From assembly GCA_002118135.1 (NCBI GenBank), contig BDIU01000351.1:1-64000 (forward strand): 64,000 bases of DNA, in the 5' to 3' direction. Under the pieces are notes generated by a model that was given only the letters and a program-made list of their open reading frames with translations, was not told the DNA's origin and did no database searches. How positions within the stretch are numbered: the stretch's first letter is position 1; every line of letters begins with the position of its first letter. A program made the position numbers and the translations under genes. Source of the stretch: Trebouxia sp. TZW2008 (taxonomy: Eukaryota > Chlorophyta > Trebouxiophyceae > Trebouxiales > Trebouxiaceae). Shown here piece after piece: positions 1 through 64,000 of this stretch.

Positions 1-162
1 CACAGACTTGCTTGAACATGCACATGTACTGGAGTGGTGCAAAACTTTCTGGGGGGACTGTAGCTCCTAGCCTGAAGGTTTTAGCCTAAAAGGTTAAGTC
101 AGTACAGGTTTTGCTTGCTTCTTCTTGCTGCAAGCGTTGACCGAGCGTCCAGAGAAAGCGAC

Positions 163-303
163 CTGGAAAGCGACCAGCTGTTGCACGGCCAGTCTCTTGC
201 AGAGCTCCTCTGTAACAGACATAGCTTGTCGAATCACGCGCGGCGCGGCTGCCAATTTTCTCTTACCCTGTCGCCGCCCAGCCGTCTGATCTAGAGTTGG
301 CAC
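163..303 (-). CDS. Possible first exon of a divergent gene leaving the left edge
   Basis: An ATG at 303 opens a reading frame on the minus strand that runs to a candidate donor (CAG|GTCGCT) at 163/162, giving about 47 codons. The peptide begins MPTLDQTAGRRQGKRKLAAA and is basic at first, then helical (VTEELCKRLAVQQLVAFQ). No family was recognised. It lies head to head with SAP18, only 68 bp away, which fits a shared promoter. The frame without splicing would stop at 94. The rest of the gene is outside the window, so this is a weak call based on position, an open frame and a plausible splice site. Confidence 0.3.
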
Positions 304-371
304 CGCAAGGTGTTGCGCAGACAGCGCACCGAATCTGACCGTGAGCTCGAAGACATACTGGTGTCATAGCT
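304..371. promoter_or_regulatory. Short intergenic gap between divergent starts
   Basis: Only 68 bp separate the SAP18 ATG at 372 from the leftward ATG at 303. If both starts are right, the 5' UTRs and core promoters must overlap here. No TATA-like box was seen. This is inference from gene geometry only. Confidence 0.25.
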
Positions 372-2510
372 ATGTCTGGCTATGATCGAGGGCATCGTGG
401 CGGTCCCGACGGTGCTCGTGGGTACGACAGACCCGACCGATTCTCAGACAGGCTAGGGCCAACAAGGTCTGATAGAGGCGGATACAGGTAAGCCTTGACA
501 CCCTAGCAGCTGGCATGTTGTGCTGTAGCAGTGTCACGTTCAGAAGCACGATGCTACTGATGATGCACCCGCTGATGCACAGGAGAGAGCCTTATGCCCG
601 AGATCCACCAGCCCGTGACATTAGGGGAGGGGATCCTGCATATCGCGATCAAATGTCGAGAGATGCACCTGTCAGGGATGGCCCCTCTCGGGACACTTCG
701 TTCCGTGAGCCGTTGCCACCCGCACCTGCACCTGTTGCGCCTGTAGTCCCACCTGTACCTGTACAACCTGCCAGCCAGATTGTTGTTCCTCCTCCAGAGC
801 CACAGATAGACAGGGAAAAGGTAGGTCATGCTCAATAGCAGAATAGTCCAGCTGGCTACAACATTCAAGACTTAACAACTGACAATAGTCTTGTCAATGG
901 TGCAGATCTGCCCTTTGCTGCTGAGAGTCTTTCCGAAGGTGAGTTCACAACTGCCTGGAGAAGCAGTCTTCAAGTCTGCCACTGACGCAGCCTGCAAACC
1001 TGCATGCTGCTGCATTGTCATTCAATGTATTTCTATGCTGCATGCTCTGACTGTGCAGCATAGTCACACTTGAAGCACTTTCTTAAGCAGGTGTTGTTGT
1101 CATGTTGCAGCAAGGTGGTCACCATCATCTAGATGAGTACAAAATTAGAAATCAGGAGCCCAAGTCTGAGGTGCAAATCTACACATGGCAGGATGCGACT
1201 CTACGAGAACTAACTGAGCTAGTCAAAGAGGTGTGCTTTACATCGAACCCATCATGCTTGATTTGTCTGCAGTGTTTGTCTGTAGTGTCAGCACGAATCG
1301 GGCAGATTTCAGTGCGGATGCATTCACACTCACCTTTCACAACACTGGTCTCAGGTTGTGTCTTCCATAGCACTCATGGATTTCTGCATGGTTCGCTTGT
1401 CATTTTGTACAGGTTCAGCCAGCTGCCAAGAGAGTCAATGCAAGGCTAGAGTTTTCATTTGTGTATCCAGACAAAAGAGGGCGCAACGTCATGCGGAATG
1501 TAAGTCTTGCTGACACACCCATTCTGGCTGTAGCCATCTTGTGTTGCTATTGTGCCCTGTTTGCATATCATACAGTAACTTCTCTTGGCAAGGACACTCA
1601 TTTTAAGGGCGGTCTCAACGTAAGAACAACGCAATTGGAATCCAATCATTGCATCCTGGCTGAAATGGTACCCCTGTATAAGGACGATTTGGTGTAAGGG
1701 CGTTTCTGTCGGGAAGCAAAGCAATTGTCATAAATTGTCATGACGTGAAGTTACTGTACAGCGTTCATCCAAAACTCTGCTAGGCACAAGCTATAGCAGG
1801 CCTGTCTGAAGAATGTTTTCCCTATGTGTGCCGTTAGCTAGAGTCTCAGATTGTGTCCGCCTGTGTGTGCACAAAGCTTACAAGGCGCATACTGTACCGC
1901 CACAGATCTCAGCCATCAATTAAAGGGGCGCAAGCCCGTCAGATTCTCAGCAAGACCAATTACTGCCTTGAAAATGCTGCAGGTTGGTGCCTCTATTTCT
2001 GGCAAGCCTGGTATGGAGGATGACAAAAAGTCTCTGAAGCAGCTCAACTTTCAGGTACGCTTCATGTGCCTTTGCCAGATGTACCAGGAAAAGAAAGGAA
2101 AAAGAAATAAAAAATAGTTTACGCCGTCAGGCGCCATGACGGGAGGCTCTATCTAAAGAAGCAGCTTGGGCCTCTGCCTGAGGAGGCAGCCTGAGCCAAT
2201 TGTATCACAACCGTGTCACAAGGACATGCTATTGTGTTATGTTCTACTACTGATAAAGCAGTGCTTGAACCTGCCAATATCGCAGCATTTTGCAGCACAT
2301 GCAATGTTGGCAACTTCCCAAGGCTTGCTGGTCAGTGCAGTTCTGCGAATCTGCTTCCAGATTGCTGGATACTTGGATTACCATCTAAGTAAATCTGCCA
2401 ATATCACGTGTTATCATCAGATGTTGTACAGGAATTGTGCTTGAGTCAATGGCTGAGGTGTGTGGCTTGTGCTGCAGACAGGAGACTTTCTGGATGTTGC
2501 TATCTTCTAG
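372..2510 (+). CDS. SAP18: Histone deacetylase complex subunit SAP18
   Basis: Seven exons can be traced: 372-487, 583-820, 906-938, 1111-1230, 1413-1499, 1983-2054 and 2478-2510. They sum to 232 codons plus TAG, with every junction GT-AG and in phase. The C-terminal part carries the SAP18 ubiquitin-like fold signature: CPLLLRVF, HHHLDEYKIRN, EVQIYTWQDATLRELTELVK, a VYPDKRG strand, then GDFLDVAIF at the very end. The N-terminal about 118 residues are rich in Arg-Asp and Pro (repeated RD pairs), longer than in the human protein but like plant versions. SAP18 is known from the Sin3 deacetylase complex and from the ASAP/PSAP complexes at the exon junction, so a nuclear role is expected. The intron at 1500-1982 contains a MITE, and the intron at 2055-2477 holds an A-rich short repeat. 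Identification is confident. Confidence 0.93.
1573..1756. mobile_element. pogo/Tc1-like MITE, copy 1 (in SAP18 intron 5)
   Basis: The element is 184 bp, with ends CAGTAACTTCTC and GTGAAGTTACTG (near-perfect terminal inverted repeats), flanked on both sides by TA. Inside are AAGGACA-type motifs and the family core resembling CCAATCATTGCATCCTGGCT. The TA target and CAGT ends fit the Tc1/mariner-pogo superfamily. It has no coding capacity, so it is non-autonomous. Confidence 0.8.
2100..2190 (+). repeat. Short A-rich-headed repeat, copy 1
   Basis: An A-rich run (GAAAAAGAAATAAAAAATAG) is followed by TTTACGCCGTCAGGCGCCAT and an AAAGAAGCAGC segment, then an imperfect palindrome around CCTCTGCCTGAGGAGGC. 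The same order recurs at 3289-3356 and, inverted, at 58338-58400. The copies share an A-rich head, T(C/T)TACGCCGT and TAAAGA(A/G)GCAGC. Confidence 0.55.
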
Positions 2511-3091
2511 CTTCAAAAGGAGGGAAGCTGTACATTGTTGTACTGCTGGGCACATCCAAAAACTAATCTCAGCGATTTTCCAAAGCTTGCTCGCCAGTGC
2601 AGTTTAGGGAGTCTGCTTCCAGATCACCAACTAAGTACATTGACTCTTAGAGCCAGCAGCATTGAGCACCTTGTGTCAGCTACACTGTGTTGCTGACACA
2701 TCACATGCATGCACTTGTATTTTGTGCTGCCCGACACAGCTTTGATACACAGGGGCCTCCCATAAAAAGACTTGTCATCCAGCTTTCAAATCAGCTTGTC
2801 ATTCAGAGGGCTAGTGCACACGAGAATTTCAGGAAGACACAAGCAAAACTTGACATGAGCAAACCTAACATCAAATTTACGGTCCATACAGACATCACAG
2901 TTCACGCTGCAAGCTATGACAGGATATGATCAACCAAGTCAGCAAACACTGCTATGGTACACAAATCAACAATGAAACATTGAACACTTCTGGATTCTCC
3001 AGAAGCTGCATTCCCGCACTAGCCTATTCACCCAGCTTTGACTGAAAAACTGTAAAATCTACAGTTGCCGACAGGACTTGTTCTGTCTGTG
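2511..3091. other. Convergent 3' intergenic region
   Basis: This lies between the SAP18 stop and the WD40 gene stop (convergent genes). It presumably holds both 3' UTRs. No open exon, RNA gene or dispersed repeat was recognised. Confidence 0.5.
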
Positions 3092-6000
3092 TTATAGACA
3101 TGCTTGTTGGAAGCTGTTGCACCCATGGCGATTGAATTGCAGTAAGCTGCTGTATGTGGCATCTGCTATTCCAACAAAGAATTTGTCCGCCTCAGGACTA
3201 AAGCAGATCCCAGATATCTCTCCAAACATGTCAATCTCTTGACTCCTGCAGCAGCAAGTTTACTTTCTGGACTGGCAGCATAGAATAGAAGAAGCAAAGT
3301 CTACGCCGTTGAACGTCATAGCGGTAGCCTCTGCCTAAAGAGGCAGCTTGCGTTTGGCAGCTTATCTCTGCAGATTTGCAACAATTGAATCAACTCTGCG
3401 GAAGAGTGCTCATGCACAACTTTCAGGCAAACTCCACAAGGCAATCAGTAGCAACGAGACTGGGCACACGACTGGGAAATGGACAATGTCCTTGGCATCG
3501 AAAGCTGCTACTACAGCATTAGCTCAGCATCTGCATAACACAGCTCCACATGTTCTGAAAATGTCTTTGCTCACCTGGTACCTCATAGCTAACGAACCAG
3601 GTAGCTGATGCACCAGTGCATTGGGTATGCCTAATGACATCTACACACTGTCTTTGCCAGATTAACGGCAGAGACTTCTCTTGACTGCAGCACAGTGACT
3701 ATGCAGCTATGGCAGCACCACTCCAGTGCAAGGCTGTGTAATGTCTTCTTTCAATTTATGCAGTGGCCTTCACAATGCAGCTTCAGCCTGCCTGTGAACT
3801 CCTGATTTCACATCAAATGTATGGACAAAGATTGCAGGCTCAGCCACAGCAAGAAACCAACCTACTTGTAGGACCTTGACTTCACATCAAACACATGGAC
3901 AAAATCTACAGGCTCAGCCACAGCAAGAAACTAAGCTACTTGCAGAATCCTGACTTCACATCAAACACGTAAACGAAATTTGCAGGCTCAGCCACAGCAA
4001 GGGACTAATCTGCCTGTAAAGGGGCTGATTTCACATCATATGAATGCACAAACCCCATATGAATGCACAAACCCCGCAGGCTCAGCCATTGCAAAAGCTC
4101 TGTTTGCAGACAATACAGGTAATCACAATGCAGCTTACCTCAAGAAACCTGACGCAACATCAAATACATGGACAAAATCTGCAGGCTCAGCCATGGCAAG
4201 AAATCTGCCGTCAGAGCTGAACCTGAGGGACCTGACAGCGCCCATTCTACCACTCAACACTGCAAGGCTCTTTCCAGGTTGTCGTATATCCCATACTCTG
4301 GTGGTCGTGTCCTGCAAAGACATGTGGGCTCAGCAATACAATGTTATGATGCAGGCTGTCTTACGTCCCACATCCTGGTATTGTGAACCAGCACACACAT
4401 ATGTGTAGATGTGAGCTGAATCTCAATGCCCATCCTGCCACTCAACACTGCAAGGCTCTTCCCAGGTTGCCGTATATCCGATTCTCTGGGGGTTGTGTCC
4501 TGCATTGACGTGTGCTGCCACTCAATATCGCAAAGCACTCCTCAGGTTGTCATGTATGCAGCATTCTGCACACACATGCTGTCACTCAGCACTGCTAGGC
4601 TTCTCCAAAGTTCTCGTGTATCCCATCTCCCAGTAGTTGTATCCTGCATACATATGTGCTACCCTCAGCACTGCCAGCCCTTTTGAGGCAGCTGTATGTG
4701 CAACATTTCTCTTGATCGGACCCTGCTCATGCATGTGTGCAGCTTGCCACTCAGTAGTGCAAGGCTCTTCCCAGTTTGGCGTATATCTGATACTCTGGTG
4801 GTTGTGTCCTAAAAACCCATGCGACACCCTCAGCACTGCTGAGCCTTTGCCAGACTGGTGTACGTGCCGCACGCTGAAAATCATGACCTGCTCATGCATG
4901 TTAGTGGATTGTTGCTCAGCATTGCAAGACTCTTCTCAGGTCGACGTACATCCCATATTCTGATGATTATGTCCTGCAGACTCCCCTCAACACTTCACGG
5001 ACTCACACCTGATTGCCAGTAGCTAGCAGGTGTCCGTCAGGATGCCGCGCCGCTGCAAACGAGTAGTCCCAGTGGCGTGCACAAGACTGTTAGTGACAAA
5101 GCTTGGCAACACCAGTCGCTCTTTACTTTGATCAATTGACTAGTGTAATGATCTCAAAATCAAGCACTCTGGCACACTCTCACAAGTCCACACCTGATTG
5201 CCGGTAGCTAACAGATGCCCGTCAGGGGGCCACGCTGCTGCAAAACACTACTCCCAATGACCTTGCAGCGGCAGTACTTGCTTGCTGCTCTTTCTGTTTT
5301 GATGTCGCGGTTTGATAGGAATTGTGTCAGCATCAAGCAGGCTTGCACAATTACAGGGGCCCATACCTGATTGCCGGTTGCTAACAGATGCCCGTTAGGA
5401 TGCCACGCTGCTGCAAAGGAGTAGTCCCAGTGTCCCTTGAGCGGCAACACTTGTTTGCCGCTCTTCAGGTCTGTCAGCTGAGCTACAGGGTCATCCCCAA
5501 CCACTGCTACTAAGCCATCATTGGTTGGACAGGCGGCTGCAAAATTGACGGCCCAGTCGTATTCTAGCCGGCTGCAAGCACAAAACTTCTCAAGTCAGAT
5601 CGTATGCTGAAAAGCACCCTGCCTCAAACCCCTAAACCTGCTGCAACTTTGCTGCGATTTGCCAGTCATGCTCCTGCTGAACAAGAAAGGAGACGGGGAG
5701 AGACCAAATCATTGAAATCGTCATTTCAATGACACAGAGCCTGCATTTTCCTTCCTGGGAGTCATCCCACCAGCAGCATACACAAGCCCCAAGATGCAGA
5801 GACAATGTGGTCTGCAAGCTATATCAGCGATCTCCGTTTCGCTTTGCCAATAGTGGTGTCATGAGAATGGTGTCACTGTTTGGGGCGGGAAAACAGCAAA
5901 AACAATGATGACATGTTGCACATTGAAGACAGGTGTTTAGTGTGTGTGATCCAATTCCTGTCTTGCCAGGCCTCCTTGAAAGCGCTAGCCCAGAATGTCC

Positions 6001-9000
6001 ATGACATTCCAATCATTCAGTTCATTCATTCATAGATTTCTGTGCGGCGGGTGAACAATGCATTGCATTGAGACTTTTGTCAAAGCTGTAAAGAAAGAGG
6101 CAGAAGCTAAGAAGAAGGCGGATCTAACGCATGCTAGACAAGCTCAGCAGCCCCAGCTATGTATCAGCCATACACTCAAGATTTCTTCTAAACACTTATC
6201 AATTCAATGGTTTACTTCTCCTCTATTGGATGTTGGACTCACCTGATGACTTGAAAGTGGGCTGCATCGTACACTCGCACCATCTGATCATTGTTGGCTG
6301 TCAAAATCCGGGTGCCACCGCTGCTTGTGTGGAAAATGCCAATGGCATTGGTGATACCATTCTCATTATTCGTCACTCGCATGCTGCAGACGCACACGTC
6401 AATCACAATGAGCAAAAGATGATAAATGAGAATGATTTGCAAAGTCACTGCATGTTACAGTACATCTTCAAGCATAGGTGCTAAGGGGTGCATGTCCCAA
6501 GTCCTAGCTTGCGTGACGACAAAACTTGACCTCGCTGTGTAGCAGCATGAGCGCACGGCTTGTGTTGAAGCATTGACGCCAAGTCTGCGTGAGTGTGTGA
6601 GCTGACACAGCTGAGCATGATGTCAGCATCCAAGCATGCAAAGTGCAGATTGGCATTTTCATGCACAGGAGGGCAGGAAGAACAGCATGTACAGAAGGGC
6701 CCCATGAAAGTGTAGAAACAATGCAGTTGGAGCTGGCAATCATGACAATGGCAATGTCCGGCAGTGGCGGTCCAAATGCATAGTGATCTGATGGCCTCAC
6801 CTACATGTACAAAACAATGATTGGTGTAAAGGACAGGGCAGCAAGCACCCTACACCATTGGCATGTGCGCCAGCAGGGACAGAACAAGCATCGTTAACAG
6901 GTGACAGAGCGCTGCTTAACAGACCTACAAACAGGGTGTTGTTGTTGGCTGATGTGCATGATGACCAGATTGCATGACTGGCTGCCGCCGTGATGCAGAT
7001 TATTCACAGATATTCACAGCTGATCACAAAAGAATGCAAAGATGATAGAGATTGTTCAACAAGCTGGCTGATAGGGTCTTGTTGGCTGGTCTTCATGATG
7101 ACCAGGTCGCCATCCAAATAAATGCCCAACTGACTGGCTGCTGCCCAGATGCAAATTGATGACAGCAGTTTGCAGTTGGATACAATGAAATGCAAAGACG
7201 TATGCAAAGCGCCTAACAACCCATGTTGCGGCCAACAGAATCCAGCCATCAGCTCCACTATCAACCATGACAAACAATCCATGCCAGCAAGACCCTCAAC
7301 TACTCAGACGCCCAACAGACCTGCAGACAGGGTCTTGTTGGCTGGTGTTCTTGATGACCAGGTCACCACTGAAGCCTCCAGCCGCTATAAGGTTGTCCTG
7401 CACACACACGGTGCTGACCACCACCTTACCCAACCCGGGGGCAAAGCTTCTGCTGGAACCCCCTGACAGGTCCATCACCTGCAGCGACGGTACAAATTTT
7501 CAAGACCAAATGGTGGTCATGATAACACGGTGTTCTTGATGACCAGGTCACCGCTGAAGCCTCCAGCTGCCACAAGGTTGTCTTGCACATACACGGTGCT
7601 GACCACCACCTTACCCAACCCGGGGGCAAAGCTTCTGCTGGAACCCCCTGACAGGTCCATCACCTGCAACGACAGTACAAATTTTCAAGACCAAATGGTG
7701 GTCATGATAACACGGTGTTCTTGATGACCAGGTCACCGCTGAAGCCTCCAGCTGCCACAAGGTTGTCTTGCGCATACACGGTGCTGACCACCACCTTACC
7801 CAACTCGGGAGGAAAGCCTCTGCTGGAACTGCCTGACAGATCCATCACATCTGTCAACAGCAGCTTCAAAGGTGTAATGCTTGTTTGTGTCTTTCAGTGC
7901 TGGATGAGGCGGATTGAATTAGGCAGATTCAGGCAGGCACTTAGCGCAAGTAAAAGATTTCAGGGGGAAAATGGCATAACTCTGGACTGGCCTTGTGCCA
8001 AGTCACCTGCCAAGCCCTGAAACGACTTGTAGCAAAACCGATGATGACGCGAGCCTATTGCATGGAGAGCTGTATGAGTGCATGCAGATGTCACTGTCAA
8101 AACTGAAGGACTTGAGAGGCGCTGTGATGCCTCCAATCGAATGTCATGCGCGGCGACCATTGCCAGATGACCATCAATGAAACAGTGACACATTTTTAGA
8201 GGCGTTTAGCAATCTGCATCATGAAATATTGCGACTGCATCATGCATTCGTGCAGTTTTGCGCATTGTCTGATGCCGTTGAAGCAGATTACCTCAGAAGT
8301 TTGACGCGTCAAGCTGTTCCAGTGCTTCACACAGTGATCATGCATGAAATACAGATCATGCTTTGAAGTTGCCCACAAAAGGTTGCGTAACTGCAGCAGC
8401 ATCAGGAGTCAGTTTTGTACATTGCTCATGAAAAGGAAAAGATAAAAAGAAGAAAAGCCCGCGCACTTAGGCTTTACAATACTCCGCATGCTTCACAGAA
8501 ATACTATGTCATGACCCCAGGCAGGTAGAGAGAGCGGGACAGTAATTTTACATGCTTTAGCCGGCCAACAAGGCTGATCACATGTGCGTGGCAATGACTA
8601 TATGTCGATGACATTCAGGCAGTCTATGACACGGTGAAACACCCTCAAATGATCATGTTGCGCAAAAGAAGGGCACATAGCAGTGTGCTTCACAGGCATC
8701 ACAGCATAGTGACGCTATAACTTCAAACATGTTGCAGTAGACAACATTGGCAAGCTCAAATCACTAGATGCCACAGCTAGATGGCATCTGCTGACAGAGT
8801 GCACCAAAACAGTCCAAGTATGGGTTCAGCGCTGCAGGTAGACACATAACATACCTGAAAATGCACAATTGTGGATTTGACTGATCTTGAGTTTCTGTAA
8901 AAATCAAAGAATCTGTTGCCCTGCAACAGATAGAGCAGGCATTGAGGAAGCCAGCCTAAAAATAATAGGCAAAACCAATCAATCTGATGATCAAGAAGGC

Positions 9001-10002
9001 ATGACTTGAGCATGGTAATTTGGTGTTGTGGTTGCGTGCAAGGCAGCATGCAATGCCGATGCCAATGCCTGGGCGTGATGATCAAATGTTGTGCTTGCAT
9101 AAAATGCAGCATGCAATGCCGATGGGGGTACCCTTTACTGTATAAGGACATGCTCGTGCAACGTTTGACCTAAACAGATGGAACACTGACTTTCAGGGGC
9201 ATGCCAGTACAGCGTTGTTTTGTTATAGTAACCCTCAATACAGTGATATTCTTGATGCAACAACAATGAAAGTGGGAACCAAGCACTGTATTGTGAGTGC
9301 TATGGTACCTCTGAGTAGACAACTTTCTACATAATATATGCAGTCTTTACATCAAGGAATTGCTGCAGTGCTATGAGCAATTGTGGTGCTGTATTGCAAC
9401 GTCTGCACATGCTGTGTATCAAGGTCTATGCACACCTTCTGCACACAGAGGCACTCTCGCATCAGCTCATCTTGATGCGCATCTACTTCATCCTTCAAAT
9501 TCAGGTAATTTCTGTAGTCTTCCAACCGTGTTTCCTGTTGCCAAAATACAGAGCTTGGCAAAATTAGGGAATGCTCAAGAACAGGAAGGCAGTGGAAATG
9601 CAAGACAGCATGTGATTGCTGTACAGCAAAGGAGATCACTTACTCGGTAGTGTTCCCTGGAAAACTGCATCCTGTCCCAAGGAATGCCCTAAATCCAAAA
9701 GAGACAACTCAGCAACTTGGGTCAAACAATTCATGCCCCGTTAGCTGACCTCAGTGACATCACCTGCATGTCTTTGCCCTGCCTTGAGTCCTCAGCAGTG
9801 GTCTCTTCAAGGTCCTGCTCTAGATCGCTGAAATCCTACTGCCAGCCAGTGCACTTAGCACAGCAGCTAAAGCGCAGATGTCGTGGTGTGCATAACACAC
9901 AAACACGGCTACCTCAATTTCGTCCCAACTGTCACCGTCCACCGTGAGGTCGACAACTTCATCGTCGTCGGGAACGACCAAGTCGACGTCTTCCTCTGCC
10001 AT
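3092..10002 (-). CDS. WD40-repeat protein of the plant/fungal SPAC2A9.03-like family
   Basis: The start is ATG at 10002 and the stop TAA ends at 3092. Exons read in order: an acidic N-terminus (9913-10002, MAEEDVDLVVPDDDEVVDLT), 9764-9835 ending RQGKDMQ, 9644-9688 (GIPWDRMQFSREHYR), about 9490-9530 (ETRLEDYRNYLNLK), about 8870-8915 (FYRNSRSVKSTIVHFQ), about 8290-8390 (LRNLLWATSKHDLYFM), 7321-7478 (VCVQDNLIAAGGFSGDLVIK), about 6240-6385 (NNENGITNAIGIF), about 5366-5575 (GHWDYSFAAAWHPNGHLLAT), about 4140-4310 (RVWDIRQPGKSLAVL, MAEPADFVHVFDVASGF) and 3092 to about 3235 (EIDMFGEISGICFSPEADKF). This order matches the plant family typified by Arabidopsis At1g36070-like proteins, whose cellular role is not well known. 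Introns carry many decayed exon copies. Two extra open copies of the 7344-7478 exon may or may not be spliced in. Confidence 0.88.
3289..3356 (+). repeat. Short A-rich-headed repeat, copy 2
   Basis: It begins with GAAGAAGCAAAG, then TCTACGCCGTTGAACGTCAT and CTGCCTAAAGAGGCAGCTTG, in the same order as the copy at 2100-2190. It lies inside the WD40 gene's last intron. Confidence 0.55.
3805..4200. repeat. Decayed copies of the WD40 exon edge (AEPADFVHVFDV)
   Basis: The motif TTCACATCAAAYACATGGACAAA..TCTGCAGGCTCAGCCAYRGCAAG occurs near 3809, 3880, 3953 and 4030 in degenerate form, and at about 4155 as the real exon. In minus-strand sense it encodes the end of MAEPADFVHVFDV. The copies differ by substitutions and small indels, for example one with a longer AATGCACAAACCCC insert. 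Confidence 0.75.
4250..4960. repeat. Tandem decayed copies of the WD40 exon 5' edge (RVWDIRQPGKSLAVL)
   Basis: The segment CTCAACACTGCAAGGCTCTT plus CCAGGTTGYCGTATATCC recurs near 4250, 4438, 4515, 4585, 4663, 4748, 4828 and 4915. Only the 4250 copy sits in the intact exon. Each copy includes the upstream splice-acceptor context ending in TGTCCTGCA on the plus strand (TGCAGGACA on the coding strand). Confidence 0.75.
5008..5470. repeat. Three copies of the WD40 exon 3' edge (HWDYSFAAAWHPNGHLLATG)
   Basis: CCTGATTGCCGGTTGCTAAC and the following TGCCCGTTAGGATGCCACGC segment are intact at about 5366-5470. Decayed versions stand at about 5008-5090 and 5190-5285. The copies include the donor side (CAGGTRTG on the coding strand). 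Confidence 0.75.
6128..6170 (+). repeat. Fragment of the SINE-like family
   Basis: TGCTAGACAAGCTCAGCAGC followed by CCCAGCTATGTAT matches the head of the longer copies at 26502, 25231 and 57620-57775 (inverted). Only the head is present here, inside a WD40 gene intron. Confidence 0.5.
6905..7850 (-). repeat. Five-copy exon duplication in the WD40 gene, three copies open
   Basis: Exon copies at 7714-7850, 7529-7663 and 7344-7478 are near-identical on an exact 185-bp period. All three are open and encode DLSGGSSRSFAPGLGKVVV-like plus QDNLVAAGGFSGDLVIKNT-like peptides. The core exon is 135 nt. The spacers 7664-7713 and 7479-7528 are each 50 nt, begin GTGTTATC and end GCTGCAG. Two older, decayed copies lie near 7065-7165 and 6915-6995. 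Only the 7344-7478 copy continues to a good donor (GCAG|GTCTGT at 7321/7320). Confidence 0.9.
8524..8630 (+). repeat. Short dispersed repeat, family with GTAATTTTACATGCTT, copy 1
   Basis: A GAGAGAG run leads into AGTAATTTTACATGCTTTAG, then CCAACAAGGCTGATCACATG. The same arrangement is at 56262-56345. It lies inside a WD40 gene intron and encodes nothing obvious. Confidence 0.5.
9128..9340. mobile_element. Divergent or broken MITE-family copy
   Basis: It contains TTTACTGTATAAGGACATG, a CCAAGCACTGTATTGTGAGTG core and ATGGTACCTCTGAGTAGACA. These align with the MITE core of the other copies (ATCACTGCATCCTGGCTG, then TGGTACCCCTG and TAAGGACAA). Ends are unclear, so it may be a nested or rearranged copy in the WD40 gene intron. 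Confidence 0.4.
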
Positions 10003-11129
10003 CGACCCCTCAAGCGCGAAGCCGCTTTGCCGACTGAGTATGTGCTGACGGTTGCTGGTCCTGCTAACGAGACGGTCGTCCCACGAGGTTGATCGCGCGA
10101 AGTTACATTGCCGACATAGAACGACTGCACTGTGAACTGCAGCATGCGATGACCTGGACAATGGATCAACAAATTTGCAAATGCTGCACCTGCATCGAAC
10201 TCGCCCAGTAGCACAACTTGGCATTGCCTAGCACTCATGATATGCCAGTCAGGCACAGCTTGTTGTGCTATTAGGCAGTTGCAAGGCAAATGCCAGGCAT
10301 CACAGCAAAGCAAAGGCCATGCACAGGTTGGCACACTATGAGCCAATGCATGATCAGCTGCTGTGACAGATTTAGCTGTGCACAAGCATACTTTGGCCTA
10401 AGCAGGGAAAATGAAGCCTCAAGATTGTTTCTGAGATGTCCATCTGAGCCATAGGCCCATATCTCTGATCACACACTGCAGGAGCCAACAGTAAGACTTT
10501 TCTGCAGGATTTTCCCAAACGCAACCTCTCAACAGGTAGGCTGATGCAGCTTGCAATGTGTTGCAATGCACACCACTGAATCATCTGTCACATGCAACTT
10601 GTTACAGACAGTAAGTCAGTTCATAATAAATGTGCAATCCGTCAGTCCTGGTCAATCAACCCAACATTGGGAGTTCAGGTGCATGAAATGCAAGAATCTA
10701 CATCTGGAATTGCCTGAGGCAGCTTTTGCAACAAAATTGCAAGGCCAGATGAGGCCTGATGCGTTGCAGAGCTGATTGGCAATGGAACAGCCCGTCAAGC
10801 AACAACTGCAGGCCACTCAACATCCTTCTAATGGGGAGCTTAGGTGCACAGGATGCCAGTTTAGACAATCTTCCTAATCCAGAATGCTGCTCCAGAAATG
10901 CTGCTGCACATCAGCAGCAGCCAGGCAGACTGCATTCAATCAGAGCTACATTTGCAGCTGCCTAATCTGCTACCACGCAGCAGCAGCAGCAAAGACAATC
11001 CAAAATTGATGAAGAATGCACTCTCATGGTGATTGCTCGGGGTTGCAACTGAGGTGACTTTTGCTATCAGGTGGGTGCTGCTGCAGCACATCTCGCTCTT
11101 TGTAGACCTCGTATATACACTCACTTCTC
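10003..11129. other. Intergenic region between the SDH stop and WD40 start
   Basis: This 1.1-kb stretch should hold the WD40 gene promoter and the SDH 3' UTR, both on the minus strand. On the plus strand, two short open pieces (about 10655-10735 and 10800-10870) each encode a Phe/Leu-Arg-Cys-X2-Cys motif after a TQH triplet (FRCMKCKN, LRCTGCQF). They might be exons of a small zinc-binding protein, but no start or splice chain was found. Confidence 0.35.
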
Positions 11130-14100
11130 TCATAAGTTGAACATGACTTTGATGGCCTTGGTCTCCACAGATCTCAGAGCTGTGTCAAAACCCTTGGCCA
11201 CCTCTTCTTCAGAGAAACCCAGGCGGTGGGTAATCAAAGGGAGCACATCCACTTTCTTGTTGGCCAGCAGACTCAAGCACAGAGGGTACTGCATCAGACA
11301 CCAGTCAACGTAAGGATTGTGGCTACTGTACAATACACACCAGTCAATGTAAGGAACAGTTGATGTCAGATATGTCTGCATGCAATGATGACATGTTGTG
11401 CACACATCAGGAAAAACCACACCAGATAGCAAACTGACAATCTAGTGCGTATCATTCCAACGTCAATGTGTGAACTTGAAACACGCTTGCTCTGACTGCG
11501 GCGCCAGAACAGATGCATCTTCAAGGAGGAAAAAGGCGCTTTGTCAGATGGACAACAATAAGTATGTATCACATTGAGATTCAAATCAATACCTGCCAAC
11601 TGCAGCACCAGACAAGGGCAAATGCATCTTCAGAGGGAAAGGAAAAGAGCTGAGGGAAAGAGGTGCTCACTGTGTTGGCATATCTGAAGCAGCCCAAGAC
11701 GTCCAACTCATGAACACCCACAGTTGACATGGGCAGGGTCATGTTGTCCTGCCCCATACCCACAACCACCACCTTGCCACCCATGCAGCATGATCTGATG
11801 GCAGTCTGCACAGTGGACTCAAAGCCCACGCAGTCAATCACTATCTCAGGCCCATATGGGCTCAACATCTTCTTCAGGTAGTCTGCAATCTCCTGAGGAG
11901 TGGCTGTCCTTGGGTGGCAGTAGGCCTCAGTGGCACCCATCTTCTTGGCTAATGCAATGTTCTGGGGGCTGATGTCGGTGATGGCCAGGCTGGTTGCGCC
12001 AAAGGACTTGGCTGCTGCCAGTGTCATCAGACCTGAACACAGTAGCACAGTTCATCAGTAACGCTACTGAAGTCACTTTCTGTGTAAGGCCATTGTCATC
12101 AGACCTGAGCACAGCAAAACGGTTCATTGACAACGCTACTTGAGTCAGCTCTTTTGGCTGCTGACATTGTCATTGACCTGAACGCAGTAACATTTCATCA
12201 ATGCTACTGAAGCCACTTCTTGTTTTGGGCTGCTATAGCGTGGTCAGACTGGAACGCGGCAAGACAACTCATCAACGACGCTACGTAAGTCAGCTCTGAT
12301 ATGCTGACAATGTTGTCAGACCTGAAGACACAGCACATTCATACTGTTGCTGAAGCCATCTCCTAGATGCAGTCTGGATGCACATGACATTGGACTGGTC
12401 TTGTCTTGTGTCTGACAAGCCACATGTATCTATGAAATGCCTAGTCAGTCTGAGTCAGTGTTTGCAAGCATGACTCGGGATAAAACATGTCAACCTAACA
12501 TTTGCTGACAGAATAGCAACCAGACACATGCCTTGCAAGTATGTGTGAATGACATGCGCCGTTCAACGGCTCAAAATTGAGCCAACTGGTTTGGCAGATC
12601 AAGGGCTTCAGCTGCTTATGATGTTTGGGGCTCATGCACAATTACAAGCGCAAGCGCTTTTGCTTGGACACAGATGGTGATGACTCTGTTGCAGGTTGAA
12701 CATGAGCAACCTCTGCTTCAAGCTTCAATAAACATCAAGTATGTATTCTGAACTGGCCAGAACCGTAACAGCTGCACACAGCAGCGCATGCGCGTGTAGT
12801 GCTGCTTGATCAGTCAGGCATGCAGAGCGAGACTGCTATGCTTGTGATGATAGTATCATGGAGCACATGGATCAACACAGCCATAGTGAATTTTGAGTGA
12901 GCGACGTGTCAGCGCTTTGCTGATACAGGTACTGCTCATGCATGACAGATCCAGGCACTGCAAATGCAAGATGGGCCACAGCACTGCAAAGCAAGATTAC
13001 TGGCTGCACTGTGAAAGCCTGAATGAGCAATGCAGCAGGAATATGAAGAGGCTAATCAGTCAGGGCAGCATACCAATTGGTCCCGCGCCCAAGATGACTA
13101 CATTCTTGCCAGGCTCAACCTTGCCTCTTCTGCAAGCGTGGATTCCTACAGATAGAGGCTCACACATTGCACCCTCCTCAAAGGTGACACCCTCAGGCAG
13201 CTTGAAGCAGAACTCTGCAGGGTGATCTATGAACTGCAGGAAGAAACAAACTGATTTGAGTCCATGTTTGTCTGTTTTGCCGGCAAAACCACAACAGGGT
13301 CGAGCTTCAGCCAAATGCGGGCTACACTGTGTACAGACAAGCGCCTGCAGGTCATTGTGAATGCTGCATAGACTTTGGTGCCGGTTAAGCATTTGCGAGA
13401 AGGCAAGACGCTGCCCAGAAGTATGTAAGCCTGGTGCATGGGCGTTTGGTTTCTTACGTTTGCCAGTGATCCATGAACAGGAGGAGTAGCAAAGAACTTG
13501 ATGTCTGGACACAAGTTGTAGCGCCCTTCCCTGCAGCACAAGATCCAGGTTCAAAGCAGCTCAAAGGTGATCACTTTCAAAAAGAGTTCAAGCAAAGTGT
13601 TGCCTCAAGCACACCTTGAGGCTCTGTTGGTCCAGCATGGCACACCGGGCTCAATAGCGACGTGATCGCCTACTTTGATGTCTCTGACACCAGGGCCGAT
13701 TTCCACGACAACACTGCACAAGCAGAGACCGCAGGGTGAGTCTGGCGAAGGTCAACAGCGTGCGGAGCTTCTGTATCAGTCACTGCAGGTATAGTTAAAC
13801 CGGCCAGACTCTTGCAATCACAGCCCGTCTGAAACAAAAATTGCGGGCTCACCCTGCTGACTCGTGCCCGATGACCATAGGCTCATTGACGACGAAGTCG
13901 GCAATCCGACCCTGGACAAAAGCATTTGCACCATCTAAAACACTTGATTTCGCACCGACAGAAGCCGCAAGCAGCACTTACTCTCTTCCAATAGTGCACG
14001 TCTGAGCCACAAATGCCAACTGCCTTGACTTCTATTCTGACTGTGCCTTCTTTAAGGGTGGAGGCCAGCGGGAACTCCTCATATCGCATATCATTCACGC

Positions 14101-14269
14101 CGTGCAATACAGCTGCATAGTTGGGTTGTGTCAGGGCGGTCCACTTCACGAACCCGTTTGATGCAGCATGGCCTAAGCCAGACTTGTTCCTGTGAAGCCC
14201 GCCCTTGTAGGGTGCACTGTTGGGCAACGACGAAGGTGGGACATCTCCCGTTAATGGAGTAGCCACCAT
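11130..14269 (-). CDS. SDH: Sorbitol (polyol) dehydrogenase, MDR superfamily
   Basis: The gene starts at ATG 14269 and stops with TGA at 11130-11132. Exons give the medium-chain dehydrogenase order: [11 protein letters not shown] (catalytic zinc Cys), VIGHESAG (zinc His-Glu), [60 protein letters not shown], the nucleotide-binding [21 protein letters not shown], then [15 protein letters not shown] and the C-terminal [15 protein letters not shown]. The family oxidises sorbitol or xylitol to the ketose with NAD+, normally in the cytosol. The lobe after EPGVPC reads WTNRAS, so the structural-zinc cysteines of alcohol dehydrogenases are mostly absent, as in other polyol dehydrogenases. The N-terminus has about 50 extra residues before the conserved [10 protein letters not shown]. 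The real start could be later. The exact substrate is not shown by sequence. Confidence 0.9.
12010..12365. repeat. Five copies of the SDH splice-acceptor region
   Basis: The genuine acceptor (CAG|GTCTGATGACACTGGC on the coding strand, near 12033) and about 60 intronic bases upstream recur downstream in the intron, near 12095, 12165, 12235 and 12305. Each copy keeps TCATYRGACCTGAAC and CATCARYRACGCTACT on the plus strand. Spacing is about 70-75 bp and the copies vary. Confidence 0.75.
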
Positions 14270-15048
14270 GTTGCTCTCCTGCCCAGATGGCCCTACAACT
14301 TATGGACAACCATACGCCCTTCTTCAAGTTTGCGAAGGATCAAAACGAGCATGCCTGGGCAGTTGTGCTCAAAGCTCCAAAACCTAGTTTCGTAATTGTA
14401 AATTAGATTCAGGTTCTTTGCAAGTTACGTCAGAAACGTCTCACCCAAGTTGCTTCATGCTGATGCATTGCTGGATTGTTCCTGAAAGCCGTGCGATCAA
14501 AGGCATGCGGTGGAGCAAGGTGCTAGGCAGGGCTTGGGGTTTGTCGGCGCCTGCTGAGGCCAGGTGAAGTGCGAAAAAGCCTCATCACGCATGCATCATG
14601 ATCATGCTGACAGCAGTGGTGCTGGCAATGCTGCAAAGACTATCGAAATGCAATACTGTGAAAGCCAAAAGTGAAGGCTCTGCGCGAAGGTTCTAAGTCC
14701 ACACAAAGGACCACATTGACAGTGTATGCCACACTACTAATGCAGATATACTCATTCTTTAATAACATGGCAGGAAAAGCCATGTTGCCATGTTATTCAA
14801 GCCATGTAAATCTTGGTACTTAGCAGCCAAATGCTGAATACACGTGGTCAAAACCATATCCAGAAAAAGCACATTGACAGGACTTGCACATGACACATAG
14901 CGTCGAATGTTGTTCAACGTATTTCACAGACAGACTGACGTATCACAAGCTATATACCAGCAACTCAAACAATCATTTGCCAAAGTTTGCTGCATCAAAA
15001 AGGTACAGCAACATGGAGCATTGGATTGGCGCTGTCAAAATTGCAGTG
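14270..15048. other. Intergenic region between UAP56 stop and SDH start
   Basis: The stretch holds the SDH promoter side and the UAP56 3' UTR. The one notable structure is a perfect 12-bp inverted repeat at 14761-14797. No further gene was seen. Confidence 0.45.
14761..14797. other. Perfect 12-bp inverted repeat (hairpin)
   Basis: AATAACATGGCA (14761-14772) and TGCCATGTTATT (14786-14797) are exact reverse complements around a 13-base loop. It sits between UAP56 and SDH. It could be a small structured RNA element or the remnant of a transposon end. Function is unknown. Confidence 0.5.
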
Positions 15049-18000
15049 TCACTCGTCATGGCGGTACAGCTCCTTGTCAATGTGGTCTGGCAATGTCGTA
15101 ATGTCCACATCAAATCTCTCTTGGACCTGCACAAGAAAACAGCGGTCAAAACCATGACTTGCAGCTCTGTCTGATGCATAAGCAACTCAACTACCAATTA
15201 CCTCATCTGACTAGCAAGGACAGAGACACACTGGGCAGCATGTACCTGATTGAGGACCTTGGAGTCCTCCTCAGATGCTACAAAAGTGATAGCAAGTCCC
15301 TTGGTTCCAAAACGGCCAGCACGCCCGACCTAGCATACAGCAGTCAGTCAGAAATAGACAGTCTTTGTATGGAAGGAATGCTTGAGCAGAGACAAATTGC
15401 AGCAGGCAGTTGTTGCTTACCCTATGTAGGTATGTGTCAGCACCATTGCCATGCTTGATGTCTGTTTCTGGCATATCATAGTTGAACACCACGTTGACTC
15501 CCTCTATGTCAATGCCGCGCCCAATCAAGTCTGTTGACACCAGAAGCCTCTTGGCACCCTTCTTGAAAGTGCTGCACACCACAAGAAAGCCTGAGCAGAT
15601 GCAGAGAAATGTACCTACTGAAAAACAGTCATGGCAACAGGACACAGCCTGTCATTTTCAATACTGCTCAACAAAGCACAACCTTCAGTGCTGCACAGGG
15701 ACTACGCACATCAGCAGAGCTCTGACAGCAGCTGGTCTGATCTAGAAGTCATCTGAGTGCTGACCAGATGATCTACGGAAAAGTGGTATAAGCTACAGCA
15801 ACATCATACATGACACAGACTAGTGCAATGGCCGTGTGTCATGTGAGCTTACTTGTACACGTCAAGCCTCTCTGGCTGCCTCATGGTGGATGTGATGACA
15901 CATGCTGGAAACTGGCAACTCTCCAGCAACTTCCCAAGCGTCTCAGCACGCTTTGCAGACTTGACAAAGATGACAACCTGTGACAAAGCAAGTTGAGCTA
16001 ACCAGTTAGATGTAATTGAAGAGCTTGCTCCTTGGGCCAGTCACATCTACACTAGGCAATGCAGAAAACAGATTCACAAGCTAGTAGTCCAGCCACTCAA
16101 GTCCTGTTGATCAAGCATGTGCACAAGCAAGATCACAGACATAGCATAGACAAGGCAAGTCAAGATGGCAGAGCCATGCTGCAGAAACTGCAAACTTGTC
16201 AACTACAGTCAAGGACCTGTGCATGCAGATGACATGAAATGTGACTGTATTTGATGATGGTGATGATGAAGCCTCATTCGCACCTGGTTGAAATCTAGCT
16301 GATCCAACAAATCCATGAGCCTCTTGTTCTTGCCATCCTCGCTCAGCATTGTGTAATGCTGTACCAGCCCATGCAATGTAAGCTTGGACTCATCATCCAC
16401 ATACACCTCCACTGGCTGCACCCAATAGTTTGCCAGTCAGCACCCTGTTGTCACCTTTTGTCTGTACCCCTTGACCTTTCAACGCACTATGCTGATTTTG
16501 GCAAACACAGCACGTGCACTGAACACGTGGATCAACACTTGCAGGGCAAAAGGCAATGAACAGCAGAAAGTACTGATTGCAATTGCCAAACTCCTTTGGC
16601 AGTTGCTTTCTAGGGTGCAGAATATCACAGCATGCAATCATCATAGCATTCAGATGCAATTGCCAAAGGGTTTTGGCAATTGCTTTCCAGGGTGCAAAAT
16701 GTCACAGCATGCAATCATCAGCTGTAGCAAACAAATGCACAACATCGTCAGAATAGAGCTGGGCAAGACTGCACAACCCTGACACGCCGGCGCAGGAGTT
16801 GCCTTCATCAAAGAGCTATCACAACCCATTTTCCTTCATGGACAGCTTGCCGGACCATACTTCTGGGCTGTTGTAGGCATAGCTGCAGAATGGTTCTGCT
16901 GAGAGATTGTGTTGCTTGGTCCTCTCATCACACTGCCCAGAGTGAACGAAATGGTCCCATCATACTGCCCAGAGTGAATGACATGGTCCCATCATGATGC
17001 CCAGAGTGAGACGACATGAACGCAATGCTGTCCAGAGGAAGGGATGTGACAGCCTTGGTATTGGGGTGACTGCTTTCATGTGACTGCAAACCCCCAAAGC
17101 CTTGCTGTTGGCGCTGAGATACAAGTTGATGCTGGGGAGGCAAATGCTGCACATGTTGAACTGACTCAATGCCACCGCTTGTAGTTTCTGCTGGCAGCTG
17201 GAAGTGCAGTTGCCACAGAAGCTGCTTGGAGCTTAGGCAGCTGAGGCGCCAATAGAATGACTCACGTTGTCCATGAACCTCTTGCACACGGGTCGCATTG
17301 TGTCTGAAAGGGTGGCTGAGAACATCATCACTTGCTTGTCATGGGGGGTGGCTTTGAAGATTTCCTGAACATCTTGCCTCATGTCTGCAGAAGAAGCAGC
17401 AAAGTGAGGAGACAGGCTTCTAAAGTCATGACCAGCTGTGCCAACAACAATGTGAGGACTGAGCGTCTCGCTTTCCAAAGTCTTGAGGCCTTCACTGGCA
17501 AGTGATGAACAGGAAAGACGCATGATGCTTTGGCTGTTCTCACCTATACTTTCCAGCATCTTATCACACTCGTCTAGGACAAAGTGCCTCACATTTGCCA
17601 GCTTCAGAGCCTTCTTCTGGATCAGCTGCAGCACCAAGCTTATCAGGCACAATGATCACTGGAAGATACATCTGAGCAGCACAGATGAGCTGATTCAAAA
17701 ATTCTTGCTTACCGCCTTGATGCGACCAGGTGTGCCAACAACAATGTGAGGACTAAGCGTCTCGCTTTTCAATGTCTTGATGTCCTCTGACTCTTGCACA
17801 CCTCCAAAGAAGGTGGCCACTCTAGGCTTCTCAGCCATAGACTCGTTGAAGCGTGAGAACTCACTGGATATCTGCAAAGACATGCCAATGTACCTTACAC
17901 ACTGTAGAGGTCAGAAAGTTCCAGGTAGCCACGCAAGCACATGGTAAACGGCCTACCTGGAAGGCAAGCTCTCTGGTGTGAGCCATGACAAGAGCCCCGA

Positions 18001-18449
18001 CCTTTGCCAGCTTAGTTGCATCGTCAGTCTCAACTTTGATTTGCTGCAAGATCGACAACACAAAAACAGCAGTTTTGCCCATTCCTGACTTTGCTTGGCA
18101 CAGGACGTCTGAACCAATGGTAGCGCTAGGTATACACTGATGCTGGACTGCACAACACATTGCCACAGTCAGCAAGAGTCGTTCTGGTGAACCTTCTCGA
18201 AGCGAAACGTCGTGAAAGACGAGGGATCTGAGCATCACCTTCGGAAGGGTGCTCAAAAGCATTTTTGGTGATTGCTCTTAGAATTTCTGGCTTTAGCAGA
18301 AACTCTTTGAAACCAGCAGTGTGCAAGCCAACGTAACCGCGCTTGGCCCCGTCTTCTCCTTTTGCAGCCTGATCTGGCTCACCAGCTTCTTCCTCCTCGT
18401 AATCTACCAACTCCTCCACTGCCTCGTTGCCGTTCACGGGATCTGCCAT
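15049..18449 (-). CDS. UAP56: DECD-box RNA helicase UAP56/DDX39/Sub2
   Basis: ATG at 18449 ([20 protein letters not shown]) and TGA at 15049-15051. Exon 1 (18239-18449) ends in phase at EHPSE and joins [14 protein letters not shown]. Helicase motifs in order: AKSGMGKT (Walker A), AHTRELAFQ (Ia), VVGTPGR (Ib), VLDECDKML (II, the DECD form diagnostic of this family), FSAT (III), VVIFVKS (IV), [20 protein letters not shown] (V) and DTYLHRV (VI). The end is [23 protein letters not shown]56 acts in spliceosome assembly and in TREX-dependent mRNA export in the nucleus. Oddities are MRQPERL in place of the usual RGM(P/S)QEERL, and about eight extra residues (around IKHGNGA) before DTYLHR. An intronic pseudo-copy of the motif Ib exon lies at about 17395-17475. 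Confidence 0.93.
16585..16720. repeat. Two-copy tandem repeat in UAP56 intron
   Basis: TTGCCAAA..TTTTGGCAATTGCTTTC..AGGGTGCARAATRTCACAGCATGCAATCATCA is present twice, about 70 bp apart. It does not match a neighbouring exon, so it looks like plain intron tandem duplication. Confidence 0.6.
16925..17010. repeat. Three-copy ~30-bp minisatellite
   Basis: Units of the form ATCAYACTGCCCAGAGTGAA followed by YGAMATGGTCCC occur three times in a row, the last diverged, inside a UAP56 intron. Confidence 0.65.
17395..17475 (-). pseudogene. Decayed duplicate of the UAP56 motif Ib exon
   Basis: The translation [17 protein letters not shown] repeats [17 protein letters not shown] of the genuine exon (about 17705-17785). 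The key TPGR is changed to TAGH, and the following residues are lost. It lies downstream of the true exon, in an intron. If it were spliced in, the helicase would be disrupted, so it is most likely a non-functional exon copy. Confidence 0.75.
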
Positions 18450-18816
18450 TCTTATCCTTGAACTTGTGGGTAACAGCAATCACTCAATGCAAGCTATGTC
18501 GACAGAGCGATGGAGTCAGGTCCCGCAAGCAAGGTGTCGAGATTGCAGCAGCCAGCGTCACAAAAGGCTGAGCACGAAAACGAAGAAGTGCGCGAATTCA
18601 CATGCACTGCACGCTGGTTGCAAGTTTCATGAGCGAGCAAATGCGCGTTTTGCCGCTGGACGAAGCAACACTACGAGCATGTCACGCTAGCATTCAGCAC
18701 AGCAGCTGACCCCGCAGGACCAGCGCAGACATTGGCGCCTCACGAGCTGTTCCTAGTGATCTGCGGCTTCGCTGATCTGGAAGTTTACAGTCTCCTCGTG
18801 TTCACTTGACGCCGAA
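18450..18816. other. Divergent promoter region
   Basis: These 367 bp separate the ATG of UAP56 (minus) from that of the plus-strand gene at 18817. Both promoters must lie here or in 5' UTRs. No TATA-like box or repeat was recognised. Confidence 0.4.
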
Positions 18817-21246
18817 ATGGCCCTTGTGGAATACAAGAGTGATCAGGGCTCAGGTATGTAGTGCGACGCGTTGTGGGCATGCATAGGGTTCAGGCGTATT
18901 TGGCGTAACTGCATAAACATCTCAGACGTTGACGCAGGCAGTTCTGGTAGCGATAGCGATCAGGGCTCGCAATTCTCGGACAGCTCGAGCAGCGACAGGT
19001 TGGTCATGTTTGCTGCATTTGATTTTGCATACATGCATCAGTCAGGCTCTCAACACTGCAGATTGCAAAATCTGCTTTGCCTGGAAACATCCCACAAGTT
19101 AGGATTTCAGCTGCGCCGTTTCCTGCTTAGTTCTGCTTGCTGTCGTCATCCATATATTGACGAGATGGCACAGGACAGATAGGGTCCAATGACTTACACT
19201 ATTTTGCTGTAGTCAGGGCTCAAACAAGCGCCGCAAGACTGTTCCAGCAAGCACACTGCAAGATCATGAAGTTGGAGTACAAGGTACTCATTCTGTCTGC
19301 TTTTGCAGCATTCAGTCATTATTGCTTGAGCTCATTCAATGCCTGACATTTGTACAGCAAGTCTCCATCATTTGACACCCTCCAAATGACCTCAAAGCAC
19401 CAATGCTATAAGTAGCACTATTTACGCAGGCCCAGTCCCTTCTGGTCTTCCATCTGCCCTGTCAGCTCTGGACGCACTTGAGGGTCCACCCACATATCTC
19501 ACTCCAGAAGCTACGCGCCCTTTGGCAAGCTCAGCGTATCATGGCAGACTAGTGCAGTCAGGTAGACTCCTGCCCCTCATACCTTGCAGCCAAAGTCTGC
19601 TGTTGCTGCATGTATGTCAGATCCGGCTCATCTCCAATTGAGCACAACATTTGGTACTGTGAAGCGACTGTCACGCGAGCACCTATGCCATCAAACACTC
19701 TCTTTAAAAATTTGTTTATGCTTGTTGCCACAGCTGTTCAGGCGTGACAACCTGCAGCTTGACAGCTGTTATTGCTGTCTGCGTGTTGATGCCATGAGTT
19801 TGCTGCAGCAAAAGCAAGCAATCAAGATGGCAATGCGCAACATGTCAAGCGGGATAAGAAGACAGGCTATGCACCAGGAGAATGGGACATCACCAAAATG
19901 GCGCCCAAGCTCAAGGGTCAAGCGTATGTAGCAAGCTCACAACTGATCTCAATAAGCCTGTACAAATTGTTGTTGTCAGCAGCATCCATTGCAGCAGAGT
20001 GCGACAGGACAAGCATGAGGCTTGCACAGGCTGTGCTGATGCTGTAATGGAAGTCTTGACACTCTTGATCAGTGCATCAGTGCGGTTCAGCATGTATGCA
20101 GCTTGGGTTGCTCAAAGACAGCTGCTCAATAAACATATGTACCTCACAAAGCCTTTGAGCCTAGATAGCATGCAATTTGATAGATAGATAGAGCATATAT
20201 CAGTATCGATAGTTGCTGTGCACATGCACGTCAAGCCGTTCCTTGCAGGGGCTGATCCTTGCTGTGCGTGCATAGAAAGCTAGTGTGTTGGGCTAGCTGA
20301 TTGGCTTGTCAATGTGCAGCAACTGTCAGCTTTGGGAATGCGTAGCAAAACTCAGCTCGCAAATGCGCAGTGGAATGTCTGCAGGCCAGCTGCACCTGCT
20401 GGAGTAGTGTCAGCAGCTCCGGTGCGATACAAGACCGATGATAGAGTGGACAGCAGCATTGTGACAGCAGCACAAGTTGCCATGTTAGGTATGGACATGG
20501 TCCCTGCTCATGCTTGTGCTGGCCCATGTGTGCCTTTTAGTCTGTTGAGTGTGGCAAGTCTTTGCATCCTTCAGTGTAGACGTAGCACCTGTGCGTGTTG
20601 TGCGCCTACAAGTGATGCTGCTGCATATATGCAGGGCTGTCATGACTGCATGGCACATCCCAGACAGAATGCGCCAAGCCCATTGCAGAAAGCTGCATTT
20701 GCATGCTTTGCATGATTAGGTTGAGGGATGCCTGGGGCACCTTGATCTACAGATAATGCCATCATTATGGTGCTTGTAGCATCTAGAGCAATTTGTATGG
20801 GGCAGCTTGAGTCCCAAAGACTTGAATCAAGGAAGTGCTTGTCAGTCTTGATGACAAAAACAAATCTAACAGGATCAAGCACAATCGAGATTGGAACTGA
20901 CTAGGCCTTTGTCATCTTCAGCACATCAATGCTCTTTTTGTAGTTTCTGACAAAGATTTTGATTGCTTCAGGGGGTCAATGGGCATCAAAGGCAGACGCT
21001 GCTGAGGATGGAGACAGCAGGTCAGGTCCTCAACCAGCATTGGCAGCAGACTCCAAGCCTAAAAGGAGAACCACATCAGCAATGGGTGTGACAGATTTCT
21101 TGGACAAGGGTCATGGAGGCGCACAGCTGCCCAGGAAAAAGCAGGACAGGAAAGACATGGAAAGGTCCAAACGAGAGCGCGGTCAAAGCAGTCACTCTGC
21201 TTGGAAGAGTGAAGCAGAGATGGTCTTGCGGCAGCAATATGATTGA
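18817..21246 (+). CDS. Unrecognised Ser/Asp- and Lys/Arg-rich protein
   Basis: ATG at 18817 (MALVEYKSDQGS) joins by in-phase GT-AG introns to an acidic Ser/Asp stretch (DAGSSGSDSDQGSQFSDSSS), then QGSNKRRKTVPAST, a Pro/Leu segment (ALEGPPTYLTPEATRPL), KTGYAPGEWDITKMAPKLKG, a piece with APVRYKTDD, and a last exon from about 20971 to the TGA at 21244-21246. That exon is basic (KPKRRTTSAMGVTDF, LPRKKQDRKDMERSKRERG) and ends AWKSEAEMVLRQQYD. No family was recognised. The charge pattern and KRRK/KPKRR clusters suggest a nuclear, largely disordered protein. Exons around 19740-20520 are the least certain. It is divergent from UAP56. Confidence 0.6.
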
Positions 21247-22296
21247 AGGCTGCAATCACATTTGTCACTGTGTGCCTTGTACTGTGGGGTGATCCGTTTC
21301 ATGCTGTGAACAGCTGCTGAATCACAACTATCAAGTTGCGTGTCTGAAAAACTTGAGTGCGGTATACATGCACATCAGGGACTGCAAGACAGATCAACCT
21401 CAGCCGTTCAGTTCATTGCCAAGCATCAAATGCTGCACATGGCTACAGTAAACTCTCTTTGTAAGGACACTCGATGTAAGGACAATCTCGATGTAAGGAC
21501 AATGCCTTTGGTGACCAATCACTGCATACGGACTGCAATGGTCCCTCTGAGTAAGGACAATTCGGTGTAAGGACAAGTTTCTTGGTACCCAAAGCAGCCG
21601 TTACAAAGAGAGTTTACGGCTTTGTTCTAGTACTGGAAGGAGTCAGGATGCACGCGTACGGTTCTGTCGAAACCAGGGCTGCCCTTGCAGCAATTGGGGG
21701 AACAGGAGCCCTACAAAATATGCAATGCATTGTTAGCTCAGTTATAGTGCACAAAAAAATGCTTTCACACAAGGGCAGCACACCTTGCAGTGATGACACA
21801 TGCGCAGTGGTTTGTCCATCACCACAAGTGAGTGTTGCTTTGTACAAGCTGTCTGGGTGTTACTCAAAGGTCAACGAAAATGGTCACAGCAGATGTAGCT
21901 CTTGTGAGTCATTTTTGACCGCGCACTGCTGCAACGGACTACCTGAGTCTGCGGACAAGACTGAGGTTGGCATACATTTTTGGTGGTGTGACAAGAACTT
22001 GCCAGCGTGCGTCTGTTCAAATTGCTGGTACCGTTTGTCAACATACAGTGCTAGCGTGCCAGCAAGATCCCATGCACGATGGGCCGGTCGCTGAAACCGG
22101 GTTCCTGATCTGAAGCGTTGTGACAAATTGAGCATAAACTTGCCTGTAAACGAAATTGAAGGATACCGCTGAAACACAACATTGACTGCTGACTGTCAGC
22201 TTATACACGTGTAAGCTACTATACATTGGCAGTCAGAAAGAGAAAAGCAGCGTTGATCTGATGCAATGTTTCAGCATCTGGACTAGGCAGACGAAG
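21247..22296. other. Convergent 3' region with a MITE
   Basis: This lies between the stop of the plus-strand gene at 21246 and the PIE1 stop at 22297. It contains a complete MITE (21446-21617). The rest (21620-22296) shows no convincing exon or repeat and is probably 3' UTR and spacer. Confidence 0.45.
21446..21617. mobile_element. pogo/Tc1-like MITE, copy 2
   Basis: The ends carry perfect 17-bp inverted repeats: GTAAACTCTCTTTGTAA at 21448-21464 and its reverse complement at 21601-21617. The left flank is TACA, which fits TA plus CAGT-type ends. The last bases on the right are altered. Inside are five GTAAGGACA motifs arranged near both ends. This is the best preserved member of the family. 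Confidence 0.85.
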
Positions 22297-25200
22297 CTAT
22301 GACTGCGCGTTATTGAAAGGGGGGGCACTGCTAGATGCAGCAGCTGGCGGTGGTGCGGGTGCACTGACAGGCGCCCCAGACAGAACAAAATTGGGCAGTA
22401 ACGCTGGCAGCTGCGGCCTTGCTTCACCAGGCCTATGGTTTGCAGCAGCACTGAGTGCCGTCATCAAAGGTTGCGATAGCCCAGCCAAGTTTGCAGCACT
22501 GATCTCAACTGCCAGGGGTGCCAAGCTAGCATGTGCCCCCTGTGCCACAAGGCTGGGTTGCAACAGACTGACACCTGCGGGCAGACCAGGCAAGGCTCCA
22601 GCCTGCGCAGGCCGCACTTGCCACAGCTGTGGCTGGGGCTGCTGCAGCTGTGGCGCTTGCAGCTGCAGAGCACCAGGGGGCACTTGAGCCACTCCTTGTG
22701 AGCTTTGCCAAGGTGGGAGGGAAGACTGTAGTTGCAAAGCCTGGTTGCTGGGCGGTTGTGAGGCTGCTGCTTGCAGCTGCCGTGCCTGCTGCTGAAGTCG
22801 CTGCTGCTGCAGCAGCTGCTGGTGCTGCTGGTGGGTCAAGTGCTGCTGGAGGTGGGGTTGTTGAGGGGGTCCATGCTGGGGGACTGCTTTGGGAACTTGC
22901 AGCAACTTCAAGAGTGCCTCGTTTGCAGCCTGCAGCTCACAATGCTTGCTTGACCAAGGCTGCATGAACAAAGCAGGCGGACACAAGAACAAGACCTCAA
23001 AGCTGACTTGTCCAGCATGGATGCAAGACGGTGCATGGACTGGCGCAATGATTTAAGCAATGATGACCCAGTCATTAGCTGAGTCACAATCATGCAGAAA
23101 TGCTAGGTATGATTCTGCAGCAGTACAGAACATGCAAGCCAAGCAATGTGAGCTGGGCAAACTCATGATACCATTGAGGCCACTGGGAAGCATTTCTGTA
23201 TACTGAGACTGTTTCAGTGTTGTGTGCACCTGTATGCCTTCCTTCTTGGCAAAGTCAGCAACTGTGGTGATGTGGCGCAGAATTGGCTTTGCATAGCTGC
23301 CACATCCTTTGGTGGCAGCAGTCAGGATGTCCACAGCTTCCTGTAGGCTCACTTCCACCTGTGCTTGTGCCTTTGCCTCTTGGTCTGCTGCAGCACACAA
23401 TTCAATGAACATGTTGCTGATCATTGTAAACATTGCCAATGCAAGCCTTACAAGTGCCATGGTCTGGACAGCATTTGTGATTGGCTAGTCATCAGCAGGT
23501 TTAGTCAAGGCGTCAAACAGGTACAGCTGCACATTGTCAGTCTACTGCTTGAGGGCAGTGAATGCTGCCGGCCCTGGTCATATGCACAGCAGGATGTAAG
23601 GCATGGCACAAAAGCACAGCCCACTGCATCAATGCAGTCTACTTCTGGCAACAGCAATGATCTGCCCTCATGCTGGTGAAAGACGTGAACAAGCACAGAG
23701 AGAGGGGAATTCTCCTTTCTTCTTCTGGAAAAGAAAGGTTTCAGCTACAACACAAAGGGAAAAGCTGGCAGCTCAGACTAACATGGAAGTGGTGCTGACC
23801 TTGAGGGCCACTGCTTTTGCTGAGAACCGGCCCTGCCATGCCGCTGCCCGCTCCGTCCCCAACCCCAACCCCACCTGCTTGCATGGCCTCCACAATGGAG
23901 TCCTCAAGTGCATCTGCTGAGGTGGTGGACAGCTGCTCCAGGTCTTTGATGGTCCTCTGAGCGCCTGACACCACTGAAGGGGCTGCAAAGGTCCCAGTGT
24001 AGCCTGCAGCACCGCAATCACAATCGATGTTGTCAAGCATGAAGTCCCCAGTCCTGTTGATGGTGATGTGTGAACAGCTGTTCCAAGTCTTTGATGATCC
24101 TTTGAGCGCCTGACATGGTTGAAGGGGCTGCACAGGTCCCAGAATAGCCTGCAACATCACAACTGAAGTGAAGTCTTGTCAAGCGTAATACTCCCCGTCT
24201 GATGTTTGCAAGCTCTGTAGATCTGCTGGATCACTTGGACTGCTCCAGGTCCTTGACGGTTCTCCGGGCGCCTGATGTCACCAAAGGGGCTGCAAAGATC
24301 CCAATATAGACTGCACCATCACCATAAATAAGGTTAAGTATGATGACCGAAGGAAGCTGCCAAGGTCCAGCATACCCTGAAGCAATTTGACAGAACAGGC
24401 TTGACTTGAGGAAGCTGCGAAGGTCCCAGCATACCCTGAACCAAGACAACAAAACAGAGTACATTATCATGACTGAGGAAACTGCAAACATCTTGGTATC
24501 GCCTGCAACACCACAAGACAAACTGAAACTTAAACACTACAGCCTGAAGGCAAAGCTCCTAGGATAGCCTGCATCACCACATGACTGACCGAATCATATG
24601 GCGTGAAGGTTGCAGCATAGACTGCAGCACCATAGTGACGCACAAAAACTTAAACAACAGTCTGCGCCTTTCATGCACACTGACTCCTATTATGGTGTCC
24701 TGCGGGTAAACTCTGCTATGGTATGCATGTTGAGGCATGGAGCACTGCACAGCAGTACATTCTAGTGCATCTTTTACCTGTAGCAGCAGCAGAGTTACTG
24801 GCTGCTCCAACCAAGCCTCCAGGGGTCTGCACTGAGGCTGTTGGAACAGCCCCTGTTCCAGCCGTGGTCCCAGCTGTGGCCACAGCTGTGGGCGCTGTTG
24901 CCGCCTGTGAGGGTGGCACAGCAGGTCCATTGCTGCTGAGTGCAGGCAGGCTTGAATTTTGAGGCTGCTGCTGACTCTGACGCTGAGTGGCTGAGTTGGC
25001 TGTGGCTGAGAGCAAGGTAGCAGAGGGAGACGAAGGGGTCGGGTGCATTGGTGGTGCTGAAGAAGATGTAGGGGCTTTGCTGGAAGCGATCTGGCTCTCT
25101 TTGGCTGCAGCTGCGGTGGCCTGATCAAAGGCGGTGTTCAGCTTCTGCGACACAGCAAGCTGCCTATGTTTAGGCTGATTCTCATCACTTTCGATGAAGT

Positions 25201-28200
25201 GATTCCTTGTACTCAATTTGTTCTAAACATATGCTAGACAGGATCAGCAGACCCAGTTAGTTACAAACTGGAACAATCCAATGTCTGCCCTCAACTATGT
25301 GTATTAAGCATAGAGTGAAGTGTGGTGGTGTGATTGACTGCCAGTTTATCCATGCCAAAACGACAAGAGCTTGTAAATTTGGCAGGGCTAGTGCTAACAT
25401 TTGCTGTAAGGGAGGGCGTGTGACATCCCATGCACCTCAGACACAAAAGTGGTTATGCGCCCTGATTGAGCTATTTCTAGACCAAATTGGGTGATACAGT
25501 TGAAGCCCTGACGAAAGCAAAAACAATGTCACCAAGTATGCTCAAGTAGCTGCAAATGCTCTTAAGTTGGGTAGCTTAGACACGCAGGAATTCAGAGGCA
25601 TGAGGCACCTCAGCACTTTGCCTGCAGCACGTTCTAACCAAAGCCTCATTTGGCAATTCCAAACTTCTTGTGGCAAAATTGACTGACCTTGGGTTGCAAT
25701 GCAGTGCTGCCTTGCACCATGTCCACCAGCCTGAGCCTCAGCTGTAGCACGTCCAGACTAGGCTTATGCACCACGCGCGAGCTGCGGCCGCCACCAACCA
25801 CAGCTGTGGTGTCTCCTGCTGGCAGTTGGACTGCATAAAGCTGCCCTGGCAACAAGGAGGCAAGAGCCCCAGCAGGTCTGCCAGAAACTGGTGCAGCAGG
25901 TGCTGACGTTACAGCACTGCTGCTGGCAATTGGTCGGGGTGCAGTCTGACTGGCCAGTGACGCAAGAGCACTAGGCGGCTGCCTTGCAGCGATTGCGGCA
26001 ACTCCACCAGCAGCTGTGGCAAGAGCAGGTACAGGCAGTGCCGCTGCTTGGGATTGCCTGGCAGGCGGCGCGCCGCTTGGTGCCACAGCTGTGGCTGCAG
26101 GCATTGAGTATGCAGGGTTTGATGAGTCAGCTGTGGGCTGAATGCCGGGCTGTGCAGCCAGAGCTGTGGCGATGTGCAGTGAAGATGTTGGTACAGCTTG
26201 GCCCTGAGCAGCAAGGCTTGCCAGAGTCTGAATGTGACTGCTGGCCACAGGCACAGCAGGCACAGCAGCGGGTGTCATGGAAGAAGAAGAAGCTGCAAGG
26301 CCAGGGGTGGGCATTCTTTGGTTGCTGTGTGCGGCCAGAGCTGCTGAGCGGGCCCGCATGAGCATCATGAATCTGGCTCGGCAGTCACTGGCAGACCTCT
26401 TCTTGGCCTGCACGGCAACATCAACTCACATTTGATACTGCGCGAGTCTAAAGTCCATACTAATGACTGACTTGCTTTGCACCATCCATTTTACATGTGT
26501 GCTGGACAGGCTCAGCAAGCCCAGCTAGGTACCTACTGGAGCAATCAACTGCCTCCAACCAGTTCGACCTGTGCTATCCTAGACCGTTTGTATTGAGCAT
26601 TGAGGGAGGTGAGGCTTTGCACCATGGACTACTCCTGGAGCAATTGCTCCAAACTGTAGAATGCCACTGTTGCCATGTTGAGTCACATCTACCTAGCTTG
26701 CAAGTCAAACATGCAAGAGATCAGGTGCCCTTTTTGAGCACAGCATTTTGGACAGGTCAACAGTGCTAGTATGTGTTCAACAGGCATGAGATCAGACCAA
26801 GGACCTGTTGTGCAGCTGTGGTGACAGCCGCAGCTGTGGTAGCAGTGCCACCGGCGGCCATCACGTCTGAAGCAAGCTGCCACACTTCTTCATCCACAGG
26901 GCCCTTCCTGTCATCTGCCCTGCCCTGTGCTGATGCCCCTGCCTGTCCAAGGGCTGCAGGTCCAGCAACAGGGGCAAGCGGCCTTGAAGGCACAGCAGCA
27001 ACCAGTGCACCTACAGGCTGCTGCTGCTGCTGCATGGCCACAGCAGTGCTTGCACTGCTTGGCAAAGGGGCAGTGTTGTTTGGCTGAGACAACGCCCTGC
27101 TGACAGCAGCCTGACCACCGCTGGTTGCAGCAGTGGCTGCTGAAGTTACTGGTGCAGCAGCGGTCAGGGTGGAAGCAGCTTGAGGCAGGGTAGCGCTGGG
27201 TAGCGGTGTATGAAGCAGTGACTGTAAAGGACCAGCGCTTGCATGCACAGGGGCTGCAGCAACAGCTGCTGGTTGTGTCAGAACTTGGGAGCCTCTGTCA
27301 GCAGCTATGTTGGTGGTCGCAGTGCTGAGGCCTGGCACAGCTGTGGCCAAAACTGTTGGTGAGGCTGCACCTGTGGCTTGGGGAGCTGTCTGGCTGTGAG
27401 TAGCTGATGCTGCTGGTGGCTGCCCAACTAAGGCAGTCAAAGGACTAACACTGGCAGGCGCATTTGCTGTCCCTCCTGCTGCACCACTGCTGGCAGGGCG
27501 CTGAGCAGCAGTGGCCGCTGTTGACACAGGAGGGACTGCAGAGGCTGGGGTAGCAGCAGGTAGTCCAGTCGGTGCTAGTTGAGCTGAAGGCATTGCCGAT
27601 CTGCCAGTACTTTGTATTGGGGCTGAGGCAGCAGTTGTGCCAGAGGCAGATCCAGGGGCAAGGCCTGTTGAGTGAACAAGGCGAGGGGCAGGGCGTAAAG
27701 CTGTTGCCTGCACAGTCCCAGGGGCAGGGAGCAGGGCTGTTGAATGTACAGGCCCAGGGACAGAGGCAGGGCGTAGGGCATTTGGGTGCGCAGAGCCAGG
27801 GACAGCGTCTGGTGGTAGTCCCAAAGCATTTGCAATGGCTGAGCGCACGATAGCACACAACACCAAATCTTCCGCCGCCTGGAGCACACACATGGGTTTT
27901 GCATCGTCCACACTGTGACAACTTTGCAGCGGCTCCACAGCCCAGCCGATGACGTCGTCAGTCAACACTGTGTGTATCTAGCTCAAAAGCAGTAGGGACG
28001 TGATCAGACAGCAGCCTGCAGCTGGAGAGGGCTGATGTCATATGACCACGGCTTTCAAGTGATTATCATGCACATATGGACTGTGGTGGCACCACAACAG
28101 AATTGATGGTATCACAGCAGAAATGGATAGGCATTGTGTTGCATTGGCCGCTCACCTCCCAGGGTTGCCAAATTTGGACTGGCGCGCCTCTGGCAGTGAG

Positions 28201-31200
28201 AGCAGCTGGAGCATGGGTGAAGACATGACGAGGTATCAACAGCATAGGCATTGACATTGTAAGTCACTCAGGGAAACACGTGATACAGCAGAAATAGAGT
28301 GAGTTGGTGAAAACAGTAGCCACTTGCCTCCCACGGTTGCCAAATTTGGACCGGCGCCCCTCTGGCAGTGAGAGCAGCTGGGGCATGGGTGAAGACATGG
28401 CGTGGTATTCTCCTGGTTGGCCTGGTCGCTGCCGCTGCTGCATTTCTGCCTTGAGACACGCCTCCCTCTGCAACAGCGAACTGCATCAGTTCCGATCTCA
28501 TACTTTGTTTTGCATACTGCAGACTCATGAAATGAAAGATGTCATCACCCAAATGTCATGTGCGTTATGACTGGACATATCGCAGTATCCTCCTGCTTGG
28601 CCTGGCTGCAGCCGCTGCTGCAGTTCTGCCTTGAGACACACCTTGCTCTGCAGGACTTGTTTACTGAGCTCACTGTTAGATAACAATAACACCAAACAAG
28701 CAAAAATACCACCATCAGGATGCTATACGCGCTGTAACCAGATAATGCAAGGTATCCTCCTGCCTGGCCTGACTGCTGCTCCTGCCGCAGTCCTGCCTTG
28801 AGACATACCTCCTTCTGCAGCACTTGCGTCACTTTCTGTTGGAAACGCAACAAATTCACAGCCAAAGTATAGCAGCAAGGCAACAGATTGGACGCAGCAA
28901 GCTGCCCCGTGTGCTGATGTTGTAAAGCTCTAGAGGGTAGAAAGTACGATCTTAAGATGCCAGGAAAGACTGCAGAAACAACTCAACAGATGCAATTGCC
29001 CGCATGCTGTCTGTATTGTAAATGCATACTGTTTGCAGCAAGGCAGCACTTGATCTGCCTGCTGGTTGAATGCAAGCACTCCTCTCCATGTTTCTGGCTT
29101 GTGCCTTGAACAAAACCCCCAAAGCTGCAGAGTGCCACAAATGCAATTACAGCAAAGTCAAGGCCGGAAGTACAGCGTGAAATGCCGATGCGACATGCAA
29201 TCTCGCCTTTGCAGAATGCCATGCCATGTCATGCCTTGCTGTAGCTGCTCTGCCCATTGCCTGCAGGTGGAATTGCAGCTCAACCAGGTCCGACATGACA
29301 CATCACTCTACAAAGGCCAGGATGCATGTTGTGTCAGATTTGTCTGATGATACAAGTCTGAAAAGGTCAATTCTGATACTGAACAATAAGAATTAAACAT
29401 GACGCTTGCATGAATTTTCAATGCCAGTATGTGTGGTCTGAACTGGGATGTTGGAAAGTGTGAGAGTGACGCATTTTGGCCATGTGTTAGGGCTGACCTG
29501 GTTCTTGGGGTGGTTGCCTGGGGGCGTGGAGTGGTCTGGTGGGGCGGGAGGGCCCTGTGGAAGTGAATTGGCTGCGACGCCTCTTGCTGGCAGGAGGAGA
29601 CAGAGGATCAGAGCCTGCAAAGCATCATCACCATTCTTGGCTTGATTGCACAATGACATTGCAAGACCATTTGCATGATGTGGCATCACAACAGCAGCTT
29701 CCATTGCCAGAAGCAGCTAGGCAGAAGACAAGTCCTGTTTGCTGGCAGGATCACCAACACTTGCTTGATCGCTCAAGGACAAAGCAACACCGTTTGGTCT
29801 GGTGTTGCAGCTGGAGCCTCTGTTTCCAAAAGCTAGGGATGAGTGATTCAGAAAAAAATGCAGCATGCCAATGAAAGAAATGCAATAGTTGCCAAGAAAC
29901 ACATGCTGGTGCAAAAGCTATCTGGGCAGCAGGGCAAAAGGAAACGATAAGGGCAATACCTGAGGCAAAGGAGGAATTTTGGATGTGAGCAGGCTCCTGC
30001 TTGAGGCGCATGCCCCGCCCAAGGGGCCGATCTTCATCCAAATGTCGCTTGCCAAGCCACCTGCTGCCTGCAACAACCACGGTGACATGTACAACACTGG
30101 TCTTAGATGCTACATGTGTGTAGCACAATGCCAACAGCAGAATTGAATGAGAGATTCGACCCACGTCACACTTGCCAAGCCACCTGCTGCCTGTAAAAGC
30201 ACACCAAGATTAGACACTGCTTGCTGATGACTGACTATATTGTAACAGCAGGCAGTCAACTTTGAGCGGAGAAATAGCCCAGATTTGAGTCATGCTTGCC
30301 AAGCCACCTGCTGCCCGTAGCAATAATGATGATGCTTACACCTCTCGACGGAAGCGCTGAGGTTGTGCACCACAATGCTTGTCTTGCCAGGCTGACCTGC
30401 TGTGAGCAGTTGTGATTACAAGTGCCCAAGGTTAGAGAAGTAAAGCAACACACGTCAAGCAACACAGGACAATGCAACTGCAGGTATGGATGCACCTCTA
30501 TATCTGGTGTAAGGTGAGTCTGGCTGCTCCTCTGAGTCACTGGAAGGAGTGGCGGCTCTGGAGCGTACAGCCCTGACAACAGCCCTGCGCTGCGCCTTTG
30601 CAGCCCTCTGCTCCTCCTCTTGTGCCCTTGCAGCTGCTGCAGCAGCGGCCTGTGCCTGCAGTACCAAGAGTGAGCATGAGATAACTTGACGAAGATGAGG
30701 TTTGCAGCAGTGGCTAGTTGCAAAGGGCTTGAGGTCTTTGTCAACAGGACTGCAACAGGCATGAAGCAACCTGAGCAGCATCCAGGCAGGGATGTTGTTG
30801 TCCAAACAGCACAAGATCGTGAATAGTGTAGATCTGCAAACAGCACAATTGGTAGAGGTGTAAGGCTGCATGGACAGATTACAGACTGGTTCATGCAAGA
30901 GGGGTAGCACAGTGCCTGGCCAGTCATGAATGTTCCTAGACGTGCCTCAATGCGGCAAATCTGTTTCAAGTATGGTCACACTCACACTGCTGGCAAGCTG
31001 CAGGTTGCCCAAAATGCAGAGCCAGGCCTTGATGGCATTCTGCACACGCAGCAAGTTATGTATGGTGTCAGCTTGTTGCCCTGCAGCCAATTAGTGATGG
31101 ATTGCTCTGTGCTGTATGAAACACCCCTTCTCCAACCCTTGCTGAACCCCAGAAGGCAATCATATCCAGATGAGCAGATGAGAGAAAAGATGGTGTATGC

Positions 31201-34200
31201 TAGTCTGAATCTCATTCTCAAAAGCCAATGAGACTCAGCATTTGCCATCTTCTTTCTGATCTGCTTGTCTGATCCTGGCTGTGTTTTGAGGCTTCAAGTG
31301 GAGGAGGAGTTGTTCGCTGAGCAAGCAATGCACTGAGACAGTCCAGCTCGCTGATGTCTCTGCTGAGCGCATTGCAGTCATGACCACTCACAGTCAAACA
31401 GACACGGCTGCTGCAGGCCAGCTATGATGACTCAGTCATGATAGATTGTGGGTCATTAGTCAACTATGAACACTCATGTGCTCACACACCTCAAGCTGCT
31501 CAATGAGCAGGCGCTGCTCTTCTTCTGCAGCAGTCTGCTGAGCCAAGGCGGCTTCCACTTGAGCCTTGTAGGCTGCATCAGCAGCAGCCAGGTCCCACTG
31601 GGCGGCCCTTTCAGCATCCCCTTCCTCATCCATATCAGCCTCCTGTAACCACTCACAGAGTGTTCTAGCATAAACATATGCTTGCCTGCTCAAATGCAGC
31701 AACTTGTTGGAGCTGCTTGAGCCTTGTAAGCAGCATCAGCAGCGGCCAGATCCCATTGAGCGGCCTTTTCAGTGTGCCCTTCCTCATCCATATCAGCCTC
31801 CTGTGCCATTCATAGACTGGTCAAGCGCAAGCGTACATTTGCGTGTTCTCAATCAGCAGTTGGTCAAATCTGCTTCCAATTGAGCTTTGTAGGCGGCATC
31901 AGCAGCAACCAAGCTCCATTGGGCAACCCTTTCAGCATCCCCGTCTTCATCCACAGCAGCCTGCTGTAAACACTAGGACTGGTCTAGCATCAGCATAGCA
32001 GCTTGCTGCTTTTGGGCAATGGCATGGGTCGTCACTCGGGTTTGGTCTAGCATCAGCAGCAGTCAGGTCCCGCTGGGCGGCTCAGCGTCCCCTTCATCAA
32101 CCATTTCAGCCTCCTATAGTGACTCACAGACTAATCTAGCACAGGCAGGGGGACAGGTGGCAGCGTTGAAGGTGGCAGCGTTGTCAGTGAATGGCCCACA
32201 ATTTGAGAAGAATCAGCACATACGAGCCTGTTGAGAAAAGTGCCTCAGTTTGGGTAGCATATGAAGCCCACTGTTACAGTACCATGTCAGGTGCAATGTG
32301 AGCGCAGGTATCACGCTTGTGCTCTTGCTTGGCAGTGCTGCAGCTGCAAGCTCCTGACACAATCAGATAGCAAGGTCGGGCATGATCAGCATATCTGCAT
32401 CACCTACAGCTGTTGCACCATGTCCTCCAATGGCTGCACCCACTGTCACAGCATGACATGCTTCCGTGCAATTCGAGGCTTTGTATTGTGTATGTCAGCA
32501 AGATCATACGTCACTTTCAGCCAGTACAGTAAGGACAGAGCATTTTGACGCTGCTCACTTCACGCTGCTCATGCAGGCGCTCAAGCTCACCATTACCACA
32601 GCATGGTTTTATTTGGCATAGGCCAAGAGTTTGTGGTGCTTTACCTGCTGCTCTTGCATACGCTCCAGCTCAGCCATGTTCCACTCCTGCTGCTGCACCT
32701 GCAGCTCCTCAGCTTCAGCTGCTGCATTCTCAGCCTCAGTCTGCCGCTGCATCTGCAGTCACACATAAATTCATGTAGCAGGGACGGCGCAACAACTTGA
32801 GCCTCTGCATGTGCAGTGACAAGCTCTCAGCAGATGCCAGAGCATGACATCATTTGCCTCTGCATCTGCATAGGGTTTAGGGTTTAGCCAGAGCATGACA
32901 TCATTTGCCTCTGCATCTGCATAGGCACACAATACAACTTGATAACACTGGAACACAATTTATTCTTTCTGCATCTGCATTCGCACACAGTGTTGCTCAG
33001 CTAGAGCTGTAGCTCAGCAACAACCTTTGCCTGTAAATGTGTGGTGATCCACTGCAACTTGGCTGGTGTACCGTATGTATGACAGCTGCAACACATTGCT
33101 TGCCTCTGCATCTGCTAGTGTGACGAATGCAACTCAAATAGTGTGACATCTGCAAGGTGTCCCTTGCCTCTGCATATGCAATAACACACAGTGCAGGTGC
33201 GCTGTTATGGCCTCTGGACAGCACCATCTGCCTGCTCACCTCTTCCAAGAAGCACATAACATACTTCTCCACAAGCCTTAGCGTGGTTTCCAGGTTGCTA
33301 AGAGCATTTGAGCTGGATAGCTTCCTCAGAAGATGCACAGCAAGTTCAGAAAGCTCACCTCTTCCAAGAAGCGCACAGCATACTTCTCCACAGGTCGGAG
33401 CGTAGTCTCTAGATTGCTGAGAGCATCCTGGCCAGACACTTGACCACCGCCAGCCATAGCTGCCACATCCTGCATCATCTCATCCTCATCAGCGCCCGCC
33501 AGGGGCACCAGGGCGCTGGAAGGGGGAGCCTGGGAGGGGCCCCCCAGAGGTTTCTTGGGGTCAGGGCCTGAAGAGGTGCTGATGGGCATTGACGGTTCCC
33601 TTGCTCTGGCATCTGTTGGGTCCCTGCAGGATTTGATTGCTGGATGTTGAGAACTGCATTTTGTATGTTGTGGCCATGCAAGTTCTCAGCCAACACTGAC
33701 ATCTGCCTTTGACATGTGGTAATGGGCTTGACAAAGATAACAAGCAGCAACCTCTCGGTCGTGTGGCAATGCTGCACAGAACAAGACCAGAATGGCAACT
33801 GCATTTTGCTGTCAAGCATACTGCGCAGTCTACTCTGCTTTTAGCTGTTGAGCCAGGCCAGAGGTTCATCAGAGCATAGGATTGCAGCAACAGCAACAAC
33901 ACCAGCAACAGCAGCAGCAGCAGCAGCTGGGTCAATTGCGATGAGCACAGACGGACCTCATGTCATCACCCTCTGCATCCTCTTCTTCAGCCTCATCACC
34001 AGCGTCACCAGGGGCACCTTCACCAGCAGCCTGCAGGCAGAAGAAGAAGGATAGGCTAGGCTGCCTGACTCACTGCTATGCAACCATGCAACTGCAACAC
34101 CCTTGTGTTTTGCAGCAACTGCCTCATCAATTGAGTTAAAATGTACTCAACTGCGCACAAGCATCCCATCACAAACGGATCAGTGGAAGACAGTAATGCA

Positions 34201-37200
34201 GAAGCGAAGCAGACACAAAGTGGGTCCGGCATCCTACATTCAGCAAATAGTCCTGCTGATGTCGGCTGCTTTGCTCAGAGCAACTTATAACAACTGCGCC
34301 ATGCTCAAAATGCTTGTTGCCAACACTTCACCATATGCTGTGAGCTGATGATTGCTATCATGTAGACAAAAAGAGGCATGTGCAGCAATCCAATCAGCTG
34401 AAAAGCTCTCTGCAAGGGCAAGTACATGTAAAGCAGGGGCTCACCCGAGCTGCAGGCTCCTGAGTGAACTCAGCAAGCTCAGCTGCATTCTCTTGCTCAA
34501 GTGCTGCGGCTGCAGCAGCGTCTGTTTCATCTTCCACGCTGCGCATGGCTGCCTGCATCTCTTCTGCTGACAAGGCACTGCCTGCTGTGCCTGCTGTGCC
34601 CGCTGCGCCTGCTGTGGGTGCTGCAGTGTTGCCTGCAACAGATGCCCATGTGCGCATTCACATGCAGTCATCACAATCAGGTCATATGTGATACTTGTGC
34701 AGCTTGTCTTGTGCAGAAGTTCGACACTAGTAACGCAATCAACTTTGCAGCGTCTGGTGGAGTCCACTTGACCTGCACACTCAAATCAAAGCAGTCCTTA
34801 TGACAAACACTCTACAGGGATGCAAGGCAGCTTGTTGCAGCATGAAGTCTGCATTGCTACCTGCAGATTGGACGCCTAGTAGCTCCCTGGGGTTGAATTT
34901 CTGAAGGAATTCTGTATTGAAGCCGCCAGACTGGATGGCCAGGTGGTCCAACTGCCGCTTCTGGTCACTCTTGGTCAGGATGTTCTCCTCAATAGTCTTC
35001 TCACTGACCAAGCGATAGATGTGGACCTCCCTCGTCTGCCCAATGCGGTGACATCTGTCCTGAGCCTGCACAACAAAAGGTTCTTACAAGCTGTCTGAAT
35101 CAAGCAGTCACTTTGGAACAGCATGCATGCAAGATGAGAGGGCCTTGTCAAGATCAACATGCCAGAGGGCAAGCAACACAAAAAGTATGGGGGATGGCGG
35201 CAGACAGGGTTCACAGACAGATGGCACCAACAGAACATGTAGCACACTAAGAACACAAGAGTGCAATGACCACAGAAGGATGGCACCAAAAGGTATGCAG
35301 CAGACCTGAGCGTCCATGGCGGGGTTCCAGTCAGAGTCATAGAAGATGACGGTGTCTGCGCCTGTCAGGTTCATCCCAACGCCACCACTGCGAGTGGACA
35401 GGATGAAGACAAAGATCTTGGGGTTGGTGTTGAAGCGCTGCATCAGGATCTGCAGCCACCACAATGATTATAGTGTCATGGCTGGTACAAGAAAGTATAA
35501 ACGTACAGATAACAGGGGAGTTATAATTTCTTGTGCAGACCCTGGAATTGCAGCCAAAGTATGGGCATCAGACATTCCAAATGACAAAAGTCTACTGCTA
35601 AAAAACATGGTGATTGCGTTTACATTGCAGCAACTGGGCATTCATGCTTTGTGGGCCTAACAAATGGCTACCAGCAGCAGCATGCAAACTAAGCCAACCT
35701 GGCACTGCTCGGACATTGTGGTGCACAATGACTGGACATGCACTTTCAGGCAGGACAAATGAAGTCAGCAGTAGTGTGCACTGACCTTTCCCTGCTCAGG
35801 TTTACCTGCTCAGGTGCCATCCAAACCCAGGCAGGTGCAGGTGTGCAAGTTGAGGAACACGTCCAGCACAAGTAGCGGGGTGACTACATCCAAGTTCTAA
35901 GAGCTGGGCATTCATACTCAGAGCTGACACAGTGAAGAGGCGCTATGCATTGACCTGTCGCTGCTCAGGCTTGGTGGTGCCATCCAGGCGCAGGTAGGTG
36001 TAGGCGTGCAGGTTAAGGAAAGCCTCCAGCACGTCCAGCATCTTGGTCATCTGTGTAAAAATCAGCGCCTTGTGACCCCCTGACTTCAGCTGATGCAGCA
36101 GCTTTGCCAGCTCCTGCAACCCACACAAATGAGCACTTAGATGCTTGAACCTCGCTGTGATTCATGCACGCACGGATGGATGGATGAATGCTGGTAATCT
36201 GTGTAAGATTGACGCCCTGTGGCCGCCCGATTTTAGCTGGTGCAGCAGCTTTGCCAGCTCCTGCCACACAACTAACTTGCTGAGCACTGCCTTCATACAA
36301 TAAAAGGAACTTGGTCATTGCATTTGTGATTGATTGCTGGTGGCTGAATGAATGCATGCATGAGTTTTGGTCATCTGGATGCAGATCAGGGCCTTGTTAT
36401 CTCCTGATTTAGCTGGAGTAGCAGCTTTGCCAGCTCCTGCAACACACACAACTGTTTGCCCAAGCTTCTGACCACTCAAGTCACTGGTCAAGTCAATGAT
36501 CAAGCAATGACTTGAGTGGGTGAGTGGATAGTTTGGACAGACAGCTGAAGTCACTGGCTCAATGATCGAGCAGTTACTTGGGTGGGTGAGTGAGGGACTA
36601 GATGGACAGACGACTGCAGGAGCATTCAGATGTGTGCATGGGGCATTTGGAGGCATCAACTCTGCAGAGCCATTGTCATGCTTGACATGTAGGCGGTTGT
36701 TGATGCTACGCAGCCCACCTGCAGCTTGCCACAGTCAAACTGCAGCAGCCGGCGGTCTGGGAAGAACAGCTGGCGCCGTACAATGGCTGTCCTCAGGCTG
36801 TCAGAGCTCTGAAACCAGGCCTGCTGTGCACGCTGTGCCTGCCTGGCAGCCTCAAGCACTAGTGACTGATCGGGGTGGGAGCACCAGGACAGGGGGGGTG
36901 GAGCCCGGGCTTGGGGTATGGCAAACAGGAACTGCTTCATGGTGTCTTCAAGCTCTTCTGCCCGTTGTGCTGCGGTCCTCACTGCTGCTGCAATGCTGTC
37001 GGCAAAGTCTAGGTGGGTGTTGCGGCGAGCTGCTACAAGGTGAACATCTGCAACTGGGTCGTCCACATGCACCGCCTGCGATGTGATACAACGCAAATCT
37101 TTGAACATGTCGCCACGCGGTGCCACAGCAAGTGCCAAGCGCAATGCTGGCGGCAAAATCTAGGTGAGTGTTTCAGCAAGCTGCTATGAGCTAGACATCC

Positions 37201-40200
37201 GCAACTGGGTTGTTCACATGCACCAACTGCAACGCAAGACAATCCCAATTTGAGGTCCTGGCATGGTACATCTGGCAGCATGTTTACGTCCAGCAATGCA
37301 GCACAATTTGCAAAGTGTGAAATCAACAGTTGGCATGAGCAAGGAAAGAAAGCAATCGCAAAGGTACCTGACGCAGGTCTTGACCATACAGGGGTGCTGC
37401 AGCACATCTGCGTGCAGTCAGGTCTGCAGCATGTTGCAAGCGGGATCTGGCCCACTGTTGCTGTTTGGTGGCCTGAGCCTCTGCAAAGGTCTGCACTATG
37501 GCCAGAGCCTGTCGGCTGGGCGGAAAGCCCAGATACTCCTGCGCCCAGAGCATATCAAACTATATATAATATAGATGCATCCCATACTGATGTGTCTAGA
37601 TCCACATGTCCATACATAATGTACACATGTTTTAAAGCAAATGGTAAGCTGATGTTTGGCACAGCAATTGGTCCCATACTCTGCTGACTGCCCTCATACA
37701 CCTTCTCAAATCTTGGGCACAGCAATGCGTCATAAGATAAAAGTGGGGTCTACACACGCACAGCTATGGCCTCATGCATGCATCAATCGTTACAGACACA
37801 TTTTGACAATTGACCGAATTTTGCATTGAGGGAGTCATTTGCATTCTGATAGGATTACATGGTGGTTGGAAATGCAGTTTTGACGGGCGACGAGCTTACA
37901 TTGAGGGAGTCATCTGCCTCTTGGTAGTACTCTGAGACATGTCCCAGCTGACTGTCAATCAGCTGTCTGCTTGCTGCCAAAGCCTGCACATCATAGCATG
38001 ATGGCTATTGCGCCTTGTGCAGATGTACAAATGCAATCTCGTTGTCACCTGGACATCTATGTCTGACTAAACTCACATCTACCACTAGGTACGGAAGCAT
38101 ACATGTGAGGGCACAACAGTGATGTTGTCAGCAGCTGTGTTGAGCAGAAAAGAGGCTGAAGAAGGCAGTGCTTGATGAGGGCTTGCATTACATAGGCAGG
38201 CCCCTCATCCAGTGAAGCGACGTCTTGCTGGCCTGCAAATGTGCCTTTACTGTGAAGGTTGGGCGCTCTTTGCGTATAACCCATTTGGATACGCATCTTG
38301 TGCAGTGAGGCTCAAAGGCATGAGCCACATGATGACAATATCACATGCTTGACACCTGCCTCCGCTGCACAGCCCAAACCTGAAGAAACAAGGTTGTATG
38401 ATCATGCAGCACCTTACAACTAAGCATTGCCATTGTGATCTCTTGCATGAAGCCCATGTTTGGAAGTTTTGCACGGAGAGCTATGCATCCAAACATGCAG
38501 GTCACACCTGTCTTTGCTGTGCAGCCCAGGCTGGCTGAGACTCTTGAGCCAGCACATCTGCGTTGATGCTGTCCAAACGGATGGTGTCCCTTGGGACAGG
38601 GCGGAGGGCATTTGCAGCCAAGGAGGGCAGCTGAAAACTCAAGCCCCACATATCAAAGGAGCTGACAATGGGCCGTCCCTCAAACAGGTCAGGGTGATTG
38701 CACACCTGCAAGGATAAACAGCTTTTCATAAAAGCCGTGCAGAATGTTTCACCAGCCAGCAAAGACTTGAGGGCAACACATGCTTGCAGCACCCTGAAGC
38801 AGTTTTGCAAATTGTTTCAGCAGGCCAACAACTGAGTATTTGGCACAGTTTGTTGCGTGTGAATATGCAATTCTTGTGCGATGAGTGAGAAGGCAGCACA
38901 CGCCTCAATTGGTTTGGCGGCAAGGAGTCACCTTAAGCAGCTGCATGCACCTGAAACGCAACTGAGGATGCAGTAGGACTTTTGATTTGATTAAACGACA
39001 GAAACAGCATTGTACCTTGCGCAGCTGCATGAGAACATTGATGATGCCCAGGAAGTTGGAGGAGGCCAGAGTGGCGCTTGTGTCACTGCTGGCCATGTAG
39101 TCCTCATACAGCCCCCGCTGCCGCTTGCTCAGACGACACCTATGTACACACGGCCATATGAGCTAGGAGCATAAGTATGGCCGATAGCAGACTAAGCACA
39201 GACATTATCTGTGCACATTAGCTGAGACGCCAGAACTATTCTGCTGGCATCATTTCAAGCGTAAACCCAGGTACTGGTACAACAGCAAGCACAGGCACAG
39301 GCACAGACACAAGTGCATGCAGAAACGCAAGCACTGCCGGTGGCTCAGCTCACACCTGTGCACACACGTGAGTATGAGCCAGGGCCAATTGTGAATGTCA
39401 GGGTAAGCACAAGTCCAGACTCAAGCACCAGCACTGGCACATTTCTATGGGCCAGCGCATGCTGTAGACATCAGACTCAGTGAAGAGACAGGCACATGCA
39501 CAAGCATGAGCACAAGGACAGACACAGGCCCTGCAGCCACTTGCTCAGGTGGGGCCTGTGCACATTGCATACCTGATCACATGCTCCACCTTCTGGGGCA
39601 GCTGCTTCTCCACATCGCACTTGAGGCGGCGCAGAAGGAAAGGCCGCAGCACGCTGTGCAGCCGCTCCACTATGCCCTGCCAATTCAATCAACAGCCAAC
39701 TCAGCTCGCATCAATGCTGATTGAGCCTTGACACAGCACACATTTGCTGTTGCTGAGTGACAACATGCAATGGTGTTGCTCCTGCTAATTCACTTTGGTT
39801 CCAGCATACCTGGTGTTGGCAACAATTGTAGACCTGATGATCCAAGCATTGAAGCAGAGGCCAGACACCTGTTCAAGGGTTTAACACACTTCATAGACAC
39901 TAGAGTCATTCAGCAAGTGCATGAGAGGACAACGGTATCAATGACATGTGTTCATTCCTGATGCCGAGACACTGCTTTGAGTCAATGCTCAGGGTCAAGG
40001 CCTCAGTGTTACATGAGCATCACAGCTGTTACTTAATGCCTAGCAATGTCCAAAACCACCGCACTATCTTGTATGCGCGCGGATTACATGCAGGCATGAC
40101 TGCAGGAGACAGCAGACGTATGACTGTCAGGATACCATATTGAGCTGCTGCTGGTACACCATCGTGCCCAGCTGTGGCAAGATCAGTCAGAGTAAAGGAT

Positions 40201-43200
40201 GATGATTGCTGCATGCAGCTGCAAGCAGGGCCAGGGCAGGGCAGGGCAGGGCAGGGCAGGGCAGGGCAGGGCAGGGCAGGGCAGGGCAGAGCAGGGCAGG
40301 GCAGAGCTGGGCAGGGCTTGGGCAGGGATCCTTGTGGAGCTGCTGGTGGCCCTCCACCATGCCCAGCACTGGCGAAGTCATTTGCAGTAGCAGACAATGC
40401 CTGCTTTACGAAGCTAGCAGGGGCAGGGCAGGGCAGGGCACACTGTTGACATGCTGCAGGATGCCTTGTTGACATGCTGCTGGCCCTCAAACATACCAAG
40501 AAGGGTGCTGTGAGTTCTCTCAGAATCAGATGCATTCAGCACAAGAAAGAAAGAGGTACCTTATTGACCTGCTGCTGGCCCTCCACCATACCCAGCAGGG
40601 GGTTGTTGAACCAGTCCTTGAACTGGGCGTGGCTGGCAAAGATCTGGGGCATGAGGAAGTGCATGAGGGACCAGAGTTCCATCAAGTCATTCTGCAAAGG
40701 CGTGCCTGCATCACAGATAGACTTGTTTTGGAGGCAGATGATGGATTCACCTAGCAGGGTCACGAATTTGATCAGCAAGCATGTACATGATGATGATGGG
40801 CATGTCATTGCTTCTGTATGCATGTAGCAGAGTCTCCAAATCTCACAGCAAGCATGCGACTGGCAGAATGTAATGTTCTACATGCAAAAGAACATCACGT
40901 GCATGTCAACAATGACGGTGCGTAACGAGGGGAGCTGACCAGTGATGAGTAAGCGGCGCTTGCTGTTGAAGTTGAGCAAGGTCTGCCACCGCTGGCTCTT
41001 CCAGTTCTTGATCATGTGCGCCTCGTCCAAGATCAGATACTTCCACTTCTTTCGCCTGAACATCTTAGCATCCTGCAACCAAACCAGCCCATGATCAGCC
41101 GACTTTGCCTATTTGGCGATCAGCTAAGAGGGTGGTGGATACAATAGGTTGATTGTGCCTTGCCTTGCATGTATGCAGATGCAAATGTCACATCCTGCTG
41201 TCCCTGCCTCTTGCCAAAGCAGGACAAGCAAGAAAACAGTGCTTGCTGCATCAACCCTGTATCGAAGTGCACATTGCATTGCATGCATGTTGAGTAGCTT
41301 GAGCAGATGGCCAAGAGGTCCAAGAGGTCCCAAGGCACTGTCAAAGACATGCACACAAAAGCATCGACCTGTAGTATTTCACTGCATGCCATGTCACAAG
41401 AAGCTTGCAGGCTGACCGGCACCAGGAGGGCATACAAAGTGACGCAAATGTGAAAGGCGTTGAGCTTGCTGTGAAAGCAGAGGTCTTCAATGTTTGCCAT
41501 GACACACTCGAAGCACTTGGCTATGCAGTGTAAGTCAAAGAACCTTGCAGGCTGACTTGGAGCACAAGGGTGTATGAGGTGATACATATGTGGAAGGCAT
41601 TGGGCTTGCAGTGACATCAGAAACTCCACGTGTTTGACATCACAAGTGTGCAGTTGAGTGCAATATAGGAAGCTTGCAGGCAGACCTAAGCGCGAGGGCG
41701 TATGACATCACATGATACTTTAAGAGCACTTAAGACATGTTGCAATACAGAAAGCGGACAGGCTGACCTGAAGCACAAGCGCATATGATGTTGTACAGAT
41801 GTGGAAGGCCCTAGGCTTGCTCCAGCCATGCCGCTTGTAGGCTAGACTGAGGCACATGGTGTGTAACGCAGTGGGTGCTGAAGAATTGCAGTGCTGTGAA
41901 AGACAATTTGCTGGCTGACCTGGAGCACAAGGGTGTATGATGTGATACATATGTGGAAGGCGTTGGGCTTGCTCCAGCCATGACGCTTGATCTTGCGCTC
42001 CTTAGCTGAGCCAAAGTAGGTGAGCAACTTGAAGGCTGGGCACCACTTCTTGAACTCCATCTCCCAGTTCAGCATGACAGAGGTGGGCACCACAATCAGG
42101 TGGGGCCCCCAATCACCCCTGCACATGACCCAGCATTGATTGTTGGACGATCACCATAAGATGTCACAAGTTTTACACTGTTTGAATCAGCAGGACAGAG
42201 GTGGGCACCATAATCAAGTGAGGGCCCCAATCTCTCCTGCACGTGATTCAGCAATGCTGAATGCATGATGCAGCATCAGGCAATGTCATTAGGGATAGCT
42301 TGAAAGCCAGGCACCATGTCTTGAAATCCATCTCCCAGTTCAGCATGAGAAAGGTGGGCACCACAATCAAGCGAGGTCCCCGATCCCCCCTGCACCGTTG
42401 AATTTGAGAAGTCAATGTTGACCGGCTCATATGTTGCTGGCTTGATATGTCAGTAGAGTGTTGCCAACATGTTGGCATGCACGTGTCAGCTTTGACCACC
42501 ATGACAATGTAGTGAGTCACTGTCTGGGAGCTCCCAACTTCACAGCCTAGAATTGCCAAGAGGGGACTGTCTACCACGCTGTGCGTCCATGTTACACTGT
42601 CAGCATGCACATGACAATTGATGTTTTAGAGCTACTATCAGGAGATGAGTGTCAATGCCCCAAAATGGATAACATGGAAAGATGGAAGTGGGTGTTGGAG
42701 TACTCACTTCTCACAGGCCAAATGTGCCAGGAGGGTGATGGTCATGATGGTCTTGCCCAGGCCCATCACAACTACGCTGTTTGATGCCATGATGATGGCA
42801 TGCACATGGCAATTTTGACCAGGAAAAGACAGAAACCAATGCTCAATCGCTCTCTTTTCACAAGCCAGATGTGCCAGGAGGGCGATGGTCATGATGGTCT
42901 TGCCCAGGCCTTTCTGATTTGCCAGGATGCTGTGCATATCACAATGTCGATGAGGACAGGGGTACGGCACCGGTTCAAGACTTTCATATGCCATGTGTGC
43001 CAGGAGGGGATTGCCAAGAAGTGAGCATGCACATGGCAGCCTCAAGCACAGCTGACCACGGTGTACAGGCTCCCTGTTCAACAACTTACTTTTCACAAGC
43101 CAGATGTGCCAGGAGAGCGATGGTCATGATGGTCTTGCCCAGGCCCATCTCGTCTGCTAGGATGCCGTTCAGCCGGCGCGTGTAGATGGTCATTAGCCAG

Positions 43201-46200
43201 TCCAGCCCGATATGCTGATACTCCCTCAGTGTGTTCTTCAGCAGGAAAGGCACCTATAGACAGTGTATAAGCTAAATGCCGCCCCAGTCTTGTTGCTATA
43301 TGTGCAGTGTATGCGGGAAAATTGCTTTAAGCCAGTGTAACCCACAGCATGTTCTCCAGCAGGAATGGCACCTACAGACATGCCAACTTGATGTCAGCAC
43401 AATGCATAGCACATATTGTGCAATCTTCCGTATACAAACAAATGTGTGTGACAGAAGTGCCCAATGTGCTGATACTCTTGCAGCGTATTCTTTGGCAGAG
43501 CCTGACACATGCAGAGCAATATCAAATGTGACGCCTTCTACCGCATGCTGCTTGTTGTTATGTATGCAGGATGGCATCAGCTAGTCCAGCTCAGATGCTA
43601 CCACCTTTGCAGCGCGATTTTCAGCAGCTGTAGGTGAGAGTTTGCCTTTGTGTGCACTTGCGTGGTTGACAGGGTGCTGCCAGTAGGCTGCAGCTCATTG
43701 GCCAATTTGGCCACACCCTCCAATTGAGCCTTGCCTTCTGCTGCCTTTTGATCTGCCTCCTGCTGCCTTTTGGTCAGCCTACTCAAGGACACAGCCTGCC
43801 CATTGATACCTTCCATACTCCCTTTCGAGGGAACATCTCTAGGGTCTTGGAGAGCAGCACTCTGGGCTGGTGCTTGCTCAGGGGAGGGGGGTTGAGTCAC
43901 AGGGGTGGGGGTAGTGGTGGGTAGCTGTTGTGGTGCTGACTGTGTGGGTATGGGAAGCGAAGCTGCCGTGTGAGCTGCTGCAGCGACTTCTCCAGCAACT
44001 TGGGCTTTAGAGGTCAGATTCCTTGCCCTGGCTCTTGCACCTGGCACAGACCAATGGAAGCTTACAAAAGCAAGATTGCACAGTACACTAAGAAATCTTG
44101 TTGAGAGAATGCTTCACAAAACAATGGAAAAGTGTCATCTGCTGCAGGACGGTCACGTAAGTTGCAACACTCAGCTCAACATTTTGAGCTGAGTGTTGTT
44201 GTTGCTACACGCTGGTCTCATGCGTTTGCCTCACAAAGGAGTGGAGTAGTGATCAGATTACATGACACCTCCCACAGCATGCATCAGGCAGCACCTGATT
44301 GGTGAAAGATGTAGGTCAATGCAACAAAGGCACCAGCCCAGATTCAGTACAGAGTAGGGTCCTTGGTGAAGACATGCCAGACAGCATCAGCATCAGCAAT
44401 TGGATACGCATGCGTTGAACAGAAATGAACAGGCGTCAGGCAGCCCAAATATTAGCATGAGACCTGTGATGAGTAGGATGGACATGCTATGTAGCAAGCA
44501 TTGGCAGGGTCGTAGAATGATGAGTGCAGGGTACCCACCAGCTGCAGGTGGGGTGGGGTGGGATGGACCAGCCTGTGAGCCAGAAGCTCTCCTCTCTGCT
44601 AATGCCTGGCTGTGCTCAAACACATCCATGCCGGCTGCTGTTGCCTGCTGTGCCTGCTGAGCCAGCTGCTCAGCAGCAGCTGCCGGCGCAGTAAGCTGTC
44701 CATCACGCTGTGAATCTGTCTTTGCCTCAGCATGCTTCTGGGCAGTAGCTGCCTTGGTAGCGTCAGACGGGCTTTCAACAGACTGCACTGTAGCTGCAAG
44801 AGGGTTAGCAGCAGCAGCTGTGGGGGCCAGAACTGCAGTTGGGGCTGCCTCTGTAGCTGTGGAGGAGGCATACTGGGATTGAGGGGGTTGCTGGGGGGGT
44901 TTGGAGGGGCTGGGGGAGGGGTGGGGTGAGGCTGCAGCTCCTGCATTGGCAGTGTAGCCATATTTGGCCATGAGCTGCTCCAAGGGCATGTTTGCTTCAT
45001 CCTCCAAATCTGCTAGCTCTGCTGCCTGCATGTAAGGCTTGCTACTGTGAGTCTATGACCCTGCTAGGTGCATACAAAAGCAACTAACTGCTCCCAACCA
45101 ACTTTGCATGCCATGATATTGCCAATTGCATAAAAGAAAGATGGGAATGCTGATGACAATGATCTAGACATTGACAGGGATGGATCTCCTGATACGAGTG
45201 ATCTAGAGCTCAACAAGGATGGCGAGGGCGAGGGCGAGGGTGGGGATGAGCGTGAGGGCGAGGGCGAGGGCGAGGTTAAGGGCGAGGGCGAGGGCAAACA
45301 GTATGACAGCAAGCTTACATGTTGGTCAGAGCCTTCTGCATTTGCCATACACTCCTCTTCTTCCAGAGTCTGTTCATCATCCACTCCAGGGTCACTCCCA
45401 GCTGCTGAGTCAAAGTCAGACTCAGACCTGCCGCTGTCTGAGTCATACAATGCCTCTTCAGCCAGGGCCCTTCCGGGCTCTGGCGTACTAGAACCTGCCC
45501 CTGGTAAGGCAGCGCGGTGCAGCCCTCCTGGCAGTGCAGGGCTCAGTTGGTTTGCTGCAGCTGTTTCAGCTGCCAATGCAGCTTCTGGTCTTTCCAGCAG
45601 GTCCCGCAAGTCAGCGCTGCTCTGCTCCGATTCTGAGTCAGCTTCAGGCATTGCTGAGTCCTGAGGTGCTGAGTGAAGGGACATTGAGTCCTGAGCTGCT
45701 GAGTCCTGAGCAGAAGTCTTCGGCTGATCTGAGGGCACTGTCTCTGCAGCTTTGCTTGAATGTGCTTTGCTTGCAGAAGTTTTCTGTCTCTTGCGTGGTG
45801 GGTCAATCAACTCTACTGGATCTGATGCTACATTGTCCACCTCATTGGTGGAAGGTCCAGCATCATCTGAGTTGGTTTCCTGGGCATTGCCCAAGACGTA
45901 GCCATATTGTGCGAGCAGCTGCTCTAGTGGCATGTCTGCTTCAGCTTCTAAGGAGTTGAGCTCGTTCTTGGTGCCGCCTTCTGCTCTGCTCAAAGCCTGC
46001 GTACCCATAGATGGTGTAGGCAGAGAGGACCAAACAAAAGCGGCAGGCATTTTTGCTTGACGTATTGTCTCACAAGTGGCAGCCTGGATGGACTCATGAA
46101 AACAAAGCCTACAACGCCAGCCGCCATCAAATGTACTGCCACACTTCACAGGTGATTGGAGGCAAAGGGCACATCCTTGATGCCAGACATTGTGAAATGG

Positions 46201-49200
46201 AGAAATGTTGAATGTCATAGGCAGCTGGGGTAGCAGCATGGCATACCTCCTCTTCTTCTAACGTGGCTTCATCATCTTCCGATTCCTGCATGCCCACATT
46301 GTACTCTGCGCTGCTCGCGTCATCTTGTTCAGACCTCCCAGCTTCTTCTTCCTCGTCCTCTGACAGCTCGGCTTTGAATTTGGGCAATGAGGCTGTTGTG
46401 GCAGCCCTTGCAGCTGAGATGACAGCAGCACTTCTGACTGATGGCAGACCCTCAGCTTCTGAAACATCCTCTGCATCAATCTGTCCATGAGCTTCTGCAG
46501 CAGCTGCTGGTAAGGCAGGGATGGCGGGTGAACCTGTGAGCATGGGCTGTGCGGCATCGCCACCTGGCAGGGCTGCTGGATCTTCTGCACCTGCAATGTA
46601 TATTTGAATATGTATGTTGATATGCTGCAAAAACAATGTAGACTTGGCGAGGTGCGCGCATAGCTCCTCCAACTGAGTCCTCAGGCTGTGCTTGTGAGGA
46701 AGAGGCAATTCTCAATGCTGCCAGCATATGCCAGCAACTTGACACTACCTAGCACATGTTATGACGCCGCTGTGACAACAGCTCATGTCCACCTACACAA
46801 CTGTACATGCAGTGCGATGCAATGCAGTGGTGACAACAATTCAAATCAGGCATGTAAGGCATCCGAGGTCGCTGAGCATTGCCCTGTACATTGTGTTGCC
46901 GTCACTTGACCTTGGCATGACGGTGCTGCTGTGCCCCATCTGCATGCATACAACAGATTATTGCACCTGGCACCAGAGGCAGAACAGATACCTGCAAGAC
47001 GCTGCGCGAGCAATGTGGAGTAGCGCTGGGTCTGGCCCACCAGGAAGTCCAGGTGCTTGTCCATCACCTCCTTCTTGCGCGCGTTGCTCACCACCTGCTG
47101 CTTAAACTGCACCACCCGCTCCACCTTGCGCCAGAACTGCATAGCCTGCGTAACATTGCCAAGAGTGAGACTGGCATGTGCAGGGCATGCATGTCCTGCT
47201 CCTCGTTATTTGGCATCCTGAGAGGCGTGGGCAGATGCTTTGTATGGTGTGATCACCTCAAAAACCCACCTGCATGACGAGTGTACAGGCAAAATTGAAC
47301 AGATTTTTCATTCAGACATCTGCTTTGGACAGCTAAGCAAGCAGCGCACCTCTTTGGCAATCCAAGCTGCCCGTCTCTTAAGTTTGAGCATCTCCTCTTT
47401 GCGCCGCAGCCGCTCCCGTCCTTCTACATCCAGGTTGGACTTGCTCACCAGTCTTGCAAAGCGCTTTGCCTGTGCTATCTTCCACCGCCTCTCTCTGCAA
47501 GCCAACTTGCATCGGTTCCCCAAAACTGCATTTGAGCCTTGAACATGATGCTCAGAAAAGGGCTGGCAAGGCAGAATTTGAGCTCCATACACCTAGCACC
47601 TTTGCTAGAAGTTGTAGCATAGTGATTTCATCAAAGACGTTACATTTGAGCTACAATGTCTAATGCTAGAAGACATTGGATGCAATAGGAGACTGTACTT
47701 GGAGAACTCCTTGGCCATCCAGTTCATTTCCTCTAGAACATGGTCCCAGTGCGCTTTGCCACGCTTGGGCTCTGGAAACGCTGGCAGCTGCTTCATGGTG
47801 CGGCGGTCATGAATGTCTTGAGCATGCTCTATGACGGCATCCTCCTGACGCAACTTCTCAGCTGCTGCAGCAGTTTCCTCTTGCACCCTGCGTGACTCAG
47901 CGCCTGCATGACATGCAGCAGCAATGTAATTCAGCACCTACATAGCATGCACCAGTCAATTTCTCTCTCTCTCTCAAACCGATAGATCTGTTGGCAGACA
48001 AAACAATGCAGCAGACTTTTGCTGTTGCTATGCACCTGTTCTGCAGATGCAGGATGGTTGCCATGCAAACAATGACATCTCAACATGACATCAAGCAATG
48101 TCCACGATGTCTGCTTTGGCAACGTAGAAACAAGCAACTACATACAAAGTACGATCGCAATGAGAGCAGCAACCCCCAGGTTGGAAAGGACGCAGCCGGT
48201 AGCTTGTGTGAGTTCTACTGTTGACAACCACAACTTGTGGCAAGCTGACTTGGGAAGACAGGACCTGGGCCGGGCACCCACCTCATGTGGCAGCCTTGTA
48301 ACACACATGACTTTTGTTTACATATGGCAGCTGACAAACCTGCTCGGGTCTTGCGGTCACTAGGGGAAGCTGGCTGTCTGGGTGATCTGGGGGAACTGGG
48401 AGACCTGAATTTGGGGGGTGCACCACCTGTTGGGGATCCCACTTTGGGGGGTGGGGCAGACCCCCCAGACCCCACCTTCAAAGGAGCAGGACCCTGGCAG
48501 GCAAGAAAGCGGATGATCAACAGGTCATTGATATAAACTGACAGAGTTGGGGAGACCTGACTTTGGGGGTTACAGTACCTGTGGGGAAACCCACCATTTG
48601 GGATGGACCAGACCCGCCCCCTGACCCCATCTTCACAGGGACAGGACCCTGGCAGGCATAAACCATCAATACACCAGCAACATGGTGTGCATGGCTTTGT
48701 GACTTCAGGACGCTCATCATGAAGTCTACATCTGGCAAGACGCGGCCCATGCAGAAACGTCTGTTTAGTCTTGAAAGCATAGCTTGCAAGCTCAGTCTTT
48801 TGCAATACAGTGGCAGTGCTGGCAAAGGCAGTCAAGCTGCCTGCTAGCATCAAGCAGAAACTCAACATGTAGCAAGACTGACATCATCAGTGGCAGCAAG
48901 CGTAAGAGATACAAACACAGACCTAGTACGCTGACTTCTCTTTGCAACGACTACATTAGCAAACAAAAGAACTGCCCTTCCATGAAACTGTCCTTACTCA
49001 GAGGGACCCACTGCAGCCAGGACGCACTGATTGCTTCCCAGTTGCATTGTCCTTACGTCAAGAATGTCCTGACATCAAGTGTCCTTACAGGCAAAACTTA
49101 CTGTAACAGCAACCATATTTATAACTCCGTTACAGGTGATAGGTCCTGCTGGCATTGAGGTTAACTCACCTTGGTGGAACGCAACACAGGACTCAAGTCT

Positions 49201-50961
49201 TGCTTGCTGCCAGTGTTGCCGTCTGTCTGTGCTGTTGAGGGTGCGTGGGTGGCTTCAGATGATGTTGCTGCCTCTGTTGGTGCTGTGACTGCTGCTTCTG
49301 GTGATCTGCCAGGGTTTGATGGGCTAGGGCTGTCAGCCTGGCTCTGCCCTGCATCTGAGATGCGCACTGTCAAGGTCAGTCCACGATCAAAACCTGTCAT
49401 TCATGAGCAAGCTGCCTTTTGGGCTGGCTCAAGCATGTACAACACATCTCTTTGCGCCTCATCTGGACTGCAGCTATCGCTTGATTTTTCTTATCTGGTA
49501 TCACTGCTGTATGTGAGATATGATGATTGTCATATATTTTAATGAGTCAGGTCTTGGTGAGCCTTGTCAGGTGGTAACCTGAACAGTTCTGCAGCCTCAT
49601 GAGCAGTGCCATACCAGCAGAGTTATACAAAAAACTGTTGTACAAGCAGTAGTATTCAAGCAATGCTGAGTACTGAGTGGCAATTTGCCTTTTGAGTCAG
49701 AGTCTGAGACAGAGTAGATCAGCTACAAGCTGTAAGCAGCCACAACAAACCAGAAGATGCAGTGGCCGGGCTCGTTTGCTGCTGAGCACTTATCCTATGA
49801 CTAGCAGCTGTGCTCTCCTTGACCACAGCCAAAGATTGGTATGAGCAGTTAGACGGGAGAAAAGCAGCCAAGACATACCTGAGGATGCAGTGGCTGGAGC
49901 CTTCCCCTGCTAAGCAATTGTCCTCTGACTAGCAGCTGTACTTGGCCTCCTTGACCACAGTCCAAAAGTGAACACAAACAGTGACACGTATAAAGACAGT
50001 CAAGGCACACCTGAAGATGCAGTGGCTGGGCCCTTTTGCTGCTGAGCAGTCGTCCTCTGACTGGCAGCTGTGCTCTTGTTGCCAGACGCAGAAGCCTTCT
50101 GCCTTTGGCTAGGCACTGAATGGCTGGTAGAGGAGCTGTGCTTGGGCTTTGAGGAGCCAGTAGCGTTGCCTTTTGGACTTGTGGCTTTTGCGATAACAAC
50201 AGGCTTGCCAGATGCGTCTAGGCTCATCAGCTGATCCTCTGCACCTGCAAGCATCAATTGATGCTGGTCACGTTGGGAGGCCAATGTGTGAGCATCACTG
50301 ATGCATAGCAACATGGGCATGCATAATGGTGTTATGCTCTGCAAACCTGAGCAGGCGGTGCAAGTTGGCCATATCATTTGTTGGCCACAGGTTTGGCAGG
50401 TCCAGATTCCCATAGACAGCAAGCGGTGACAATTTGCTGTGGCAGAGACTTACCAGGCTCAGCCAGAGTTGCACCAGAGCGGAGCCTTCGGCTGCCCGCA
50501 GCTGTCTGCTCACGAGTTCGCCTGGCAGGAGGAGGCTCCTTGGGTTGATCACTGTCACCTGCTGGCTCTGTTGCAGCGGGAGTGCTGTCAGCTGGTCCCG
50601 TCTCAGCAGGTGATATTTCATGACCCTGTAAGCATAGCAATGATGGGTGTCTTGCTCAATCGACGCCTGCTGATCATGTCGCAATTTGCACGAATAGGAC
50701 AGTCAAACAGTGCAAGGCATGCCAGGTGCTGCGACGATTCGACGACAAATCGATGTCGCTTGTCCAGGAGAACAGCTGCAGAGGAAGCATGGGTGTGGTA
50801 TGAGACACATTTGCAGAGTAGAGGGCAAAGTCCGCATCGCAGGGGCGCTAGTCGGTCTAGTTGACCTAGCGATCTTACGAGGGCGTTTAAGCCAACTCAG
50901 CGGCGTGACTGCCTGAGCGCAAGACTCTAACCTGCGTTTGTGCTTGTTTTGCTGTCGGCAT
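22297..50961 (-). CDS. PIE1: SWR1/SRCAP-type chromatin remodelling ATPase (PIE1 homologue)
   Basis: A 28.7-kb gene; stop TAG at 22297-22299, probable ATG at 50961 ([10 protein letters not shown]). Order of parts: Pro/Ser-rich N-terminus; HSA domain at about 46990-47930 ([33 protein letters not shown]); acidic segments with [12 protein letters not shown] and [12 protein letters not shown] (about 45930 and 44970); [12 protein letters not shown] and Walker [19 protein letters not shown] (about 43090-43240); [28 protein letters not shown] (about 41020); [18 protein letters not shown] (about 40680); [12 protein letters not shown] (about 38690); [18 protein letters not shown] (about 36030); [19 protein letters not shown] (about 35380); [20 protein letters not shown] (about 35040). 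Downstream come acidic and coiled segments and a split SANT-like domain. The split insert between ATPase lobes and the HSA are SWR1-class marks. The family deposits H2A.Z in nuclear chromatin. Annotation may break this gene; the N-terminal exons (50600-50961) are uncertain. Confidence 0.9.
22750..22900 (-). repeat. Gln/Ala-rich coding tract at the PIE1 C-terminus
   Basis: CAG/CTG-type codons encode a Gln-Leu-Ala-rich tract ([20 protein letters not shown]). It lies in the last long exon, which stays open for over 200 codons to the stop at 22297. It reads as a genuine low-complexity activation-type tail. Confidence 0.7.
23930..24570. repeat. About six copies of a PIE1 exon edge ([20 protein letters not shown])
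   Basis: The real exon (about 23880-24005) contains CCTCTGAGCGCCTGACACCA and GGGGCTGCAAAGGTCCCAGT. Decayed copies follow near 24090-24155, 24250-24310, 24345-24375, 24405-24440 and 24545-24620, each ending in an acceptor-like GCCTGCA on the plus strand. Confidence 0.75.
25231..25345 (+). repeat. SINE-like repeat, copy
   Basis: It begins TGCTAGACAGGATCAGCAGA, followed by CCCAGTTAGTTACAAACTGG and a GTGTATTAAGCATAGAGTGA tail. It matches the copies at 26502-26640 and 57620-57775. It lies in a PIE1 intron. Confidence 0.55.
26502..26720 (+). repeat. SINE-like repeat with Pol III box resemblance
   Basis: The head GCTGGACAGGCTCAGCAAGC contains an A-box-like AGGCTCAGCAAG. About 50 bp on, AGTTCGACCTG resembles a B box (GGTTCGANNCC). 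The tail includes TTTGTATTGAGCATTGAGGG. Related copies occur at 25231, 57620-57775 (inverted), 45056-45100 (part) and 6128 (head only). It is in a PIE1 intron. Confidence 0.55.
28140..28840. repeat. Repeated copies of PIE1 exon segments (KFGNRG / [14 protein letters not shown])
   Basis: CCAGGGTTGCCAAATTTGGA with GGCGCGCCTCTGGCAGTGAG occurs at about 28157-28240 and again at about 28330-28410. The block TCTGCCTTGAGACACRCCT with GGCCTGGCTGCAGCCGCTGC recurs at about 28415-28470, 28590-28650 and 28760-28820. Confidence 0.7.
30040..30400. repeat. Four copies of a PIE1 acceptor edge (GSRWLGKRH)
   Basis: CGCTTGCCAAGCCACCTGCT followed by GCCTG occurs at about 30047 (in the exon), 30170 and 30294, with a weaker copy at about 30384. 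Each keeps the coding-strand acceptor CAGGCAGCAGG. Confidence 0.7.
31490..32115. repeat. Four copies of the PIE1 exon encoding [20 protein letters not shown]
   Basis: The intact exon (about 31490-31645) is followed by copies at about 31710-31805, 31880-31970 and 32050-32115. All keep GCATCAGCAGCRGCCAGRTC, CGGCCYTTTCAG and TCATCCAYATCAGCCTCCTG. Later copies lose frame and length. Confidence 0.8.
32740..33190. repeat. Repeated MQRQ-edge copies and two telomere-type heptamers
   Basis: TTGCCTCTGCATCTGC recurs near 32855, 32905, 33100 and 33165, with partial copies near 32745, 32800 and 32970, all echoing the exon edge that encodes [11 protein letters not shown]. One unit carries AGGGTTTAGGGTTTAG (32875-32890), the algal/plant telomere motif. 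Confidence 0.6.
33236..33430. repeat. Duplicated PIE1 exon edge ([20 protein letters not shown])
   Basis: The intact version at about 33358-33425 is repeated at about 33236-33310 as [20 protein letters not shown]. Both copies are open and both keep the donor-side CTCACCTCTTCCAAGAAG on the plus strand. Confidence 0.75.
36035..36450. repeat. Three copies of the SWR1 helicase exon [20 protein letters not shown]
   Basis: The intact exon is about 35955-36120. Two decayed copies follow at about 36195-36265 and 36375-36445, keeping GCAGCAGCTTTGCCAGCTCC, TTAGCTGG and the acceptor side. The second and third have frame-breaking indels. Confidence 0.78.
40135..40620. repeat. Copies of exon edge [11 protein letters not shown] with a GGGCA microsatellite
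   Basis: The intact edge at about 40559-40620 (CTGCTGCTGGCCCTCCACCA) has decayed copies near 40140, 40335 and 40468. Between the first two lies a pentanucleotide array (GGGCA, also read GGCAG) of roughly twenty units from about 40226 to 40320, with a few GAGCA variants. A short GGGCA run recurs at 40421-40440. Confidence 0.8.
41405..41985. repeat. Five copies of the exon edge [17 protein letters not shown]
   Basis: The intact edge (about 41915-41985) reads GCTGACCTGGAGCACAAGGG then TGTATGATGTGATACATATG. Copies stand at about 41412, 41550, 41683 and 41768. The 41768 copy also keeps the GCTTGCTCCAGCCATG extension. All include the donor side. Confidence 0.8.
42050..42395. repeat. Three copies of the exon edge [20 protein letters not shown]
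   Basis: The intact exon edge is at about 42050-42122. Copies are at about 42190-42245 and 42325-42400; the latter still encodes [20 protein letters not shown] and LKTW-like residues. All keep GGTGGGCACCAYAATCAAG-type sequence. Confidence 0.8.
42700..43165. repeat. Copies of the SWR1 Walker A exon
   Basis: The genuine exon (about 43090-43200) encodes [21 protein letters not shown] near-identical open copy at about 42850-42925 encodes [20 protein letters not shown]. Another at about 42705-42785 encodes [20 protein letters not shown] short remnant lies at about 42985-43015 ([11 protein letters not shown]). Confidence 0.85.
43208..43510. repeat. Copies of the exon edge [16 protein letters not shown]
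   Basis: The intact edge at about 43208-43255 (GCTGATACTCCCTCAGTGTG) is echoed at about 43335-43375 and 43465-43505, with loss of frame in both. Confidence 0.65.
44166..44197. other. Perfect 14-bp inverted repeat with 4-base loop
   Basis: AACACTCAGCTCAA (44166-44179) and TTGAGCTGAGTGTT (44184-44197) are exact reverse complements around CATT. It lies in a PIE1 intron. In RNA it would make a tight hairpin on either strand. Confidence 0.6.
45056..45100 (+). repeat. Fragment of the SINE-like family
   Basis: CCCTGCTAGGTGCATACAAA then GCAACTAACTGCTCCCAACC resembles the middle of the copy at 26502 (CCAGCTAGGTACCTACTGGA, then GCAATCAACTGCCTCCAACC). It is a partial copy. Confidence 0.35.
45218..45300. 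repeat. GGGCGA hexanucleotide repeat
   Basis: Imperfect GGGCGA units run through 45218-45300. On the coding (minus) strand they would encode Ser-Pro dipeptides (PSPSPSPS) if retained in the exon that starts upstream near 45980, but the tract may be intronic. Confidence 0.7.
48345..48660. repeat. Duplicated PIE1 exon ([12 protein letters not shown] / [10 protein letters not shown])
   Basis: The block TGGGGATCCCACTTTGGGGG plus CAAAGGAGCAGGACCCTGGC (about 48430-48500) is repeated in decayed form at about 48545-48660 (GGGGAAACCCACCATTTGGG, then ACAGGGACAGGACCCTGGC). Confidence 0.7.
48929..49103. mobile_element. pogo/Tc1-like MITE, copy 3 (PIE1 intron)
   Basis: The left end is TA|CGCTGACTTCTCTTTGCAA and the right end AAAACTTACTG|TA. 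Inside are repeated TGTCCTTAC motifs (the reverse of GTAAGGACA) and the family core. It is inverted relative to the 21446 copy and is 175 bp long. Confidence 0.78.
49745..50110. repeat. Three copies of a PIE1 exon edge ([16 protein letters not shown])
   Basis: CCTGARGATGCAGTGGCTGG, followed by a CTGAGCARTYGTCCTCTGAC segment, is intact at about 50008-50075. It recurs at about 49880-49940 and 49755-49810 in decayed form, with the donor side included. Confidence 0.75.
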
Positions 50962-51802
50962 GACAGACTCCTGACTCCTCAGCCCATCGCGGCAGCAGAG
51001 TGAGGTGTGTTCAGCATGTCGTACGCAAAGCAGACGTCACATACGCTCCGAAAGTGCTGAGCTAGCTGAACAGCTGACAAGAGCGGAGCAGCCGCTGTGC
51101 GACACGGTATTACTGCGGTCCTGCGCCGCGTACGAACAAAATGTACAGCACTTTATGAAGCTGATTCTGGTGACTGTGTAGAGTAAAAGGAGGCCAACTT
51201 GTCAGCTATTCAAGCCCTATGGCCGGCTGGTCGGCTCACAATAGACCCTCAGTTGTAAAACGATGAATGTCGTCGCTCAGCTATACCTGCAGTGCGCTTT
51301 GATATGCAGCAACTTTTCGCCTGCGCGGGGCAAAGGAAGTAAGGCAGGGAGTCCCTCGCAAAGGGGCTTGCCTTTCCATACTTCTTCACATGACTGGAGT
51401 GACATGGCCGTTCTGCGCTCAATTCTTCCTCCCGAGAGCCATCTTGTCAGGCCGCAAAGGCTTTGTGCGAAAGGCTGAAAGCAGCATCAACTTACAAAAT
51501 GTAGCCCCGGGCCTGCATGCAGCTGGCTCATGATCTTAGCGATTTTGTGTTTGTTCAATAACTGGGCAAATTTAAATGCCTGCGCTGCATGCAACACATA
51601 ATCTCTGCACTGTTCAGCGTTGTACCGGTCAGTGCGCATGCATGTTGATGCCCAACAGGCCTACACATGATAACGACACCGCAGCAGTCTCATCTAGACC
51701 TGGCGAAAGAGCAAGCAAGCAACACAGTGCGAAGCAGCATCATTGCAGCTTGCATCTCGCCACCATCACTGCCAAGACTACGAAAAGCTCTTCACTGTCA
51801 GT

Positions 51803-52160
51803 GACTTTGCTGCATGCTGATGCAAGACAGGCCAGACCATCGTCAAAAATTCAAAGACAAACTGGGGTGAAAAAGCCAGATCAAACCAAAAAAGAAGTCG
51901 AGTCATGCCAAAAAATGAGCATGCATATGCAGCTGCAGACTGCCACACGGGACAAAAGCCAGCACGATTGCGGCCAGGATTGTCAGTGACCGCGCTGCAT
52001 GCTGCTGCAAGACAGGCCGGATCATCATCAGAAATTTAGAGACAGAATCTGATTGAACAAACAAGCCAAGTCAAACCAAACAGATTGGATAAAAACAGCC
52101 AAGTCAAACCAAAAACAAGCAAAAAATAAGCATGCAGGGCGCCACAAGGGACAAAAGACT
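51803..52160. repeat. Two-copy direct repeat, about 186-bp offset
   Basis: Copy 1 starts near 51803 (GCTGCATGCTGATGCAAGAC, GGCCAGACCATCGTCA) and copy 2 near 51989 (GCTGCATGCTGCTGCAAGAC, GGCCGGATCATCATCA). Both then have AGATCAAACCAAA-like runs, AAAAAATRAGCATGCA and CACRMGGGACAAAAG. Confidence 0.7.
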
Positions 52161-52189
52161 CCATTGCGGCCAAAAATTCCCAGCTCAAA

Positions 52190-52325
52190 GAAAATTGGTA
52201 AAAATTTCGAGTTTTTATTCTGCTTGGGCAACCTGCGCCCAAAGCAATTCGATCATCGCCCCTCAGGACCCGAGGCCACCGTCTTAACCCATTGGGCCAA
52301 ACGGCATCCTCGAAGTACAATATAA
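52190..52325 (-). repeat. tRNA-like segment, possible SINE head
   Basis: On the minus strand, TGGCCCAATGGGTTAAGACGG matches an A box, followed by a CCTC-loop-GAGG stem with a 7-base loop. A GATCGAATTGC string takes the B-box place about 45 bases on. The anticodon loop lacks the U at position 33 and the acceptor stem is not obvious, so this is a tRNA-derived repeat rather than a working tRNA. Confidence 0.4.
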
Positions 52326-52463
52326 GTATGCCTTTGGCAGCCTCCGCGACTGCTTGTGCAAGGCTAAACAGAGGGATGCCACATGTGCGACAGCTGCGCG
52401 AGACCGATCGCTCTCAGTTGTTGTGTTGATCAGAGCGTTTGTCCATAGCGTAGTGGCCGACGG

Positions 52464-54027
52464 ATGCTGTCGTCGTACTTGGCCGTGATCGCTCTCGTGC
52501 TTGGAAGCTTATGTAGTTGTGCAGGTATTTTTGTTGTCAGTCAGACAACTGCAGGGCCAAGCTGCAACTAACTATCTAAGCGGACACGGGTTCAATGCAG
52601 CCTCCCCGGAGTCGCCCTTTGTTTCAGATGCAGCTGAGCTGCAAACCTGGCTTCAGGCCACTTTCACCTCGTTCCATCAGGTCGCAGAGCTATCCTTCCG
52701 GGAGAACATCACCAGCTCTCTGATTCAGCAGAATCTAGACAAACTTGGCGTTCCTTACCAAGCCGACATTGCTCACACCGGTGTTCGAGCGACGCTGGGC
52801 TCTGGCAGCCCATCGGTCTTTCTCCGTGCCGACATCGATGCGCTGCCTATCACTGAAGACGCCTCACCTGTGCCCAGGTATGTTTCTTTGGGACGTACAC
52901 GCCAGCAGTCAGCACGTCTTAGTTCGGTGGCAGCTGAACAAGCTTTGTGCAGTCAGCTTTGAGCCCAAGTTGCAGCGCACCAGTGCCTTGCATTAGCACA
53001 TCAAGATTGAGGAGGCAAGCTCCTCACAGTCTTGCCTCTTGTTTAACACAGAGTGCTGCTCTACAGGAGCAATCATGAAGGTGTCATGCATGCATGTGGA
53101 CACGATGCTCACATCACAATGCTGTTAGGGGCTGCAGCTCTGCTCAAAAAGCAAGAAGCCAATTTGAGAGGTACAGTTGAGCTGCTCTTTCAGCCTGCAG
53201 AGGAAGCTGCAGGGGCTGAGGGCATTCTAGGGGCAGCCAAAGTTGTGGAAGAGGGCATTCTTGATCGTGCATCAGCCGTGTTTGGGATGCATGTTGACCC
53301 ATACCTGCCCTCAGGCGTGTTTGCAACTGCCCCTGGTGCAGTAATGGCAAGCGAGATCAACTTTGAAGTGACGCTGTTTGGAAGAGGTGGCCATGCTGGA
53401 GTGCCACACATGAACGTTGACTGCATCCCATGTGCAGCGTCATTAGTAAGTGCGCTGCAGACACTTGTGAGCAGGGAGACAGCTCCAACACAAGCTGCTG
53501 TGATTGCGGTGAGTCAACTACATGCTGGAAGTGGGCCCTTGCTCAGCATCACACCAAGTCAGGTCACAATGGCAGGCACAATGCGTACACTTGACCTGTC
53601 TGTGGAGCGTGAGCTTAGATCAAGGCTTGAGGACATGGTTGTTGCGCAAGCAGCCTCATGTCGTTGCACAGCCCAGGTAGATTGGAAGCTACACACCAAT
53701 CCCCCCTATCCTGTGCTTGTCAATGATGCTCAGTTGGCCAAATTGGTGAGCAAGGTAGCTTCAACACTGCTTGGCAGCCAGCATGTACGGGTGATGCAAC
53801 CCATGATGGCCGCAGAAGACTTTGCTTTCTATGCTGAAAAAGCTCCTGTGTGTTTCAGTACATTAGGGATTAGGAATGACAGTTGTGGGTCTGTGCATGC
53901 ATTGCACAGTTCACAGTTCAAAATGGACCCCTCAGTGTTGCATTTGGGGGCAGCCATGCATGCCAGCATTGCTTGGCAATACCTTGCAACAGCCAATGGG
54001 CACTTGAGCAACCATGCTGAGTTGTAG
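52464..54027 (+). CDS. ILR1: IAA-amino-acid hydrolase (ILR1-like, peptidase M20)
   Basis: Three exons: 52464-52524, about 52539-52877 and 53067-54027, all GT-AG and in phase. The first exon encodes a hydrophobic leader ([20 protein letters not shown]) that reads as a signal peptide. The mature enzyme has [26 protein letters not shown] (metal-binding Cys and His), [14 protein letters not shown] (catalytic and metal-binding Glu), HVDPYLPSG, the dimerisation-domain [10 protein letters not shown], and GGS-type C-terminal MAAEDFAFY. Members split amide-linked auxin conjugates or related N-acyl amino acids. The C-terminus ends SNHAEL, so the last four residues (HAEL) resemble the HDEL/KDEL retention tails of plant homologues; ER lumen location is inferred. 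The substrate in this organism is unknown. Confidence 0.92.
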
Positions 54028-54658
54028 CCAATGCAATTTTACTTTGATTGTACACCAAATAAGCTTGTCTGTTTCTACACGTGGCCATTTTTGAAATCGT
54101 GCTCTAGCTCTTCTAGTGCATAAAAGCACAGCATGTCACATTTTTTGAGAGTCACAAGTGGCTGCTTGTTCCCTGTGGGTCTTGTGGGTGTGTTGCATTG
54201 CTGCTCTGCAATTTGGCAGTTGCTCTCAGTATTGGCTTTGAACATGTGAAACAGACTCATTGGTAATGTTGGAGATTTGCTGTTTCTGTCATTGCCGTTA
54301 ATTTCATGACAAGTATGTCTGCTGTTTCAATACGGTTCGGGCTGAGTTGCGGGAGGTGAAACGCTGTTTTGTTTGGCTCTGAGGGATTAGGCATTCATGG
54401 TTTTTTGCTACATTGCTAAGCGTGTCAGGCATTGCTCAAGGCTGATTTCGGAACTGAACGAACTACTTTGTATGAAATGAATTGGAAATCTAGTTGTAGA
54501 CATGTCAGTAACAGTACAAGCAGCGAATTCGTGTATGTACGTCACAACATCAGATGACCTGGCAAGTGCAGATGCCTAGTTGTGAAGTGCTGAACAGGAC
54601 TTGACCATGCAAGGGTACATAGACAGAAGAAATGACTGTATGTGTGAAATTTCTTGCA
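54028..54658. other. Convergent 3' intergenic region
   Basis: The stretch lies between the stop of the hydrolase gene and that of the aminotransferase gene, which converge. No exon, RNA gene or dispersed repeat was recognised; it is probably 3' UTR on both sides. Confidence 0.5.
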
Positions 54659-57600
54659 TCAAAGCTTCCCCAAAGCAGCAATGAATCGGTCAATCTCATC
54701 TTCTGTATTGTAGTAGTGCACTGATGCTCTCAATGTTTTCTCGTCAAGGTTTCGCTTGGTGTAGTCAAGGAGAGTCCATTCAGCAGGAGCCACTGAAATG
54801 TTGATACCCATTTTGTTCAATGTAATCTTCACAGATTCTGGCTGCTTGCCTGCCTGCAACGATGTACATGTCAGCACGGTTTTGCACATGAAAATAAGAC
54901 TGCGCAGCAAGTAATACAAGAAGAGAGTCTGTGCCATCAGGCGTCATAACAGGAGCTTCTGTGAGCAAGCAAGCAAACTGATGCAAAGCAAACACAATCT
55001 CAACCTCTTGCTGCTTGGCTGTGACTGTGCTTGGCAGCAAATGTGGCTTGTGGATGTGCATGCGCTACTTGTGCTCACTAGCAGTGCATGTGCTGTCTGG
55101 CAGTGGATGTCACTGGCAGTGAACAAACACTTTTGTGGTAGCCTTGGCACTCTGGGTTGCTGCATGAAACTTGAACCACACAAAGCGGCCCTATGATGTC
55201 TGACAAAGATGCCATGTACAAGAGACCTGCCTACATGTTGTTGAGTTGTGCATCATCTGCTTGTGTGAGATGGCATGTGACATGAACGCATTGCAGTGCA
55301 GCTACAAAGCAGTGAGGATCTCCAAGCTGGCAACGTGGCAAGAAACCTGTCAACAACATTTGCCATGTTGTGTGTGATCTGCTTGAATTTGAAGGCTTGT
55401 GACAAAAAAACATCAGAAAGCAGCCGCAAGGCAGTGAGGTACTGACCAGACTGAAGCTGCAAGAATCCTGTCAATATCATTTGCCATATTTTGTATGATC
55501 TGCTTGAATTTGAAGGCTTGTGACAAAACAGCATCAGAAAGCAGCCGCAAGGCTGAACAGACTGAAGCTAGCAATGGCGCAAGAAATCTGTCAACAGCAT
55601 CATGTTGTGCATGATCTGCTTCTGTTTGATGGTATGTGGCAAAAAAAATTGTAAAAAGCAAGGTAGTGATGTACTCACCAGACTGAAGCTGACTATGCCA
55701 CACAGAACACGCCCTGTATCATGTACTTGTGCTCCTGGAAGTGCTTGCAGCTTCTTCCTCAGGATGCCTGCCAGATGCTGTATGCGCTTCCATATGTTGT
55801 CGATTCCTAGACTCAAAACGTACTCTGCAGCCACCCCTAACCCGACCTGCAGGACATCACCAACACAGCTATTGGCCACAGGGCACTTTTTCTGACAATG
55901 CTATAAAGTTGGTGACTTCCTGCTAAGATCTTGTGCTCCTTCTATACAAATAACTATACAATATGTAGTGATTCATGTCTACAGGCCTATTGGCTACATT
56001 TCCAGTGCATCAGGGCATCTTGCACTTGGCAACAAGCAGCAACTTTGCATATCCATTGGCATAGAGAAAAACTCTACAGGCACAGAATGAACAAAGCTTA
56101 TAACGCACAAACCTTGGCAGCAAAGCTCATCTCGTACACTTGGCGGTTGGATCCAGCTCGTACTCTGTCTCACCGGTCCAGACGCCCCCATGCACGTCCA
56201 CTATGGCAGGTTCTCCTCCGCTCTGCAAAGCCTGCCTGTGCATGCAGACACAAGCCAATACATTAGAAAGAGAGAGAGAGAGTAATTTTACATGCTTCAG
56301 CTAGACAACAAGTCTAATCGCATGTGCCACAAGTGGCAAACTCTAATTCAATCAACTGAGTTGTGTGATTGTATCATTGTAAGTCATGAGCGACAACAAA
56401 AACAAACATTGGTACAATGACTGCATGTGTGGGCAAGTCACTAGTCCAGACGCTCCCATGCATATTGACCATGGCAGGTTCTCCTTCATTCTGCAAAGCC
56501 CGCCTACAACACAAATCAATACAATAACATTCTCACTGTGGAGACAATGCAGTTGAGGCTCGGTTGCTGCATTCTCACCGTATCATCTCTTCTGGGAAAG
56601 AAAAGTTTGGTACCGGGACAAGTTCCTGAGGCACAACTGCAGTTGTTATACCAGAGTGTACTGATTACAGTGTTACAGGACATGTACTGTACCTACAAAG
56701 ACGCTCAGAACAAGCCTGCTGGCGAGACAAGATTTGGGCCACACAAACCCAGCGCACATGGTAAATGGTTTACTTAATGTCACTATTAGTGTGATGCAGT
56801 TGGAACAAACACCAAGACTTGGCAGTGCTTACCTGAAGGCATACAAGAAGCCAGTACCCCGCGGTCCTCGCAAAAACTTTCTGCCAGTTGAAGTGAGGTA
56901 GGTACATTGCAGCGCTTGCACGTCTACAGCAATCTGGCCGACTGCCTGAGTTGCATCCAAGAGATAGGGAACGTTATGTTCACGTGCAATAGCGCCAATG
57001 TCAGCTGCATTGGAATACACTCTTCCTGCAACAACAGGCCAACATCACAAGTTGTCTAGATTGCCTGTTTAGTCACAATGCAGCGCTTGCATGTCCACAG
57101 AAATCTGGCCGACGGCCTGAGTTGCTTGCAAAAGATGTGCTATGTTTGCGAGCAATAGCGCCAATGTCAGCTGCATTGCAATACACCTTTCCTGCAACAA
57201 AAGACAACCGTTACAAACAATACATGAGCTCTTGAGCACTAGCATTCAGATCATCAAGTCTGTCTTTTGCCATGAAGACCCTGGCAGACATCAAGATCTT
57301 TTACACACTAGCTCATGAAGGCACAGCTTGCATGATGGCACACAAATTGGTGCATATAGCTGCCAAGCTGCGGACTGATGAGAATAGTGAAGCCCAAACT
57401 TGTCTAGATTGCCTGTTGCTTGACTTCAGATGAACTGGACACTGCCCTTGTGTTTCTTTTGTCATTTGTATGTCTTGGCTTCAGACCGGTTTATGCAAAT
57501 GGCCTGATACATGATATGTGGTCCATTTTGAATCTGACTTTGGCACCAGTTTCAGGTACCATCAGGCTTGAAGTTCAATCATCGAAGCGCGACACGCACT

Positions 57601-59666
57601 TCCCCTTGTCTTTCTAGGGAGGTATGAGGACTTGCAAGCAAGATGAGGACCTCACCGCCCTCCATGCTCAATACAAATGGTCTAGGATAGCACAGGATCA
57701 GACTGGTTGGAGACAGTTGCTTACTCCAGTACATACCTAGCTGGGCCTGCTGAGCCTGTCTAGCACACGTCTAGCATGATGAAATGAATGAAAATGAAGC
57801 CAGATACGGTGGACAGTAGGCACTGATCAGAGCTTGTAGGGATATAGGTGATGGCAATCAGGCTAGCTTGCGTGAACTTGATGTGACCAGTGTCAGAGAC
57901 CATTGATGTGCAATACTCACTTTTGCTTCTCTTGCTAGAGAAACAAATGTGACTTCTCTTTTTAACGCCACTCACTGTAAGGACAACGCAATCAGAAACA
58001 AATAACTGCACTCTGGCTGTCATGATACCCGTGCATACAGACAATCTGATGTAAGGACAATTTTCTTGGAGACCAAAGCAGTCAATGTACAAAAAGTCAC
58101 TGTATGAAAACTTGCAAGCAAGAGACAGTGGAAAGTGGGCACTGACCAGAGCTAGTAGAGATGTAGGTGATGGCAATAAGGGCTGGCTTGCATGGACTGT
58201 CACCAAACGCCGAAAATCTTCCAGGTCGACATCCCCTTCTGCATCCTCTTCAATGATCTCAACTTTCACCTGATGACATTTGCTTGCCTATGACATCAAC
58301 AATCACAATCGTTACATTTGAAAGCAGCAATCCCGGCTGCCTCTTTAGACAGGGGCTTTCGCTAAGACGCCTCACGGCGTAGACTTTTCTTCTCTTTTTA
58401 ACAGTCATAAAGGTACATGCTTTGTATTGAAACGCTGCCTTGAGTCACGATCTTGAAGTGAGTGCACAATGAGGTCACAGGCATGAACATTGATCTGCAG
58501 CTGAATGACATTTGAGGCAAAACGTACGGCACAGGCTCTGTATCGAATCCCTGCCTCTGAGAATCATGAAGTCACAATGAATGCACAATGAGGTCACAGG
58601 CATTTGATGATGACCTGCAGCTGAATGACATGCAAGCCACCCAAAAACGCAGCCTAGTCAAAAACATGTCAGATTAGGAGAGGCTGAAGGAATGTAGCAA
58701 TGCAAACCAGCATTGCATGCATACTAGTGTACATGTATACTAGTGTATTTCTAGTTTGTTGAGATGAGTCCAACCTGCAAAAATGCTAGGAAGTTGGAAC
58801 CGTATTCAGAAATGGAAGTCAAGATCCTATCTCCTGGCTTTAGATTTAATCCTCCAAAGACCTGCACTGCGCATGAGGTTTGCTGTGCTAGACTTGAGCT
58901 ACTGTTTGCCCTCCTGTTGGCACATGTTTCATCCCTCAAAGTGCACGGTTGTTGACTAGTCAGCAAAATATGCGATGGTTAAGCAACACAAATGCCATTT
59001 ATGCTACAGCTGCAACATGCTGTAGCAAACAAGTGTCTCAGATGCTAGGGAGGACTTGCTGCTGATCAGCTGTAATCGAGTGCCAACATCAAGTGCCAAC
59101 ATTCAGCATCAATGTTGAGACTCATTTGATGGGCACTCCACATGCAGCCAGAGCTAATGTGCCAAAGCTCAATGCGGTGAGCTTGATTTCCTATAGTAAT
59201 AGCGGACCTGAAACCATGCAGTTGTAGAGCTTGTGACAATGGCAATCTGATCTGGGTGGCAGTTGATGAGCTTTGCCAGCGCAACGTAAGGTCTTGCAGC
59301 AGCTTCTGATTGCTCTGCCAGTGCCTCATAGCTACGGTCGTCAAAAGGAGTCAGGCAGAAGCAGACCAGCATTCCGTTGCCAGCTGCTTCCGTGGAAGGC
59401 GTGCACAAGTTTTGGGGTTGCAAGAGCTCTCTCACCCTCCGATCCGTCCTTCAAGAGCGATGAAGTCGTGCTGGGCCTGAAGGACCTGTTGTGTCGGCAG
59501 GGCGCTGCCTGCACAGAAAGCGTCTCATCGTGCGCAGATCAGCCTATAAAGCAGGCTTGCGGTCAGCACAGGACCTCATTCTCGTCGCACCTGCGTTATT
59601 GAAGTGTAGTCTAGTTTCGGCAGCCGGTGTCTCACTGCGAACGTGCGCCCAATCAGGCGCAGACAT
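54659..59666 (-). CDS. Class V PLP aminotransferase (cysteine desulfurase/epimerase-like), frame breaks
   Basis: ATG at 59666 ([20 protein letters not shown]; an in-frame ATG at 59780 would add an Arg-rich leader). Clean exons: 59591-59666 (LHFNNAG), 59436-59508, 59208-59331 ([20 protein letters not shown]), 58775-58861 ([20 protein letters not shown]). Then [50 protein letters not shown] and [19 protein letters not shown] (PLP lysine), [36 protein letters not shown], and the C-terminal [21 protein letters not shown] ending at 54659. The fold is that of class V enzymes acting on cysteine-like or epimerase substrates; the exact reaction is not fixed. Two junctions (near 58185 and 56143) are out of frame by one base, so this may be a recent pseudogene, a wrong assembly or an unusual splice. 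Confidence 0.75.
55230..55640. repeat. Tandem intron repeat in the aminotransferase gene
   Basis: Units with CATCAGAAAGCAGCCGCAAG, GAAACCTGTCAAC/GAATCCTGTCAAT, TGATCTGCTTGAATTTGAAG and GCTTGTGACAAAA recur four times at about 110-120-bp spacing, the ends decayed. The block GACTGAAGCTG-TRCTCACCAG-type donor context of the VSFSL exon is included. Confidence 0.75.
56262..56345 (+). repeat. Short dispersed repeat, family with GTAATTTTACATGCTT, copy 2
   Basis: A GA run is followed by GTAATTTTACATGCTTCAGC, then ACAACAAGTCTAATCGCATG. It matches the copy at 8524-8630 and lies in an aminotransferase intron. Confidence 0.5.
56435..56515 (-). pseudogene. Decayed duplicate of the aminotransferase exon ([15 protein letters not shown])
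   Basis: It translates as [17 protein letters not shown], matching [17 protein letters not shown] of the exon at about 56170-56225. The copy lacks the following TEYELDP and lies upstream in transcription, in an intron. A related duplicate of the [13 protein letters not shown] exon lies at about 57075-57195. Confidence 0.7.
57075..57195 (-). pseudogene. Decayed duplicate of the DATQAVGQ exon
   Basis: CAGCGCTTGCAYGTCYACAG, then AATCTGGCCGACGGCCTGAG and GCCAATGTCAGCTGCATTG, repeat the genuine exon (about 56905-57020). The copy has internal changes that break DATQ, and it is located in the neighbouring intron. Confidence 0.7.
57620..57775 (-). repeat. SINE-like repeat, full inverted copy
   Basis: In minus-strand sense it reads GTGCTAGACAGGCTCAGCAG, GCCCAGCTAGGTATGTACTG, CTCCAACCAGTCTGATCCTG, and ends GCATGGAGGGCGGTGAGGTC. 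This is the best match to the copy at 26502-26720, and it lies in an aminotransferase intron. Confidence 0.6.
57840..58240. repeat. Two copies of the exon [15 protein letters not shown]
   Basis: The copy at about 58139-58190 ends in AGCTCTG|GTCAGTG and keeps a donor. The copy at about 57830-57890 ([13 protein letters not shown]) has ATCAGTG instead, so its donor GT is lost. The MITE at 57947-58102 lies between them. Confidence 0.7.
57947..58102. mobile_element. pogo/Tc1-like MITE, copy 4 (aminotransferase intron)
   Basis: The left end is ATGTGACTTCTCTTTTTAA and the right end AAAAAGTCACTG|TA. Inside are GTAAGGACAACG, an AACTGCACTCTGGCTGTCAT core and GATGTAAGGACAATTTTCTT. It is 156 bp and missing one clean TA, but is clearly a family member. 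Confidence 0.75.
58338..58400 (-). repeat. Short A-rich-headed repeat, copy 3 (inverted)
   Basis: On the minus strand it reads AAAAAGAGAAGAAAAGTCTA, CGCCGTGAGGCGTCTTAGCG, then TAAAGAGGCAGCC. This matches the copies at 2100 and 3289. Confidence 0.55.
58430..58640. repeat. Two-copy tandem intron repeat
   Basis: The units share CACAATGAGGTCACAGGCAT, GACCTGCAGCTGAATGACAT and a CTCTGTATYGAA-YCCTGCCT segment, at about 115-bp spacing, inside an aminotransferase intron. Confidence 0.65.
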
Positions 59667-60440
59667 GCTCAAGGCTTTTCTCGACAGGCTTTGCGCACGG
59701 TTATTCGCGACCACGCGAGGCACAGCGCAGCGGCTTGGGAAGCCCCCGCCATCTTTCTCACGAGCTCGATATCCTGTCACCTACTTAGTCATAGTTACTC
59801 ATGGCCTTAATAGAGATTACTTAGTCATGATATGCCCTCTGGCATTTCTCTGCGCGTTGCTCATCCTGCTTGCTTGCTCTTCACGATCGCCTGTCGAGAC
59901 TGGTTTGGGCTGCTTCTAGCAAATACAGTGACACGTTGTTCAGGCTGTAAGGCATCATCATGCATGTGCACTAACCAGCAAAAAGTTGAAGAAACACAAA
60001 AAGGCTGCGACCGTCAGCATAATGCATGCTATTCTCGACTTAGTAAACTAACCCTGCATTCAGCAATGCACCTTTTGCGGTCCTTGTCAAGTTGGCGGAT
60101 GCCAATGCCCGCATCGGTCATGTGTCACTGACGACGTCATGGTCGTCGTTGTGGTGGCAGTAGTAATGAGCTGCCTTTCAAGTACGGCACCATGAGATGA
60201 ATATGAGAGCAGATAGATATTGCACTGGGAATGGCGATGGTAATGACCAAGACATCCAAGCATGTGATGGGCATGCTGAATCGCATCGCTGACATGACAT
60301 ATAAACGTGCAGGCGAGCTGTTATAGCATACTGGCAGAAACGTAGTCGTGCCCAATGAAAGGCAATGTGCCCAAGAAGCGCATTGCATATAGCTAAGGTC
60401 AACTCAAAAGAAAGAGCGAAAAAATCAATGTATAAAAGCG
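59667..60440. other. Intergenic region between two minus-strand genes
   Basis: It holds the aminotransferase promoter and the 3' UTR of the gene ending at 60441. It includes a direct repeat of TACTTAGTCAT (59782-59792, 59818-59828) and a GACGACGTCATGGTCGTCG stretch near 60131. Nothing else was seen. Confidence 0.4.
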
Positions 60441-63400
60441 TCACTCATCAAAATTGATGTGCCCTCGGTTTCGTACGTTTGCTTGCATGTCATTCCAAAG
60501 AATGGGTTTGGCCCTGTTTGGCTGTTTGCTCTGTGCCTTTGGGGTTTTTTTCCTCATTACTGGTCTTGAAGAAGCACCGCTGCGGAATTGCTGCCGCTGA
60601 CTTACGATAGACTGTCCAATCCATTGTTGCTGCTGCATGGGGGACTGTGACCGCACGTTGCCTGCAGCTCTGCAACATGCCAAACATGTAAATCAGTTTT
60701 TTGAGGCATGAATGCTTGGATGCTGCTACAATAGGTGATCTCGGCGGTTGCCGGAAGGTGGCTCGTCAGTGCCATTATGGGAATCGGCTTTCAGATCACC
60801 AAATAAGTAAACATGCAAGTCGACACTGTGCATGGCAACGCTTGCTGAAGACACCCAGTGGACCAGTATGCATAAGACCACCGCCTGCAGCAGTGTTGCC
60901 TGAAAGCTCAACAGGAATGCAATGCTCTGGATAACAAGATTAAGCAGGCTCAGCCAGGAATGTCATTGTGACTTTGGTATTTTGCTGCATGCATACGGTT
61001 GCTATATAACTGTGGTCCCTGAACTGCCGAGTGCAGCACCATAGCTCTGCAGGCTGCAAATGATCCAAAAATGAGTGATTTGAGACATAGTCTTGGCTTC
61101 TTTGAAGGATACACCTGACAGCTCAGAAAGCTTCAACACAGTCTCAGCTGCCGACAGCCTCAGAGCCACTTGGCTCACAAGCTGTGGCATACACTCACTT
61201 GCAGATTTTGTCACAGGACATCAACAAGCATACACCTGATGCAGGCCATCAAACACAGCATCAGCTGGGAGTCTTACTTGTTGGTGCTGTGCAGCCATTT
61301 TGCAATGTTCTTGGGCAGGAGTGTCAGCTTGCCCAGCTTTGGGTCCTCCTTGGTCCATAATCTTAAGCGCCTCAACATGGCAACCACACCCAAAGCTGTC
61401 TTGTCCTTGAAAGCACCCATAGACGCACAAGGCCGCTTGTCACTATGGACCGCAGCTGAAGTGAAGAGGAACGGGCTTGCAGCAGCAAGGTTGGCTGACA
61501 GCGGCTGCTGCAGGAAGGCCTCTTGCTCTTCTTCATCATCTGACGCTGTACTATGCCGTCCTTGATCCCTGCACATGCATCCATTCATTCATTCATGATG
61601 GATTAGGACAGCGATATGTTTTGCAAGGCGTCGACGGTTTTGATGTTTGTAAGATGAAGCGTGCGAGAAATGACTTTGCACGAAACAAAGCATTTGCAGC
61701 TCTGTTGATGCCTGAACTGGACAGCTTGCAGCCTCAGGCGGCAACAGCAGAGGTCAGCAATGATGGTGCGGCAGCTGTGCATAGTAGTGCTCAGGAGACA
61801 GGGCAACTTCTTGGCTTGCTTAGCAGTGTGAAGCGCTACAGCAAACCTGCAGCACAACAAACAAGCAGGAGGCGCACCTGCTGACATCATAAATCAGTCA
61901 ACTGCTACTGTCAAAAAGACCCTATAGGGCGTCGTACAGATAATGTCAAGAGAGTCAATCTATGATGTTGAGATGCATCAGAGGGTCACAAATTGCTTGA
62001 AGCGTTGGCAAGGTATTTTACACAGTGTGCAGTTCTCAAATCGTTTGTACATGCAACATGATACAATGACCAGTCAGTATTGCAAAAAGCTGCTCAAAGA
62101 ATTTTTTTTTGATAGACTTTGCTCAATACGAAATAGCAGGCTGTGAAGCCCACCTGATTTTGGACTTAGGGGAGTCTTGAGCATAGCTCGGGAAGTAGAC
62201 TTGTCCTCGGTCAAACGGCTGAACCAGAATAGTGATGGCATGAGGTCCAGTAGGAGTGGCCCTGCATGTAGCAATTCATATTGATGGTAATAATAGTATG
62301 TTACACGTTCCAGCAAATGTGCTGTCAATGTGTGGCCAAAGTCCTGTCTTGCCAGGCTAGTTTGTAGCAATTGACACTAAGCTAAAGCCACTCACAAAAT
62401 AAGCAGTAATGTTGATGTCGTCACAAAATGGTATCACAGCTCACATCAACTGTGTGCACTGGTACGAAGCCACTTTCTGTAGCCCAATCTGTGGTCCGAA
62501 GGCAAATATGGCAACACGCGCAAGTCTCCTGTGTGCTGTAAGATGACTTGCTCAAGCTTCACGCAAAAGTCACAGACTGTCAGATTGGTCTACATGCCAA
62601 CTGCACAGTGCGACTTGGCTTGTACAACTGTATCTGCGTGTGCAGACTGAAGACAGGACATGATGAAGATTATCCCTGAAACAGCATGAGCACTGGCTGC
62701 CTTCAACCACAGTCACAGGACAGACACTTGACAGCGTATGAGATGCATCAGCATAGGGCAATTGCCTGTGACCCAAGCTTGCGGTAGCAAAATTGTCTAT
62801 GATGCAGTGATCAACACCCATGGCAAAAGAGTCTTACGTTTGCGACGCCCTTTTCAGGACAGTCATCATGGCCAGCACATACACTTCTGCCACCGAAGGC
62901 GGCATCTGCCGCAGATCCACAATGCAAGGCCCATCCAGCCTGCATCAACATCCAAGTTTGAGCTTCACACGGGAAAATTATATCTGGCACTGAAGGCGGC
63001 ATCTGCCGCAGGTCCACAATGCAAGGCCCATCCAGCCTGCATCAATATCAACGTTTATGCTGCAACAGGCAAAATACAATTCTGCCACTGAAGGCAGCAT
63101 CTGCTGCAGATTTCACAATGCAAGGCCCATCCAGCCTGCATCAACATCCAAGTTTAAGCTGCAACAGGCAAAAATACCTCTGCCCCTGACATTGCGTGCT
63201 GAAGCGTTGAGCGACTATCATGAAAGGGGGCACAACACCAAGGGCAACAGATTCCTCAAGGATGCTAATGGCTGCTGAGTCAAAGCAGTATTGTTTTCAG
63301 GCAACTCACACCATCACAGTACACCTCAAGACATGACCTGCGCTGTGCATAGTGATAGCTGCCATTACAAAGTGATGCCACAATAAGACAGTGCTGGACA

Positions 63401-63561
63401 ACACAGGAGTATGCAAGCACAACAGCAGACCTGAAGGGGGGCACAACACCAAGGGCAACAGCCTCCTCAAGGATGCTGATGGCTGCTGGATCAAAGGCAA
63501 TGTCCTGCCCTTGTTCGCCAAGCTCAGCCACTTGGTCTTGCCCACTGGAGATGGGATTGCT
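60441..63561 (-). CDS. Unrecognised multi-exon gene, 5' end beyond the window
   Basis: Exons with in-phase splice edges: 63561 down to about 63435 (SNPISSGQDQVAELGEQGQD, then FDPAAISILEEAVALGVVPP), about 62838-62940 (LDGPCIVDLRQMPPSVAEVY, VLAMMTVLKRASQT), about 62152-62260 (ATPTGPHAITILVQPFDRGQ, VYFPSYAQDSPKSKIR), about 61281-61580 (DKTALGVVAMLRRLRLW, LGKLTLLPKNIAKWLH), about 61110-61190 (LVSQVALRLSAAETVLKLSE) and the last, about 60441-60670 (QQQQWIGQSIVSQRQQF, ending RNRGHINFDE). The last part is basic and disordered. No family was recognised. It could be two genes: an in-frame ATG at 61588 follows an upstream stop. The array at 62880-64000 repeats its first two visible exons. Confidence 0.5.
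61654..61884 (+). CDS. Small open reading frame antisense to an intron
   Basis: A 76-codon frame starts MKRARNDFARNKAFAALLMP and ends QTSRRRTC; it is Arg/Ala-rich, uninterrupted and has no homologue that was recognised. It sits between two exons of the minus-strand gene. Its amino-acid make-up looks protein-like, but no promoter, intron or conserved motif backs it. It may be chance. Confidence 0.25.
   Translation: MKRARNDFARNKAFAALLMPELDSLQPQAATAEVSNDGAAAVHSSAQETGQLLGLLSSVKRYSKPAAQQTSRRRTC
62880..63180. repeat. Three copies of the exon encoding LDGPCIVDLRQMPPSVAE
   Basis: The genuine exon edge (about 62880-62945) is followed at about 62985-63055 and 63080-63150 by copies with GGCAGCATCTGCYGCAGRT, ACAATGCAAGGCCCATCCAG and CCTGCATCAAYATCMAMGTT. 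All include the acceptor (TTGATGCAG on the coding strand). Spacing is about 90 bp. Confidence 0.8.
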
Positions 63562-64000
63562 CTGCACACATCAATGCACATCAAAATTGGGTTCCAAACG
63601 CTTCACAAGATGTAGAGATATATTCAGCCAGTTGACCAGACCCACTGGACACCCAAACGGAGTGGTAGTCCACTTATGAAATGCAGAAGTACGCTCAGCT
63701 ACTTGATCTTGCCCACCCAAGATAGGATTGCTTTGCACATCAAGTTAGAACATGCTCACTTCGCGAGATGTAAAGGCACGATCAGCCATCTGACCTTGCC
63801 CAATGCAGATGGGGTTGCTCTGCAGATCCATTCACATCAAATTGAATGTCAGTCAATTTGTGAGTTGCAGAAGTATGCTCAGCCATCTGATCTTGCCCAC
63901 CCAAGATGGGATTGCTCTGCACAAAAAGCACATGAACATTGGATTCTAATCACTTCGTGAGAGTCACAGCCACGCTCAGCCATTTGACCTTGCTGAGTGA
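63215..64000. repeat. Copies of the exon FDPAAISILEEAVALGVVPP and of its acceptor
   Basis: A decayed exon copy at about 63215-63280 reads FDSAAISILEESVALGVVPP. To the right of the genuine exon, the acceptor edge (CAGAGCAATCCCATC on the coding strand) recurs near 63730, 63815 and 63915, joined to TGATCTTGCCCACCCAAGAT or related segments and a CTTCRYGAGATG-type spacer, to the end of the window. Confidence 0.7.

Follow-up and report, generated by a model that had tools for sequence, protein, structure and literature searches.

The local repeats found in 314 kb of this genome are probably the decayed remnants of many independent short tandem duplications, usually of 60-200 bp, whose sites were probably not chosen for being exon edges. 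A duplication across a splice donor would place the extra copy downstream in the intron, and one across an acceptor would place it upstream. Since the extra copy then lies in an intron, splicing can remove it, so that the protein stays unchanged and selection tolerates it; duplications within exons would mostly be lost. The copy would afterwards decay freely and the exon would be held by selection, and thus the exon-derived half of a duplicate remains recognisable after its intron-derived half has blurred.

Our sample comprises the window (the whole stretch of DNA under study, 64,000 nt, contig C329), a 200-kb block (C273) and a 50-kb block (C100), from three contigs of a genome of 68.5 Mb in 527 contigs with a G+C content of about 50%; the Trebouxia A48 genome is given as 69.1 Mb and 49.7% G+C in the available text of its description (PMC12712428). 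Three genes of the window, all on the minus strand, were checked by protein homology, namely, a UAP56/DDX39B helicase, a sorbitol dehydrogenase and a SWR1/SRCAP remodeller, and their exons (8, 7 and 14, respectively) form a curated set of 29, in which SWR1 exons I and O are supported by our gene finder alone and exon J mostly so. The closest named proteins to UAP56 are those of Trebouxia sp. C0009 (83%) and C0006 (82%), with one further protein at 83%, and other named green algae, e.g. Elliptochloris bilobata, reach about 62% or less. The genus is thus likely, though not proven, to be Trebouxia. Exon edges beyond the curated genes are predictions of a purpose-built ab initio HMM gene finder; since it fuses adjacent genes and sometimes calls copies exons, a "predicted intron" may contain intergenic sequence. 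In SWR1 it called decayed copies exons, adding about 100 residues (copies plus spacer) that have no SRCAP counterpart, and automatic annotation of the genome can likewise mistake dead exon copies for exons. It also reads as coding a GCAGG microsatellite of 20 copies in an SWR1 intron (40225-40327). Over the 314 kb, predicted acceptors follow the consensus TGCAG closely (T 84%, G 82%, C 95%), and the intron side of predicted donors is weakly defined after the GT, the best base at +3 to +6 reaching 37-55%. No RNA families or tRNAs were found in the window.

Local direct repeats and their unit size

With a fixed score threshold of at least 42 bits, we detected 216 direct pairs spaced 40-1500 bp apart in the 314 kb (75 in the window, 113 in the 200-kb block and 28 in the 50-kb block), versus a single inverted pair at 40 bp-1.5 kb, which is still the only one when the range begins at 25 bp; five palindrome-like matches lie closer than 25 bp. 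The orientation is thus the direct-only one of tandem arrays. Dinucleotide shuffling, done once for each sequence, yielded no direct pairs and one inverted match below 25 bp, and a 50-kb E. coli control gave no local direct pairs. The recurring local process proposed in the preliminary description is supported. In the window at E<=1e-3, there are 67 direct pairs, 64 of them at most 1000 bp apart, and five inverted matches, one a palindrome and four more than 16 kb apart.

The 216 pairs form 91 arrays, of which the window contains 28, the 200-kb block 49 and the 50-kb block 14. These arrays are real and well beyond chance, but the earlier picture of introns "filled" with them goes too far, since they span 22% of the sequence in the window and 10-12% in the remaining blocks. 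In 47 of the 91 arrays the match takes up at least 80% of the spacing, i.e., the copies abut head to tail (side-by-side arrays); in 32 it covers less than 60% (patch arrays), and 12 are intermediate. Direct matches of 11-mers peak at 160-200 bp (29-35 per bp, a peak weighted by long arrays), drop to 3.9 at 200-220 bp and recover to about 9-10 at 320-340 and at 360-400 bp, with inverted matches at 1.2 or less throughout.

The units of 42 of the 47 side-by-side arrays measure 62-200 bp, thus not exceeding an Okazaki fragment (about 200 nt), and the other five measure 210, 273, 345, 353 and 384 bp, some of which are possibly double units. Among the smallest spacings of all 91 arrays, 29 fall at 141-200 bp and three at 201-260 bp. 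For the side-by-side units, smooth gamma and lognormal fits predict a ratio of 0.23-0.26 between the 201-260 and 141-200 bp classes, and 1 to 18 was seen; since smooth curves are still compatible with these counts, the fall above 200 bp is steep, though not proven sharp. A simple nucleosome period was rejected, because the side-by-side units are evenly spread over 62-200 bp, so that a limit fits better.

The array of SWR1 exon A, the one of the 91 that was searched across the 68.5-Mb genome, matches only itself and two short sequences, which agrees with the earlier statement that the unit is gene-specific rather than one transposon. A second full copy of the searched SWR1 stretch, sought for empty sites, is absent from the genome, with short matches only. 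It is hardly credible that the arrays are a mobile element or introner family, as no element common to many genes appeared for the one array so searched, although three short dispersed repeat families do lie mostly within predicted introns. Hardly more credible is an assembly artefact, since most copies differ by 5-30%, unlike assembly errors, and the pattern recurs in three contigs.

As for these dispersed families themselves, one of about 153 bp (8527-8679), within a predicted intron, has at least 43 matches (39 of 492 candidates scored), mostly 84-89% identical and in both orientations. Another of about 118 bp (26497-26614, plus strand; 57650-57768, minus strand) has at least 41 matches, its own position being one of them, with 40 of 994 candidates scored, also in both orientations, and its six matches in the 314 kb, itself included, all lie within predicted introns. 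The third, of about 168 bp (21444-21611 and 48937-49105), has 13 matches in the 314 kb including itself, 11 of them wholly in predicted non-coding sequence; the others of at least 130 bp are 68-84% identical.

Copies at exon edges and their decay

A search reaching 1.5 kb to either side of each curated exon (29 in all) gave 24 copies at nine exons (seven of 14 in SWR1, one of seven in sorbitol dehydrogenase and one of eight in UAP56; Table 1), at most five for one exon with both edges combined, and none in a distant stretch or on the local reverse strand. Similarity of introns to their own exons thus exceeds the controls. That nearly every gene is affected was an overstatement, given copies at nine of the 29 exons checked. 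Nor do all arrays involve exons, 16 of the 91 being non-coding in their best pair as scored below. The splice donor or acceptor is indeed often included: 20 of the 24 copies cross the exon edge, comprising exon and adjoining intron with the splice site, and the remaining four end within 11 bases of the edge.

Table 1. Source exons, exon-edge copies and tandem arrays in the window
Feature	Position	Strand	Remarks
SWR1 exon A, intact source, GLGKT motif	43090-43253	-	aligns to human SRCAP; source of five copies
SWR1 exon A, three donor-edge copies	42982-43006, 42854-42936, 42702-42767	-	84-91% identity; direct; downstream
SWR1 exon A, start copies	43341-43380 (crosses acceptor), 43459-43498 (begins 9 bases inside exon)	-	78-85%; upstream
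SWR1 exon B, intact source	41920-42118	-	aligns to SRCAP
SWR1 exon B, acceptor-edge copies	42187-42256, 42299-42395	-	84-86% identity; GTGCAG retained in both
SWR1 exon B, donor-edge copies	41761-41837, 41524-41609, 41405-41470	-	76-87%; downstream
SWR1 exon D (40569-40705), donor-edge copies	40464-40511, 40330-40368, 40133-40172	-	80-87%
SWR1 exon G (39016-39139), start copies	39334-39383 (crosses acceptor), 39524-39548 (begins 7 bases inside)	-	76-84%
SWR1 predicted exon I (37900-37983; gene finder alone), short donor-edge copy	37821-37842	-	91% over 22 bp
SWR1 exon K (36719-37075), acceptor-edge copy	37141-37230	-	82% over 90 bp; in-frame stops
SWR1 exon L (35955-36113), acceptor-edge copies	36192-36270, 36367-36454	-	82%; inner ends within 1 base of each other
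SWR1 exon L, donor-edge copy	35777-35869	-	76% over 93 columns
Sorbitol dehydrogenase intron, tandem array of about 72 bp, acceptor edge of exon 11593-12032	12089-12342	-	offsets -73, -140, -287; protein match
UAP56 intron 4, 57-bp copy of an internal exon 3 segment (17724-17780), past exon 4	17430-17486	-	93%; offset +294
UAP56 intron-only 77-bp tandem pair	16578-16739	-	82% over 85 bp; no curated exon overlap
185-bp unit, 2.7 copies, with predicted exon of WD40-like gene	7344-7848	-	95% identity; predicted as three exons
122-bp tandem array in predicted aminotransferase-like gene	55245-55691	-	direct repeat search
97-bp tandem array, about three copies	62879-63189		direct repeat search
74-bp tandem array and displaced copy	3796-4203		direct repeat search

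The copies are bound to the side of the edge from which they derive. Among the 24 curated copies, all those of donor edges lie downstream and all those of acceptor edges upstream, and the same holds around predicted exons for 26 of 27 donor copies and 35 of 38 acceptor copies, with eight of the 73 pairs set aside as lying inside an exon or spanning one. This coupling is expected from tandem duplication with the surplus spliced out, and a randomly pasted nearby patch would not give it. Of the 27 donor-edge blocks, 13 stop as little as 4-14 bases after the donor, which fits tandem duplication poorly. Outside the aligned blocks, faint homology persists in the intron-side flank (mean z 1.08, 7/24 above 2) but not in the exon-side one (mean z 0.18, 1/24 above 2).

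The copies are dead or dying. In the alignment of SWR1 to SRCAP, the exon A donor-edge copies (42702-43006) stay unaligned. Exons and copies differ at 52/378, 35/380 and 87/378 first, second and third codon positions, respectively, a pattern that would result from drift in the copy together with largely silent, third-position change in the exon. The same third-position excess, with fewer changes at second than at first positions, could be taken as a sign of selection on the copies, either as functional alternative exons or as regulatory decoy splice sites, as could the presence of in-frame stops in only one of the 24 copies and the retention of the acceptor AG in 29 of 33 cases against 23.0 expected (P=0.02), an excess that pure decay would not predict and that may reflect chance or gene-finder bias. 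However, the stop count is not significantly below neutral (P=0.17-0.31), 5/24 copies have frame-shifting gaps, and the donor GT is retained in 17/24, at the neutral rate (16.7 expected). Moreover, an alternative exon has both splice sites and an open frame, whereas edge copies have one splice site only, and a copy of SWR1 exon A has NQK for DEM ahead of GLGKT. Functional exons were thus rejected as the explanation, and we consider them very unlikely, the frame, stop and donor tests being unsupportive and the acceptor test mildly supportive. As to individual arrays, the 185-bp array may have two or three near-identical exons spliced in, and a reading frame near the 122-bp array matches Pfam Aminotran_5 at 21.3 bits, below the cut-off of 21.5.

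Median identity is 75.6% in side-by-side arrays and 84.6% in patches; if exons change mainly at third positions, both imply, by our own arithmetic, about 0.12 changes per site, with the caution on age that short patches pass the score threshold only at high identity.

Tandem duplication against pasted patches and gene conversion

We scored an array as non-coding when neither copy of its best pair contained as many as 12 predicted coding bases, and took random placement as the null. The 47 side-by-side arrays overlap predicted coding sequence at the random level (non-coding, 10 against 11.0 in the null; coding in one copy, 14 against 11.8; coding in both, 23 against 24.2), so that the special action at exon edges implied by the preliminary description receives no support, and the process is probably not aimed at them. 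Over all 91 arrays, 16 are non-coding against 25.8 in the null (P=0.007), and exon-intron pairs in the curated regions are in mild excess (16/23, null 11.2, P=0.03); intron-only pairs number 42 of the 216. The coding bias over all arrays sits in the 32 patch arrays, of which three are non-coding against 10.8 in the null, with none of 400 nulls as low. Survivorship is the simplest account and may explain much of this bias, since a slowly changing exon can still be matched to its copy long after two unconstrained stretches of intron have ceased to resemble each other.

The patches also bear on the main rival explanation, templated patch insertion, whereby a break in an intron is repaired with 40-100 bp pasted from the nearest exon edge rather than by side-by-side units. 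Its best illustration is the 57-bp copy in UAP56, which ends within the exon at both ends and, lying past a whole exon, would require a later deletion under tandem duplication. In line with such pasting, 29 of the 32 patch arrays touch predicted coding sequence, and the sequences flanking 49 high-identity pairs resemble random ones (mean 0.32 vs 0.33). Filler from break repair is usually found in both orientations, whereas only one inverted short-range pair occurs here. Two further observations speak against pasting, namely, the coupling of copy direction to exon edge and the homology between spacers in at least one pair of 5/8 curated arrays (one probably low-complexity; none in 3/8), together with the faint homology of the intron-side flanks. 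On balance, we regard templated patch insertion as unlikely.

The short exon patches are nevertheless unexplained by neutral simulations of tandem duplication, which counts against our preferred reading. In 11 of 12 simulated parameter sets the high-identity blocks were as long as the spacing (0.46 of it in the twelfth), versus observed medians of 0.32, 0.52 and 0.42 in the three sequences for pairs of at least 85% identity. Shorter high-identity blocks (0.26-0.82) arose under a small number of high-indel or quiet settings, with no more than five pairs in each. Simulated arrays were 32-61% intron-only, compared with the 42 of 216 pairs observed.

In another reading, the exon keeps converting its copies once tandem duplication has taken place, so that the exon-like part is refreshed while spacers drift. 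Such gene conversion would explain the exon-like cores beside diverged spacers in the intron after SWR1 exon A, where the cores are 83-100% alike over 23-57 bases and the alignment of spacers exceeds shuffles in only one pair of three. In favour of it, the copy at 42854-42936 jumps from 69% over 26 bases to 98% over 56 (mosaic P=0.006), and the mosaic test on 14 curated copies gives a combined P=0.018. However, among 50 exon-intron pairs genome-wide only five have P<0.05 (combined P=0.19), and conversion in its simple form should refresh intron-intron pairs equally. Because the mosaic test is weak genome-wide, gene conversion was rejected as the main cause, and we hold this combination to be rather improbable.

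Timing, source and comparison with known systems

Returning to short tandem duplication, the wave of events seems mostly old. Only 3 of the 216 pairs are at least 95% identical, compared with 13/98 and 5/33 in steady-state simulations, so that the wave looks old unless the assembly collapsed recent copies. A duplication rate that is high at present, which the preliminary description had allowed for, is accordingly disfavoured, with the reservation that such collapse could conceal recent copies. Its suggestion that local duplication lengthens introns is supported by the arrays of exon-edge copies within introns. The size limit near 200 bp, which makes the mutational source testable, and the restriction to same-direction copies suggest a replication-linked source, which would most likely be mis-processed Okazaki fragments.

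The growth of introns and the differences in intron length among lineages are an old question with few visible intermediates. An exon-edge copy paired with its selected source exon makes the size, age, direction and fate of an event readable in a single genome. A bolder possibility, which we regard as doubtful, is that much of the intron length in a Trebouxia lineage stems from a single former wave of replication errors, none exceeding the length of an Okazaki fragment or nucleosome repeat (about 200 bp). Such a wave would have left some 20,000 fossil arrays that can be dated, a number that is a straight extrapolation of 91 arrays in 314 kb to the whole genome. If this were true, each exon would provide a fixed clock for dating its own dead copies.

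Introner elements have caused large-scale intron change in a green alga. They differ from the present arrays in being a shared element, none of which was found for the array searched (SWR1 exon A). In the model of Rogers (PMC3443670, PMC2891723), as set out in the available parts of these papers, an AGGT-bearing piece of exon is duplicated, and the likeness to our arrays lies in the local tandem duplication of exon sequence. Its diagnostic feature, a homologous register between the two splice sites of an intron, is absent here: none of 581 predicted introns has an in-register identity of 50% or more, although old births may escape this test. Some local similarity between donor and acceptor occurs in 25 of the 581 (control 4/2903), and the best 12 of these 25 have in-register identities of 0.21-0.44, at least one of them lying in a mispredicted exon. 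Creation of introns by AG|GT duplication, raised earlier as a possibility, thus left its signature in none of the predicted introns, and the evidence favours intron lengthening, not intron creation. The tandem genomic duplication across an intron-exon boundary in a potato RdRp gene is a known comparable system that, according to the available text of PMC4974935, is one young event with a new intron, whereas here there are scores of decayed events with no sign of intron-making. The crossing of an exon edge, typical of this potato kind of duplication, is shared by 20 of the 24 curated copies.

Among mutational mechanisms, the direct-repeat-mediated duplications (ABA to ABABA) of rad27/FEN1-deficient yeast resemble our arrays in being direct and local, and the Okazaki synthesis of about 200 nucleotides stated in the excerpts of PMC5677150 is near the limit seen here; flanking short repeats are a feature of the yeast events, and the palindromic template switches of yeast are not seen here. 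Fill-in by CST-Pol alpha at breaks with 3' overhangs likewise yields direct small tandem duplications, but the insertions reported in the available portion of PMC8355091 are shorter than 100 bp, with 43-bp overhangs, and the units here reach 200 bp. Among the matches listed in the open-access PMC literature, we found no report of such arrays in Trebouxia, and the word "tandem" is absent from the main text, as available, of the Trebouxia A48 genome paper (PMC12712428). The size limit of about 200 bp is likewise undescribed in the accessible parts of the open-access literature found. Taken together, these comparisons place the arrays as a known kind of mutation at an unusual density, in which the size limit of about 200 bp is what is new.
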